Source: Microglena sp. YARC (taxonomy: Eukaryota > Chlorophyta > Chlorophyceae > Chlamydomonadales > Chlamydomonadaceae). From it: DNA of 64,000 bases. A program made the translations under genes and the position numbers. Position 1 is the stretch's first letter, and each line of letters starts with the position of its first letter. Positions 1 through 64,000 of this stretch are shown piece by piece. The notes under the pieces were generated by a model. It searched no databases. It saw only the letters and a list, made by a program, of their open reading frames with translations, and was not told the origin of the DNA. The DNA is taken from assembly GCA_022414725.1 (NCBI GenBank), contig CM039465.1, positions 1,732,593-1,796,592 of the forward strand, given 5' to 3'.

Positions 1-91
1 CATTCATATCAACATACACGTAAACACACATCACGCATCACGTTACTCTAGATAACCCCTCAAGCTGCTATCAGCATCCTGAGCTGTTACA
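1..91 (+). repeat. 5' LTR, 3' end only
   Basis: Matches the end of the 3' LTR and terminates in GTTACA directly before the primer-binding site. Compared with the 3' LTR it lacks about 20 bases around GTTTTAAGTGTG, so the LTRs have diverged by indels and the insertion is not recent. Confidence 0.75.
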
Positions 92-92
92 C

Positions 93-112
93 TGGTAGCG
101 GAGCTGGTTTCG
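93..112 (+). other. Primer-binding site, initiator tRNA-Met
   Basis: TGGTAGCGGAGCTGGTTTC begins one base after the LTR end. Its complement ends in GCTCCGCTACCA, which matches the 3' acceptor end plus CCA of eukaryotic initiator tRNA-Met (known ends resemble CTCTGCTACCA), a common primer for Ty3/Gypsy elements. Confidence 0.75.
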
Positions 113-858
113 TTCCTTAGGGACCTCACGCATACACATACGCACGCATACGAATTTTTCTTCGAATTAATCGCACCCGCCAGGACATCCTGACGGCTTT
201 CTGGCATTTGCTGCTCGCTGTTCCTGCTCTTCCCTGTAGGCTTCGAGTACACGTAGCGCCTGTTAGGTTCTCGCAGTGAACGGTCCTGTTAGGCTCGACA
301 CGCCCTAGGCCGCCTGCGACCTGTCTTGCATGGGCATCTTTTCCTAGCCTGCCCTGCCCCTGTATGGACTACGCTCTCGATTCTTGCATTCCCGTCCTGT
401 CCTTTTGGCCATAGCTTCTAACGCTCCATTCCCGAGCAATCTTGAGCGGGGTTTGATCAATTGGCAGCATCGGCTCCATTTGCCACATGGGGCCGTTACT
501 TGCTTTAATTAGCGTACTTCACGAGCCTGCCCTGCGACTCTTCCTGCTTGCTGCATCATCTTTTGTTGCTGTCCACCTGCACGTTTGCTCATCCTGTCGC
601 GCAATTCGGTTCGTCGTTGTCCTTCCTGGTTGCCCTGTGGTTCGTGCCTTGGCAGTGCTTTTATCCCTCATCGTATTCTGGACGAACGCGTCATATACAG
701 TTACGCTTGAGGAATTATCAGCTCGTTACGCTCGAAAAAATTACTAGTCCCTGTGGCAGGTGATTTTTTTGGCCTCTTGTAGTTGCGAGTAATTCTCCCT
801 CTCTCGCCCACCACTCATCCCTGTCCAGCCTACTGACTTGTTCTGTTGCCTGTGCAAA
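113..858 (+). other. Retrotransposon leader, no gene seen
   Basis: About 750 bases between the primer site and gag. Short open frames (e.g. 487-747) have no recognisable domain and overlap in several frames. Best read as untranslated leader. Confidence 0.5.
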
Positions 859-2274
859 ATGGCATCCCACAAAACAACCAAGGTAAACGACGACGCGGCT
901 GAACAGCCTACGATTTCGGTGGTCGACACCAATCCTGAAGGGATTGCGTCGTCCGACACTGAGCCCGACACTGAGCTCGGTGCTACGCTGGATGAGTCCG
1001 CATCTGCCGACGCGCATCCCTCTGTCTCAGTGGGTACGCTGCAGCCTCTGGTTGCCGGCTTCGATGGTCTGGCGGCACCCTCGGGTGCGCCGACCGCTGC
1101 CCCGCCTTTGCGCGCGGGCATGGCCCCAACGACGACGACGACGCCGCTGGCCGGGCCTTGCCTCGAGGAGCTCAGCGCTCGCTGGGAAGCTGGCGCGGAG
1201 CGCAGGCGGCATGAGCATATGCCTGGGCACCTGATCGCGGCGGAGCAAATTGGGCACCTCCGCGCGCAGCTCGATCAGGCCGCCATCGCCAACTCGGCCC
1301 TTACCGACCAGTTTACGACGGCGGTCTCCGCTAAGGACGCCGACATCGCTGACCTGGTGCAGCGCCTCGCCGCCTCCAGCGCGGCTACCGAGGCCGCATT
1401 GGCCAATGGCGATCCTACAGAGAGGCAAGAGCTGTTAAACAGCCACTACTTCCTCGGCAGGGATCTGGCTAACAGTCGCAAGGCATTGTGCGACCTCCAG
1501 GCCGCTTTCACTCAGGCCGCGGCGATCGCCAAGTCCGCTATGGATGCGTTGTGCACAGAGCTAGCGGCTAAAGAGACCGCGCTCGAGGCTACACAGACCA
1601 ACCTTGCTCGATCTCAAGCAGGTGAGCGCGGTCTGACGCTTGATGGGTATAGAACCAACCTGCCTTTCTCAGTTTGCAATCCATTTTATCATATTGAGGA
1701 CACACCTTCCCGCTTGGGTACACCTCACAATGTTTTGCCCGTGAATCGCACGCTGTTTCCCACTAAGCCGACGCCATTGTCTAACTCGCCACGTCCTTCC
1801 CCCCATGCAGAGTTCGCCCCCATTCTTGCTGAGAACGCTCGCTTGACTGAGGTCGTCGCGCAGCTGAATCGCGAGAGCGTCGCCTACGGTAAGCGCCCAG
1901 TCGCTGCTCCCGCGGCTGCCTCTACCGCCGCCGTTACCCAAGCGGATGTCATGGCCATGATCGCGGCGCACCACTCTACTGTGGCACGCAACGAGACGGT
2001 GCCGATGGACACTGAGGACCCTGGCGGTTCTTCCAGCGGCGACGCCTTCCATGGGGTTGGGAACGGCAGGACTGTCGGGCGCAAGCATGCGCTTCCTCAG
2101 TCCGCTCGTGAGGACGACGCCGCCCCTCTGGACCCCATCTCTGCGCGCAAGCAGGCGTTTCTGCGCGGCCGCCAGATTAAGGCGACGCCAACCTATGCCA
2201 AGGCTGCGAAGTCGGATGGTCTTCTCCACTACCACTCCGCGGACCATCCCGTCGCTCCCTATGCCGACGTATAA
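859..2274 (+). pseudogene. gag: gag, N-terminal part
   Basis: The first ATG of the longest frame is at 859 (MASHKTTK). The frame runs 471 codons. It is acidic and Ala/Thr/Pro-rich at the start, then forms a probable coiled coil at roughly residues 125-245 (heptad-like runs such as AEQIGHLRAQLDQ), as in the self-assembling N-terminal half of many plant and algal Gypsy Gag proteins. The C-terminal half is Ser/Pro-rich with basic patches. The frame ends before any capsid or nucleocapsid motif, and related coding matter continues in other frames downstream, so a frameshift probably broke gag here. Assignment to gag rests on position and composition, not on a signature motif. Confidence 0.6.
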
Positions 2275-2340
2275 AGTTGGCGGCGCATATGAACTCGTAC
2301 GCTGACGGGCTCCTCCTGGACTGCGAGCCCGAGAAACATC

Positions 2341-2952
2341 GTGGAATCGCTGCAAATGGTTGATGATCTCCGCGACAGTATGACCCGTCTGTACACGGCG
2401 TCCAAGATGCGAAAGCAGAACTGGATGCATTTCATGCCTTTGAACATCAAGGACATCGCCGACAAGGACGCCGCCCTCAAGGGCACTAAGCTGCGGCCCC
2501 ACTACCCGGCGGCGGAGGCCAATGACGACAAAATGGGACGAGACGTTGCCTCGTGCACCTGACAGGCAGGTGTGGGTTGCGGGAATTCAGGGTTGTTTGA
2601 TAAACTAGCTGTCGCTCAGGTAGCCCCGGCGTTTGATCCAGAACCATTTCGAATCCCCGACGTCTATGCCCCTTCGGGTGGTCTTACTGGCAAAATGCAA
2701 CGTGGTTCTATCCCGCGGGGGGGCGCTACCCCTTCCCCGCCGACAGCACCGACCGCCGCTCCCTTACCACCCGACGGCCCCGTTTCGGTCTCCGACTACT
2801 CGTCATCGGACCACGACTTAGCCGATTCCCCAGGTTCGCCCCTCCAGGTTCCACCTGTCAAACCGACCTCGAATTGCGCTCCTCGGGCTACTCAGCCCGA
2901 GCCCCCAACGTCGCCCGAAGTACCTACGGTGGCTTCCCCGGCCGCTGTTTGA
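2341..2952 (+). pseudogene. gag fragment, proline-rich linker
   Basis: Two consecutive open stretches (2,341-2,562 and 2,572-2,952) lie between the Gag coiled-coil and capsid parts. The second is Pro/Ser/Thr-rich (PTAPTAAPLPPDGP) without a domain. They are probably pieces of the same polyprotein separated by indels. Confidence 0.4.
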
Positions 2953-3147
2953 CCTCGTGCAAAGCGCGCAGCTACGCGGCCTGCAGACACCCCTTCTCCG
3001 ACGCGCCAGGTTCGCGCGGACACACACCTGGCACCGGAAGGCCCGCCAGGTGAGCCCGTTTCGCTCCCGCCGATCACCCCTCCTCCCGCCAACCGCGCCC
3101 CTCGTCACTCTGATCACGACAATGGGTTCGCCAAGCGTGTTACTGAA

Positions 3148-3717
3148 ATGAGAAAGGAATTACGTCTCATTGAACACAAACTGTCGGACAAATGCACTAG
3201 GGCTAAGTTGCGCCGATGGGTATTCAATGTGGCCACGATCATGGAGCTCCAGTTCGCCGACAGTTACCTTGGTCCGTTCGAGCGCATTGTTCCACATCTA
3301 TCGGGCGCATTCACTGGCCAACTCCGCATCACTTGCGATGAGGCATGGGCTAGCGATGAGTTGGACGGGTTGGATTTCATGGGAATCGTTGCATGGGCGG
3401 AATCGCTCCTCCTGCCCGAGCTATTAACGGAATCTCACGTCGCTCTCACCAAACTACACGAAGGTGGTTTCCGCCAAGATACCCGATCCTTGCAGAATTA
3501 TTACCACGCCATCAAGTCGGAATTTCGCAAAGTCCCCGATCTCACCGATTGCGAGAAGTTAAACTTGTTTCGTACAGGACTCTCCGATGAACTCCGCGCC
3601 GGTGCACACTCTCGGCGCGAGTCTGGTACTATGTTCGAAACGATGGAGGATTTGTTCCGCTATCTGCAATTGGACGAAGCGAGGAAAAGTTGTCGCCGCT
3701 CGTGGGCAAATCCTTGA
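3148..3717 (+). pseudogene. gag: gag capsid-like domain
   Basis: An open frame of 189 codons, helical throughout. The stretch SLQNYYHAIKSEFRKV followed by CEKLNLFRTGLSDELRAG matches the layout of the retrotransposon Gag domain (aromatic-rich helix, then a Lys/Leu-Phe-x-x-Gly-Leu helix). It lies between the coiled-coil part of Gag and an RGG-rich segment, the place of a capsid. It starts and stops in a different frame from the upstream gag pieces. Confidence 0.65.
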
Positions 3718-3916
3718 CGGACAAGCACGATCGCCATCAGAGGGGAGGTTACGCTAATCAGAAGTCGAGGTATCCATTCAAGCGCCCCGCGGATACTAAA
3801 TACCCGGGTAAGGACCTTGCATTCAATCGCGTCCAATTTACCAACTCCCCCCCCTCGATTCTGACACTGATTCTTTCTCTTCGCAGGGACTAAGGACCAC
3901 CGACGACGGCGGGGAG

Positions 3917-4438
3917 ATGAACTCTCGCCCAGCCAAGAGCCCCAAACTGGCGGCCAACAGTAGTCGCAACCCGGCCGGTGGCCGAGGTGGTGGAGGACGT
4001 AGTGCGACGCAGCCGGCGCACATCGGCCAGCTGGGTGGATCGCCAAGGTCGCAGGTCCTCAGTTTGCAAGGTGCTGATCGCACGTTCGGGAGAGGCTCTA
4101 TTAGCCGCGGCGCGGGCCGTGGTGGTCGAGGAGGATACGGACAGGGTGCTGGTCGGGGCCGTTCACAGCCCAGCGGGCCGCGGACCCCCGACTTTTCGGG
4201 TCAAGACCCTCAAAACGCCATGCATATGAACAAATCGGTCAGCGTCGGGCAGATCATCTGGCTTCAGAATGGAGCTCGCTGCTTCTTCTGTTTCCGCTAC
4301 ATGAGGACATGTGTGCGGTCGCTGAATGCTGACAGACGCTGCCGCACGCAGGACTTGCCTAACTGGCCGGCCCTCAATGAGACTACGTGTCCCGACTGGG
4401 CCCTTGACGGCAACGGTCCCATCCCGATTTGGGAATAG
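3917..4438 (+). pseudogene. gag nucleocapsid-like RGG and Cys-rich segment
   Basis: 173 codons. Residues about 20-95 are Gly/Arg-rich with RGG-type repeats (GRGGRGGYGQGAGRGR), typical of nucleic-acid-binding tails. The end carries spaced cysteines (CFFCF, then CV and RC), which could form a degenerate zinc knuckle but do not fit the CX2CX4HX4C spacing. Position after the capsid-like domain supports a nucleocapsid role. Confidence 0.5.
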
Positions 4439-5220
4439 GAACCGGCCGGTCAGGTATTGACAAGCCTGGATCGTGTAATTAGCGACGATAAAGTAGTAGT
4501 AGTCGAGCCACTTGAGCTCTTGTTACAAGTTCAAGAGGAACTTATTTTCTAACTTGGGCTTAACCCCAACTATTGATGTAACTTCTACTAATGCCCTTGT
4601 CGTCCCCTCGTCCACTGAAGTTCTCTACGGAGTTTGGCATGCGTGTCTCCATCGCAAACGAGTTCATATTACGCTCACCCCATTCCGGAAGACGTCGTGT
4701 CGGTGTTAGAACACTATTGGGAGTGCAAAAACGATGCACCCTTCGACACATCCGGTATGTTCATCCTCCCCGAAAAATGCAAGTAACGATAAACATGTCT
4801 CCAGTCTCCTCCAAGGTATGGAGTTATTTTAAGGAGTATCAATCGTTCGATCACCATATGAAACCCCGCCCCAAGGGGTCACCTTCGAAATAAAGTCGCC
4901 ATCCAAGTATGGTATGACCCTCCCGACTCCGAACGGGCCGTCCAAATCAAAAAGGATTGGCACGCGATCAACGACGTGACCAAGGCAGTCTACTTTGGCC
5001 CCGCACCTGAGGAGGGCATCCCCAGTCCGGTTGAAACCCGTCGAAAAAAACACTGGTGGTCGGAGGCATTGGATCCCAAAGTTCGCGAAAAAACAAATCG
5101 CTGCCAGACGGTCAACGAAGTGCATCCGTCGCAATCACGCACAACGAAATACGAATACTTCCCCCGTGCTCATGACGCGAGCCAATCGGTATATGAAGTC
5201 AACTCCGCTGCTGCCCCGAT
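4439..5220 (+). pseudogene. Broken gag-pol linker
   Basis: Several short frames in all phases (for example 4,591-4,893 and 4,976-5,479), with no recognised domain. Probably the decayed region between nucleocapsid and protease. Confidence 0.35.
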
Positions 5221-6048
5221 ATGCTATTCAACGCCCGATCAGGAGCGAAGCAATTGCTCACATTGGCGGACTCGGGCGCGACAGGTTGTCTTATGGAAAA
5301 GCAAACGGCTGAGGTTCTCGGTTTGCACATCCGCCCTTGGGAAAACGAACGCGACGGATTCACTTGCGCTAACGACGGGATTATCAAAATCCGCGGGACG
5401 GTCACGCTCCCTATCCACATACAACGATATGTTGGCAAAGTGTTCGTCCATGTCGTCGACAAACTTCCTGGAGGATTAGACCTAATCCTTGGATCCGACT
5501 GGATGCGCGACGAAAAGGCCATCCTAGACTACGATCGCATGACATTGTCGCTCAAACGGTACGGCTGCTGTATAACACCTATAAACAGGCAGCGGGACGA
5601 AACGGCTCATTCCTTCTTCACTATGGCTCTTTCGGGCAAGTCAACTGATGACCCAGTCATTACGGGTCGCAAGGCAGCAAAGCTTTTAAAGGCTGGCGCT
5701 AACCATGTCATGGTCAATGTCCGCGAATCCCGAGCGGATCTGCCGGCGTCTAACGTCACTGCCGATGAACGGGCGAAATTGCTGACAAAATTACTGCCGT
5801 CCGACGGGCCTTTACCTGGTCCGCCGTGGCAAGCATTGGATTTCGAAAAATTGGATCCGCGACAACATCCGTTTGACCACAACGATAAAACGCTCATCTC
5901 GGCCAGCAACCTGCGCGCTCTCTCCTATGGAGGTTATCGCAAAGTCTTCAACAATTTGCCTATGGGACTCCTAACCATCGAGTTATACCTCACGTCATCA
6001 AAACGCAAGACAATGCTTACGCGCCATATCGCAGAAATCGTCGCATGA
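5221..6048 (+). pseudogene. pol: Retroviral-type aspartic protease and RT linker
   Basis: 275 codons open. The active-site triad appears as LADSGATGCLM (Asp-Ser-Gly) near residue 18, and the second conserved element of retropepsins as LDLILGSDWM near residue 90, followed by the DYDRMTLSL stretch usual in Ty3/Gypsy proteases. It would process the Gag-Pol polyprotein. The rest of the frame links to the RT, whose coding continues in another frame at about 6,049. Confidence 0.8.
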
Positions 6049-6660
6049 GTCCAGCCGAGACCTTACTATGTGAGGAATACGTCTCCGACCTGTTGCAGCA
6101 AGGATTCATCTCCCCGCGCTCGTCCCCGTACGGTGCGCCGATTATGATCATAGCTAAACCGGGTGGAACGGGATACCGTGTTGTTTGCGATTGGCGAGCA
6201 CTCAACAACATCACGATTAAAAACAGGTATCCCCCTTCCCCGTATGACGAGACCATTGATCGTCTAGGTGGAGCTACTTTGTTCAGTTCCCTAGACCTCA
6301 CGTCTGGTTATTACCAAATACGAATTTCGGACGAGGACGCGCCGAAGACTGCGTTCACTACCCCGATGGGTCAGTATGAATTTAAAGTCCTTGGGATGGG
6401 TTTGGCGAACGCGCCGGCACATTCCAAGCGGTCATGAAACCAAATATTCGCGCCCCTACTTGCACAAGTCGTCGTGGTCTACTTAGACGATATCTTGGTT
6501 TACGGACGCACTCCGGCGGAGCACTTGGCCAACTTGGCCACAGTTCTCCAGGTCCTCCAGGACAACGAATTCTACGCGAAAACTCTCCAAATGTTCCTTC
6601 AACAAAACAGAAGTTAAAATTCCTGGGTCATTTACATTGGACGCGACGGAATTAAAGTTG
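6045..6660 (+). pseudogene. pol: Reverse transcriptase fingers and palm
   Basis: The N-terminal part is open to 6,437 and holds SPYGAPIMIIAKPG, CDWRALNNITIKNRYP and LDLTSGYYQIR, the classic Gypsy RT blocks. The catalytic YLDDI box follows at 6,480-6,494. Between them one base is missing near 6,420 and one extra A occurs near 6,439, so the stop at 6,435 is a frame artefact or a disabling mutation; the frame is restored by 6,480. A further shift occurs near 6,620. Confidence 0.85.
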
Positions 6661-7290
6661 ATCCGAAAAAGCGTTAGCACAGTCCGTGACTGGCCCACCC
6701 CGAAAACGGCAAAAGAGATCGGCTCATTCCTAGGTTTGTGCAATTATTTTCGCAAATTTTATCAAGCTCTTCGTCTCTCGCTGCCCCTCTTCAAAACCTT
6801 GTCTAACATCAAGGGTGAACTAGGCCCCTTGTTTCAAACGGAACATCTCGTCTCATTCGAAGGCCTCAAAGAAGCTTTGCTATCCGCTCCAGTCCTTGCA
6901 CTGCCGGATTTCAGCAAACCTTTCGAGGTCATTACCGACGCATCTTTGCTTGGTACGGGCGCGGTGCTCTTACAAGATAAACACCCCATCGCCTTCGCCA
7001 GCAAGAAGTATATCCCAGCGGAGCTGAATTATACAACGACGGAACAAGAAATGCTAGCAATTGTCCACGCGTTGACCGAGTGGCGATGCTACCTCAAAGG
7101 TTCCCACATGACATTGGTCACTGACCACAATCCGCTCACTTATTTCGACACCAAGGCGGTCCTTTCACGACGCATGGGCCGATGGCAGGAGGACCTTGCG
7201 CCCTTTAGCTATACTTGGGAGTATCGCGCGGTCGCAATAATTTATGGCAGACCCGGTCAGTCGCAATCCCAACCTCGTCTGCCCCCGCCG
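6637..7290 (+). pseudogene. pol: RT connection and RNase H
   Basis: Begins with the RT thumb/connection region (WPTPKTAKEIGSFLGLCNYFRKF) and continues into RNase H with FEVITDASLLGTGAVL, then TEQEMLAIVHALTEWRCYL and LVTDHNPLTYF, the expected Asp/Glu/Asp catalytic positions. After about 7,245 the reading shifts frame: ADPVSRNPNLVC, a usual RNase H tail, is in another phase. Confidence 0.85.
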
Positions 7291-7439
7291 ACGTCGGCGG
7301 TTGCGCACCAGTTGTTGGTCTTCTCTCTCTTGGGTCAGCGAATGCCGCCTCGATCGAAAAAAGCAACGTCCTATTGCAGTCGGTTCCCGCGGTCGTTGAC
7401 ATTCCTAACCCCCGCCCACCGACGGTCCTCCCCGTCCTT

Positions 7440-7955
7440 CGTTCCGGTCAAGGACACGCGACGACGCTGTCGGCATATTGCCCGCTTCGTCGACTCCCTC
7501 CTCTTCGTCCATCATGGATCGATATTTTGGCTGGCTACAAAAAAGGACTCAAACTTCACGCCGGGCTGCAAGCGCCTCCGCGATAAGTTTTTCCAGAAAC
7601 GGTTACTGGTTCAAGAAGAACAAGTACGGGCCGCGAATTTTTGTGTCCCCCTCGACGCAGCACTATCGCCCTGGATATTATCCCGAGAGGCTCACGACCC
7701 CATATTTACATGAGGCCATTGCGGTCGCACCAAGACATTGGAGGCTGGTCACCCGCACTTTTTACTTGGGCCAAAGTCACGGCAGATTGTTACCTCCTTC
7801 GTCCAACAATAATGCCATACAAGTGCCAACGAAAAGCCCCGTAACGCAAAGCCTAACTGTGAGGGTACCATGGTTCCCGTGGAGATTTCCTGAGAAATTC
7901 TGGGAAGTGCGTCTCCACCGACTTATTACGGCGCTTCCGCCGACTTCTTCTGGCC
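7440..7955 (+). pseudogene. pol: Integrase zinc-binding region
   Basis: Fragments in shifting frames resemble an H2C2 integrase N-terminus: LSREAHDPIF near 7,680-7,710, then a continuation in another frame with a His-rich helix and, near 7,810, a Cys-containing stretch. Order after RNase H and before the integrase core supports the call; no single frame carries the whole domain. Confidence 0.55.
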
Positions 7956-8420
7956 ATGATGCCATCGCGGGTGTTCGTCGACAACTTCGAAGATGGTTCA
8001 TGTCGACCTTGTCATACTAACGATAACGCAGAGGAGTTCGGCTTCCTTATCCTGGATGTGCATTCCGATATCATGGTATCCCAAAGAAACTCCTCAGTGA
8101 TCGCGAGGATGCGCGACTTCACAGGACATTTCGGCGTGCTCTCTCATCGATTGATGGGCACGCGACAAAGCGTTTTCGACTGCGTTTTCATCCTCAATGA
8201 CGTCAGGGACGGGGACGCAATGAATCCGAGTATCGAGGACATGATTCGCCATTACGTGGCTGCCCGTACCAGCGACGATATGGATAAGTCCTGGCGCTTG
8301 TGGAAGTTCGATCAACAATTCTACCAGAGTCCAATGGACTTCACAAACACACCCTTTCGGGGCGTACCTCTTGTTACACATGAACGACGCCCCAAGGCAC
8401 GAGTCGATCGATCCCGATAA
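7956..8420 (+). pseudogene. pol: Integrase catalytic core, broken
   Basis: Core-domain blocks are spread over frames: VFVDNFEDGSCRPCHTNDN, an NAEEFGFLILDV helix, a DFTGHFGVLSHRLMGTRQSV stretch corresponding to the region around the second catalytic Asp, and SIEDMIRHYV after it. Small indels interrupt the blocks. Confidence 0.65.
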
Positions 8421-8582
8421 TGCAGCTGCCAACAAATTGGTGGGCCGATCACCATCGTGTGAACGACAAGATCAATCCAAGATGCATGCATGCAAAGCCG
8501 CTCAAGGATCGCAGAAAGCCCATTACTATAAACCGACACGAGTAGTTTTCTTCAAGCTTTGTGGGGATAGAAGATAATTCTC

Positions 8583-9137
8583 TTGTCCACCCCCGCAATA
8601 TTGAAGTTTCAAAGCAACGGGTCAAACACAAAATTACGCCTCGGTTTTGTTGCCCCTATACAATTCGGAATGCATTGGTCCACGCGACGTACCGGTTCAA
8701 CGGGAGGGAGTCGCTCGCCAGGGCAAGTCACGGCGTGCCGCTTGGCTATTGTCCAAGATGATGGCGGCATCATGCCCCGTGTTTCACGTGGTTTGATCAA
8801 GCATTGCGCTTCTCCGATTGGGTTGTCCATGTGTTGGACAACCGCTTGAGTTCGACTCCGACGGCGCCTAATTTGGAATATCCAATTAGCATTCATGCGC
8901 GAGAGCATAGTCGCGTGTCATATGGCAATCCAACAAACGAGTACGTCTCGAATACTTCGATGGCAAGACTTCGGTAATTCGAGAAAGTACACTTGGGAAG
9001 CGCGCCAAAGCGGTCTCAAGAGAAAGTGCCCTTCATATCGTCGATCGGCATGCCGGACTACACGTGTTACGCCGTTGCCACGTAGGGTCGAAAAACGGCC
9101 ATCACCAACACAGATACGTGCCATTATCGACGCATGA
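8583..9137 (+). pseudogene. Integrase C-terminal remnant
   Basis: The stretch KITPRFCCPYTI, with HATYRFNG behind it, resembles the GPF/Y module of Gypsy integrases. Further on, DWVVHVLDNRLSS might be a chromodomain-like tail, but this is weak. All in broken frames. Confidence 0.4.
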
Positions 9138-9390
9138 GACTAGCGACCAGAGGCGTGCGAGAATCTGAGCTTACTATAATTCTAGAGGCTTCTTCCTCGG
9201 TAGTTACTTTGCGCATAAGTCAAAGGCAGGTGTTTAAATGTTGATTCTCTCCGATAACCAACTGTTTGCATCATCTGAGTATATTTTGTTAGCAAGTGGG
9301 GCACATTCCAGACGTACGACTGTATTGTGGTTGGGCACATCCACCTTTCTTACGATCAGGATGCCGGTGTATGGATGGCATCTCTTTCTT

Positions 9391-9406
9391 ATGGGGTAGG
9401 TGGGGG
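9391..9406 (+). other. Candidate polypurine tract
   Basis: ATGGGGTAGGTGGGGG lies directly before TGTGAAC, which could be the 3' LTR start because it nearly inverts the LTR end GTTACA. Confidence 0.4.
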
Positions 9407-9883
9407 TGTGAACAGAGTTAACTAATGGAGAACCTCATGTTTTAGGTTACTCGTATGTGGCCGTCAGAGGCACTACGGGTACACGCGCTAACCGTAAGAC
9501 CGTAGAACGATGTACGAAACTGACGCCACATGATCAACTATTTATACGATGAATCTACCATGTACTTAAGCTGAGCATGTGTTCTACACACCAGGGCACT
9601 TGCGCATTATAGACACGAGGTCTAAGCTACTCGAGGGATTGAGCGCCTTCTAAGTCTGATTTCAGCATAAGAAGATCCTTCCCCCCACTCGGACATCAAA
9701 GGTAGGTGTATATACCCTACTCTTAGGTAACCCTCGAAGCCCCTGTTCTGCTAGGCTCTACCTTAGGTGGAATTGAGATCAACATACACGTAAACACAGC
9801 GGTTCTACGCATCACGTTTTAAGTGTGTGTAGGTACTATTCTAGATAACCCTCAAGCTGCTATCAGCATCCTGAGCTGTTACA
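9407..9883 (+). repeat. 3' LTR
   Basis: The end at 9,883 (GCTGTTACA) is fixed by similarity to the 5' LTR. The start is inferred from the TG..CA rule and the purine tract in front, giving about 477 bases. Only the last ~105 bases can be compared with the 5' LTR in this window. Confidence 0.55.
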
Positions 9884-12800
9884 TGTGGTGTGTGTGGGTG
9901 GTGTGTGGGGTGGTGTGTGGTGTGGGTGTGGTGAGAGTGGTGTGGGTTGTGCTGCAGGTGGTTGGGTGGGGGGGGGGGTATTGTCGTTGGTGTGAATATT
10001 GCTTGTGTATGTGCGGATTGTGTGCTCATTTATGTGTGTTGATGTATAAAGTTGTGTGGTGTATAGTATGTGTGTGTAGATATCAGGTTTAGGTGGCTTT
10101 AGACTTGTGGAGACGCTTGCAGAGGTCTCTAGCCGGATGTTGAAGCTATTACAGAACAGGCTCATTGTTGCTTGAGTTGTAACAGCTTGTGGTGTAATGC
10201 TGGTGTGTAATTTGCCACTGTGTATGATGTAAATGTGTTTATTGGTTTTGTTGTAAATGATGTGTGGTAACTCATAGTCAGTTGGTGTAGGACTCACTTG
10301 CGTTTTGCGACAGCTACATCGTACTCGAAGCAGTCAACCGCCATTTGGGTAGCCGGGATAAGACGACCTGATCAGCAGTCTCGGTGTGTTGCGAATAGTA
10401 GTGTTTACGCAGGGTGACGTAGCTTGCGCGCTGCATCGCGCTTGGCTGAAGAAGCTCGCTGGTATTGGTCTTAGAACGGTTCCTGCTACGATTGCAGGTG
10501 GGCGGAATATGTTTACAGCGCAGATGTACGGTGCGAGAGTGGAGACCCTGAAATTAGGGGGAGAATCGGGGGGGTGGGATGGGGTGGAGGGGGCGGTAAG
10601 GGTAGGTGAGATTGGATGTGGAGTTGTAGAAGTCGGAGGAGAGGTTGGGGCAGAGGTCTGTAAAGGTTGCATTGGGTAGAACGGGTAGAAATGTGTAATT
10701 CAGTATAGACCATCGATACACTCTCTAGGCACTAATCGTCCACTTAACTCAACTCACCGAAACTTTATTCAGGCACAATAGTTGTATGAGCAGAGGGCGA
10801 TTGAGACGCTCAGGGTGGGGGTGAGGGGGGCGGTGGGGTGAGGGTTGGGGGTGGGGGGCGTGGGGGGGGGTGGGGGGGGGAGGGTGGGGGTGGGGAAAGA
10901 ATGTATTTGTGGAGGGTGAGAAATCGCGTTGATCGTATTGGGGTTGAAGGAGGGAGTAGAAGTGGGTGGTTTTGGGTTTTTGGAGGTAGGGGAGTGACTG
11001 GTGAGGATGGGTACAAGGGGGGTCGGAGTAGACGAGGGCAATAAGAGGTGGAGTTGGCTTTGAAGGGAGGGTAGAATGGGTGTCTTTGGGTTTTGTGATG
11101 GGCGGGAGAGAATGGGTGAGGAAGGGGTTTAACGGTGGTCGGAGTGAGTGACGTGCTATCTGTAAGAATGGGTTCTGCTGCAGTTGTCGACTCCCGCTTA
11201 GATGCGGACATCACTGCTTCGCTCAACTGTTCCTGCCTTCAGGTGCGCAAGTTTATCAGCATAGGCGGTTGAGGGACGCTGAAAACGAGTGGGATGAATG
11301 TGGTGGGGAGAGGTGGGGGGGGAGTGTATAGCGAGGGAGAATGGGGGGGTGGGGGTGGGGGTTGGGGGTGGGGATGGGGTGTGGGGGGAGGTGTGAGGCG
11401 AGGGAGAAGTGGGGGGGGGTGGGGGGGGGGGGGAAGATGGGGTTGGGTCGGAGGTCAAGTTGGAGGGGAGAGAAGAAATGGGAGGGTGGGGGTGGAAGGG
11501 GGAGGTGAAGCGAGGGAGAATGGGGGGGTGGGGTGGTTGGAGGGATATGGGGGTGGGTGTGGGGAGGGTAATGATCGGATGTATACCACTTTGTGATGTC
11601 GAAGGTATGAAGGCTCGACTAGAGTCTGGTAGCCAACACAAGCCAGCACCAACACACAAACCAAATCACACAAAGTCAGCAGCAAGTATCAGACAGACGG
11701 AGATTGAGACATCAGGGGGGTGGGTGAGGGGGGGGGGGTGGGGGGGGGGGGTGAAGGAGGGGAGATGGAGGCGTTGGTTGAGGAAGTGGTAGAAGTATGG
11801 GTGGTGTTGGGTTTGGAAGGCGGGGAGAATGGGTTGGGATGGGTTGCCAAGGGGGTCGGAGTAGAGTGTAGGCTCTTAAAGGTGGAGGTTGGTGGTTTGA
11901 GGAGGGGGAGAGATGAGTGGGAGTTGGTTTGAAGGAGGGGAGGAATTGGGTGAGCGTGGGGGTTGACAAGGGGGTCGGAAATATGAGGAAGGGGACTCAA
12001 AGTGCTTAATGAATAGGTGCTGACTTTGCCACTCGTGGTCGTCGCTTAGATGCGGACTAGCATCCTGCTGTAGCTCGAGGTTCTCTTGCTATTCAGTGTT
12101 ACGGGCAGTTATCAGCAGAGCAGTTGAGACCTAGGCAGGGTAAGAATGAGTGAGGGTGTATGGTGGGGGTGTGGGTGAGTGGGGTGTGGGTGTGGTGGGA
12201 TTTTCGCGGGGGGTGGAGTGGGGGGGAGAGCGGCTGGAGGTGTGTGAGGGGAGGGGGGGTATGATTGAGATTAACATGATACTAAAGTCGGGCTCCTGTG
12301 AAGGCAGATGAACCTGTGATACCTGAGGAACACTCTGGTGTGAAGACTGAGTGGCGACGGCGGAGGCTGAAGTCTGGTAGTATGCGAGTGAAGAGGTAGT
12401 TTGCATCGTATCTGATGGGTAGAGGAGCCACGGTGATCTCACATAGCATAGCTTTCTAGCATCAAAACGCTGTTGTGCGGCCCGAAGTACGATGTTGATC
12501 GGGTTGGTATATATAGAAAATAAAGAGGAAGGAAAGAAAAAGAAAAGGCAGCTTTGAGAGCCTATGACGGAGCGGGACGGAATGGTGACGGTGATGGTTG
12601 GTGTGGGTTTGTGTGGGTGTTGGGTTGTGTGGGTAGGGGTGGGTGGGGGTATGGATTATTAAACCAGTGGCCAGTGCAAACGGCCGACTCAACTCACAAC
12701 TTTGCAGCCCAAGGTGGTTCAGCACAGGCAGTTGAGGACCAGGGCAATGGGGGATAGAGTGGGTGGGGGGATAGGTGGTGGATGTGGTGTGTGTGGTAAT

Positions 12801-13070
12801 GGGAGGAGGGTGGTGGGGGGGGAGTGTGTGTTGTGTTGTGGTGTGGTGTGGTGTAGTGTGGTGTGTGTGTGCCGTGTGTGGTTGTGGTTGAGTGTCTGGA
12901 GGAAGGGGTTGGGGTTGGGTGGGTTGGGGTATGGTGTTGGGAGATGGCTTAGGGAGTTGGATTGCGTGGTGTGGTTGGGTATGGGAGGTTGGGTTGGGGG
13001 GGAGGGGGGGGGGGGGGGGAAGGGAGGGGGGGGGGTTGTGGGGGGGGGTGGGGTATGATCATAGAACAGC
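9884..13070 (+). repeat. G/T-rich low-complexity block with 400-500 bp units
   Basis: Immediately after the LTR the + strand becomes GT- and then G-rich, with long G runs (11,400-11,450, 11,715-11,755, 12,990-13,050). Less biased islands recur between the G-rich parts: 10,785, 11,170-11,285, 11,660-11,715, 12,025-12,140 and 12,695-12,755 share motifs such as CTTAGATGCGGAC and GCAGTTGAG. This indicates a decayed tandem array. The long Pro-rich frames on the minus strand are composition artefacts. Confidence 0.65.
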
Positions 13071-14040
13071 AACCCAACACAACGTACAACTCACGAACCC
13101 AACCCACCAACTGATAGCGTAAGTATTCAGAGCAGTAGTTGGATATCTTGGCAGTGGGAGGGAAAAGAGAGCTTGAGGCAAGGTATGGTATATATCAAGG
13201 ATTGTCATAATGATGGCGGGAGCATATGAGTGCTAGGTTTAGTGGGGAATCATATTGGTTGGTTGATGGTAGGGGATGCCTGGCTTGATGCAGATTTTTT
13301 CCTCGACCCCCGTTTCGCACACACAGGGGTTTTTTACTGTCAAAGATATTATGGGTGCTCGGCAACACGTTACTCGGGGGGACTACGACACAGTGTTAGT
13401 TGGGGCATAGAAAAGCTCAAAGTCGGCATTATTTGGATGGACCATTTGCTTTGATGATCTTTCTACGGTCAATTAATGAAATATGAAGTACAGATTCTGT
13501 TCTATGTGCCTTGTTTTATGTATAATCTGATAGATGGTTTGGAGGATTGGTGTTTTTTGGATTACGCGAAGTGCTATCCCCTCACCCCCCGCCCATCCTA
13601 TGGGCCTTGGTACAGTGACGTAAATAAAATGTAATATTGAATTGTAGGGTGTCTTGGATAAGAAATTGTTAAATGAAAGTAAAATTGTGAGCTTTTGTGT
13701 GCGCAAATTAAAAAATAAATAGAAAGTTGAGGCTTATGGTACAGAAGTACAAAATAAAATAAAACGCTTGAGCGGTTTGTACTTGAAAAGAAAACAACGA
13801 GACTATGGTATTGGGATAAGTGAGAGCGGAGGACTGTGTGGCGAGATTTGGCCCGATTGTGTACCGGGCGCGGCTAGTTGTGGTAGGTCCGCTCGAAACA
13901 TAAGAGAGAGGTGGACAGACTATATGGTGGTGGCTGTGTGCTTTGTGAGGCTTCTTGCATACTGGATGGGGCCGCTATAACTTTTCCACTGGTCAGTTTT
14001 CGCAATGTTGTGGGCTTCAGATGCGTGGTGGTGTCACAGT
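13071..14040. other. AT-balanced stretch, no gene seen
   Basis: Mixed-complexity DNA. No frame shows a recognisable domain, and no repeat was matched elsewhere in the window. Confidence 0.5.
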
Positions 14041-14760
14041 CGCAATTCTGGACGATTGTAGAGGAGATGGAGGGGCGGTTGAAGGAGATGAGAGGTGCTT
14101 CTTAGTCGTAGGTGGATGACCTCTGAAATTCGCGATGATGAGAGAGGAGATAGAGAGAGAGATGAGTGGAGGTAGAAGTCTTTCCGGTTGAGTCATGGAC
14201 GTGCTGCCCAATCCGGATGATGAAAGGAGGAGATAGAGTGAGGATATGCACGTGGAGAGATGAGTGGAGGTGAACTGCTTCCAGGTTTAGGTGTTGACCC
14301 GTCCCTCCAATCCGGATGAGAAGAGGAATGAAGAGATATGGAGAGAATGATGATGAGAGTGCTTACAAGGTTTAGTGATGGACGATTCTGCCAATCCGTA
14401 TTGAAGAGAACTGAAAGCAGTAGAGGTGCTCCAGTCGTAGTGGTGACCTCTGATTGATTGAAGGACGTGATGAGATGAGTGAGAGAGCTGAGGGAGCTGC
14501 TTCACAGTTGTACGGTGTGGTGGCGTCTGCAATCCAGATTGATAGAGAGGAATGAAGGATGTCTATGAAGAGGAGGTGGGAGATACGGTTGAGAGGATGA
14601 GTAGGTGCTTCCCAGTCGTAGGTGGTGACCTCTGAAACTCATAATGATGAGAGAGGAGAGAGGAGATAGAGTGAGGAGTATGAGAATGTGATGAAAGAGT
14701 TGATTAAGAAGTGCAATGAAGTTTCTGGCTCGACCTCTGAATCCGCGGATCTTTAACAGG
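14041..14760 (+). repeat. Degenerate minisatellite, ~80-110 bp units
   Basis: About eight units share a core such as GGTGCTTCCCAGTCGTAGG, then TGGTGACCTCTGAAA and a purine-rich GATGAGAGAGGAGA part. Starts lie near 14,090, 14,185, 14,275, 14,365, 14,425, 14,505, 14,605 and 14,720. Units diverge by many indels. Confidence 0.65.
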
Positions 14761-15089
14761 AGGAAATAGAGGGATAAGTTAAGTCTAGAGTGCCTCTCTG
14801 AGTCTGAGACGTATCCAAATAGTTCAAAACAGATGGAACTCTGATATACCCATGCCAATATCCCAATGCACATATTTAACCGAGGAGCAGCTTGACTGAG
14901 TCTCGAATATGAGGTGCCTCAAAAAGTCGTAGGGGGGACCTGCAATGGCGGTGTAAGGTTGTGAATATGTGTGTCTAAGCGTACTCTCTCTTGTACTAAT
15001 CCTACCCTATAACCAAACTGCAATCATAGCATACTCAAGCTCCGAACCTTCCGAGTGCTGTGTTAGGTTTATCCAAATCTTTCACATCC

Positions 15090-15780
15090 ACTAGTGAGTG
15101 TGTATAGTGTAGTAGTGTGTTGTGGTGGTTGTCTGTCCTTGTATGTTTGTAGTGTCGTGTAGTGATCAGTGTGTGTGTGTCGTGATGATGCTCCAGTCTG
15201 GAGGCTGTCGTGGTAGTTATTGATGTAGTGTGGTTGTGTGGTCAGTGTGTTTGGTACTTGTTGTAGGTTGCTGGGTGTTGGTGTTAGGTGTCGTTGGTAG
15301 TGTCGTGGTGTATGATCATGGTATTAATTTGTCGTGTGTTAGTGATGGTGTAGTTGTATTAGATGTAGTTTGTCTGTGTTTTGTGATGTTTGTTGTAATC
15401 TGTGTGATGTAGTGTTGTGTAGATTTTGTAGTGCTGTTGTTGTGTGGTGTCGTGTGTGTAGTGGTGTAGTATAGTTTGCGTGTATTCTATCGGTGTTGAT
15501 CGAGGTTTGTGCTATTTCTGTTTGTGTATTGTGGACTTAGTGGTGATGGTTTTGGATTTGTTTTAGTTTGTGTGTTGTTGGGTATGTGTTGTTGTTGGAT
15601 TTGTGGTCGTGGTAGGTGTCTGTATGGAAGTACTGGTATGAATCTTATGTTCGTGTGGTGTTGGTTTGGTGTGGTGTTAGGTAGTGGTCGTTTGTGGTAG
15701 GTGTGTTGTAATTGTTGTTGGACTGTGGATGTTGTGGTAGATGTGGTGTGGTGTTTAGAGTTTGGACCGTGTGTGACTTG
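15090..15780 (+). repeat. GT-rich low-complexity stretch
   Basis: Irregular GTGTAGT/GTTGTG-rich DNA. Open frames here contain only the residues dictated by that composition. Confidence 0.55.
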
Positions 15781-16790
15781 TGGGTGGTCCGTGATGCAGG
15801 ATCCTGTAGCGTGAATGTTTGTGTAGTTCGGTTGTCCGAAGTGAGACACTGTCAATCCGAGTAATTGACGAAGAGAGTGTCTGTCCATGATATATGGCAC
15901 TCCCATGCATCATCTGGGTTTAACAAGTCATATTCTAGCGTAGGAGTCTGTGTGACGACTGCACTGTCACATTTTGTGTAATCATGCACTTAACATGTTT
16001 CATAGAAAATACAGCCTTGTAAATTATGTCAATAACATATATATGGTCTTTAGCATCTCACATTTCACTCCTCATGAAACGCCGGGCCGAAAACACTGCC
16101 TTTCACTCATGGCTGCACCTTCACATGTAATAATCAAGCCATCTGGGCAATGCTCATCAAGATGCCCTCTACTTCCAGATTCGGCTGTCCTTATGTTTTT
16201 TATTCAAACTAAGACACTGGGAACACCTACATTGCGAAGCTCCCGTCGGAGCTCGTTGATGTAACTCTTCGAACGCACTTTATCATAGTCCAGACTCGTC
16301 CTTCAGATTTGCAGATCTCCATTTCGTAACCTGCACCCCCTTGCCTCTGGCCTCGGATGACTAGACACTTGCTCTCACTCTTGAAAATGCAGTAATGAGA
16401 TAACTATGCTCATCGTTACATTTTTGCACGAATGGCCTGGATTGGTGCGCAATCTTCAAAATCGATGGAGTGGGCGGAAAGGGATAAGAACCACGTCCTG
16501 CCAAATGTTTGACCTTAGCTTGCTACAGCCGCGAATTCTGCACACTAGATCATCCGACACATTGATGTCGCCAACGAAAATCAAGACGATGGCTATGCGA
16601 TGGAGCATCGATAAAGATTGGTCGAGAGTAGGGAAACCACGCCATGCTAGTCACTTCCTGCTGCATACGAACAACCCACACTGCCCAGTAGTATCCAGCA
16701 GAAGCTACTCACCATGGTAACTTACCCACGCTTAGGGGTACAAATCCTATCGTTCTAACGTTTCCCGACCATCCATGCCCCACGCTAGCA
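15781..16790. other. Unassigned, normal-complexity stretch
   Basis: On the minus strand around 16,220-16,400 a phrase reading SLDYDKVRSKSYINELRREL looks protein-like (charged, helical), but it has no long continuous frame and I recognise no family. It may be a fragment of a decayed gene or element. Confidence 0.3.
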
Positions 16791-16794
16791 TTAC

Positions 16795-17400
16795 GTTCGC
16801 CACCTCAAAAGCCAACCCAACTTATACTATGCATACTTTCCCCCATACATAACCAAGCCCGAAACGTATCAAAGCATACGTTCCCCAGCTCAAGCCAACT
16901 CCCCAACGTACGCCGGCATACGTTCGCCCACCTCAAAGCCAACCCAAACGATATGAATAGAATACTTCGCTCCACCGGCATAACACACCCGTACGTTATG
17001 CTATGTACGTCCCCCCACCTCGAAACCAGCCCCAAACTACGCCTACATTACGTCTCCCACGTAAACCAGCCCAAACCTACCTGATACTTATCCCACCTTA
17101 ACCAAACCCATACGATGCACAGCATACGTTCGCCCCACCCGAGACCACCACCAAACGTATGCATAGCATACGTTCGCCCCACCTTGAAACCAGCCCAAAC
17201 GATGCATACATACTGTTTCGCGCCCACCTCTACCAGCCCAAACTACGCATAGACATACTTCGCCCCACCTCATGTACCAGCCCAAACCTAGCAAGGCAAC
17301 GTTCAACCCCCCTTAAACCAGCCCCAAACTCGCTAGCTACGTCGTCCAACGGATACCAACCCAATATGCATTCGAACTTCGCCCACTCCACATCCCAAAC
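16795..17400 (+). repeat. ~55-60 bp minisatellite
   Basis: Ten or so units containing a variant of CGTTCGCCCCACCTCAAA, then CCAGCCCAAACGATGCATA. Spacing about 55-62 bases with many substitutions. Confidence 0.7.
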
Positions 17401-17578
17401 GTGAATGCATACCACGGCTCCATGTCTCATAGTTTTGGCGCTGCCATGCGTAAAGTGGCCGCCATGCTGCCTAGGCGTTGGGGGGCCCTGCAAGCTCAAG
17501 TCTTGTCTGAAGGGGGGCCCTCCATAAGCTGTGTAGGAAGAGCACTGCCATGGAGTTCAGTTGAATCTCTCTCTATTT

Positions 17579-18578
17579 NNNNNNNNNNNNNNNNNNNNNN
17601 NNNNNNNNNNNNNNNNNNNNNNNNNNNNNNNNNNNNNNNNNNNNNNNNNNNNNNNNNNNNNNNNNNNNNNNNNNNNNNNNNNNNNNNNNNNNNNNNNNNN
17701 NNNNNNNNNNNNNNNNNNNNNNNNNNNNNNNNNNNNNNNNNNNNNNNNNNNNNNNNNNNNNNNNNNNNNNNNNNNNNNNNNNNNNNNNNNNNNNNNNNNN
17801 NNNNNNNNNNNNNNNNNNNNNNNNNNNNNNNNNNNNNNNNNNNNNNNNNNNNNNNNNNNNNNNNNNNNNNNNNNNNNNNNNNNNNNNNNNNNNNNNNNNN
17901 NNNNNNNNNNNNNNNNNNNNNNNNNNNNNNNNNNNNNNNNNNNNNNNNNNNNNNNNNNNNNNNNNNNNNNNNNNNNNNNNNNNNNNNNNNNNNNNNNNNN
18001 NNNNNNNNNNNNNNNNNNNNNNNNNNNNNNNNNNNNNNNNNNNNNNNNNNNNNNNNNNNNNNNNNNNNNNNNNNNNNNNNNNNNNNNNNNNNNNNNNNNN
18101 NNNNNNNNNNNNNNNNNNNNNNNNNNNNNNNNNNNNNNNNNNNNNNNNNNNNNNNNNNNNNNNNNNNNNNNNNNNNNNNNNNNNNNNNNNNNNNNNNNNN
18201 NNNNNNNNNNNNNNNNNNNNNNNNNNNNNNNNNNNNNNNNNNNNNNNNNNNNNNNNNNNNNNNNNNNNNNNNNNNNNNNNNNNNNNNNNNNNNNNNNNNN
18301 NNNNNNNNNNNNNNNNNNNNNNNNNNNNNNNNNNNNNNNNNNNNNNNNNNNNNNNNNNNNNNNNNNNNNNNNNNNNNNNNNNNNNNNNNNNNNNNNNNNN
18401 NNNNNNNNNNNNNNNNNNNNNNNNNNNNNNNNNNNNNNNNNNNNNNNNNNNNNNNNNNNNNNNNNNNNNNNNNNNNNNNNNNNNNNNNNNNNNNNNNNNN
18501 NNNNNNNNNNNNNNNNNNNNNNNNNNNNNNNNNNNNNNNNNNNNNNNNNNNNNNNNNNNNNNNNNNNNNNNNNNNNNN
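17579..18578. other. Assembly gap, 1,000 N
   Basis: Exactly 1,000 ambiguous bases, the usual size of a placeholder for an unknown distance. Frames that run through it are not real. Confidence 0.98.
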
Positions 18579-19767
18579 AGTAACGATGGTACTCCGCGCT
18601 GGTTCTCTCTGGCTCCAGAAAAACAGATATGGGCGCCTACGGGGGGGGGGGGGCTGTCGGAGTGACTTACAAATGCCATAACAAGTGAAGGAGATTGTTC
18701 ATTGATTTGAATTGCTAACATGGTTCCATTTTCAGCAAGCTATGGGCAGAACTTCGTTGTAAAGCGGTGTACTTTCGAACGCTTGAGAGGCATGTGGGTT
18801 TCCTGGCTTTTCTCAGCCAGCATTTGCTTTACTTAAGGTCACTTCGGTCTGGCTACTAAAGTCCACTAAGCGGCCTAGCAAGTATTAAATCGCTACCTCG
18901 ATTGTGATGAGATCACATGGTTATTAATATCAAAGCTTAGGCGAGACTACTTTGGTGAACAGTGTAACTAGAAATTTAACGATATCAATAAGACACTATT
19001 TGCAGAACCTTGGTATTTCCTAGCTCCTTGAGTTTATGAGACTTAACCAAAGCATATACCCCTTTGCAAAGTATTGTTGTGGCCACGCTTTCTTGGGACT
19101 TGCACTTTATTAGGGATAATTTGCCACTATATCTTGGCAATACTTTAAGGCGCATACGGTATGCATGGCCATGTTCTATCGACCCCGGCTGCCAGGGGAA
19201 ATTGCCTACCCCCTATACATCAGACCTGAGATGGGGTGTGCCCGTGGCTTAGGAGGTCGAGTTTGGTGGTTGGTGCTTGTGACAGCATGGCGTTGACGTC
19301 AAGGCGTATCTGATGCGGTCCAGCTGTCAGATCCCCGGCGCTGTTTTAGCAACGAACAACAGCTTCTTGGTCCAATTGCTGCGCAAACAATCGAATGGCT
19401 GTGTTGGTATTCCAAACACACGTGCATTTGAACCTGTACATTGAAATTGTTAATAAAAAAACAGCCCTGTACTACAGGCCTACCGTGAATTCGTGCAATA
19501 CAGGCCTGTACCCTATAACTTCCCGTGCCAGAACCCAACGCTCCGAGGCGCCGCGCACGCCCATTTCGCGCCCATCCACTCTTTTCTTCGCGACCGTAAA
19601 CCGCTGGTGCCAGCTTGCAAATTCTAAATTTGCAGCGGGGTCCGAGGCACAGGCTAGGGTCACGCGAGGGGACCTACGCCATGCTGACACCGTGTTCTTC
19701 CCTCACGAATTCGGACTGTGACTCTGTTATGAACGTACAAGCCTTGAGACTTCCCTGCTAGTCTCAC
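18579..19767. other. Upstream region of the lyase gene, nothing assigned
   Basis: No exon, promoter motif or repeat could be supported. It could hold the 5' exons and promoter of the selenocysteine-lyase-type gene, part of which may lie in the adjacent gap. Confidence 0.4.
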
Positions 19768-22700
19768 GTGCCACATGCAATATACTACGAATCTCCAATC
19801 AGTTCCCACAAGCGCTTTCCAAATTTCCTTAAGCATTCCACTCTTGCCCAAGCTCGACGTGAGGCCCAGAAGCAGACCCTAATTGACCAAAAACCATGGG
19901 ACTGGAGAGCCTCTCCCCACACATGTCCCAAGCATGGCTGTATTTACTTAGACTACAAGCAACCACCCCTGGTTTTCCCAGAAGTTGCTGAAGCCATGGC
20001 AGCCCTACATCCTGAGCAGCACTTTGGGAATCCCTCCAGGTGAAGAGCTCTGTGCTTTTCTTGTTCATTGATGTTCAATCCCAGTCCCACTTGACTCCCG
20101 ACAAGCCGCATGCACATTGGGAATCCCTCCTTGGTGAAGAGCTCAGTGGCCATTCTTGTTAATTGTAGTTCATAAAGTCTCTCAACTTTGTGTCAGGACC
20201 GCGGGCACTCGATTTGGAGTCCAATAGGGCACCAGGAAGGGCTAGGGTTGATTGTATGTATGTTCCAGTACAGTTCATCATCATTATCGTCATTGTTTAT
20301 TCTACGAGCAGCAGCTTCTAGGCAGCTGCCCCTGACTGGCTAGAACCCACCGAAACACACGCGGGCTGGCTCAAGGGAGCTCCATAGAAGCTGCCAAATA
20401 AATCTGAAAATATAATTTATGTTTGCTTATGTAATAAACACCATTGTTGCAAGTTATCTTCTTTGCAGTGTGTGCTTTGAATTTGTAAGCCTATAGAAAG
20501 CGCTCGTGTGTCAAATTCTGAGCATGTTTTCTGTATGTGTATGATTGCTCAATAGCATATTATCGCTGTTCTGCAAAGCTGGTGTGTGTCTTTGGAACGG
20601 GCTCAAGCAGCGCCAGCTCTGATGTGGTCTCGCCTTTTAAAAAATGGCGAAAAAACTAAAATATTGAATGTTAGGGTTGGGCGCTATATCATATATGATG
20701 TTGACCAAGGGCGAGTTATGGTATCATGATATCAAAATATTGATACAAATTGCATCATATGATATTGTACATAAATGGTAACTTTAGCCTAGCGTCAGCC
20801 TGCCGGCATCAAGCATGAAATCATGTTGTTCCTCTACTAAATATTGAATGATGGTGATCACTCCCCACTTGCAGTGTTTTTTATTTCAGATTTCTGTAGG
20901 TTGAGTAGCTACTTGGGGCTACTCAATCCCTGATTTCAGATAGTTGCGTAGCCGTCGGCATGGCGGAGCGTGAAGCGCGGAGCCTGGGGGTGTCGGGGGA
21001 CAGCGCGTCCCGATATGGGGGTGTCCAGGGATGTAGCATTCTACGGCAATGGCGACGGAATGGCACGCGTTTCGTCGTCGAAAAATGAAACACGCCACAC
21101 TTGCCCTTAGTTCTTGTTGTGGCATATCTACGGATGCAACTGCAAAGCTGGTGTGTCTGGACAGGCTTAAGCAGCAGCCCTGATCAGCTTCTCCATGGGC
21201 CGTTTAAAAGATGTGCTAAAACAGTAAATGTGTATGTAAGATGATCAACCTACTTGGAGACTGACCACTCCCATCGCACTTTGTCCTGACTTCCTGTAGT
21301 GGTCATATCTCCATCCCCATGCGCAAAAAAATACCGAAATGTGAACGTGACTGATCACCCCCATTGTTCCTGTAGTGGTCACATCTTTGGACGCAACTGC
21401 AAAGCTGTGTTGTGGATCTTGGACGGCTAAGTAGCGGCTCTGATTGGCTCTCGTCCCCCAACGATGTGTACTCACCTTGGCGGTACAGAGGCAACAACTG
21501 GCCATATGGGGTCTCTGTGGCAATAGCAGCTTCGGCAGGATATCACACCCTGTAGTTGTGACACAGCGAAGCACCATTTGATGCATTCCTGCAACCACAT
21601 GTGGAGTCCTGCAAATGGCAATGGCTATAACACAATACGGAAGGACCCCCGACCTGTCACCCAAATTACACAATCACTACCTATACCAACGCTACATGCG
21701 CCAGTGCTGGAGTTCCTCAAGCACATGGATCAATAGGTAGGTCCTGCTGTTGCCTGGCATTTGGAGTTCCTCACGGTAACAAGGTTGAGGTTTGGCCTTG
21801 GTACGGGTTTTTGGTATGATTATGGTTTTGTTTCGGTTTGGTTCTATGGCTATAGCAGCTTCTGAAGGATGATGTGTATCGCATTCTCATGTTGTGACGT
21901 CGCAAATTGAACAATCCGCAGGCAGTTCGCTGGAAGCATCTCAAAGCACTTGATCACTAATGGTGAGATCCTTTGCGTGCCTGCTTTGGTAGGTGTGGTA
22001 TTGGTTAGGTATGGTTTTAGTATGTTTTGGTATGGTTAAAGTTTGGTATGGGTTTGGTGGGGTTATGGTATGATTTGGTGATGTTTTTGTTTGGTATAGT
22101 TTGGTGGTTGGTATGGTTTGGTATGGTTTGGTGTTGGGTTTTGTTTGGTTTGGTTTTTGGTTTGGTTTGTTTGGTTTGGTTGGTTTGGTTTGTTTGTTTG
22201 TTTGGTTTGGTTTGGTTTGGTTTTGGTTTGTCTATGGTATGTTGATGGGTTCGGTTTGGTATGGTATTGTTTAGGTATGGTAATGGTTTCTCATTACTAT
22301 AGATATATTTTGGTGTAGTTTGGTATGATTTGGTATAGTTTCAGTATGGCGTTGGTATGGTACAGATTGGTATGGGTTTGGTTTTTGTATGGTTTTGTTA
22401 TTTGTTTTGTGTGGTATGTTTTGGTAATGGTGTGGTAGAGTTTGGTATGGTGAGGTTTTTTTTTTTTTTTTTTTTAGTTTGGTTTTTGGGATTATTGGAT
22501 TTGGGTTTGGTTTGGTTTGGTATGGTGTGTTTTGGTATGTTATTAAGATTTGTGTGATATGTTTTTTGGTACGGTAAGGTTGTTGTTATGGTGCAGTATA
22601 CCAATTCGAACATCTGAATCAGATGTCCAGTTGGGTATACTGTCGATTATAACATAACGTGATTCCCATCAAGGCGTTACCCAGAGGTCCGGTTGCAAGG

Positions 22701-25700
22701 GGTTCAACTCAGTACGGGTGAAACAAGGGCCATTCTGTAACATTGACTGCCCGCTGTTCTTCCCGCTGAGACATATTGAACAGGAGCTATCTTGTTCAGT
22801 TTGTCGGGTTCGAACTGGTGCCGATGGGGAGTCACGTTATGTTGTAATCGGCACAGTTTACCAACCGGGACATCTGAATCAGGTTTAGAAATCTGAGTTT
22901 ATGTTTTCTAAACTTTAAACCCTAAACTGCCGATTACAACACTGGTTCGGTGTGGTTTGTTATGACATGTTTTCTATGTTTTGATTTGGTATGGTTCGGT
23001 CTGGTTTGGTTTCGGATGTTTTTGGATGGTTGGTATGGTTTGGTTTGGTTTGGTTTGGTTTGGTTTGGTTTGGCATGGTTGGCATGATATGGTTTGGTTT
23101 GGTTATTGGTTTTGGTATGGTTTGGGTTAGTTCGGTTTTATGGTATGGTTTGGTATGGTTGGGGTTAGTTCGGTGTGTGTATGGTTTTGGTATGGTTTGG
23201 GTATATGTTTAGTATGGTTGGCATGGTACAGTTTGGTTTTGTGTCGTGTCGGTATGTTTTGGTATAGTTTGGTATGTTTTGCCCCCCCCACTGCCCCCCA
23301 TTGCCCCCCCATTGCCCCCCACTACCCCCACTCAGGGGCTTCTGACGTGGACTGCTGGTGTCGGTGGATGAGGCAGGCCTTATTTGAATCCTGCTGCAGT
23401 GGAAGCATCCATCACACCTGCAACTGCTCTGGTCACCATCATGCACTCCAATAATGAGGTAGGCATTATCACTCATCAGTCATCACTCATCTTTCATCAC
23501 TCATCACACCTGCAACTGCTCTGGTCACCATCATGCACTCAAATAATGTGGGTATCATCACTCATCACTCATCACACCTGCAACTGCTCTTGTCACCATC
23601 AATACTCACCACTCATCACTCATCACTCATCACACCTGCAACTGCAACTGCTCTGGTCACCATCATGCACTCAAATAATGAGGTGGGTATCATCACTCAT
23701 CACTCATCACACCTGCAACTGCTCTTGTCACCATCAATACTTATCACTCATCACTCATCACACCTGCAACTGCAACTGCTCTGGTCGCCATCATGCACTC
23801 AAATAATGAGGTTGGTATCATCACTCATCACTCATCACACCTGCAACTGCAACTGCTCTTGTCACCATCAATACTCATCACCCATCACACCTGAAACTTC
23901 TCTGGTCACCATCATGCACTCCAATAATGAGGTGGGTAGGGGTATGTGTAGGGGTAGGGGTAGAGGGTACAGCCCATAGCATCATCATCATCATCATCAA
24001 TCATCATCATTCATCATCATCATCATTCATCATCATCATCATCATCATCATCTTCACCACCCACCACCACCACCACCACCACCACCATTACCACACCTGT
24101 CCAACTCCACCACCAACATCTAGCATCAGCATCAGCATCAGCATCAGCATCAGCATCAGCATCAGCATCAGCATCAGCATCAGCACCACCAGCACCACCA
24201 CCACCACCACCATCATCATCATCATTATCATCATCACCACCACCACCACCACCACCATCACCATCACCATCATCATCATCATCATCATCATCATAGCAAT
24301 ATATTGACATCTTCTGAAAGTAGTGTGTGGCTTCAAGTGTGAACCAATCCATTCCTACGCTGTTGTGGACGCAAGTAAGTTGGAAGCCTGCAGCCCATAT
24401 CAGATTTTGCGAAAGTTGTGTGTGGCTGCAAGTGTGAACCAATACCATCCTATGCTGTTCTGTACGCATGAAGGTTGGAAGCCTGCAACCCATAGCAGAT
24501 ATCGTGAAAATTGTGTTTGGCTGCAAGTGTGAACCAATACAATCCTATGCTGTTCTGTACGCATGTAGGTTGGAAGCCTACAGCCCATCGCAGGTATCGT
24601 GAAACTTGTGTGTGGCTCCAAGTGTGAATCCGACGAATCCTATGTTGTTCTGTACGCATTGTAGGTTGGGAAGCCTGCAACCCATATCAGATATTGCGGA
24701 AGTTGTGTGTGGCTGCAAGTGTGAACCAATCTTATGATGTTGTGGACGCATGAAGGTTGGAAGCTTGCAACGCATATCATCATCACCATCACCATCAGCA
24801 TTAGCATCAGCATCATCAATACAATCCTATGCTGTTCAGTACGCCTGTAGGTTGGAAGCTTACAACCCATTGCAGATATTGTGAAGGTTGTGTGTGGATG
24901 CAAGTGTGAACCAATCTTATGCTGTTCTGCACGCCTTTAGGTTGGAAGCCTGCTACCCATAGCAGATATCGTGAAACTTGTGTGTGGCTCCAAGTTTGTA
25001 CCAATTCTACGCTGTACTGTACACCTGTAGGTTGGAAGTCTGCAACCCATAGCAGATATCGTGAAGGTTGTGCGGCAGAAGGAAAAGGAGCAGCCAGGGA
25101 CAGGGGCAGGTGGGAGGCTCATAAATACATAAATAAATGCACAAGTAAATACATAAATAAATGCATACATAAATACATAAATACATAAATAAATGCACAA
25201 GTAAATACATAAATAAATGCATACATAAATACATAAGTACATAAATATATGCATAAATAAATACATAAATAAATACATAAATAAATACATAAATAAATGC
25301 ACAAGTAAATACATAAATAAATACATAAATTAGTATGTCAATAAATAGTACGCCTTATTATGAGGCATGAGGTTGAGGGGGCCAGGTTGTTTGCTTGCAT
25401 TGGGGCCATCCACCAATAGATGAGAGGCATACTTAATTATTATTTATCTTTTCAAAAAATTCAACTGAGGCCCCTGGTACTCACTGCCCAGAATAATTCA
25501 AATATTAAAATGATAAATTATCAAAATATTACTAAAATTCAACTGAAGTCCCTAGTACTCACTGCCCGGAAATATTTAAATACTAAAATATTAAAACAAA
25601 TCAGCTTAGGTCACTTAGCACAACGCTGCCCAGAAATAAGCCTTTATGTTACCCCCCTCCCCCCACACCCCCACACCCCCACCCCCACACCCAGACCCAC

Positions 25701-28700
25701 CCAGACCCACACCGACACACATACTCAGCCCAAGTGAGAGGCACATCTTTACCTTGTGATAATTTATCCTTTTGAACATTTAAACTTAGGTCACTAGTAC
25801 TCACTGCCCGGAAATAAGCTTTTATTTGCACACACCCACCCACCCACCCACTACCCACCACCACCACCACACACACCAAACCCCCCAGGAGAGAGCACAT
25901 CTTTGTGCACACAGACGCAGCCCCCCACCCCACCTCACCCCCACCCATCCCACCGACCGACCCACCCACCCCACACGCACACACACACCCCACACACCAC
26001 CACACACTCACACCGACCCCCAGGTGAAAAGGCACATCTTTGTGCACCATGGACGCAGCCCACGCACACACCCACCCACCCACCCCATCCCACCGACCCA
26101 CCCACCACCCACCCCACCCACCACCACACACACACACACCGACCCCCCCAGGTGCGAGGCACATCTTTGTGCACATGGACGCAGCCCACGCACGCACACA
26201 CACACCACCACCACCACACACACACACCGACCCCCTCCAGGTGAGAGGCACATCTATATTCACCGCCCCCCCCCCCCCCCCCCCCCCCCCCCCCGCCCCC
26301 CCCCCCCCACCACCACCACCACACACACACACACACACCGACCCCCCTCCAGGTGAGAGGCACATCTATATTCACCGCCCCCCCCCCACCACCACCACCA
26401 CCACCACCACACACACACACACACACCGACCCCCTCCAGGTGAGAGGCACATCTATATTCACCGCCCCCACCACCACCACCACCACCACCACCACCACCA
26501 CACCACCACTCACCACCACCACCACACACCGACCCCCTCCAGGTGAGAGGCACATCTATATTCCCCCCCCCCCCTTCCCCCCCCCCCCAGCACACACACA
26601 CCACCACCACCACACACACCACACCGGACCCCCCCCAGGTCAGAGGCACATCTTTGTGCACACGGACGCAGCCCAAAGCTTGGGCAAGGTCACAGTGTAT
26701 GTTGCAGAGCTGGGGGTGGACATGGCGACTGTGGTCGGCCACAAATTTGGAGCCCCTAAAGGAATTGGGGCTTTATACATCAGGTACTCTTTATATCTGT
26801 ACTTGTCATAGCTTTTCTTTTCCGCTACGAGCAGCAGCTTCTAGCCTAGTAGGCAGCTCATTGAGCCCTGTATTCTAGGTATTGTTAATAACTGTACTTG
26901 TCGTAGCTTTTCTTTTACGCTACGAGCAGCAGCTTCTAGCCTAGTAGGCAGCTCATCGAGCCCTGTATTCTAGGTATTGTTAATAACTGTACTTGTCATA
27001 GCTTTTCTTTTACGCTACGAGCAGCAGCTTCTAGCCTAGTAGGCAGCTCATTGAGCCCTGTATTCTAGGTATTGTTAATAACTGTACTTGTCATAGCTTT
27101 TCTTTTACGCTACGAGCAGCAGCTTCTAGCCTAGTAGGCAGCTCATTGAGCCCTGTATTCTAGGTATTGTTAGTATCTGTACTTGTCATAGCTTTTCTTT
27201 TCCGCTACGAGCAGCAGCTTCTAGCCTAGTAGGCAGCTCATTGAGCCCTGTATTCTAGGTATTGTTAGTATCTGTACTTGTCATAGCTTTTCTTTTACGC
27301 TACGAGCAGCAGCTTCTAGCCTAGTAGGCAGCTCATTGAGCCCTGTATTCTAGGTATTGTTAGTATCTGTACTTGTCATTTCTGCTATGAGCAGCAGTAT
27401 GCTGCTAGGCAGCCCAGCGAGCCTTGTATTTCAGAGACTCTTAATATCTGTACTTGTCATAGCCTTTGTTTTTTCGCTACGAACAGCAGCTTCTAGGCAG
27501 CTCAGTGAGCCTTGTACATCAGGTACTCTTTATATCTGTCCTTGTCATTTTCCGCTACGAGCAGCCGCTTCTAGGCAGCCCAGCGAGCCTTGTATTTTAG
27601 ATACTCTTAATATCTGTACTTGTCATAGCCATAGTTTTTTCGCTACGAACAGCAGCTTCTAGGCAGCTCAGTGAGCCTTGTACATCAGGTACTCTTTATA
27701 TCTGTCCTTGTCATTTTCCGCTACGAGCAGCCGCTTCTAGGCAGCCCAGCGAGCCTGTATTTTAGATACTCTTAAATATCTGTACTTGTCATAGCCTTAG
27801 TTTTTTCGCTTCACGAACAGCAGCTTCTAGGCAGCTTCAGTGAGCCTTGTACATCAGGTACTCTTTATATCTGGTCCTTGTCATTTTCCGCTACGAGCAG
27901 CCGCTTCTAGGCAGCCCAGCGAGCCTTGTATTTTAGATACTCTTAATATCTGTACTTGTCATAGCCTTAGTTTTTTCGCTACGAACAGCAGCTTCTAGGC
28001 AGCTCAGTGAGCCTTGTACATCAGGTTACTCTTTTATATCTGTCCTTGTCATTTTCCGCTACGAGCAGCCGCTTCTAGGCAGCCCAGCGAGCCTTGTATT
28101 TTAGATACTCTTAATATCTGTACTTGTCATAGCCTTAGTTTTTTCGCTACGAACAGCAGCTTCTAGGCAGCTCAGTGAGCCTTGTACATCAGGTACTCTT
28201 TATATCTGTCCTTGTCATTTTCCGCTACGAGCAGCCGCTTCTAGGCAGCCCAGCGAGCCTTGTATTTTAGATACTCTTAATATCTGTACTTGTCATAGCC
28301 TTAGTTTTTTCGCTACGAACAGCAGCTTCTAGGCAGCTCAGTGAGCCTTTGTACATCAGGTACTTTTATATCTGTCCTTGTCATTTTCCGCTACGAGCAG
28401 CCGCTTCTAGGCAGCCCAGCGAGCCTTGTATTTTAGATACTCTTAATATCTGTACTTGTCATAGCCTTAGTTTTTTCGCTACGAACAGCAGCTTCTAGGC
28501 AGCTCAGTGAGCCTTGTACATCAGGTACTCTTTATATCTGTCCTTGTCATTTTCCGCTACGAGCAGCCGCTTCTAGGCAGCCCAGCGAGCCTTGTATTTT
28601 AGATACTCTTAATATCTGTACTTGTCATAGCCTTAGTTTTTTCGCTACGAACAGCAGCTTCTAGGCAGCTCAGTGAGCCTTGTACATAGGTACTCTTTAT

Positions 28701-31700
28701 ATCTGTCCTTGTCATTTTCCGCTACGAGCAGCCGCTTCTAGGCAGCCCAGCGAGCCTTGTATTTTAGATACTCTTAATATCTGTACTTGTCATAGCTTAG
28801 TTTTTTTCGCTACGAACAGCAGCTTCTAGGCAGCTCAGTGAGCCTTGTACATCAGGTACTCTTTATATCTGTCCTTGTCATTTTCCGCTACGAGCAGCCG
28901 CTTCTAGGCAGCCCAGCGAGCCTTGTATTTTAGATACTCTTAATATCTGTACTTGTCATAGCCTTAGTTTTTTCGCTACGAACAGCAGCTTCTAGGTAGC
29001 TCAGTGAGCCTTGTACATCAGGTACTCTTTATATCTGTCCTTGTCATTTTCCGCTACGAGCAGCCGCTTCTAGGCAGCCCAGCGAGCCTTGTATTTTAGA
29101 TACTCTTAATATCTGTACTTGTCATAGCCTTAGTTTTTCCGCTACGAACAGCAGCTTCTAGGCAGCTCAGTGAGCCTTGTACATCAGGTACTCTTTATAT
29201 CTGTCCTTGTCATTTTCCGCTACGAGCAGCCGCTTCTAGGCCGCCCAGCGAGCCTTGTATTTTAGATACTCTTAATATCTGTACTTGTCATAGCCTTAGT
29301 TTTTCGGCTACGAACAGCAGCTTCTAGGCAGCTCAGTGAGCCTTGTACCATATTCTGTACACTTCACTCCAATGCACATATATGTTGACTTCCTATCCCT
29401 ATTGCCTCTGTTTTTTTTGTACCTGTCAGCCTTTTACCTCCTCTAACCTTTCCCATTACCAGTGTGCCCTAATTCAAACAATTGGAGCAAGGAAGAGTGG
29501 TTAAAGATGGCCACAGGGTCTGTGCTCCTAAACGCTTTATTTTTGTCAGATGAGGCATCTGAATATGCAGACAGATGCAGGCGGTCCCAGGGATCTCGTA
29601 TCACTAAAAATGTAGTGTTCGGCCCACTGAGCAGTGAGATATGTGCATTCTTGTGAAGCACCTAATATCGGCAAAAAAACCGATTTGACGGTTTTTTCGT
29701 TGTGTAATATACCGTACGCCACGATTTGACGGTTGCTCCCGTCAATTTAAACCGTTAAATTTTGAGAGCAGCACGGTACTGTGTATATGAGTACTTGTCA
29801 TAGATTTCTGTTCTGCTTCAAGCAGTAGCTTCTAGGCAGCTCAGTGAGCCTTGTATTCTAGATACTGTATATATAAGTACTTGTTATAGCTTTTCTGTTC
29901 TGGTACAAGCAGCAGCTTCTAGGCAGCTCAGTGAGCCTTGTACAGCGGGAGCTCTTTATATCTGTACTTGCCATAGCTTTTATTTCCCCCTACAAACAGC
30001 AGTGTGTGTGTATGTATGTTATAGTCCAGGGGTAGGCCAAATAGGCTAAAGGGACTTGCCCAACCGTACAGGAAGGGCTTGAAAAGAACAAGCACTGATG
30101 AACTGAGCCCCAAACAATCGTTTAACCGACGGGGGCCCTGAGTTCGTGCTACAGTGATAATAAAAGTGTGTGCTACATTGACCTAAAGCTCTCCCCTCCT
30201 TATCTCAGGAGCGGCATACACCTAAACACTAAACCCTGAACCCTGAACCCTGAGCCCTTAACCCTGAACCCTGAACCCTGAACCCTAAACCCTGAACCCT
30301 GAACCCTGAACCCTAAACCCTGAACCCTGAACCCTGACCTCAGCAGCGGCATCCAGCTTCCTAGCTTTCTGCATGGCGGTGGACAGGAGTCTTGTGCTAC
30401 ATGAAGCACCTCTATGAGTACTCTGACCTAAATTTGAATACCCTGACTTGAATGACTCCCCTCCTTATCTCAGGAGTGGCGCACAGCTTCCTAGCTTTCT
30501 GCACGGCGGTGGGCAGGAGTCTTGTGCTACCTGTAGTACCTTAATGAATACCCTGACCTGAATCACTCCCCTCCTTATCCCAGGGGCGGCATACAGCTTC
30601 CTAGCTTTCTGCACGGCAGCAGGCAAGAGTCTGGCAGGCGCGCTGGGTCAGAGAGTGTTGTGTTGATAGCCACACAGCACAAATGTTTGCCATTTACCCA
30701 CCCACCCACCCACCCACCCCCACCCCCACGCACACACCACACACACCACCACCCAACCACACACAAACCACCCACACACCCACACACACCCACACACCAC
30801 CACCCAGGGATGCGGACATCTTAGAGCTGGCAGTACAGCTCCTCGACCCACCCACCCACCCACCCCACCCCACACACACCACACACACCATTAACCATGT
30901 GTGCTACCTGCAGCACCTTAATGAATACCCTGAACTGAATCTCTCCCCTCCATATCCCAGGGGTGGTATACAGCTTCCGAGCTTTCTGCATGGCTGCTGA
31001 CAGGAGTCCCGTGCTACCTGCAGCACCTTAATGAATACCCTGACCCTAAGCTCTCCCCTCCTTATCTCAAGAGTGGCGCACAGCTTCCTAGCTTTCTGCA
31101 CGGCGGCGGGCAGGAGTCTTGTGCCACCTATAGCACCTTCATGAGTACCCTGACCTGAATTTTAATACCCTGACCTGAAAGTCTCCCCTCCTTATCCCAG
31201 GAGTGGCATACAGCTTCCTAGCTTTCTGCATGGCGGCGGCCAGGAGTCTGGCAGGCGCGCTGGGACAGAGAGTGTTGTGTTGATAGCTGGCCTTGGTCGC
31301 GCTGCGGAGCTTGCAAGGACTGAGTCTGCACAGCTTGAATGTCATATGACCCGTTTGAGGGATATGCTGCAGAGTGAACTGTCAAGCCAACTGAAGGTGG
31401 GTGTGGAGGCTGAGGTGGTGGTGGAGGGTTTGGTGGTGGTGAGGTGGTGGTGGTAGATTTGAATGCCATATGACCCGTTTGAGGGATATGCTGCAGAGTG
31501 AACTGTCAAGCCAACTTAAGGTGGGTGTGGAGGCTGAGGTGCGGTGGTGGTGGTGGTGATTGTGGAGGGTGAGGTTGTGGTGGTGAGTGTATTGTGGTGA
31601 AGTGGTGGTGAGGTGGTGGTGGTGTAGCTTGAATATCATATGACCCGTTTGAGGGACATGCTGCAGAGTGAACTGTCAAGCCAACTGAAGGTGGGTTTGG

Positions 31701-33796
31701 AGGCTGAGGTAGTGGTGGGTGTGGAATGTGTAGTGGTGGTTGTGAGTTTGGAGGGTGAGGTGGTGGTGGTGAGTGTGGAGGGTGTAGTGGTGGTTGAGGG
31801 TGCGGTGGTGAGGTGGTGGTGGTAGAGCTTGAGTGTCATATGACCCGATTGAGGAACATGCTGCAGAGTGAACTGTCAAGCCAACTTAAGGTGGGTGTGG
31901 AGGCTGAGGTGCAGTGGTGGTGGTGGTAGTGGTTGAGGAGGGAGAGGTGGTGGTGGGTGTGGTGGTGGTGGTGGGTGTGGTGGTGGTGGTGGATGAGGAG
32001 GGAGAGGTGGGTGTGGTGGTGGGTGTGGTGGTGGTGAGGTGGTGAGTGTGTGGTGGTGGTGGGTGAGGTGGTGGTGGTGAAGCTTGAATGTCATATGACT
32101 TGTTTGAGGGATTTGTTGCAGAGTGAGCTGTCAAGCCAACTGAAGGTGGGTGTGGAGGCTGAGGTGGTGGTGGAGGGTGTGGTGGTGGTGGAGGGTGTGA
32201 TGCTGGTGGAGGGTGACGTGAGGTGGTGGTGGTGGTGGGTGAGAGGTGAGGTGGTGGTGGTGGTGGTGGGTGTGGTGGTGGAGGGTTTGGTGGTGAGTGT
32301 GTTGGTGGTGGTGGAGGGTGTTGTGGTGGTGGTGGTGGTGAGTTTGGAAGTTATGGTGGTGGTGGAGGGTGTGGTGGTGGTTGAGGGTGTTGTGGTGGTG
32401 GTGGTGGTTGAGGGTGTGGTGGTGATGGTGGGTATGGTGGTGGTGGAGGGTGTGGAAGGTGTGGTGGGTGTGGTGGTAGAGGTAGTGGGGGGTGTGGTGA
32501 TGGTAGTGGTGGTGGTGGTGGTGGTGAGTGGATAAGGTGTGGTGCTGAAGGGTGTGGTGGTGATGAGGAGGTGGTGGTGCTGCTGGTGGTGAGTGTATAA
32601 GGTGTGGTGCTGGAGGGTGTGGTGGTGGTGAGGTGGTGGTTGAGGGTGCAGTGTGTGGTGGTTGTGGAGGGTGTGTTTGTGGTGGTGAAGCGGTGGTGGT
32701 GGAGCTTGAATATTATATGACCCGTTTTAGGGATGTGCTACAGAGAGAGATCATATGATATCAACTCTCCTTTGGTCAACATCATATGATATGCTGGTCC
32801 CTAGAAATGGGCCTAGTCCTGGGCTTATAATGGAGCTCATCACCCTTGAATCGTACGATATAGGGCAATATATCGGACGATAAAAGAGCACGGTATTGTT
32901 GTGTGTTTCTACCTTCTTCAATATTGGTTCATTTGACCTGAATTCTTCTGTATCAACGTTGTTATGCTATTACCCGTAATACCCCCTTGGTCTCATACTG
33001 CTTTTCAAATAAAAATGGTACATGATATCGTAAATGTACGATATATCGTACGATAATTCAGAAAATAGCGTACTTTTGATATCCCTGTACATTATCATTC
33101 TGATTTATACTCATTATTATATGCGGTATACTCATTATTATGTATACCCATTCTTATTTATATCCTCCATTATTATGCATACTCATTATTTCATTATTGC
33201 CACCCCTCTGCCGCTCTTCCTCAGGGCTTTACACGCATCAACGGACTCGAAGCAGCTATCAAAGGCTCCCCAATACCCTTCACATCTCTTTCAAGGGCCC
33301 TTTTCATCTCTTTCAAGGGCCTCAACTCCTCCCTTCGATTATTTGTACTAATTATTTTTTAATCTCATTATTATGTATACTCTTTCTTATTTATATACCC
33401 AGTCTTATTTATACTCGTTATTATTTATATGCTCGTTATTATGTATTTAATTATTACCGCCCCTCTCTCGCTCTTCCCCAGGGCTCTGCACGCATCAACG
33501 GACCTGAAGCAGCGCATCAAAGGCTCCCCAATACACTTTCCATCTCTGTCAAGGGCCTCAACTCCTCCCTCCTCCTCAGCCGCTTGGCCGATCACCTTGC
33601 TGCCTCTGCCGGTGCAGCCTGTCACTCAGGCGGTGGTCCGACCATATCCTCTGTGCTGGCGGCCATGCATGTTCCAGTGGAGTATGCAGTCGGGACGCTG
33701 CGATTGTCAGTCGGGAGGCATACAACAGAAGCTGACATAGATGAAGCTGTGAAAATGATAGTGAAGGAGGCACAGGCACAGGGAGTGGAGTGTTAA
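19768..33796 (+). CDS. SCLY: Selenocysteine lyase / cysteine desulfurase (multi-exon)
   Basis: A fold-type I PLP enzyme that removes Se or S from (seleno)cysteine. Exons in order: to 20,039 (CIYLDY, then [10 protein letters not shown] and HFGNPS, phase 2); degenerate middle part near 21,470-21,960; about 23,340-23,458 ([16 protein letters not shown]); a mini-exon [12 protein letters not shown], one of eight copies between 24,379 and 25,066; 26,644-26,783 ([10 protein letters not shown] and GHKF, the PLP lysine at 26,743); 31,201-31,396 ([16 protein letters not shown]); 33,482-33,796 to the stop. The last exon carries the catalytic cysteine at 33,620 in [10 protein letters not shown]; the Ala-Ala-Cys-His-Ser context resembles eukaryotic selenocysteine lyase more than NifS/IscS. 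Phases agree from the mini-exon to the stop. The start is unknown: 19,768 is only the first in-frame ATG. DYKQPPL replaces the usual DYNATTPL and a frameshift lies near 23,380. Confidence 0.85.
20112..20152 (+). repeat. Echo of lyase exon 1 donor edge
   Basis: TTGGGAATCCCTCC followed by GGTGAAGAGCTC repeats the last exon bases and 5' splice site at 20,025-20,050, then diverges. A single degenerate copy. Confidence 0.7.
20560..21440 (+). repeat. Three related ~70-bp copies in a lyase intron
   Basis: Segments at about 20,570-20,640, 21,130-21,200 and 21,383-21,460 share GCAACTGCAAAGCTG, then GGACAGGCT and CTCTGAT parts. They may be echoes of the exon expected between GNPS and GGTE in this family, but no frame confirms it. 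Confidence 0.4.
21470..21960 (+). pseudogene. Degenerate lyase middle-exon material
   Basis: Phrases expected at this point of the enzyme occur in mixed frames: GGTE at 21,480, LAIWG right after it in another frame, [10 protein letters not shown] at about 21,695-21,735 and [11 protein letters not shown] at about 21,880-21,915. Two partly overlapping versions (21,500-21,740 and 21,840-21,960) suggest another duplicated exon. Indels prevent a clean exon call; sequence errors are possible. Confidence 0.45.
22020..23280 (+). repeat. (TTTGG)n / TTTGGTATGG low-complexity DNA
   Basis: Long intronic stretch built from TTTGG and GGTATGG words, interrupted at 22,579-22,942 by an inverted-repeat element. 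Open frames across it are artefacts of the repeat. Confidence 0.85.
22579..22942. mobile_element. Foldback / MITE-like element with ~50-bp inverted repeats
   Basis: The arm starting ATGTCCAGTTGGGTATACTG (about 22,621) and running to ATAACGTGATTCCCATC (about 22,669) returns in reverse complement at about 22,822-22,874 (GATGGGGAGTCACGTTAT through CCGGGACAT). Outer pieces around ACATCTGAATCAG form further inverted copies, e.g. GTTGTAATCGGCA at 22,843 against TGCCGATTACAAC ending at 22,942. No coding capacity. Confidence 0.65.
23385..23935 (+). repeat. Tandem echoes of the lyase MHSNNE exon and its donor
   Basis: The exon end and 5' splice site ending at 23,458 recur with donors at about 23,553, 23,686, 23,811 and 23,931, alternating with shorter copies that stop at CACCATCAAT (about 23,605, 23,741, 23,873). 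Linkers are (CATCACT)n. The long copies retain AATAATGAG|GT except the first, which lost GAG. Confidence 0.85.
23975..24300 (+). repeat. (CATCAT)n, (CACCAC)n and (AGCATC)n microsatellites
   Basis: Compound trinucleotide and hexanucleotide tract; the AGCATC part (24,122-24,185) is nearly perfect. Confidence 0.95.
24379..25066 (+). repeat. Eight tandem copies of a 36-nt lyase mini-exon
   Basis: Copies start at 24,379, 24,474, 24,569, 24,665, 24,756, 24,851, 24,941 and 25,031, a period of 90-96 bases. Each carries an upstream AG and the codons for [12 protein letters not shown] or a near variant (copy 4 has one extra G, copy 5 is cut by a CATCAT tract). Copies 6 and 8 have GTGAAG|GTTGTG, a plausible donor; copies 2, 3 and 7 have lost the GT. 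Exactly one copy is needed to join NNE to [11 protein letters not shown] in phase 0. Confidence 0.85.
25118..25335 (+). repeat. (ATAAATAC)n-type microsatellite
   Basis: Imperfect ATACATAAATAAATGC units, about 12-24 bases long. Confidence 0.9.
25732..26643 (+). repeat. Tandem echoes of the lyase HTDAAQ exon acceptor edge
   Basis: The true acceptor at 26,643 is preceded by copies of GAGAGGCACATCT at about 25,736, 25,892, 26,030, 26,153, 26,243, 26,355, 26,444 and 26,548. The early copies extend through TTTGTGCACACAGACGCAGCC; the later ones diverge to TATATTCACCGCC. Between copies lie C runs and CAC/ACACACC tracts. Confidence 0.85.
26784..29345 (+). repeat. Donor-edge satellite with higher-order structure
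   Basis: Starts at the 5' splice site of the PLP-lysine exon. First block (to ~27,370): monomers of ~95 bases. Second block: about 11 dimers of 160-175 bases in which one half begins TACATCAGGTACTC, a copy of the exon end plus donor (seen near 27,515, 27,684, 27,857, 28,020, 28,190, 28,355, 28,520, 28,852, 29,018, 29,187). Each half also contains GCTACGARCAGC and CTTCTAGGCAGC. Confidence 0.9.
29462..29656 (+). CDS. Small open frame inside a lyase intron, unknown
   Basis: 64 codons in normal-complexity DNA between two repeat arrays, preceded by a pyrimidine-rich stretch ending in CCAG. It starts [17 protein letters not shown] and ends in [10 protein letters not shown] recognise no family, and it is not part of the lyase. 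It could be an exon fragment of another gene or chance. Confidence 0.25.
   Translation: MCPNSNNWSKEEWLKMATGSVLLNALFLSDEASEYADRCRRSQGSRITKNVVFGPLSSEICAFL
29670..29785. other. Cluster of inverted repeats
   Basis: AAAAAACCG, ATTTGA, CGGTTTTTT forms a hairpin at about 29,674-29,698. ATTTGACGGTT recurs nearby and inverts as AACCGTTAAAT at about 29,750, giving a second, larger stem. No coding. Confidence 0.5.
29790..30000 (+). repeat. Diverged monomers of the 26.8-29.3 kb satellite
   Basis: Two more copies of the GTACTTGTCATAG / CTTCTAGGCAGCTC unit after the 29.4-29.7 kb interruption; a further remnant lies at 20,300-20,340. Confidence 0.75.
30018..30090 (+). repeat. Dispersed ~75-bp repeat, copy 1 (copy 2 at 35,370-35,440)
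   Basis: Both copies read TAGTCCAGGGGTRGGCCAAAT or close, then AGGGACTTGCCCAACCG and AGGAAGGGC. No terminal structure seen. Confidence 0.7.
30230..30340 (+). repeat. (CCCTGAA)n telomere-like tract
   Basis: About 15 heptamers of CCCTGAA or CCCTAAA, one base from the plant-type telomere repeat, inside a lyase intron. Confidence 0.8.
30341..31200 (+). repeat. Tandem echoes of the lyase GGGQ exon acceptor edge
   Basis: CCTCCTTATCYCAG followed by the start of the exon (CATACAGCTTCCTAGC...) recurs at about 30,341, 30,472, 30,582, 30,961 and 31,069 before the true acceptor at 31,200; a short one lies near 30,207. The copy at 30,582 runs furthest, through GTTGTGTTGATAGC, before ending in CAC-rich DNA. 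Confidence 0.85.
31334..32750 (+). repeat. Five intact and one broken copy of a 63-nt exon segment
   Basis: The last 63 bases of lyase exon 31,201-31,396 recur at 31,458-31,520, 31,628-31,690, 31,828-31,890 and 32,083-32,145, with a truncated copy from 32,705. Each has AG in front (or TAG/GAG close by) and AAG|GTGGG behind, is exactly 63 nt, and is open in the same frame ([17 protein letters not shown] with few changes). Linkers are (GGTGGT)n. Confidence 0.9.
33225..33345 (+). repeat. Echo of the last lyase exon acceptor edge
   Basis: CCTCAG|GGCTTTACACGCATC and about 100 more bases match the true exon start at 33,482, but contain a deletion that shifts the frame and an internal duplication of CTCTTTCAAGGGCC. 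Confidence 0.85.
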
Positions 33797-33875
33797 ACCC
33801 TAAAGCCCCAAAACCCCAAAACCCCAAAACCCTGAAACCCCAAAACCCCAAAACCCTAAAACCCCAAAACTAAAA
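33797..33875 (+). repeat. (AACCCC)n / CCCTAAA tract after the lyase stop
   Basis: Begins two bases after the stop codon: AAACCCTAAAGCCCC then CAAAACCCC repeats. Probably within the 3' UTR. Confidence 0.75.
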
Positions 33876-33947
33876 CCGAAGGTGGTCAGGCGAGGCATAC
33901 AACAGAAGCAGGCATGGCTGAAGCTATGTAACTATGTGGCTAATTTG

Positions 33948-34092
33948 CCGGGTTAGTATCCCCACGGATGCGATTTAATGTTCGCGGGTAACAACCGCCA
34001 TGGTAGCTTTGTCCAGGTAAAGTAGCAGCCTGTTCCCTGCCGCCGTAAGACGGGGCTCCCTTATTATCACCCCCTACCAGGCTTTATCAATA
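33948..34092 (+). mobile_element. tRNA-related SINE, copy 1
   Basis: Shares CAACCGCCATGGTAGC, then TTTGTCCAGGTAAAG, and GGGGCTCCCTTA with the other copies. The box B region is degenerate. Confidence 0.6.
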
Positions 34093-35503
34093 TCCGAGGA
34101 GGCACGTCTAAAAGGAGTTGAGTGTCAACTTAACCTGAACTAAACATAGTTTTTCCCGATTCTGAGCCCCCCACCCCTCCCCCCCATAGCTTTTCTGGTC
34201 CTGGAGCTATCTGGACCGGGTCGATTCATAGCTATTTGTAGCTAGATCCATTTCTCCTTTTTAGGGGGGTCCGGGGGGTCATTTTGCACGTGGATGACAT
34301 ATATTACCCCCACCCACCCACCCACCCCTAGTCCCCTAGATCTTCCCTGTCAGCTTATGTGGCCGAAGGTTGACTGTAGTCTAGTGATAGTGCTGGCGAT
34401 GTGCTACGGTAAAATACAAGGTTGGAGTGATTATATAGTGTTACTGGTAGCAGCCTAGCTACAGTGCTAGCGAATAACTTTATAACTATTACTGAAACGT
34501 CTGCTTGCTTCTCAGATTTAGTCAGCGGAACTCAGGTACTCAGGCACAGGTACATTGATCTAAGTAGAGAGACTGACGGACAGATTACAGAGACGTAGAC
34601 AAAAACTATAACATGAGCACAGCCACCAGAATGGAGGCGGGGTTTAGGGTGTAGCCGGACGCTAAAGCCAAGGGGAATAGCAGACAAAAAATGGCAGAGA
34701 GGCAACTGACAGCTATTGCTGACAGATGTCATATGACAAACGGTGAGCAGCCCAGAGTTGGCTGAATAACCACGTAATATTCCAAATTAAACGGTGTCTA
34801 TAGCTAGCTCCGGCTTACGCTGTGGTGTCCTTAGCTTCACGTCCTGTGAGTGAATGTATTACACGGATGTAACAATTTCAATTTCGATTTCAATTCCAAA
34901 TTATACATTATTCATTTGTGTATGAAGCCGGCAGCACAACCGAGGGGCTCGCGATCGAGCGCAGTATCGAGAGGGTGTCTGTGGAATCCACAACCTGTTA
35001 TACAAATGGTATTGGTACTAGTTGATATGTTACACAGGGCACTGGTATGTACAGCACCTTCAACTATGTTAGGGTCCATAGACGGGCCTGTCGGGGAAAC
35101 CCGACAGGCATCACTAGCTGGCACGTGGCTAATGTGCGAGCAGCCAAAAAGCTGGCTGAAGCTATGTAACCAAGTTCAAGCTAGCTGTCACGCGGCTAAT
35201 GAGTCATGACTTGGCATGGTTGTCACCCATGCCGGTCACGCGACCTACGCGTGCCCTGCGTAATACGCTATACAACGGCTATATGCTGTTGCCTATCATT
35301 TGTTGTCATGAAGTGTCGAGCGCCGTTTTTATGAACAACAAGGTTTTTTAGACACTTGTTTTTGCCAACGTATGAATGTTACAGTCCAGGGGTGGGCCAA
35401 ATAGGCCATAGGGACTTGCCCAACCGTGGTAGGAAGGGCGTTAAGAGAAAAAGCATATGCCAATACTTAATGAGCGTACACGCAGCGGCACAGTATTCAT
35501 TAT
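34093..35503. other. Region between convergent genes, otherwise no gene seen
   Basis: Holds the 3' flanks of the lyase and DUF3119 genes, the retroposon at 34,791 and the second dispersed-repeat copy at 35,370. No further coding frame is supported. Confidence 0.5.
34791..34892 (+). mobile_element. ~100-bp retroposon, copy 1
   Basis: Starts ACGGTG, contains AGCTCCGGCTTACGCT and GTATTACACGGATGTAAC, ends in a short (AATTTC)n tail. Flanked by an 11-base direct repeat ATTCCAAATTA at 34,779-34,789 and 34,893-34,903. Same 5' end as the copy at 52,586. Confidence 0.75.
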
Positions 35504-38500
35504 TTACTCGTCCTTGGGGCCGGACGTGGCAGAGGGGCCACAGCGCTCGACCATCACATCATACAGCTCCTTGCCGTTAAAGATAACAGGGAAGAAGTGG
35601 CTGCGTACAACAGAGAGAGAAAATATTTAACAGGGATCCCGGTTCGGTAAGAAGTGGCTAAGAAGTTGGTTCAGAAGTGGTTCAGAAGTTGGTTCAGAAG
35701 TGGTTCAGAAGTTGGTTGAGAAGTGGTTCAGAAGTTGGTTCAGAAGTGGTTAAGAAGTTGGTTGAGAAGTGGTAAAGAAGTTGGTTGAGAAGTGGTTGAG
35801 AAGTTGGTTCAGAAGTGGTAAAGAAGTTGGTTCAGAAGTGGAAAAGAAGTTGGTTAAGCAGTGGCTGCATACAACAGGGAGAAAACAAGAATAAACAGGA
35901 ATCCTGCTTCGGCGAATGGTTCAATGGTTCGGTCTGAAGGAGGTGATGGGTTCGAATCTCTACAGGTGCGCTGTCAACCGCCATGGTAGCACTGTCCAGG
36001 CATCCCATTCTCTACCACTGTAAATTAGGGCTCCCTTAATACCACGACCCACCAGGCGTTACAAGAGATTAAAACAGGAGGAGGACTTTGAAGCCATGGT
36101 TGGTTGGTTGGTTGGTTGAAATTGGTGGGAAGCCATGGTTGGAATCGGTAGGTTGGTTGGAATTGGTTGGTTATAATTGATTGAAAGGCATGATTGGAAT
36201 TGGTAGGCTGGAATTGGTTGGTTAGTTAGAATTGGTTGGAAGGATTGGACTTGCACTACGAGCCAGCTTCTTTGAATGCTTCTTTGATCTGCCTGCTTGT
36301 CTACCTGTTTGAACACTAATATGTGTATTTTGGATTGTGCTGTACATTTGAGCACACCCATTCATCATGGTAAAATACAATGCACATTTTGTATAATGCT
36401 GTGTATATGATTTTATATTCATCACATGATTATATTGTGTGTATTTGTCTTATGCTGTTACATAATGGTTCACGCTTGAAGCCCCCACCCATTCACACAC
36501 CACCACCACCAAACCATTATCCGCCCCCTCCCCCCTTCCCTCCCGTTGGCCACACCTGTTTTGGGCTGGGTTGCAAAATGGTTTTCTCTGCAGTACATGC
36601 AACTTAAAACATTGACGGATAAAACATTGCGATGGTCTCCCTTGTGCACCCACAAGCACACAAAACACCACCGTACTCCCCCCCCCCCCTAGTTATCTCC
36701 ACCCCCACCCCCACCCAACCATGCCCACAAACATACTCCCTTACTCTTCCTAACATATTTCCTGACTCCATCCCTTCCCCCACCCCAGCCATCCCACCAG
36801 CCCTCACCCTCTCCCCACTCTCATCCCTCCCCTCCCTACTACACGCACCCACCAGCACACACATACTCCATATCTGCCCCCCTCCACTTCAGCTGTGGGC
36901 TTTGCCATAGCTGAAAGGCAAACGGGACGATGAGCATCGACAACGTTTGCGCATCATCCGACTCCGCTAAAAGCATCGGACCTGCTTCCCTGCCACCTCA
37001 GCTGTGATCGATAGTCAACCCCACTGAAAAGGCTGAACCTGCGCAATCGCAACTGTATATAACTGAAGCTTCTTCTTAGCGAGCATGTATTCAGTTCGGC
37101 CGAAGAACAATCCTGTTCACCGCAACTACTCCCAAAGTCAACTCGATCTGGGACTTGGAAGCATCGCTAGGTTCATCCATTCAACTTTGCCGCGTGCTCG
37201 CTATAGCACAACGCACAGCGACGACATGTTTCTCAATGCAGTGGGAAGAAGTTACAGTCAGGTTGCTGATTTGAGATGTTCGGTCAAGTTAGGGCGAGAA
37301 TGGTCAGCGAGATTTTTCATTCGGTCAACTTTGATGCGTACTTGCTATGGCACAATGCGGTGCGACATGTTTCTCAATACAGTGGGAAGAATTTGCAGTC
37401 AAGTTTGTGACATGGGATGGATGCGATTCGGACATTTCTGACAGGTCCGCTGACTCTCCACGTCACCTCCCGTTGTGCGCAGCGACAGGTCTCTTGACGC
37501 AAGGGAAAGTCTTGCAGAGATGCAGGGGAAAAAGCTTGTACGCAGACGAACTGTAGCGCTACCGAAATCAGGTGGATGAACTCAGGCGGGAAAAGGAGAA
37601 ATCGGGCGGGATGCGCAACAGGTAGAAAACACAGGAGGCTAAGGTTGCATAAGGCAGAATTCGCAGGAGGCCAATCAGGCAGAAGTTGAAGCAGGAGGCA
37701 TTAAAAGCGTGAATTGGCTGAGCGTGAATTGGCTTGGCGGGAAATGGCTGGGCGGGAAGTCCGTTAAGTCGGTTACGCGATGACACCACCACGTCCACCA
37801 CGACCATGATTTCTTTATATATATAGATAATTAAATGACAGCACTAAATAAGCTAGCAGAGTTTTTATACATCATTATTATAAAATGGAACAGGAATGGA
37901 AGCACTTAACAAGCTAGCAGAGGGATTGATTAAGAAACATTTGGATTAAGGCGTGCGTTTGCTTTGCACAAAAGAAGTATAGTATATGAGGATTCTCATT
38001 ACCCAGTAGGGAGAGGCGTAGATCTATGTAGAGATAGATATATTTTCCGCCCCCTATTAACCAGGGTATACTATTATGTGTATTATGTGTTAAACATGTA
38101 TCCAGTATTTATGAGTACACCCATCTATCATATAAATACTTAAATAGAGAAGATAATATACTCCCTGTGCACATGGATGTACAGATGGATGCTTGGGAAT
38201 ATTGTGTGTGCATAATCAGCACAGTGGTTGGCCCCAGTGCAAGCAAACAGATTGCCCCCCTGAACACTCTCACACCTAGACACACGCACTCCAACACACC
38301 TGGCCACTCGCACTCCTACACTGTGTGGCACACACAAACACACCTGAGCAGCCAAGATGCAAGCAAACAGATTGCCCCGCTCAACTTCACGCCTCGTACT
38401 CCTACTACTACTAATATTGTAATACTACTGCTACTTCATGTGTACTCATGTCCACAAAAATAATAGTCCAGCACCCCCAATGAAGTAATATTTCACGAGT

Positions 38501-41095
38501 ACTATTTATTTATATTATTCCAGCATCTAGAGCTGAAGTGACTTACATTTGGCCCTCAGGTTTTGTCTGGGTCTCCTGCACGGCACATGGTAGGAAAGGG
38601 TCAAGGTTCAAGAGCAAAGATTCAAAGTTGAAGGGGAAAGGGTCAGGGCAAAGTTAGACAAAGAGTCTAGGTTTAAAGGCAAACATTCAAGAGTTCGAGA
38701 GGAAAGGGTCAAGGGCAAAGTTTGCCGGGAAACGGTCAAGGTTCAAGGGCAAAGTTCGAAGGGTGCGGGTCAAGGTTCAAGGGCACAGATTCAAGAGTTT
38801 CAGGGGAAAGGGTCAAGGGCAAAGTTTGCCAGGAAACGGTGTAGGTTCAAGGGCTAAGATTCAAGAGTTTTGGGGGAAAGGGCCAAGGTTTAATGGCACA
38901 GATTCAAAGTTTAAGGGGAAACGGTCTAGGGCAAATTTTGAGGGGAAAGGGTCAAGGTTCAAGGGGACAGGTTCAAGATTTGAGGGGAAAGGTCCGAGGG
39001 CAAAGTTCGACGGGAAAGGGTCAAGGTTCAAGGGCAAAGATTCATGAGTTCGAGAAAGTTGCCACAAATAAACAGACTTTTTTGCATGATGTTAGTTAGT
39101 CCCCCTTGGCTCCGTCAAGCAGCACATGTGGACACATTTGGAGTCCAGTAGAGCACCAGGGGGACGGGAGCCCCTAGGGTCACCCCATCGTCCGTTTGAC
39201 CAACCAACGACCAAGACAAAGCCTGGGCACCTCCTCGTCCACCTCCCCCTCTTCCACCAACACCACAACCTACCTTGAAGTAGGTGAGGACAGGGAAGCC
39301 TGGCCACCACAGCTCCCAGTTCACAAAGCTATCATAGCTCCACTTGCTGGCTCCGCCTACAAATCTATTCTCTGTCGGGTTCTCCAAGTCACTTGTGGTC
39401 ACTACCTCCAGGCCCTCATCATCAAAGACAAACCTGTGATGCATTGGTATCACATGGGTTGCATGTGCAGAAGTTTTTTTTTTTAATTAATTTAATTTAT
39501 TTATTTTGTCTGCCTACTAAGGCATTTCTGTCCGGTCCTTCAAGTCACTCGTGGTCACTACCTCCAGGCCCTGATCGCCAAAGACAAACCTGTGATGCAT
39601 TGAAGGTAGCATATGTAAAAAATGCATTCATTGTTGGCTTTTCCATGTCACCCATGGTCTCCACATGACAAGGGCCTGGATTTCATGCTCTGACATTGAT
39701 TGGTGAATGGCTTCACAATTTATTGTCATGGAGGTAGAATTGTGAATGTGAATTCATGGCTTTTACATTAAAACGAATGTGAATGTGAATTCATGGCTTT
39801 TCCATTAAAACGAACGAGAATGCGAATTCATGGCTTTTCCATGCCACCCATGGTCTCTACCTCCATGACAAGGACCTGGATTTGGTGCTAAGCAGCAGGG
39901 AAATTCAAAGCGCTTTGTTCTTTCTATTCAAGTGAGATATAAATGCGTAGCAATGAAGTGGAGGGGCCGTATGATCATGGGTGCAGGAAATGGTTTCACA
40001 TAAATAGTGCCCATCAGGGTAATTCAAAGCGCGCGCTTATGCGCTTTTGAGCGCTGGCTTTTTGACCCCCTCTGCGCTTTAAGCACAGTTTTTTGCTATC
40101 CCCTGTGGGCGCAGCAAGCAATTTTTGCGCTTTTTGCACTACAAATCGCATTTTTTTTGTTTTCAAATGCGCTACACCGCTGGCCAATTTGGCCATTTGA
40201 AGTACCCTGCTAGGCAGATGATTTAACTTTAGTATCTTACTTGGCTGTACAACTTTCATTTCATATTAGGCTATACCCCTTCAGCCTATTTGGCTACCCC
40301 TGGATAGTTACATACGAATGAATAGGCACATCAGAACAAAGCGTGAGCGGTTCCTAAGGTGCTCCTGTTGATACCAATGACCTTTCCTAGCTCTCTGCTG
40401 CCCATGAATGTTACATCCACACACACGTACTCATACATAATCATCTTACATACATATGCATACCTAATCATCCTACACACAACGCATACACAGAAATACT
40501 CACAAATACACATACATACGCATACACACTTACATACTCCTACATACACATAAATACTCCTACACACATAAATACTCTTACACACATAAATAATCACATA
40601 CACATACATACTCACACATAAATACTCATACATACACATACCTACTCATACATACACACTCGAACATACTAATACATGCAGCATATTTAATCCTTGTTGC
40701 CTGGATTGCCAAGAAGACGCCCAGGACTAAAGTAAATGCAGTAAAAGGAGTCCAGCAGGGTGGGAGGGGAGGGGGGTGGCCTCCGGCCACACAGGCAATG
40801 TACTAGTACATACATACATACATACGCAAACATAAATACATACACATACATTCTCATGCATACACATAAATACTCATACATACAAAGACAAACCTAATCC
40901 TTGTTGCCTGGATTGCCAAGAAGACACCCAGGACTCCAGTGAAAGCGGCAAGAGGAGTGAGGTCTGCTGCGAACTCAGCTCCAGCGATGGCAAACAGGGC
41001 GATGGGGAGGTTGAAGGATGGGGAGGGAATGACGGTGGGCCTCTTCACGACCTTCTGAAGCGCTTTCTCCTTCTTCTCGAACAGAGCTGTGAAGC
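35504..41095 (-). CDS. DUF3119-type membrane protein, four 3' exons
   Basis: Exons 41,095-40,894, 39,433-39,274, 38,575-38,547 and 35,600-35,504 join in frame (phases 2, 0, 2) to a stop at 35,504. The protein runs from a Lys-rich stretch (LFEKKEKALQKVVKRP) through two hydrophobic segments (FNLPIALFAIAGAEFAA; LAAFTGVLGVFLAIQATR) to a soluble part with FVFDDEGLEV, WSYDSFVNWELWWPGFPVL, YFKETQTKPEGQ, HFFPVIFNGKELYDVM and ERCGPS. The hydrophobic pair followed by a W-x-x-FVNWE-x-WWP-x-FPVL-x-YFKE and a HFFP-x-IF motif fits DUF3119, known from cyanobacteria and plastids; the molecular function of the family is not known to me. Splice sites are all GT-AG. The 5' end is unsettled: the first exon here needs one base of a split codon from upstream. 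Confidence 0.8.
35601..35916 (-). repeat. Echo and minisatellite at the last DUF3119 acceptor
   Basis: The acceptor region (+ strand GTGGCTGCGTACAACAG, 35,598-35,614) recurs at about 35,865-35,880. Between them lie ~11 units of a ~20-base repeat, AAGAAGTTGGTTCAGAAGTGG, built from the exon-edge word GAAGAAGTGG. Confidence 0.75.
35905..36062 (+). mobile_element. tRNA-related SINE, copy 2
   Basis: Head CGGCGAATGGTTCAATGG resembles an A box with D-loop, followed 25-30 bases later by GGGTTCGAATCTC, a good B box. The body CAACCGCCATGGTAGC and end GGGCTCCCTTAATACCA match the other copies. Confidence 0.7.
36063..36250 (+). repeat. (GGTTGGAATT)n minisatellite
   Basis: Irregular GGTTGGTTGGAATTGG units, DUF3119 intron. 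Confidence 0.8.
37173..37425 (+). repeat. Diverged tandem duplication, ~148 bp
   Basis: Two copies share TCAACTTTG, TGCTATRGCACAA, GACATGTTTCTCAAT and CAGTGGGAAGAA. The frame across it has no recognised domain. Confidence 0.65.
38595..39065 (+). repeat. ~28-bp minisatellite (GGGTCAAGGTTCAAGGGCAAAG)
   Basis: About 15 variable units combining GGGAAAGGGTCAAGG and TTCAAGGGCAAAGTTCGA, filling most of the intron between two DUF3119 exons. Confidence 0.85.
39127..39235 (+). repeat. Dispersed repeat sharing a core with 44,784-44,960 and 52,466-52,760
   Basis: Common words are GACGRGAGCCCC, then ACCCCRTYGTCCG, and GACNAAGCCTG. The two longer copies continue through CCAACTGTCT and AACTAACTGGCT to CTCCGCCAATT-like ends. 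Confidence 0.6.
39545..39605 (-). repeat. Echo of a DUF3119 exon acceptor edge
   Basis: Repeats about 55 bases around the acceptor at 39,434, including TGCATCACAG|GTTTGTCTTTG and CCTGGAGGTAGTGACCAC, with point changes that break the reading (GGCGATCAGG for GATGATGAGG). Shorter remnants at 39,655 and 39,855. Confidence 0.85.
40015..40210. mobile_element. MITE copy 1, degenerate
   Basis: Ends AGGGTAATTCAAAGCGCG and TTTGAAGTACCCTGC are imperfectly inverted. The internal GGGCGCAGCAAGCAATTTT and GCGCTTTTTGCACTACAAA match the copy at 51,540. Confidence 0.7.
40430..40890 (+). repeat. (CATACATACACA)n tract with a DUF3119 donor echo
   Basis: Two ACATACA-type microsatellite blocks surround 40,690-40,740, where the + strand repeats AATCCTTGTTGCCTGGATTGC and CAAGAAGACGCCCAGGACT, the last ~45 bases of the exon ending at 40,894. 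Confidence 0.85.
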
Positions 41096-41344
41096 CTGCA
41101 AACAGCTGTGAAGCCCAAATATGAGGGAATTCAGGTTTAATGGGTTGGATGGGTTCAATGGGTTTAATGGGGGGTCAATAATGGGAATACAGGGCTTAAA
41201 GGGTGTTATGTTAATGGGGGGTCAATCATGGGTTTAATGGGAATTCAGGGTGTAATGGGTTTAATGGGCTTTAAGGGTGTAAAGTGTTTCATTGGGGTCA
41301 AAAATGGGTTTAATGGGGACACAGGGTGTAGTGGGCTGATTTAG

Positions 41345-41790
41345 AATTTTGAATTATTACATCATTCTTGAGCCAACTCTGGGATGCTCACCGTCTGCTA
41401 ATTCCAAGTCCCCCCATGCAATACCCACGGAAACCAGGGAGCATAATAAGCGGATTAGATTAAAAAGTATGATAACACCTGGTGGTGGACAGTGGTACCA
41501 TGGCGGGTTACAGCGACCAGGAACACTTAAGCGCACCCATAGAGATTCGAACCCAGCACCTTCTTCAGTGCAGCGAAATGATAAACCATTGAACCATTCG
41601 CCAAACGGGGATTTTGCGGATAAGATAGTTTAGAGACGTGCCCAGGTCAGAAGTGGGAGTTGACTTGATTTTGAATTTTGAATTGGTACATGGTTCTTCA
41701 GCCAACCCTGGGCTGCTCACCGTCTGCCAATTTTAAGTCCCCCCGTGAGATACCCACGGAAACCAGGGAGCGTACTAAGCTGATGAGATC
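41345..41790. repeat. Direct duplication of ~115 bp flanking a SINE
   Basis: About 41,345-41,460 and 41,672-41,790 share GCTCACCGTCTGC, AAGTCCCCCC and TACCCACGGAAACCAGGGAGC. A third word, TTTAGAGACKTGYCYAGGTCA, recurs at 41,630, 41,797 and 42,017. Confidence 0.75.
41460..41625 (-). mobile_element. tRNA-related SINE, copy 3
   Basis: On the minus strand: TTTGGCGAATGGTTCAATGG (A box and D-arm-like), then GGTGCTGGGTTCGAATCTC (B box), CTTAAGTGTTCCTGGTCGCTG and CCGCCATGGTACC. The most complete tRNA-like head of the set; the 3' part is missing. Confidence 0.75.
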
Positions 41791-42099
41791 ATTTAGAGAC
41801 GTGTCCAGGTCATGAGCGGGAGTCAACTGTTTGTTTACACATGCTGACACGCATTGAGACATTATAGTTTACAGTAGTGAGAGACGCATTGAGACATTAT
41901 ACAGAACGTCATACAGTAGTGAGAGATACATTGAGACATCATAGTTTACTGTGAGTGGGATTTTACTATTTTGGTGTTTATAATTATACTTTACGCTGCT
42001 CCGGCTCAAATATTAGTTTAGAGACTTGTCTAGGTCATGAGTGGAAGTTGACTGCTCGTTTACACACGCTGACGTCAGAGTTTTTTCTTAATTTATTAC

Positions 42100-42310
42100 A
42101 ATCGTAGTATGAGACCCCGTTTTGGCCCAACTTATCGTATTAGGAGACACAAGTTGAGATCCCAGCTCTCAGATTCTCAGACCAAAAACGCCACACTGAA
42201 CGCTAAACGCTACTCAGATCGCTAAAATCGTAATAAGGATTCTGGCTTGGGAGGAGGCAAAAAAAAAGAATAGGATTTCCTCTTTTTGATTTGAAAAAAA
42301 TCCCTGACTG
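42100..42310 (+). repeat. Dispersed ~210-bp repeat, copy 1 (copy 2 at 48,675-48,895)
   Basis: Both share GAGACCCCGTTTTNGCCCAA, AAATCGNAATAAGGATNCTG, GGGAGGA and GATTTCCTCTTTTTGATTTG. Orientation the same. No terminal repeats recognised. Confidence 0.75.
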
Positions 42311-42839
42311 ACACGCATCTAGACACTATACTCGCTTGGTGGGCAACTCAACATACACACTACAACAGCCTGTAAAACGTCCGCACTACATTGTTGGGTT
42401 GGTGACTGTAAACCCAGGCATCAAGTCATCCCTGGCTTGCCACATTCATCCCTCATTCCTCATCATCACACATTCATCACTCATCCCTGGCTTGCCGCAG
42501 TCATCACTGATCAAACATCATCCTACGTTCGTCACTCATCCCTGGCTTGCCACATTCATCACTCATCACACATACAAGTCCGATTTCATTGGTACTCAGT
42601 CCCCATCCCCGACACTTGCGTCCATGCCGCACAGAATTATCGTGGTGACGTCCTGAGTTCGGATCCTGGTTGTTAACTCCATGGTTTCTGCCATGGTAGC
42701 CGAGAGATATGGTATATCGCACGGGGGGGCGAATTGTATTCTGCAGACGGTTAGACGCATGAAGGCGCTAGGAACATGTGGCAATTCTCTTCCTCAAACT
42801 AATTGATGCAAGCCCTAGCTCATGTGCACGGACGGACTC

Positions 42840-43260
42840 ACATCCCTCGCCGCGAGAGGAGCATCACAATCGTGAACGATCGTTTTTCCACCATCCAAGC
42901 ACTGGACAGACCACCCGCACCCCCAGCCCCGACAGGAGAGGCATAATTGTAACTCGAGATCGCAATTCAGAACGATCGATACTCCATCATCCATGCACTG
43001 GACAGACCTTCCACATCCCAGAGCAAAGAGGCGCAATTGTCACTCAACACCAGAATTGTGAACGATCGTTATTCAATCATCCATGCATTCATCCATGCAT
43101 TGTATGCAATCATCCATCCATTCATCCATGCATTGAACGATCGTTATTCAATCATCCATGCATTCATCCATGCATACTCCCCACGTCCCCTGCCCCGAGC
43201 CGATAGGCACAATTATCACTCGACATCATAATTGTGAACGATAGTTCTTCCATCATCGAC
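42840..43260 (+). repeat. ~100-110 bp minisatellite
   Basis: Four to five units around AATTGTGAACGATCGTTNTTC, CATCATCCATGCA and a GAGAGGCACAATT part, plus small CATTCATCCATG expansions. Confidence 0.75.
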
Positions 43261-43297
43261 GCACGCGTGTACTCATTCTATCAATTGTGGCACTTAC

Positions 43298-43411
43298 AGC
43301 CTTGGGCGTCGTCTGGGTCCGGACCACAGAGGGGCGTACTGACGCCACGCCGTTGTTGCGGGCGCCCTTAATTGGCGCACATGCCGATGATCTCAAGCTA
43401 GAAAGGTGCAT
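43298..43411 (-). CDS. Candidate first exon with transit peptide (DUF3119 gene?)
   Basis: ATG at 43,411 opens 38 codons, ending in AAGGCT|GTAAGTG, a strong 5' splice site. The peptide starts MHLSSLRSSACAPIKGARNN and ends RTQTTPKA: rich in Ser, Ala, Arg, with almost no acidic residues, like a plastid transit peptide. It lies upstream of the DUF3119 exons on the same strand. It ends in phase 0, whereas the next known exon needs one upstream base, so at least one further exon is missing between them. Linking it to DUF3119 is inference. Confidence 0.4.
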
Positions 43412-43596
43412 GCTGCCAATCTTGGCAATCAGAGAGCTAGTAGGTGTGTTGTGGCCTTGTGTGGCTCTGGGGCTATATGGTGCCAGTGGTGTGTGAATGT
43501 CAGGGTCCGTAAAAAGAAGAGCCATGGCAGGCCCTGCCAGGTCACGCTGTATCCCGGTTACCCGCCCTTCCACACGGGACTATCATGTCGCGACAA

Positions 43597-45497
43597 GGGT
43601 TCAGGACGCAGACGCAACGTCGAAGAGTCCGTTGCGTCGCAGGGTAGGGTCCGTTGACCAGAAGCAACGTGGGTAGGGTCCGTTGACCAGAAGGAAGGGT
43701 CCGTTGCGTCGCAGGACGCAGGCTATACAATTGGTTGCGTCCCAGGCAGCAACGCTGGGAGTCCTCCTGAAGTACCCTGGTCGTGACACCCTTCGACACC
43801 GGGACTGTCATAGGTAGGGGTACGGTAACCCCCACTTACCTTCATCATAAACCCTAAAACTATTTAGACCCTAAACCTTTGAATCAAACCCTGAACCACT
43901 AGGAAGCCCTGTGACCAAGTTCAAGTTTAAGTTCAAGTACCCTACGAGTGAGGAAAAGGGAAGAAAAAATAAATTGAACAAAAAGTCTCCATCCTCTCAA
44001 CCACTCAACTCGTCAGGGTTCATTAACATTATCATATTAGAGTTATTCACAACTGTTATAGTCTGACTTATATGTCATCTCTAGAGTAGACAAAGTACGC
44101 ACAAGTCTAAGTCCCATCCAGGGCACGTATTGTTTGCCGCCAGGCGTCGCTGCCAGCTATGGTCTGCACGCCGCAATGCAGTACTGCGCAATACAGATCT
44201 CATCTCTATATTTATCGCTCTGATGCGAGTTATTGCTATCTTCTCTCATGTAGAGTATTGAGTCTGCAGTCTCATCTATAGAACACGAAAACAACTAAAT
44301 CAGAATGCTCGATTCCTAATTTCTAAAAAATAGCTCCTTGGAATACAAGGGGTCTACTATCTCAAAGTACAGTTACATCCCCTATTACCCTCCTTCCCTA
44401 CCACCGTATCACAGCACCTACAAATAATATAAGCGATGGAAAGATCCCGAAATTCCCGCCCCCCGCGTCTATAAGATTCTACATTTAAGTAGGCATACAC
44501 ACAAAAACATGGACCATGCAATATTGGAATTAAATACCAAGCTATCGCTCTGTTTATTTTGAATACTGTACTGACATGTTCCCAGGTACGGGTAATTTGT
44601 TTTTTTACTGCCGAAGACGGCGAGCACCCAAATTACAAGCCGAAGCTTAAAAATAGATAACGCCTGGAGGGGCGCGGTGTTGTGGGGACCCTTCATACGC
44701 CGCAGCAGTCTAAAGCTATGTCAACAAGTTGAAGTTCAATTGATTTACCGTACTTCGAGGTGTGGTGTAGCAGTAGTGTTTTGGGCGGAGCTCCTCCCCT
44801 TCTGGGGGACGAGAGCCCCCAGATGTACCCCGTTGTCCGTCTGTGTGTGTGTGTCCTTCCGACTGACGACTGAGACGAAGCCTGACACGTCAGCCAACTG
44901 TCTCATAACTAACTGGCTCCGGTCAGCTCCATTGCCAACAGTCCCCGCCAATTTTCTGTGTCGCTTGCGACGCTGCATAGGACTTGTTACCACCCAGTAC
45001 ACGTTTGCTCCACTTGAAAACGGACGATGAGAACTAAACCATTAAATCACAAGTCAGATAAATTAAATAATTATAGTAATTATACTGACATAGACGGCGA
45101 GCAGCCAAATTGCTGGCTGGAGCCATGTAACCAAGTTCAAGTTCATGCAACCATGAGTCAAATCAAATTCTAATGCGGCCCCTTGCATAATGAAATCCCG
45201 GTAAATTGAAAGTAATTATACAATGCGCGGCGAGAATTCGAGCATAAAGCCGAATTTCTGACTAGAGCATCCTCGTGGGGGGAAATCCTTTCAATACAAA
45301 ATAAAAATACATCAACTACGAAAGTGAAACAAAGATTAATTGAAAACAAGTACAAAACCAGGTTATCTGAATGCTGCGACGTAACAGAACCTTCCTTCTG
45401 GTCAACGGACCCTCCCCACGTTGCGTCCTTCGACACAACGAACTCTTCGATGTTGCATCTGCGACGGAGGACGCAGCGTCCTGAACAACCCTGATGC
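43597..45497. mobile_element. Probable element with ~110-130 bp terminal inverted repeats
   Basis: The left end (TTCAGGACGCAGACGCAACG, GTCGAAGAGTCCGTTG, GGGTCCGTTGACCAGAAGGAA) recurs in reverse complement at 45,375-45,497. The interior (43,740-45,370) contains the dispersed repeat at 44,784-44,960 and no recognisable transposase. The right end lies 8-10 bases beyond the stop codon of the coiled-coil gene. Confidence 0.55.
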
Positions 45498-45504
45498 AGA
45501 TGCC

Positions 45505-48500
45505 TCAGTCAGAGACGTCAGCATACAGGATAGACGAGGTCAGCTTGGTCTGCGTGTGCAGCTTCTCACGGCCCCCAGCATTGGCAGCCCTCACTTTCTT
45601 GGCCATCAACACTGGTTCACAAACCTTCTTGTCCTGTGCCGAAGCTCTCGAACAGGATCGAGCTTTGTTTGAGGGTTGAGGATGGCCGTTTGAAGATTGA
45701 GGATTACCATTTAAGGATTGAAGATGGCTGTTTGAGGTTTGCGAGTTGAGGCTTCTGGCACGACCACTGTTTCCCGCCCTTCCCTCGTGCTCGCCTTCAT
45801 CTTGACTGCCGCTCGGCTCTAGCGATGTTGCATGTCCCCCTTTCAACAACGATACATTTCCTCCTTGAAATCGATCGGCTCGCTGGATGCTGCCCTGAAG
45901 CAGCTCTGCCAAATCCAACACCGTCTGCATCTGCTCATCAAGCGCCGACTTCGTGCTCGCAACAGAACCAGTGGAACGGCGAGGATTCCGTGCATCGCCC
46001 ATCAGGAGGGGGGCGCCCACACTAATTGCACCACTAGCCCCACCCAGGCTTCGCATCCCACTGGTCCCACTAGCCCCACCCAGGCTTTGCATCCCACTGG
46101 CGCTGCCAGCTCCCCCACCAACCAACAAGCTACCAGCACCACTAGCTCCACGACAAGCTGAGCTACTAGCAGCACCAGCTCCACTAGCTCCACGACAAGC
46201 TGAGCTACTAGCAGCACCAGCTCCACTAGCTCCACGACAAGCTGAGCTACTAGCAGCATCAGCTCCACTACGAACCGAGCTTACGGCACTAGGAGCTGCC
46301 ACAGTACCAGGAGCTCTTGCACCACCCGACTTGAGTCCACTGTCACTGCCGGAGACAACCTGTCGAGTCCAAGGGGAAGGGAGACGTTCATTGGCTGGGC
46401 CCTCTCTTGTAACGCTGCCAGCTGGACACTGGTCCCCAGCATGGCCCCCACGCCCCTGGGAGTGCACACGGTCTTTTGTCACGCTGCCAGCTGTACAACG
46501 GTCCTCGGCATGGCCTCCATGCTCGCTGGAGCGACCATGGCCGTCTGTCAAAGCAGCTAGGGCCAACTCGTTTACCCGAAGATCATCATCGCGGAGTTGT
46601 CTTGCCAGAGTTTGACCTGCAGGCCCAATCCTAGTACTCCTTTGCTTGGCACTATGGTGCTGTCCTGCTAAATCAACCGCACTGCTCCTTTGCTCCACAC
46701 TGCGGTGTTGACCATTACAATCAACCGCACTGCTCCTTAGCTCCACATTGGGGTGTTGACCAATAAAATCAACCGCACTATGTCTTTGCTCCACACTGCG
46801 GTGTTGACCACTACTATCAACCACACTGCTTCTTTGCTCCGCTCTGCTGTACTCGCTGCCTGCACGCGAGTCCAATGAGTAGATGCCAGAGAAGCCCCGG
46901 CAACTTTTAATCGCCTGAATCAGTGTCTGATCAGTCCCTGACCACAGCTCTGTGAAGCTGACTAGAAGCTGCTCGGCTGCAAGGCTCAGCTCCGAAACCG
47001 ACCCTGCCCTGGCACTACCGTGGCTTCCCTCCATCGGAGCCAGTGTGTGCGTGCTGGTATATGCCTGGGCACTGATGGAGGGAGGGGAATTGATAAACGG
47101 AGGGAGGTGCTGGGAGTGCTGTAGGAACAGAGCCAGGTCAGAGGCGTGCACATCTAGGCCGGCACGGAAGGACTTGGCTTTCTTGCGGGCAGAAGCGTAA
47201 CCCGCGTTGAGATGTGCGCCTACAGACTCCAAACATGCAGCCAGCTCCCTCAAAGCTTCAGCTGCATGGAGGTGCAGGGTGTATTTATGGTTTAGGTTGC
47301 ATGGGGGTGCACAGTGCAGGGTATATTTAGGCTTTCTTGCGGGCAGAAGCATACCCTGCATTGAGATGTGGGACTACAGACTCCAAATAAAAATAAACAC
47401 GAAGCCAGCTCCCTCAAAGCTTCAGCTGCATGGGGGTGCATGGTGCAGGGTGTATTCAGGGTTTCCTGCGGGCAGAATCATATCCTGCGTTGAGATGTGT
47501 GCCTACAGACTCCAAATTTGCAGCCAGCTCCCTCCAAGCTTCAGCTGCATGGGGTGCAGGGTGCACTTAGGGTTTGTGTTGCATGGGGGTGCATGGTGCA
47601 TGGTGTATTTAGACTTCATCTGCATGGGGGTGTACGGTGCAGGGTCTATTTAGAGTTTATATTGCATGGGGGTTTGGTTATGTTGAGGCTGCATGGGGAT
47701 TGGATTGGGTTACATGTGGGTTGGGGTTGGGTCGCGTTGCATGACGGTGGGCTGGAATGCATGGGGCGTGCCTGAGTTGAGTTTAGGCTGCATGGGGGTT
47801 GGGCAGGGGTGTTGGGTTGCGTTGCGTTGCATGACGGTGGGGTTGGATTTAGGCTACCTGAGGGGTGGGCTGGATCGCATAAGGGGTGCCTGGGTTAGAT
47901 TTAGGGTGCATGGGGGTTGGGTTGGGTTGGGTGTGGTTGGATTGCATGGAGGGTGGGTTGAATTTAGGCTGCATGGGGGTTGGGTTGGATTGCATGTGGG
48001 GTGGGTTGGATATAGGCTGCATGGAAGTTTGCTGGGATGGTGCTCAATGGTCGCCTCTAATCAACACAAAAAACATCGAATTCAAATCTAGCCTCATCCA
48101 ATGATTGGAGCAGCAAATATTGTTATGCTACAGAGATTGGAGCAGCAAATATTGTTATGCTACAGAGATTGGAGCAGCAAATATTGTTATGCTACAGAGA
48201 TTGAAAAACAAGTAACCACTTGCACACATAGCGACTTGGCGTACATTGTACTACGTGAGTCGTACGTTATTGCTGAGCTGGCATTTTTTGGTTAATTTGT
48301 AAAAGACAAATCCGTTTGGAGGCGGTCTCGAGCCTGCAACCTATCGTTGTCTTCCTGATGTAAGGCTAGTTATTCTTTCGGACAAGTACTCATAGATTGC
48401 AAAATTACAGCCCAGTTCGTTGTTCTGCCAAGAGATGAACTGCAGTACTGATGTACGTTGTGTTACCAAAATGCGAGATTGAAACAAGTAGCTATGTGTT

Positions 48501-51500
48501 TAGGTATGTTAGTTGCACGTAGATATGTGTTTAGGTATGTTGGTAGCATGTAGCATGTAGCTATATGTTTAGGTATGTTGGTAGCATGTAGCATGTAGCT
48601 ACAGCATGTAGCCGTAGCATGACGTGATACAAAGCACGCGTAACAGCTGCGTCACCGCCAGGGATATTTGTTTCCGTAATATATTCCAAACGGAGTACGA
48701 GACCCCGTTTTTGCCCAAATTGCCGGAATAAGAAACCCCTCAACAAAGTTTTTTTCCCCACTGAAATTGACTAAAAATGACCCTAATCGACCAAAATCGG
48801 AATAAGGATCCTGTTTTGGGAGGAAAACAAAGGAGAAAATAGGGACAGGAAAAAGATTTCCTCTTTTTGATTTGAAAACAATATCCCTGATCGCCGCCCT
48901 GGATGACTACCACTTGTAATCACTATCGAGTCTCATTATTACACATATTACCATGCATGGCTTCCTGCTGGCTTCCATGGCTGGGGGGGTCCACGTCCAC
49001 GCATGGGGGCAGTACTGGCATGGTACTGCAGGCACTACGAACGCGTCCCTCCAACCGAAGCAACTCCTGCTTTAGGTGCTGCAGCTTCTGGATGGCGGCG
49101 ATGGCTGTTCCATGGCCCGAGGATGCCCCTGAACCACCTGACATCTCCGGTGCAGAGGATTTGGAGGCCCAGGTCGTGGCCTGGACTAGCCAGGTAACCG
49201 CATCCTCAACGCTGCGAGCAATAGACAGGCCTTGCACTCTGTCTTGTAATGCTTGTTGCACCTCGGCTGTGGTGGTGATCGCATTTGTCTGGGAATCATA
49301 CAGAGAGCTGCATTCTTCTTCCAGCTTACGCTTGATATCCGTGAACTGTGTTTTGGCATCTTCAAACGACATATTGAGATCCTGAAGCTCTTGCCGTGCC
49401 TGTGTGTGTGTGTGTGTGCACAAGAAATTAGAGGATGGAATTCACTGATCCATTTAAACATTAAAGAACTGTGTTTTGGCCTCTTGAAACGACATATTGA
49501 GATCCTAAAGCTCTTGCCGTGCCTGTGTGTGCGGAATAAATTAGAGGATGGAATTCACTGATGCGCTTGGCATCCGTGAACTGTGTGTAGGCCTCTTCAA
49601 ACGACATATTGAGATCCTGGAGCTCTTGCCGTGCCTGTGTGTGTGTGCACAAGAAATTAGAGGATGGAATTCACTGATCCAATTAAGCTTTAAAGAACTG
49701 TGTGTTGGCCTCTTCAAACGACATATTGAGATCCTGGAGCTCTTGCCGTGCCTGTGTGTGTGTGTGCACAAGAAATTAGAGGATGGAATTCACTGATCCA
49801 ATTAAACGTTAAAGAACTGCGTGTTTTGGCCTCTTGAAACGACATATTGAGATCCTATAGCTCTTGCCGTGCCTGTGTGTGCGGAATAAATTAGAGGATG
49901 GAATTCACTGATACGCTTGACATCCATGAACTGTGTGTAGGCCTCTTCAAACGACATATTGAGATCCTGGAGCTCCTGCCGTGCCTGTGTGTGCACACGC
50001 AGTTAGAGGCTGGAATCAGGTGGAAGATCACATCACATTACTGATCCATGTAAACATCCATGAACTGTGTGTTGGCCTCTTCAAACGGCATATTGAGATC
50101 CTGGAGCTCTTGCCGTGCCTGTGTGTGTGTGTGCGCACAAGAAATTAGAGGATGGAATTCACTGATCCAATTAAACGTTAAAGAACTGTGTGTTGGCCTC
50201 TTCAAACGACATATTGAGATCCTGGAGCTCTTGCCGTGCCTGTGTGTGTGTGCACAAGAAATTAGAGGATGGAATTCACTGATCCAATTAAACGTTAAAG
50301 AACTGCGTGTTTTGGCCTCTTCAAATGGCACATGGAGCTTCTGGAGCTCCTGCCGTACCTGTGTGTGCGGAATAAATAAAAGGATGGAATTCACTGGTTC
50401 GTTTAAACATCCATGAACTGTGTATTGACCTCTTCAAAGGACACATGAAGATCCTTGAGGTCTTGCTGTGCCTGTGCTCAAGAAATTGTGTGTGTGTGTG
50501 TGTGCTGTGTGTGCTCAAGAAATGTGTGTGTGTGTGCTCAAGAAATTAGAGTGTGCGCAAGTAGTGTGTGTGTGTGCTCAAGAAATTAGAGGATGTCATT
50601 CACTGATCCATGGACTGCCCAAGAACTGTGTGTTTGGCACCTTACACGATTCATGGAGCTCCAGGAGCTCTTGCCGTGTCTGTGTGTGCACAATGAGTCA
50701 GAGGCTGGAATCAGGTGGAAGATCACATCACACCACTGATTCATGCAAACATCCACAAACTGCCTTTTGGTCCCTCTAAACAACATATGGAGCTCCTGCA
50801 GGTCCTGTTTTGTGTGTGTGCACAAGAAATTAGAGGATGTAATTCACTGATCCATGGACTGCCCAAGAACTGCGTGTTTGGCACCTTAAACGATTCATGG
50901 AGCTCCAAGAGCTCTTGCCGTGCCTGTGTGTGCACAAGAAATTAGAGGTTGGAATCAGGTGGAAGATCACACCACATCACTGACGCATTTAAACATCTAT
51001 GAAGCGCCTTTTGGTCCCTCCAAACGACACATGGAGCTCCTGGAGGTCCTGTTTTGTCTGTGTGTGCAAATAAATAAGAGGCTGGAATCACGTGGAAGAT
51101 CACATCACATCACTGATTCATTTAAACATCCACAAAATGCCTTTTGGTCCCTCCAAATGACACATGGCGATCCTGGAGCTCTTACCGTACCTGTGTGTGC
51201 AAAATAAATAAGAGGCTGGAATCAGGTGGAAGATCACACCACATCACATCACTGATTCATTTAAATATCCACAAAATGCCTTTTGGTCCCTCCAAACGAC
51301 ACATGGCGATCCTGGAGCTCTTACCGTACCTGTGTGTGCACAATAAATTAGAGGCTGGAAGCAGGTGAAAGATCACACCAAACGACTGATCAATTTACAC
51401 GTCCATGAACTGTGTTTTGGCATCTTCCGTCGAAATCGCAGCAGGAAATATCAAGATCCAGGAGATTAAAAAAATTAGAGGTTGGAATGAGGTGGAAGAT

Positions 51501-53523
51501 CACATCTGTGATTTGGCCTCTTTAAACAACATCATGGCAGCAGGGTACTTCCAAGCGCGCGCTTTTGCGTCCCACTGCACATTTCACGCAGATTTTTGCA
51601 ACCTCCTCTAGGCGCAGCAAGCAATTTTCGCGCTTTTTGCACTACAAAGCACAGATTTGTTTTTCCAAGTGAGCTAAAGCGCTGGCCAATTTGGTCAATG
51701 GAAGTACCCTGCATGGCAGGAGATCCTGGAACTCCTGCGGTAATTCCTTGATTTCACATGATTTCACTGATTCATTTAGACATACATGAACTGTGTTTTG
51801 GCCTCTTCAAACGAAATTATGGCAGGACATCCTGCTTTGCCTGTGTGTGCACAAGAAATTAGAGGTTGCAATGAGGCGGAAGACTACATCTGTGGTTTGG
51901 CCTCTTCAAACGACATCATGGCAGGAGATCCTGCCGTGCCTGTGTGTGCACAAGAAATTAAAGGTTGGAATAAGGCGGAAAATTACATCTGTGGTTTGGC
52001 CTCTTCAAACGACATCATGGCAGGAGATCCTGCCGTGCCTGTGTGTGCACAAGAAATTAAAGGTTGGAATAAGGCGGAAAATTACATTTGTGGTTTGGCC
52101 TCTTCAAACGACATCATGGCAGGAGATCCTGCCGTGCCTGTGTGTGCACAAGAAATTAAAGGTTGGAATAAGGCGGAAAATTACATCTGTGCTTTGGCCT
52201 CTTCAAACGACATCATGGCAGGAGATCCTGCCGTGCCTGTGTGTGCACAAGAAATTAAAGGTTGGAATAAGGCGGAAAATTACATCTGTGGTTTGGCCTC
52301 TTCAAACGACATCATGGCAGGAGATCCTGTAATTCCTGCCGTAATTCCTTGATTTCACGTGATTTCACTGATTCATTTAAACATACATGAACTGTGTTTT
52401 GGCCTCTTCAAACGACATCATGGCAGGAGATCCTGGATCTCCTGCCATGATTTCTTGATTAGCGGAGCCCCCACTTCACCCCGATGTCCGTTTGACCGAC
52501 GACTGTGAGACTGACACGAAGCCTGACACGAAGCCAACTGTCTTGTAACTAACTGGCTTTGGCCAGCTCTATTCTGTTGCCACCTACGGTGACTATAGCT
52601 AGCTCCGGCTTACGCTATGGTGTCCTTAACTTCACGTCCTGTGAGTGAATGTATTACACGGATGTAACAATTCCAATTTCAATTTCTGTTGCCACCTGTC
52701 GCTTCGATAAAACTCTCCGCCAATTGTTCGCATCGCGCTGCCTAGGACTTTCACGTGATTTTAGTGATTCACTTGAACATACATTTGAGTAGCTTGCATA
52801 GACTAAAGGAGCTCCCCAGCAGCAGCAACACCCCATCCACCCTCACCTGCTCCAATGCGTATATCGTAGTATTAATAACACTTCTAAACTCACTTGCGCC
52901 AGTTCAGTATGATTAGCCGAGGCAACAGCCATGTGGGTAGCTTGCAGAGACTGAAGGAACCCCCAGCAGCAGCAACACCCCATCCACCCTCACCTGCTCC
53001 GATATGTATCTCAGCATTTAATAGCACCACAAAACTCACCCGCACCAGTTTCGTATGATTAACGGAGCAACCCATCCACCCTCACCTGCTCCAATATATA
53101 CCGTTGCATTAAATAGCACTACTAAACTCACATGCAACAGTTCGGTATGATTAGCCGAGGCAACGGCCATGTGAGTAGCTTGCAGAGACTGAAGGAGCTC
53201 CTTGGCAGCAGCAACTTTTCGCTCAGATGACTGGACGCTGATGTCAAGCTCACTCAACATCTGCTCTGAGCTTGCGACCTGGAGCAGGTGTACAAATTCA
53301 AATGCCAAGTCTAGTAAAAAAAACACAATGATAAAGCCTGGTGAGGCATGGTATTAAGGGAGCCCCGTCTTACGGCGGTAGGGAAAGGGCAGCTACTACT
53401 TTACCTGGACAAAGCTAACATGGCGGTTGACAGCGACCGCGAACACTTAAGCGCACCTGTGGGGATTCGAACTTTCTCGCAGCAGCATGGAGCTCCTAGT
53501 AGCCTTTCAGGTGCCTATAGGCT

Positions 53524-53554
<31 letters not shown>

Positions 53555-53698
53555 AAAAACATCGAATCGAAAAACGAAGTTTTTTATTTTGCGTTGGCAT
53601 TTGACAGCGACCGAGAAACACTTAAGCGCACCTGTGGGGATTCGAACTTTCTTGCAGCAGCATGGAGCTCCTAGTAGCCTTTCAGGTGCCTATAGGCT

Positions 53699-53729
<31 letters not shown>

Positions 53730-53887
53730 CATCGAATCGAAAAACGAAGTTTTTTTTTATTTTGCGTTGGCATTTGACAGCGACCGAGAACACTTAAGCG
53801 CACCCGTGGGGATCCGAATTTACATTATAACTCGTCTTTACGCAGCAGCATGGTGCTCCTAGTAGCCTTAGAGGTGCCAATAGGCTT

Positions 53888-53918
<31 letters not shown>

Positions 53919-56900
53919 CATCGAATCGAAAACGAAGATTTTTTAATTTTCGTTTGAAGGGATTCCTCCCCCGAAAATGTGGCGAGACAACAAAAATGTC
54001 GGTTGAGACAACAACAAAAATGTTCTCCAAATCGCATTTTTACTGCACATTCGGATTCCTTGTGAAATTCTATGACATGTAGCACTAAGGAAATGATGCT
54101 TGGCACACATATAAGCATAGTAAATTGCGATGCAAAATACGAAAAGACCTGGGGAAAAAATAGATTCTAGAAGCGTTGTTTTACGGTGTTGGGCGCAAAA
54201 CTAAGCCTCTAGGAGAAAATTGGGGTATTCACAGTGTACTTCACATAGCAATTATACATGGTATGTACTCAGGTCACATTTTCATGAGCACATCTGAGCA
54301 TCGCAATTGAAGAAACAAAAGCCAGCTATTGGTTGCTTGGGCCAAAAAGCTTCAAGTGACTGGTAATAATTAGATCCAAGGGTGCCGTAAGCTACTATTG
54401 CAGATGTGAAGCATCCAAACATGTGCGCAAGCATGTGTTTGGGAATATAATTGTTCTTAAACACATCCATTTGGAAACATCAGAGCTACACAATCCGCAA
54501 AAACTATAAATGGCACTAAGGCATTTTCCTCCACTTGGCTCACTCACCAAAAAGTCAAAATCGTGAATAGAGAGCAGAACAAACTTTTGCAAATTGGTTT
54601 GCAAATTGTTTTGCAAATTGTTTTGCATATTGCTTTGCATACTGCTTTGCAAATTTTTGCAAATTGTTTTGCAAATTGTTTTGCAAATTGTTTTGCCCCA
54701 AAACTCAATTGAAGTATAAATTCGGACTCTTTAAGAAATTCTATGATACTATGCACTCATTTGATGCTGTTTGGCCAACACATAAGCATAGCAAATTGTG
54801 ATAAAAAGTACGTAATTCTAACGCCCGGTGAGGCATGGTATTAAGGGAGCCCCGTTTTACAGCGGCAGGGAAAGGGCTGCTACATTACCTGGACAAAGCT
54901 TACATGGCATTTGACAGCGACCGCGAACACTTAAGCGCACCCGTGGGGATTCGAACTTTCTCGCAGCAGCATGGAGCTCCTAGTAGCCTTTCAAGTGCCA
55001 ATAGGCTCCCCCCCCCCCCCCCGCCCCCCCCCCCCCCCCCCCCCCCCCAAAAAAAAAGGGGGGCAATTTCCTTCCAAGAATACCCTGGGCCATTCTTTTA
55101 CCATCCATTCCCATTCTAAACATTCCCAACCAGCTATTTCTTGGGCGCACCTTTGAATTTTTGAACTTGAATTCCAAGGAATTTTGAAATCCTGTGATTT
55201 TTACTCTTTCTGGATTCTGGGCGATTGGTGCCAAAACCAATACTGCGATGAGTTGTTGTTGTTGTTGGGGGGGGGGGGGGCAATTTTCATTACAAAATAC
55301 CCTGGGCCATTCATACACCATCCATTCCCATGTGCTCACTACTATGAATCATATCACCGTATGCAGGATAGTATCTAGACCCAAGACAAGTCCACACAAG
55401 GTCCTGGGCTGGGTTGACGAACCCAGACATTTCCTGGACCCCATGCCATCCATTCTCTACCACGCCGTCCACTCCCCTGCTGGTCATTCCTACACAATCC
55501 ATTCCCATTCTAGACATTCTCAACCAGCTACTCCTTCTGCGCACCTGAGCTTCCAGGGAACGAAGGTTTGCCTCCTGTTTTGAAATTTCTGCCTCAAGCG
55601 TGGCCATCATCATTGATGGGGTTTGGGTCTCTACCGCCTACGAGGAGAGACGATGGTGGTGGTGATGATAGCAGTAATGATGGTTACAACAGAGAAAATC
55701 TCCGAAACAGGCTGGACACACCCCCACCCCCTTTATGGGGAGGTCGAGATCTACCCCCCCCACCCCCCACCACACACACACATTTGTTCAACTTGTTTCG
55801 ATGGTTTGCGCAAGCCCTACCCTGAGACTCCCCCACCCCGCCCCCCTTCGGGCAACCTACCCCAATCGCTACCATGAGCCCAACCTTGAAAAACATCAAA
55901 TCCCTGGTCGTTAGCAGAAGCCCCCCTATCTGAAATGAAAAAAAGCTCTGCCACACCTGGGTCTGTACCGGGACTTGCAGCTCCAAAAGTCGGCCAAACC
56001 TTCTGCTCCCCTACCCGGCCCCGCCCCCTTCGGGCAACCTTACCCAATCGCTACCAGGAGCCCAACCTTGAAAGACACAAAATCCGTGGTAGCTACCAGA
56101 AGCCCCCCTTTCTGAAACGGAAAAAAGCTCTGCCACACCTGTGTCTGTACCGGGACTTGCAGCTCCAAAAGTTGTGCCTGCAGATCCTTGATTAGTGCCT
56201 CCAGTTTCCCGATTTCGCGTTCATGTTGCACGCTTGAGCTCCGCTCCCTCACCTCCGCTGCTTGGGATGCTTCCAGCCGTGCCGATAACTCCTCTACCAT
56301 CATGTCAGCTACCTTGCACTGCTCCTTTGTAGCTGAGAACTGCCTGTCAGCTACATCAGCTCGTTGCTCGGCCTCCTTGATGGCCAAGGCATTACTCCTT
56401 AACTTGGCCACGAGATCGTGCATGCGTTCTTCTGCACGCTCTACTTCCACCTGTGGGACCAAGGGAGGCGATGAAGATGGTGGTGGTGGTGATGCTGATG
56501 ATGGTGTTGGTGATGGTGTTGGTAGTGGTGATGATGATGGTGCTGTTGGTGATGGTGTTGGTGATAATGGTGGTGGTGGTGGTGACGCTGGTGGTGGCAC
56601 TGCTCTTTAACTTGTCCACAAGATCCTGCATGCGTTCTTCTGCCCGCTCAACTTCTCCCTTTGGGACCACAGGAGTTGATGATGATAGTGTTGTTGACGA
56701 TGGCGGTGATGTTGTTAATGATGATGGTGGTGATGGTGGTGTTGGTGCTGTTGGTGGTCATGCTCCTTAACTTGGCCACAAGATCGTGCATGCGTTCTTC
56801 TGCACACTCTACTTCCGCCTGTGGGACCAAGGGAGGTGATGGTGTTGTTGTTGGTGATGCTGATGTTGGTGTTGGTGATGGTGTTGGTAGTGGTGATGAT

Positions 56901-59900
56901 GCTGGTGCTGTTGGTGATGATGCTGGTGCTGTTGGTGATGATGCTGGTGCTGTTGGTGATGGTGGTGTTGGTGCTGTTAGTGGTGGTGATGCTGGTGGTG
57001 GTGATGCTCCTTAACTTGGCCATAAGATCTTGCATGCGTTCTGTTGCCCGCTTTACTTCCACCTGTGGGACAAAGGAAGGTGCTGATGCTGATGCTGATG
57101 TTGTTGTTGGTTGTGGTAGTGCTTATGATGTTGGTGCTGATGTTGGTGCTGATGATGTTGTTGGTGATGGTGATGTTGGTGATGATGGTAGTGGTGCTGA
57201 TGATGGTGGTGGTGCTGATGATGGTGCTGGTGATGGTAGTGCTGATGATGGTGGTGGTGTTGGTGATGGTGGTGATGGTAAGTTTGGTGAAGATAATGAT
57301 GGTGATTATGATGATGGGGCTGTCGATGATGATGGGAGGTTTATCACATGCAGGTTGAGGTTTATCACATGAAGGTTGAGGAAGCAAAAACGTTACTGAA
57401 ATCAGCTGTGCTAGGAGAATTGAAGGGTTGAAGCCGGGCAGCACATGCGGGCCATACATGCGGACAGTACATGCGGGCAGTAAATGCGGGCAGCACATGA
57501 GGGCGGCACAAGAGGGCAGTACATACTGGCAGCTCATGAGGGTAGTACATGTGGGCAGCACATGTGGGTAGTACATGTGGGCAGCACATGAGGGCAGTAC
57601 ATGCGGCAGCGCATGAGGGGACCTCCCGACACATTGTGCTCAGGAGATAATCTCTGCATACACCACCACCACCATATTCACACACACTACCACCACTACC
57701 ACCACCACACACACCACCACTACCACCACCACACACACCACTACTACCACTACCACCACCACCACACACACCACCACCATTACCACACACACCACCAATT
57801 CAACCACCACCACACATTAGGGAACCTACCGACACACTCTGCTCAGCAAATGATCTCTGTTGTATTTGCTTTTGAAGCGCAGACAGCTCGGTCTCCAACT
57901 GGGCATTCCTGCATTTGGACAAGAGAAGAGTAATATGAGAAAAGGTCACTTCAGATGTGGTAAGTGTTTAATGTGTTAAGTGCTTATGGTACTGTCGACA
58001 TGCCCTTGAACACCCCAGCAGCAAAGTGTAAATGTGTGGAGATGCGGTTGGGTATGTTGCCTGCGCACCTTGCCATCAACCTTCTGACCTTTCTTCATAC
58101 CGACTCCTGCTGCTGCATCACCCCAGCGGACTCAGCGTCATGCTCTCACAGACCACATTCAAATCATATGTTCAAACACAAACGCCAAGTCCAGTTTACG
58201 CCAAGTATTAATGTGTGAAGATGCGATTGGGTATGTTGTCTGTGCACCTGGTCATCAACCTTCCGACCTTTCTCCCTTATGACCCCAGCTGCTACACCAC
58301 CACAGCAGACTCAGCGTCATGCTCTCACAAGCCCCGTTCAAATCATACATACATATACATACAAGTGAACGCCCAAGTAATAATGTGTGTAGACGCAATT
58401 GCGCGTGTTGTTTGCGCAGCTGGCCATCAACCTTCCGACCTCTCTCCCTAACAACCCTAGCTGCTGCACCCCAGCGGACTCAGCGCAAAGGCCAAGTATG
58501 AAAATGTGAAGATTAAATTGGGTTTGTTGTCTGCGCACCTGGCCATCAGCCATCCGACCTCTCTTCCTAACGACGCTACCTGCTGCACCACCCCAGCAGA
58601 CACAGAGTCATGCTCCTCACAGAGCACATTCAAATCATTTGTATAAATACAAACGCCAAGTCCAGTTTACGCCAAGTATTAATGTGTGAAGATGCGATTG
58701 GGTATGTTGTTTGCGCACCTGGCCATCAACCTTCCGACCTCTCTCCCTAACAACACTAGCTGCTGCACCACCCCAGCAGACTCAGAGTCATGCTCCTCAC
58801 AGACCGCATTCAGCTGGTCTGCCTGTGCCTTGGCAACCTCTGCAGCTCCTCTCAGCTCCTTCAACTGATCCTCAGCACTCGAGAGTCTCTCCCTCTCTGC
58901 CCGGACCTCATCAAGTGCTTTTACAGTCTTCACAGCTTCGACCTGCTGGGGGGGGGGGGGGGGGGGGGGGGGGGGTCCTAAGTTACAGACGGAGAATCTA
59001 GGGTTACGGGGTGGCCTGTTAGGGGTTAATACGGGTGTGGGGTGTGGGGTGTGTGGGGGAGAGGGGGTCCTAAGCCAACAACCAATAAACAAGGTAGAAA
59101 TAGATAACCACCACCACACCACACCACCACCACACACTACTAAAGAGAAACGAACAGCACCTGCTCATTCTCTTTAGCCACAGCCAGCTTCTGCTCCAGC
59201 TCGGCCACCTGCTGCTCTAGCAGCCACTCCCTCTCTCTCTGAACGCCAACTACAACTAAACAAGGTATAAATACATAATCACCACCACCACCACCACACA
59301 CACAACTCAAAGAGAAATCAACAGCACCTGCTCATTCTCTTTAGCCACAGCCAGCTTCTGCTCCAGCTCGGCCACCTGCTGCTCCAGCAGTGACTCCCGC
59401 TCTCTATGCGCAGCACCACGGGAATGCAGCTCAGCCTCCACGGCCACCGCTCGCTGCTGCCCCGCGTCCAACTCAGCCAGTGCTTGAGTAAGGCCTGCCT
59501 CCCTCTCCTCCAGCTGCCTGCCCGCTCGAGCAAGGCCTGCCTCCTTCTCCTCTAGCTCCCTGCGCAGCTCCCCAAGCTTTCCTTCTAGCTCTGAATAGCG
59601 TTCCTGGAGCCTGGCCAGCTCCTCCCTGGTAGCTTCCAGTGCTGACCCACTCTGTGCACTTGATTCACTTGCACAAGCTACCAGACTGGCCTTCTCAACC
59701 TCGTGCACCCGCACTATCTCAGCCCTGCTTGCTTGGGACTCCACTACCGCAGCTTGCAGCTCAACTGACAGGAGACCAGCTCGCTCTCTTAGCCCCACCT
59801 GATGATTTAGAAAGGGTAAGTTCTGAGGGTGCTTTTGCGAGATTTTGCAAATTCCAGGCAATTGATGACGACAGCGACGACGACGATGATTATGATGATG

Positions 59901-61234
59901 ATGATGATGTTTGGGACTAAACTACTGAGGCTTGCAGATAAACTGACAGGAGACCAGCTCGCTCTCTTAGCCCCACCTGTTGATATAATAAGGGTAAGTT
60001 CTGATGGTGACTTCGCAAGAAGTTGGAATTCCAGACATTTGATGACGATGATGATGATGATGATGATGATGATGATAATGATGATGATTGGGACTCTACT
60101 ACCGCAGCTTGAAGCTCAACTGACAGTAGACCAGCTCGCTCCCTTAGCCCCACCTGATGATTTAGTAAGGGCAAGTTTTGAGGGTGCTTTTGCGAGATTT
60201 TGCAAAATCCAGGCATTTGATGACGACAGCGACGACGACCATGATTATGATTATGATGATGATGTTTGGGACTAAACTACCGAGGCTTGCAGATAAACTG
60301 ACAGGAGACCAGCTCGCTCCCTTAGCCCCACCTGTTGATTTAGAAAGGGTAAGTTCTGAGGGTGATTTTGTGAGATCTTGAAAATTCCAGACATTTAATG
60401 ACGACGATGACGATGCTTGTGACTCTACTACCGCAGCTTTTTGATAAACTGACAGGAGACCAGCTCGCTCTCTTAGCCCCACCTGTTGATTTAGTAAGGG
60501 TAAGTTCTGAGGGTGCTTTTGTGAGATTTTGATAATTCCAGACATTTGATGATGCAACGATGACGACGACGATGATCATGATGATGTTTGGGAATCCACT
60601 ACTGAGGCTTGCAGCTGAACTGACAGGAGACCAGCTCGCTCCCTTAGCCCCACCTGATGATTTAGTAAGGGCAAGTTTTGAGGGTGCTTTTGCGAGATTT
60701 TGCAAAATCCAGGCATTTGATGACGACGGCGATGACGACGGTGACAATAATGATGATGATGTTTGGGACTCCACTACCGAGGCTTGCAGATGAACTGACA
60801 GGAGACCAGCTCGCTCTCTTAGCCCCACCTGTTGATTTAGTAAGGGTAAGTTCTGAGGGTGATTTTGTGAGATCTTGATAATTCCAGACATTTGATGACG
60901 ACGGCGACCACGACGACAATGATGATGATGATGATGTTTGGGACTAAACTACCAAGGCTTGCAGATAAACTGACAGGAGACCAGCTCGCTCTCTTAGCCC
61001 CACCTGTTGATTTAGTGAGGGTAAGTTCAGAGGGTGATTTTGTGAGATCTTGAAAATTCCAGACATTTAATGACGACGATGATGATGCTTGTGACTCTAC
61101 TACCGCAGCTTTTTGACAAACTGACAGGAGACCAGCTCGCTCTCTTAGCCCCACCTGTTGATTTAGTGAGGGTAAGTTCTGAGGGTGATTTTGTGAGATC
61201 TTGATAATTCCAGACATTTGATGACGACGGCGAC

Positions 61235-61268
<34 letters not shown>

Positions 61269-63546
61269 CTTGGGACTCTACCACCGCAGCTTGCAGCTCC
61301 ACTGACAGGAGACCAGCTTGCTCCCTTAGCCCCACCTGTTGATTTAGTAAGGGTAACTTCTGAGGGGGATTTTGCTTGGCCTTAAAAGCCTCCCACCCCA
61401 CCCCCACCCAAAACCCCCATTCGCACAAACACAACCACACCAACTAAAGCACCCCTCCCCAACATCCGCCAGCTTAGCCTTTAATATTTATAAATCGAAT
61501 TATAAAAATAAAATGAATCTGCTGCATCACACCTGCTCCTCCCTCACATCTGCTAGCTCAGCCTTTTTTAATTTAATTATTAAATAGTATAATTAATAAA
61601 TAAATATGCCCCCCCCCCCCCCCCCCCCCCCCTCACCCTCCACACACACACCTGCCAACCTAGCCTTAATGTTATTAATTGAAGTATACAATGAATAATA
61701 AATCAATCTGCCGCACCCCACCTGCTCCTCCCTCACATCTGCCAGCTCAGCCTTTAACGCCCCAACCTGCTCTGACAGGATGCGGATCTTCTCTGTTGAC
61801 ATGTTGACCCCAGCTTCTGCTTCGCTGCAACGTTCAGACATTGCAGAGTAGCGGGACTCGTAGCGCATCACTGATTCAGATAACTCAGATATGACCACCT
61901 CCTTGGAATCTGTTATCTGCGTTTGCACATCCTGGTACATGGTGCAGGCAAGGTGGAAGTGGGCAAGGTGGATTAGGCGTGGGCAAGGTTGTGGGCAAGG
62001 AGGATGAAACAAATGAGTCGTGGGCAAGGTGGATGAGGCCAAGGCAAAGTTGTGGGCAAGGTGGATGAAACAAATTTGTCTTGGGCAAGGTGGATGAGGC
62101 CAAGGCAAAAATGTGGGCAAGGTGGATGAAACAAATTTGTCTTGGGCAAGGTGGATGAGGCCAGGGCAAGGTTGTGGGCAAGGTGGATGGAACAAATGAG
62201 TTGGAAACATTGTGTTGAGGAGATAGCCCATCACTGAGCCAGACAAGTCAGATATGAGCACCTCCTTGTAATGTGTTATCTGTGTTGGCACATCCTGGGA
62301 CATAGCGTGGGCAAGGTGGATAAAAAATGAGTTGCGGAAATTGGATTGAGGAGTTAAGACACATAGTGCGGCCCTGTGCCAGACAACTCAGATATGAGCA
62401 CCTCCTTGGAATTTGATATCTGTGTTTGCACATCCTGGGACATGGCGTGGGCAAGGTGGGCGTAGGCAAGGTGGATGAAAAAAAGGAGAGGCAAACAGTG
62501 AATTGAGGAGCTAAGGCACATAGCGCAGCACTGATCCAGGCAACTCATATATGACCACCTCCTTGGAATCTGTTATCTGTGTTGGCACATCCTGGGACAT
62601 GGCGTGGGCAAGCTGGACGTGGGCAAGGTGAGTGTGGGCAAGGTGGATAAAACAAATGAATTGTGGGCAAGGTGGATTAAGCAAATGAGTAGAACATTGA
62701 GTTGAGGAGTTAAGACACATAGTGCTTCACTGAGCCAGACAACTCAGACATGAGCACCTCCTTTGAATATATTATCTGTGTTTGCACATCCTGGGACATG
62801 GAATAAGAGTGGGTGTGAGAGGCGTGGGCGCGGTGGCTAAAACAAGAGTGGTGTGGGCAAGGTGGATTAAGCAAACGAGTTGCAAACATTCAGTTGAGGA
62901 GTTAAGACACATAGCCCATCACTGAGCCAGACAACTCAGATATGAGCACTTCCTTGGAATATGATATCTGTGTTTGCAGATCCTGGGACAAGAAAGAGGG
63001 GCAGGTGTGTGGGGTCCATAGGTGTGTGGGTTGGGGGGCTGGGTTGGGAGGGGTGGAGGTGTTTGTGGGTGGAAGAGATGGTGGGGTTGGGGTTAGGTTA
63101 GGTATGTGTGTGTGGGTGTGGAAGGGATGGGGGGTTAGGGGTTAGGTTGTGGAAGGGATGGGGGGTGAGGGAGGTGTGTGGGGTCTGTGGGTGGAAGGGT
63201 TCGAGGGGGCTGGGTTTGGACAAGTGGAGGTGTGTGTGTGTGGAAGGGTTGGGGGTTTGAAGGGGGGAGGTGTGTGTGGGGGGTCTGTGGGTGGAAGGGT
63301 TGGATTGGATTTGGTTTGGTTTGGTTTGGTTGGGGTTGGGGTTGGGGGGGGGGGGGGGGGGGGGAGAGGGTGAGTAGGGTGATAGGGTCTGTGGGGTCTG
63401 TATGATGGTGTTTGTAGGGTGAGCAGGAAGAGGGAGTGTGGGAAAGGTGGACTCAAGCTATGATTTTCACACATTTTACTATGGGAATCACAATGACGGA
63501 GAAGGTAGAGGTAGTGTGTGTGTGGGAAGGGAGGGAGGGAGGGAGG

Positions 63547-63643
<97 letters not shown>

Positions 63644-63989
63644 AGAGAGAGGGAAAGAGATGTGATATGGCTTACTGTACTTTCTCTATAATAGGGTTGA
63701 CTAGATGACTTATTCCTAATGTTATTTTTGCGTTTTTGATTACTGTGTGGCTAGACCGCAATTCAAGAGAGAGACGTACAAGTTCAGACTGCAGTTGACA
63801 GACCTCTGAGTGAAGTTTGCACCTTGTCAATACAGATTTGGCAAAATAATTAAATGAACTGACAGGCCTTGCCCAACTTCAATCAATCATGGCGGGGGAA
63901 ATTAAACAAGAAATAAAGTCAAACAAAAACAGGAACAAAGACTCACTAGTTCAGATTGCAGTTGACAAACCTCTGAGTGCAGTTTGCAC
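45505..63989 (-). CDS. Long coiled-coil protein, ten exons, 5' incomplete
   Basis: Exons by splice sites and phase: 63,989-63,947; 61,931-61,722; 59,798-59,328; 58,942-58,719; 57,908-57,830; 56,450-56,139; 55,637-55,545; 53,278-53,132; 49,399-48,952; 47,261-45,505. All junctions agree in phase, including two split codons (58,719/57,908 and 48,952/47,261), giving about 1,260 residues. The first nine exons are almost entirely heptad-type coiled coil (e.g. ELQAAVVESQASRAEIVRV; KALDEVRAERERLSSAEDQL; ERAEERMHDLVAKLRS). The last exon leaves the coiled coil for low-complexity Ser/Gly/Ala-rich sequence with two internal repeats and a basic tail (MAKKVRAANAGGREK). No motor, enzyme or membrane segment is visible. 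A structural or scaffold role is likely; I do not recognise the family. The 5' exons lie beyond 64,000. Confidence 0.8.
46105..46260 (-). repeat. In-frame 39-48 nt coding repeat (ASSSACRGASGAG)
   Basis: Three near-perfect copies in the last coiled-coil exon encode ASSSACRGASGAG, followed by variants of SLGGASGTSG (46,050-46,100). Nucleotide identity is very high, so the expansion is recent. Confidence 0.9.
46640..46860 (-). repeat. In-frame ~45-nt coding repeat (QHRSVEQRSSAVD)
   Basis: Five to six copies of a 15-residue unit, GQHRSVEQRSSAVDx, in the last exon of the coiled-coil gene, with position-specific changes between copies. Confidence 0.9.
47262..48030 (-). repeat. Acceptor echoes of the last coiled-coil exon, grading into a minisatellite
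   Basis: The exon start (+ strand GACTCCAAA, AGCTCCCTCAAAGCTTCAGC, TGCATGG) recurs at 47,385-47,435 and 47,508-47,555, and GCGGGCAGAAGCATA at 47,340 and 47,468. From 47,570 the array becomes TGCATGGGGGTTGGGTTGG units. Confidence 0.8.
48100..48195 (+). repeat. 32-bp tandem repeat, three copies
   Basis: GATTGGAGCAGCAAATATTG plus TTATGCTACAGA, three near-identical copies. Confidence 0.9.
49400..52445 (-). repeat. About 24 tandem acceptor echoes of one coiled-coil exon
   Basis: On the minus strand each unit holds CACACAG|GCACGGCAAGAGCT followed by 30-70 bases of the exon (encoding ARQELQDLNMSFEEA or variants), then diverges. Period ~100-130 bases. Sub-blocks differ: 49,400-50,480 keeps the longest exon pieces, 50,580-51,400 carries GGTCCCTCCAAACGACACATGG variants, and 51,840-52,330 holds five nearly identical 98-99-bp units. 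Confidence 0.9.
51540..51712. mobile_element. MITE copy 2 with TIR and target-site duplication
   Basis: GCAGGGTACTTCCA at the left end is exactly inverted at the right end (TGGAAGTACCCTGC). Flanked by ATGGCA at 51,534-51,539 and 51,713-51,718. The pre-insertion sequence would read CATCATGGCAGGAGATCC, the normal echo unit, so it inserted into the array. Confidence 0.85.
52586..52683 (+). mobile_element. ~100-bp retroposon, copy 2
   Basis: 98 bases starting ACGGTG and ending in a short AATTTC-type tail. Flanked by a perfect 14-base duplication, TTCTGTTGCCACCT, at 52,572-52,585 and 52,684-52,697. It interrupts the dispersed repeat at 52,466-52,760. No tRNA-type promoter boxes seen. Confidence 0.85.
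52770..53131 (-). repeat. Donor echoes of coiled-coil exon 53,132-53,278
   Basis: The + strand words AAACTCAC, then AGTTCRGTATGATTAGC and GTGGGTAGCTTGCAGAGACTG, which cover the exon end and donor, recur at about 52,888-52,965, 53,034-53,068 and (short) 52,790-52,830, separated by CCCATCCACCCTCACCTGCTCC linkers. Confidence 0.85.
53337..53475 (-). mobile_element. tRNA-related SINE, copy 4
   Basis: Minus strand: AAAGTTCGAATCCCC (B box), CTTAAGTGTTCGCGGTCGCTG, CCGCCATGTTAGCTTTGTCC, GGGGCTCCCTTAATACCATG. The A-box half is missing. Fragments of the same element lie at 53,600-53,645 and 53,775-53,820. Confidence 0.65.
53476..53930 (+). repeat. ~190-bp tandem units with long C runs and SINE ends
   Basis: Three units of GCAGCAGCATGGAGCTCC, CTATAGGCTC, a C run of ~20-30, AAACATCGAATCGAAAA, and a SINE fragment. 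A fourth lies at 54,958-55,070. Confidence 0.85.
54590..54700 (+). repeat. (TTTTGCAAATTG)n minisatellite
   Basis: About nine 12-base units with few changes. Confidence 0.9.
54828..54958 (-). mobile_element. tRNA-related SINE, copy 5
   Basis: Almost the same layout as copy 4 (minus strand B box, CTTAAGTGTTCGCGGTCGCTG, GGGGCTCCCTTAATACCATGCC), joined to the C-run unit. Confidence 0.65.
55075..55544 (-). repeat. Donor-side echoes of coiled-coil exon 55,545-55,637
   Basis: + strand words CCATCCATTCCCATTCTA, ACATTC, CAACCAGCTA and GCGCACCT (the donor region at 55,495-55,546) recur at 55,100-55,152, and the first word also at 55,318 and 55,448. Confidence 0.75.
55900..56138 (-). repeat. Donor echo of coiled-coil exon 56,139-56,450
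   Basis: AGAAGCCCCCCT, CTGAAA, AAAAAGCTCTGCCACACCTG and TCTGTACCGGGACTTGCAGC at 55,915-55,985 repeat the true donor edge at 56,098-56,165; the flank GGCAACCTNCCCAATCGCTAC repeats as well. Confidence 0.85.
56451..57075 (-). repeat. Acceptor echoes of coiled-coil exon 56,139-56,450
   Basis: Copies near 56,600-56,665, 56,760-56,830 and 57,005-57,070 keep CTTAACTTGGCCACAAGATC, GCATGCGTTCT and the acceptor CTGTGGGAC, encoding variants of EVERAEERMHDLVAKLRS. Linkers are (GGTGAT)n tracts extending to 57,340. Confidence 0.9.
57430..57610 (+). repeat. ~15-bp minisatellite (GGGCAGTACATG)
   Basis: About 12 units of GGGCAGYACATG plus 2-4 bases. Confidence 0.9.
57660..57815 (+). repeat. (CACCACTAC)n microsatellite
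   Basis: CACCAC/CACTAC/ACACAC mixture between the minisatellite and the exon at 57,830. Confidence 0.9.
58000..58718 (-). repeat. Donor echoes of coiled-coil exon 58,719-58,942
   Basis: + strand segments covering the exon end (TGCGCACCTGGCCATCAACC, TTCCGACCTCTC, CCAGCAGACTCAGAGTCATG) recur at about 58,040-58,170, 58,235-58,345, 58,405-58,490 and 58,530-58,630 before the true edge at 58,711. Period ~150-180. Confidence 0.9.
58948..59155 (+). repeat. Long G run and TGGGG-rich linker
   Basis: About 25-27 G's after the exon start, then GGGTTAGGGGT-like words and a CACCAC tract. No gene seen. Confidence 0.85.
59156..59327 (-). repeat. Donor echo of coiled-coil exon 59,328-59,798
   Basis: AGCACCTGCTCATTCTCTTT and about 70 more bases of the exon end are repeated at 59,156-59,230 with few changes, then a CACCAC linker leads to the true donor. 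Confidence 0.9.
59799..61360 (-). repeat. Acceptor echoes of coiled-coil exon 59,328-59,798 with (GAT)n
   Basis: About eight further copies, near 59,990, 60,150, 60,330, 60,490, 60,655, 60,830, 61,010-61,165 and 61,340, each with the acceptor CAACAG or CATCAG|GTGGGGCTAAG, then the codons of LRERAGLLSV and an ELQAAVVESQ-like part, then (GATGAC)n. Period ~160-180. Confidence 0.9.
61450..61721 (-). repeat. Donor echoes of coiled-coil exon 61,722-61,931
   Basis: The + strand words CACCTGCTCCTCCCTCACAT and CTGCYAGCTCAGCCTTTAA recur at 61,530-61,570; shorter forms at 61,465 and 61,650. A C run of ~20 separates them. Confidence 0.85.
61932..62990 (-). repeat. Acceptor echoes of coiled-coil exon 61,722-61,931
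   Basis: Copies near 62,225-62,300, 62,370-62,440, 62,530-62,600, 62,715-62,800 and 62,915-62,990 encode DVQTQITDSKEVVISEL and variants with the acceptor CAG|GATGTG; linkers are GGGCAAGGTGGATGA units. Confidence 0.9.
63000..63470 (+). repeat. G/T-rich linker with GTGGAAGGG units
   Basis: GGGTGTGTGGGGTC and GTGGGTGGAAGGGTT words repeated irregularly, with a G run at 63,340-63,365. Confidence 0.8.
63548..63642 (+). repeat. (GA)n microsatellite
   Basis: About 45 uninterrupted GA units. Confidence 0.97.
63780..63822 (-). repeat. Second copy of the 43-nt coiled-coil exon
   Basis: Identical length to the exon at 63,947-63,989 and nearly identical sequence (CKLHSEVCQLQSEL), with AG before it and GTACGT after it. 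It has a weaker pyrimidine tract. Confidence 0.75.
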
Positions 63990-64000
63990 CTGATGTCATC

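What the first reader, a model, noticed from the sequence alone, without database searches (positions are those of the whole stretch)
19768..64000. Exon echoes: nearly every exon is flanked by tandem copies of its own splice-site edge
In three unrelated host genes, on both strands, introns are filled with arrays whose unit is a piece of the adjacent exon plus its splice site: lyase exon 1 (donor side), MHSNNE exon (donor), VGSLQP mini-exon (whole), HTDAAQ exon (both sides), GGGQ exon (both sides), last exon (acceptor); DUF3119 exons at 40,894, 39,433 and 35,600; coiled-coil exons at 63,989, 61,931/61,722, 59,798/59,328, 58,719, 56,450/56,139, 55,545, 53,132, 49,399 and 47,261. Copies decay with distance and grade into minisatellites. 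I know of no described genome where this is the rule. It suggests a local duplication process focused on exon-intron junctions, possibly driving intron growth and supplying decoy or alternative splice sites.
Basis: seen in the sequence. Interest (0 to 1): 0.95.

Follow-up and report, generated by a model that had tools for sequence, protein, structure and literature searches.

The report
Tandem copies of exon edges
In this alga-like genome about half of exon edges tested have extra, mostly untranslatable tandem copies of themselves in the neighbouring intron, apparently because the whole genome keeps duplicating short stretches side by side; the same structures were described earlier in lancelets as "mirages".

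Summary
In the window 28 of 36 exon edges have a same-strand copy of themselves nearby, 23 of 36 spanning the splice junction. It recurs elsewhere: in eight chaperonin loci, 21 of 42 edges have copies (17 junction-spanning), all 61 copies in the adjacent intron. An HSP70 gene shows it too.

Junction windows carry spanning copies no more often than other intron positions (17/42 vs 487/1024, p 0.43) or arbitrary genome positions (585/1352, p 0.75). Counted by repeat family there is an excess at edges: strong in the window (24/36 vs 9.6 expected), modest in the second sample (23/51 vs 15.0, p 0.013).

Best reading: genome-wide tandem duplication of short stretches (nearest copy a median 173 nt away). 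Duplications crossing a splice junction are tolerated if the outermost splice site is used; selection removes those that break exons. The same structures are known in amphioxus as "mirages" (PMC3087553, PMC3902484), so "no described genome" fails for the kind; the frequency and the lineage are the new part.

The parts
20010..20172 (+). cysteine desulfurase exon 1 donor edge (20039) and one downstream copy
   Evidence: score 69, spans junction
21100..21440 (+). exon-2-like segment ([11 protein letters not shown]; edges uncertain) and one degenerate copy
23400..23940 (+). MHSNNE exon donor edge (23458) and downstream array (7 copies)
24300..25070 (+). [12 protein letters not shown] mini-exon (25031-25066) and upstream array (6 copies, most of them of the whole exon)
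25858..26670 (+). HTDAAQ exon acceptor edge (26644) and upstream array (7 copies)
26770..30010 (+). HTDAAQ exon donor edge (26783) and downstream array (28 copies; only 2-14 nt of exon in each)
30170..31290 (+). GGGQ exon acceptor edge (31201) and upstream array (6 copies)
31330..32750 (+). GGGQ exon donor edge (31396) and downstream array (5 copies, 62-65 nt of exon)
33187..33560 (+). last cysteine desulfurase exon acceptor edge (33482) and one upstream copy
35590..35910 (-). DUF3119 last exon acceptor (35600) with 23-nt minisatellite upstream; weak echo, not junction-spanning
39350..39615 (-). DUF3119 exon 2 acceptor edge (39433) and one upstream copy; a partial paralogue at C4:18.8 Mb has three occurrences of this head
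40646..40960 (-). DUF3119 exon 1 donor edge (40894) and one downstream copy
47170..48020 (-). coiled-coil last exon acceptor edge (47261) and two upstream copies
49320..52430 (-). coiled-coil exon 9 acceptor edge (49399) and upstream array (24 copies, spacing mostly 98-144 nt)
52820..53220 (-). coiled-coil exon 8 donor edge (53132) and 2-3 downstream copies
55050..55550 (-). coiled-coil exon 7 donor edge (55545), weak non-spanning echo
55840..56170 (-). coiled-coil exon 6 donor edge (56139) and one downstream copy
56380..57100 (-). coiled-coil exon 6 acceptor edge (56450) and three upstream copies
57612..57860 (-). coiled-coil exon 5 donor edge (57830) and one downstream copy
58020..58820 (-). 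coiled-coil exon 4 donor edge (58719) and four downstream copies
59122..59410 (-). coiled-coil exon 3 donor edge (59328) and one downstream copy (167-nt offset, 96% of it alignable)
59730..61380 (-). coiled-coil exon 3 acceptor edge (59798) and nine upstream copies
61504..61750 (-). coiled-coil exon 2 donor edge (61722) and one downstream copy
61850..63010 (-). coiled-coil exon 2 acceptor edge (61931) and five upstream copies
63770..64000 (-). coiled-coil exon 1 donor edge (63947) and one downstream copy; the exon runs off the window end

Best explanation
These are 'mirage' minisatellites: tandem duplications that span a splice junction, in a genome where short tandem duplication is pervasive. 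Shown: copies are same-strand, local, in the adjacent intron, at about half of the edges clearly head-to-tail, and mostly frame-broken; this recurs at unrelated loci on several chromosomes; junctions carry spanning copies about as often as arbitrary positions. Inferred: a general process (replication slippage or unequal exchange) duplicates stretches of the order of 100-200 nt anywhere. A duplication crossing a donor or acceptor is nearly neutral because splicing the first donor to the last acceptor still gives the normal message, so the inner copies become intron and drift. Duplications inside exons survive only in frame. Repetition lengthens introns and leaves them full of exon-edge copies.
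For: Second sample: 21/42 edges with a copy, 61/61 copies on the intron side. Position parity: edges 17/42 vs introns 487/1024 (p 0.43) and 14 arbitrary loci 585/1352 (p 0.75; 488/1254 without the all-satellite locus L028). Local-repeat coverage of nine gene loci (median 0.32) equals that of 14 arbitrary loci (0.325), p 1.0. Nearest copy lies a median 173 nt away; at 22 of 46 edges >=80% of that distance is itself alignable, i.e. head-to-tail. 36 of 43 indels in the exon part of copies break the frame, whereas changes private to the real exon favour third positions (8/5/17, p 0.018), so the outer copy is the coding one. In the long last coding exon (45,505-47,261) all six listed tandem-repeat rows have periods divisible by 3 (21, 36, 42, 21, 69, 48; one row lies inside another), as a selection filter predicts. 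Exon interiors have fewer spanning copies (38/287) than edges (17/42, p 6e-5). Precedent in amphioxus, where regular splicing is reported for the cases studied.
Against: Family-level counts show edges over-represented: 24/36 vs 9.6 +/- 2.4 in the window and 23/51 vs 15.0 +/- 3.1 (p 0.013) in the second sample, so a mild junction preference is not excluded. In the window any-copy rates are 28/36 at edges vs 0.66 in introns. In the window introns (spanning 0.61) are far richer than other stretches tested: retroelement 0/360, intergenic 0/45 and 1/62, upstream region 0.12 of 320, unassigned region 0.18 of 170, which a strictly uniform process would not predict; the arbitrary loci may themselves hold introns. 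Copy-private differences are also uneven over codon positions (58/36/61 distinct alleles, p 0.02). At 8 of 46 edges less than half of the inter-copy distance is alignable and at 16 only 50-80%. P-values treat neighbouring positions and related copies as independent.
Confidence: 0.72

Rival explanations
1. A duplication process is aimed at exon-intron junctions (for example R-loops, splicing-coupled breaks or chromatin at exon edges), so that exon edges seed most arrays.
For: 24 of 36 local-repeat families touch an exon edge vs 9.6 expected (0 of 500 placements; short families 13/24 vs 3.5); 23 of 51 vs 15.0 in the second sample (p 0.013); edge-touching families hold 15.2 of 19.0 kb of family bases in the window (stricter edge rule, 21 of 36 families) and 14.9 of 24.3 kb in the sample.
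Against: Position-wise parity with introns and arbitrary loci. Exon depth of copies ranges from a few nt to 80 nt, the limit of the query, with no fixed breakpoint at the junction. Arrays that fill an intron must end at exons, which inflates the family count; short families in the second sample are not significant (9/30 vs 5.8, p 0.083).
Confidence: 0.15
2. The introns were born by tandem duplication of exon segments containing AG|GT (the Rogers model), so each intron starts as a copy of exon.
For: DUF3119 intron 1 starts with the same 11 nt (GTTTGTCTTTG) as the next exon. The amphioxus globin authors propose a related route.
Against: Over 18 window introns the first 12 nt match the downstream exon no better than shuffled pairs (3.94 vs 3.71, p 0.24); 21 chaperonin introns 3.86 vs 3.84, p 0.50. 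The matching test of the last 12 nt against the upstream exon is also negative (p 0.75 and 0.30).
Confidence: 0.05
3. The copies are functional: alternative or decoy splice sites kept by selection.
For: 119 of 145 copies keep the canonical dinucleotide and 72 of 145 score at least as high as the real site.
Against: Real sites are stronger on average by 2.6 bits (41 families, 28 positive, p 1e-4; biased because the model was trained on real sites). 36 of 43 exon-part indels are frame-breaking. The intron part of copies differs about as much as the exon part (9.6% vs 11.0%).
Confidence: 0.05
4. Assembly artefact: arrays made by mis-joined or duplicated reads.
For: The window and some fetched loci hold N gaps; no reads were available.
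Against: Copies are diverged (73-96% identical), occur at loci on contigs C1 to C5, and a partial DUF3119 paralogue carries three occurrences of an exon head where the window carries two.
Confidence: 0.03

Closest known systems
Amphioxus 'mirages' (Adh3, TnC, globins BflGb6 and BflGb9, PGBD5): minisatellite-like tandem duplications spanning exon-intron boundaries (PMC3087553 section 16 read, other passages; PMC3902484 one passage; the original Adh paper is not held)
   Same: Units contain intron end plus exon start, or exon end plus intron start; both donor and acceptor sides; unit lengths reported from 10 to 160 bp; many copies keep AG/GT; copies 81-100% identical in BflGb6; the regular exon stays intact.
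   Different: Reported there for a handful of genes in a chordate, with length differences between haplotypes and mRNA data suggesting regular splicing. Here a 568-Mb green-algal-type genome, half of the tested exon edges in a second sample (21/42), and up to 28 copies; no RNA or polymorphism data.
Intron gain by tandem duplication of AGGT-containing exon segments (Rogers model, seen as cited in PMC3087553; potato RdRp case PMC4974935, listing and start of abstract only)
   Same: Tandem duplication across splice-site sequence.
   Different: The predicted intron-start/downstream-exon match shows no overall excess in the 39 introns tested; here existing introns appear to be lengthened.
Ordinary intronic minisatellites
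   Same: Tandem, local, variable unit length, grading into simple repeats.
   Different: Here the unit often includes coding exon sequence and a splice site.

Membership tests
mirage minisatellite | tandem repeat unit spans an exon-intron boundary | tested here: met
   23/36 window edges and 17/42 edges of the second sample have junction-spanning copies
mirage minisatellite | both 5' and 3' exon boundaries can be duplicated | tested here: met
   acceptor and donor families both present
mirage minisatellite | copies in tandem in the adjacent intron, authentic exon intact | tested here: met
   61/61 copies on the intron side; >=80% of the inter-copy distance alignable at 22 of 46 edges, less at the other 24; the ten coiled-coil exons form one open frame. 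The desulfurase gene is an exception: exons 2-3 carry stops or frameshifts
mirage minisatellite | regular splicing of the mRNA despite duplicated splice sites | not testable with these tools
   no RNA data
mirage minisatellite | length polymorphism or instability between alleles | tested here: inconclusive
   only a paralogue comparison: DUF3119 exon 2 head twice in the window, three times at C4:18.8 Mb
intron gain by AGGT tandem duplication | intron 5' end repeats downstream exon 5' end; intron 3' end repeats upstream exon 3' end | tested here: not met
   p 0.24 and 0.75 (18 introns); p 0.50 and 0.30 (21 introns); one intron with an 11-nt match
   position-wise no; family-wise excess 24/36 vs 9.6 and 23/51 vs 15.0

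The most novel reading that the evidence does not exclude
In this lineage intron growth proceeds largely by repeated duplication of exon edges with a real preference for splice junctions, and the spliceosome copes by an outermost-pair rule (first donor, last acceptor) that ignores many equally strong internal splice sites at many introns.
Probability: 0.15. Interest if true: 0.85.

Novelty: new member of a known kind. Interest (0 to 1): 0.5.

Why it matters
It carries a curiosity known from a few lancelet genes to a green-algal-type genome where half of the exon edges in a second sample show it. That makes two open questions testable at scale: how introns lengthen, and how splicing picks one authentic site among many local duplicates, half of which score at least as well (72 of 145). 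It also warns that homology searches in such genomes can return repeated partial exons, which may mislead automatic gene models.

Tried and rejected
AGGT intron-birth signature: tested on 18 and 21 introns, no overall excess. Copies as coding alternative exons: rejected on frame-breaking indels. General decay with distance: not found. Junction focus: position-wise not found; family-wise an excess remains. One search aligned overlapping blocks and is void; one search replaces it. One search used a wrong frame for the MHSNNE exon (corrected). An earlier exon-end test on the chaperonin loci used raw domain-match ends, including gene ends: 26 of 84 ends, 5 of 24 exon middles, 332 of 652 intron windows; the refined test is. 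Species: no named near relative; retroelement gag hits carry uninformative labels. A recalled guess, Cymbomonas, was looked up (PMC5741210 passages) and left open.

Selection and rows dropped: 8 of the 12 clusters of two or more chaperonin matches were fetched, chosen for compactness under a letter limit. For one of them, L030, the match table already showed a repeated segment before I chose it; without L030 the counts are 16 of 34 edges with a copy and 12 of 34 spanning. 21 of 25 consecutive exon pairs tried were used (splice score 8 or more); L034 gave no usable intron, so the 42 edges come from seven loci. L037 (HSP70) was read exon by exon and is not in the counts. Three window edges rest on weak homology.

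Literature limits: searches answered were made; timed out and one search was malformed, so absence of mirages outside lancelets from print is not claimed.
Full report
Setting. The window is C4:1,732,593-1,796,592 of a 568-Mb, 2390-contig genome. No species name is available. Of 120 cysteine desulfurase hits listed, the best named ones are green algae (Trebouxia, Micractinium, Scenedesmus); haptophytes, brown algae and bacteria follow and many are unnamed. The finding covers three genes: a cysteine desulfurase on the plus strand (Aminotran_5, E 1e-28 for its last three exons joined), a DUF3119 gene on the minus strand (E 2.8e-33), and a coiled-coil gene on the minus strand with no family above cut-off in the 530 residues scanned. 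The coiled-coil gene's ten predicted exons join into one 1264-residue frame ending at a stop, which supports its splice edges. The desulfurase model is incomplete: the stretch matching residues about 98-180 of a Trebouxia homologue is found only as weak pieces interrupted by stops or frameshifts around 21,374-21,493 and 23,333-23,400 (sequence), so its exon 2 and 3 edges are uncertain.

Observation. With 80-nt windows centred on each edge, 28 of 36 edges have a same-strand copy within 4 kb and 23 of 36 a copy crossing the junction by at least 12 nt on both sides; without three uncertain edges, 25 and 21 of 33. The best score against reversed sequence was 47, below the threshold of 50. A longer query found 120 copies at 24 of 36 edges, 73-96% identical, most reaching 2-80 nt into the exon. 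Exon ends that face an intron score >=30 in that intron in 22 of 36 cases; far ends of exons of at least 130 nt in 0 of 22.

Is it more than chance? Against reversed sequence, clearly yes. Against the right control, other sequence of the same genome, mostly no. In the window, 0.61 of 1168 intron positions away from exons pass the same junction-spanning test, against 23/36 edges (p 0.86). For any copy the rates are 0.66 and 28/36. By repeat family the picture differs: of 36 local-repeat families in the three genes, 24 touch an exon edge, where random placement that avoids exon cores expects 9.6 +/- 2.4 (0 of 500); without low-complexity masking 21 of 34 vs 11.0. Part of that excess is forced, since arrays that fill an intron must end at exons, and the window was chosen because it looks striking.

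Second sample. Chaperonin genes (PF00118) were located by homology and eight of twelve match clusters, on C1-C5, were fetched; for one of them (L030) the match table had already shown a repeated segment. Splice sites were inferred for 21 well-supported introns in seven loci. 21 of 42 edges have a copy, 17 of 42 a junction-spanning one, and all 61 copies lie on the intron side; without L030, 16 and 12 of 34. Intron background in the eight loci is 538/1024 and 487/1024; exon interiors 54/287 and 38/287. Fourteen loci at round coordinates give 585/1352 spanning positions (488/1254 without the all-satellite L028), and their local-repeat coverage (median 0.325) equals that of nine gene loci (0.32, p 1.0); these loci may contain introns of their own. 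Family-level excess in the sample is 23/51 vs 15.0 (p 0.013) and 25/66 edges covered vs 17.2 (p 0.017); short families 9/30 vs 5.8 (p 0.083). In an HSP70 gene the domain search itself reports one exon head three times in a row (model positions 465-495, 466-496, 466-530), and reading the locus shows copies at several further edges.

Anatomy. The nearest copy lies a median 173 nt from the edge; at 22 of 46 edges at least 80% of that distance is itself alignable, as expected of head-to-tail duplication; 16 lie between 50 and 80%, and 8 below 50%. Copies are mostly not coding: 36 of 43 indels in their exon part break the frame. The outer copy, continuous with the exon body, is the coding one: in families of four or more copies, sites where the exon differs from the copy consensus fall 8/5/17 on codon positions (p 0.018); copy-private alleles are milder but not flat, 58/36/61 (p 0.02); families under four copies 29/28/46 mismatches (p 0.05). 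Within the long last coiled-coil exon (45,505-47,261) all six tandem-repeat rows have periods divisible by three (one row lies inside another). So duplications also occur inside coding sequence and look filtered for frame.

Splice sites in copies. 77 of 88 acceptor and 42 of 57 donor copies keep the canonical dinucleotide; 72 of 145 copies score at least as high as the real site; real sites are stronger by 2.6 bits on average (41 families, p 1e-4), a comparison biased towards the real sites because they trained the model. If the gene models are right, splicing must pair the first donor with the last acceptor past many plausible sites. Whether it does is untested.

Mechanism. The economical account is pervasive short tandem duplication plus selection. 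A duplication crossing a donor or acceptor leaves an intact outer edge, so it is tolerated; one inside an exon survives only in frame; one inside an intron is free. This predicts edge frequency near background, copies on the intron side, frame-broken copies and in-frame repeats inside exons, all of which are seen. It does not by itself explain why other stretches tested in the window are poorer in repeats (intergenic 0/45 and 1/62, retroelement 0/360, upstream 0.12 of 320, unassigned 0.18 of 170), nor the residual family-level excess. All p-values treat neighbouring positions and related copies as independent and are approximate.

Known kind. [quoted passage not shown] PMC3902484, one passage). 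The classic intron-birth signature discussed there was tested and not found overall in 39 introns, with one suggestive 11-nt match in DUF3119 intron 1.

Verdict. Observation confirmed; junction focus not supported as the general explanation; filed as a new member of a known kind. Interest is moderate because of its frequency and because it makes splice-site choice among local duplicates testable.

Noticed in passing
window 20,040-26,640: The cysteine desulfurase model has only weak, interrupted matches to residues about 98-180 of its homologues (stop near 21,420, stop and frame changes at 23,333-23,400): possibly a decaying gene, undetected exons or local assembly errors.
   Followed up: partly
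L009 with L010 and L011 (C4:18,792,000-18,821,999): A partial DUF3119 paralogue has exon 1 (87% identical DNA) and three occurrences of the exon 2 head, but no clear match to the exon 2 body or exons 3-4 in the 30 kb searched: an apparent pseudogene fragment that kept its echoes.
   Followed up: partly
window 45,505-47,261: Tandem repeats inside the last coding exon of the coiled-coil gene all have periods divisible by three (21, 36, 42, 21, 69, 48).
   Followed up: yes
window 39,434 and 40,894: DUF3119 intron 1 begins with the same 11 nt (GTTTGTCTTTG) as exon 2, the one intron that fits birth by tandem duplication.
   Followed up: partly
window about 800-9,100: ORFs of a retroelement; the first ORF matches eleven unnamed database proteins, best local identity 86% over a third of its length. 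Domain identity (reverse transcriptase-like, Ty3 type) is by eye and recall only.
   Followed up: no
L028 (C6:10,000,001-10,010,000): The whole 10 kb is local tandem repeat (coverage 1.00, GC 0.38): satellite-like, perhaps centromeric.
   Followed up: no
25 window and 21 chaperonin edges: The nearest-copy offset is mostly 90-210 nt (median 173), close to a nucleosome repeat length (recalled); not compared with intron-only repeats.
   Followed up: no
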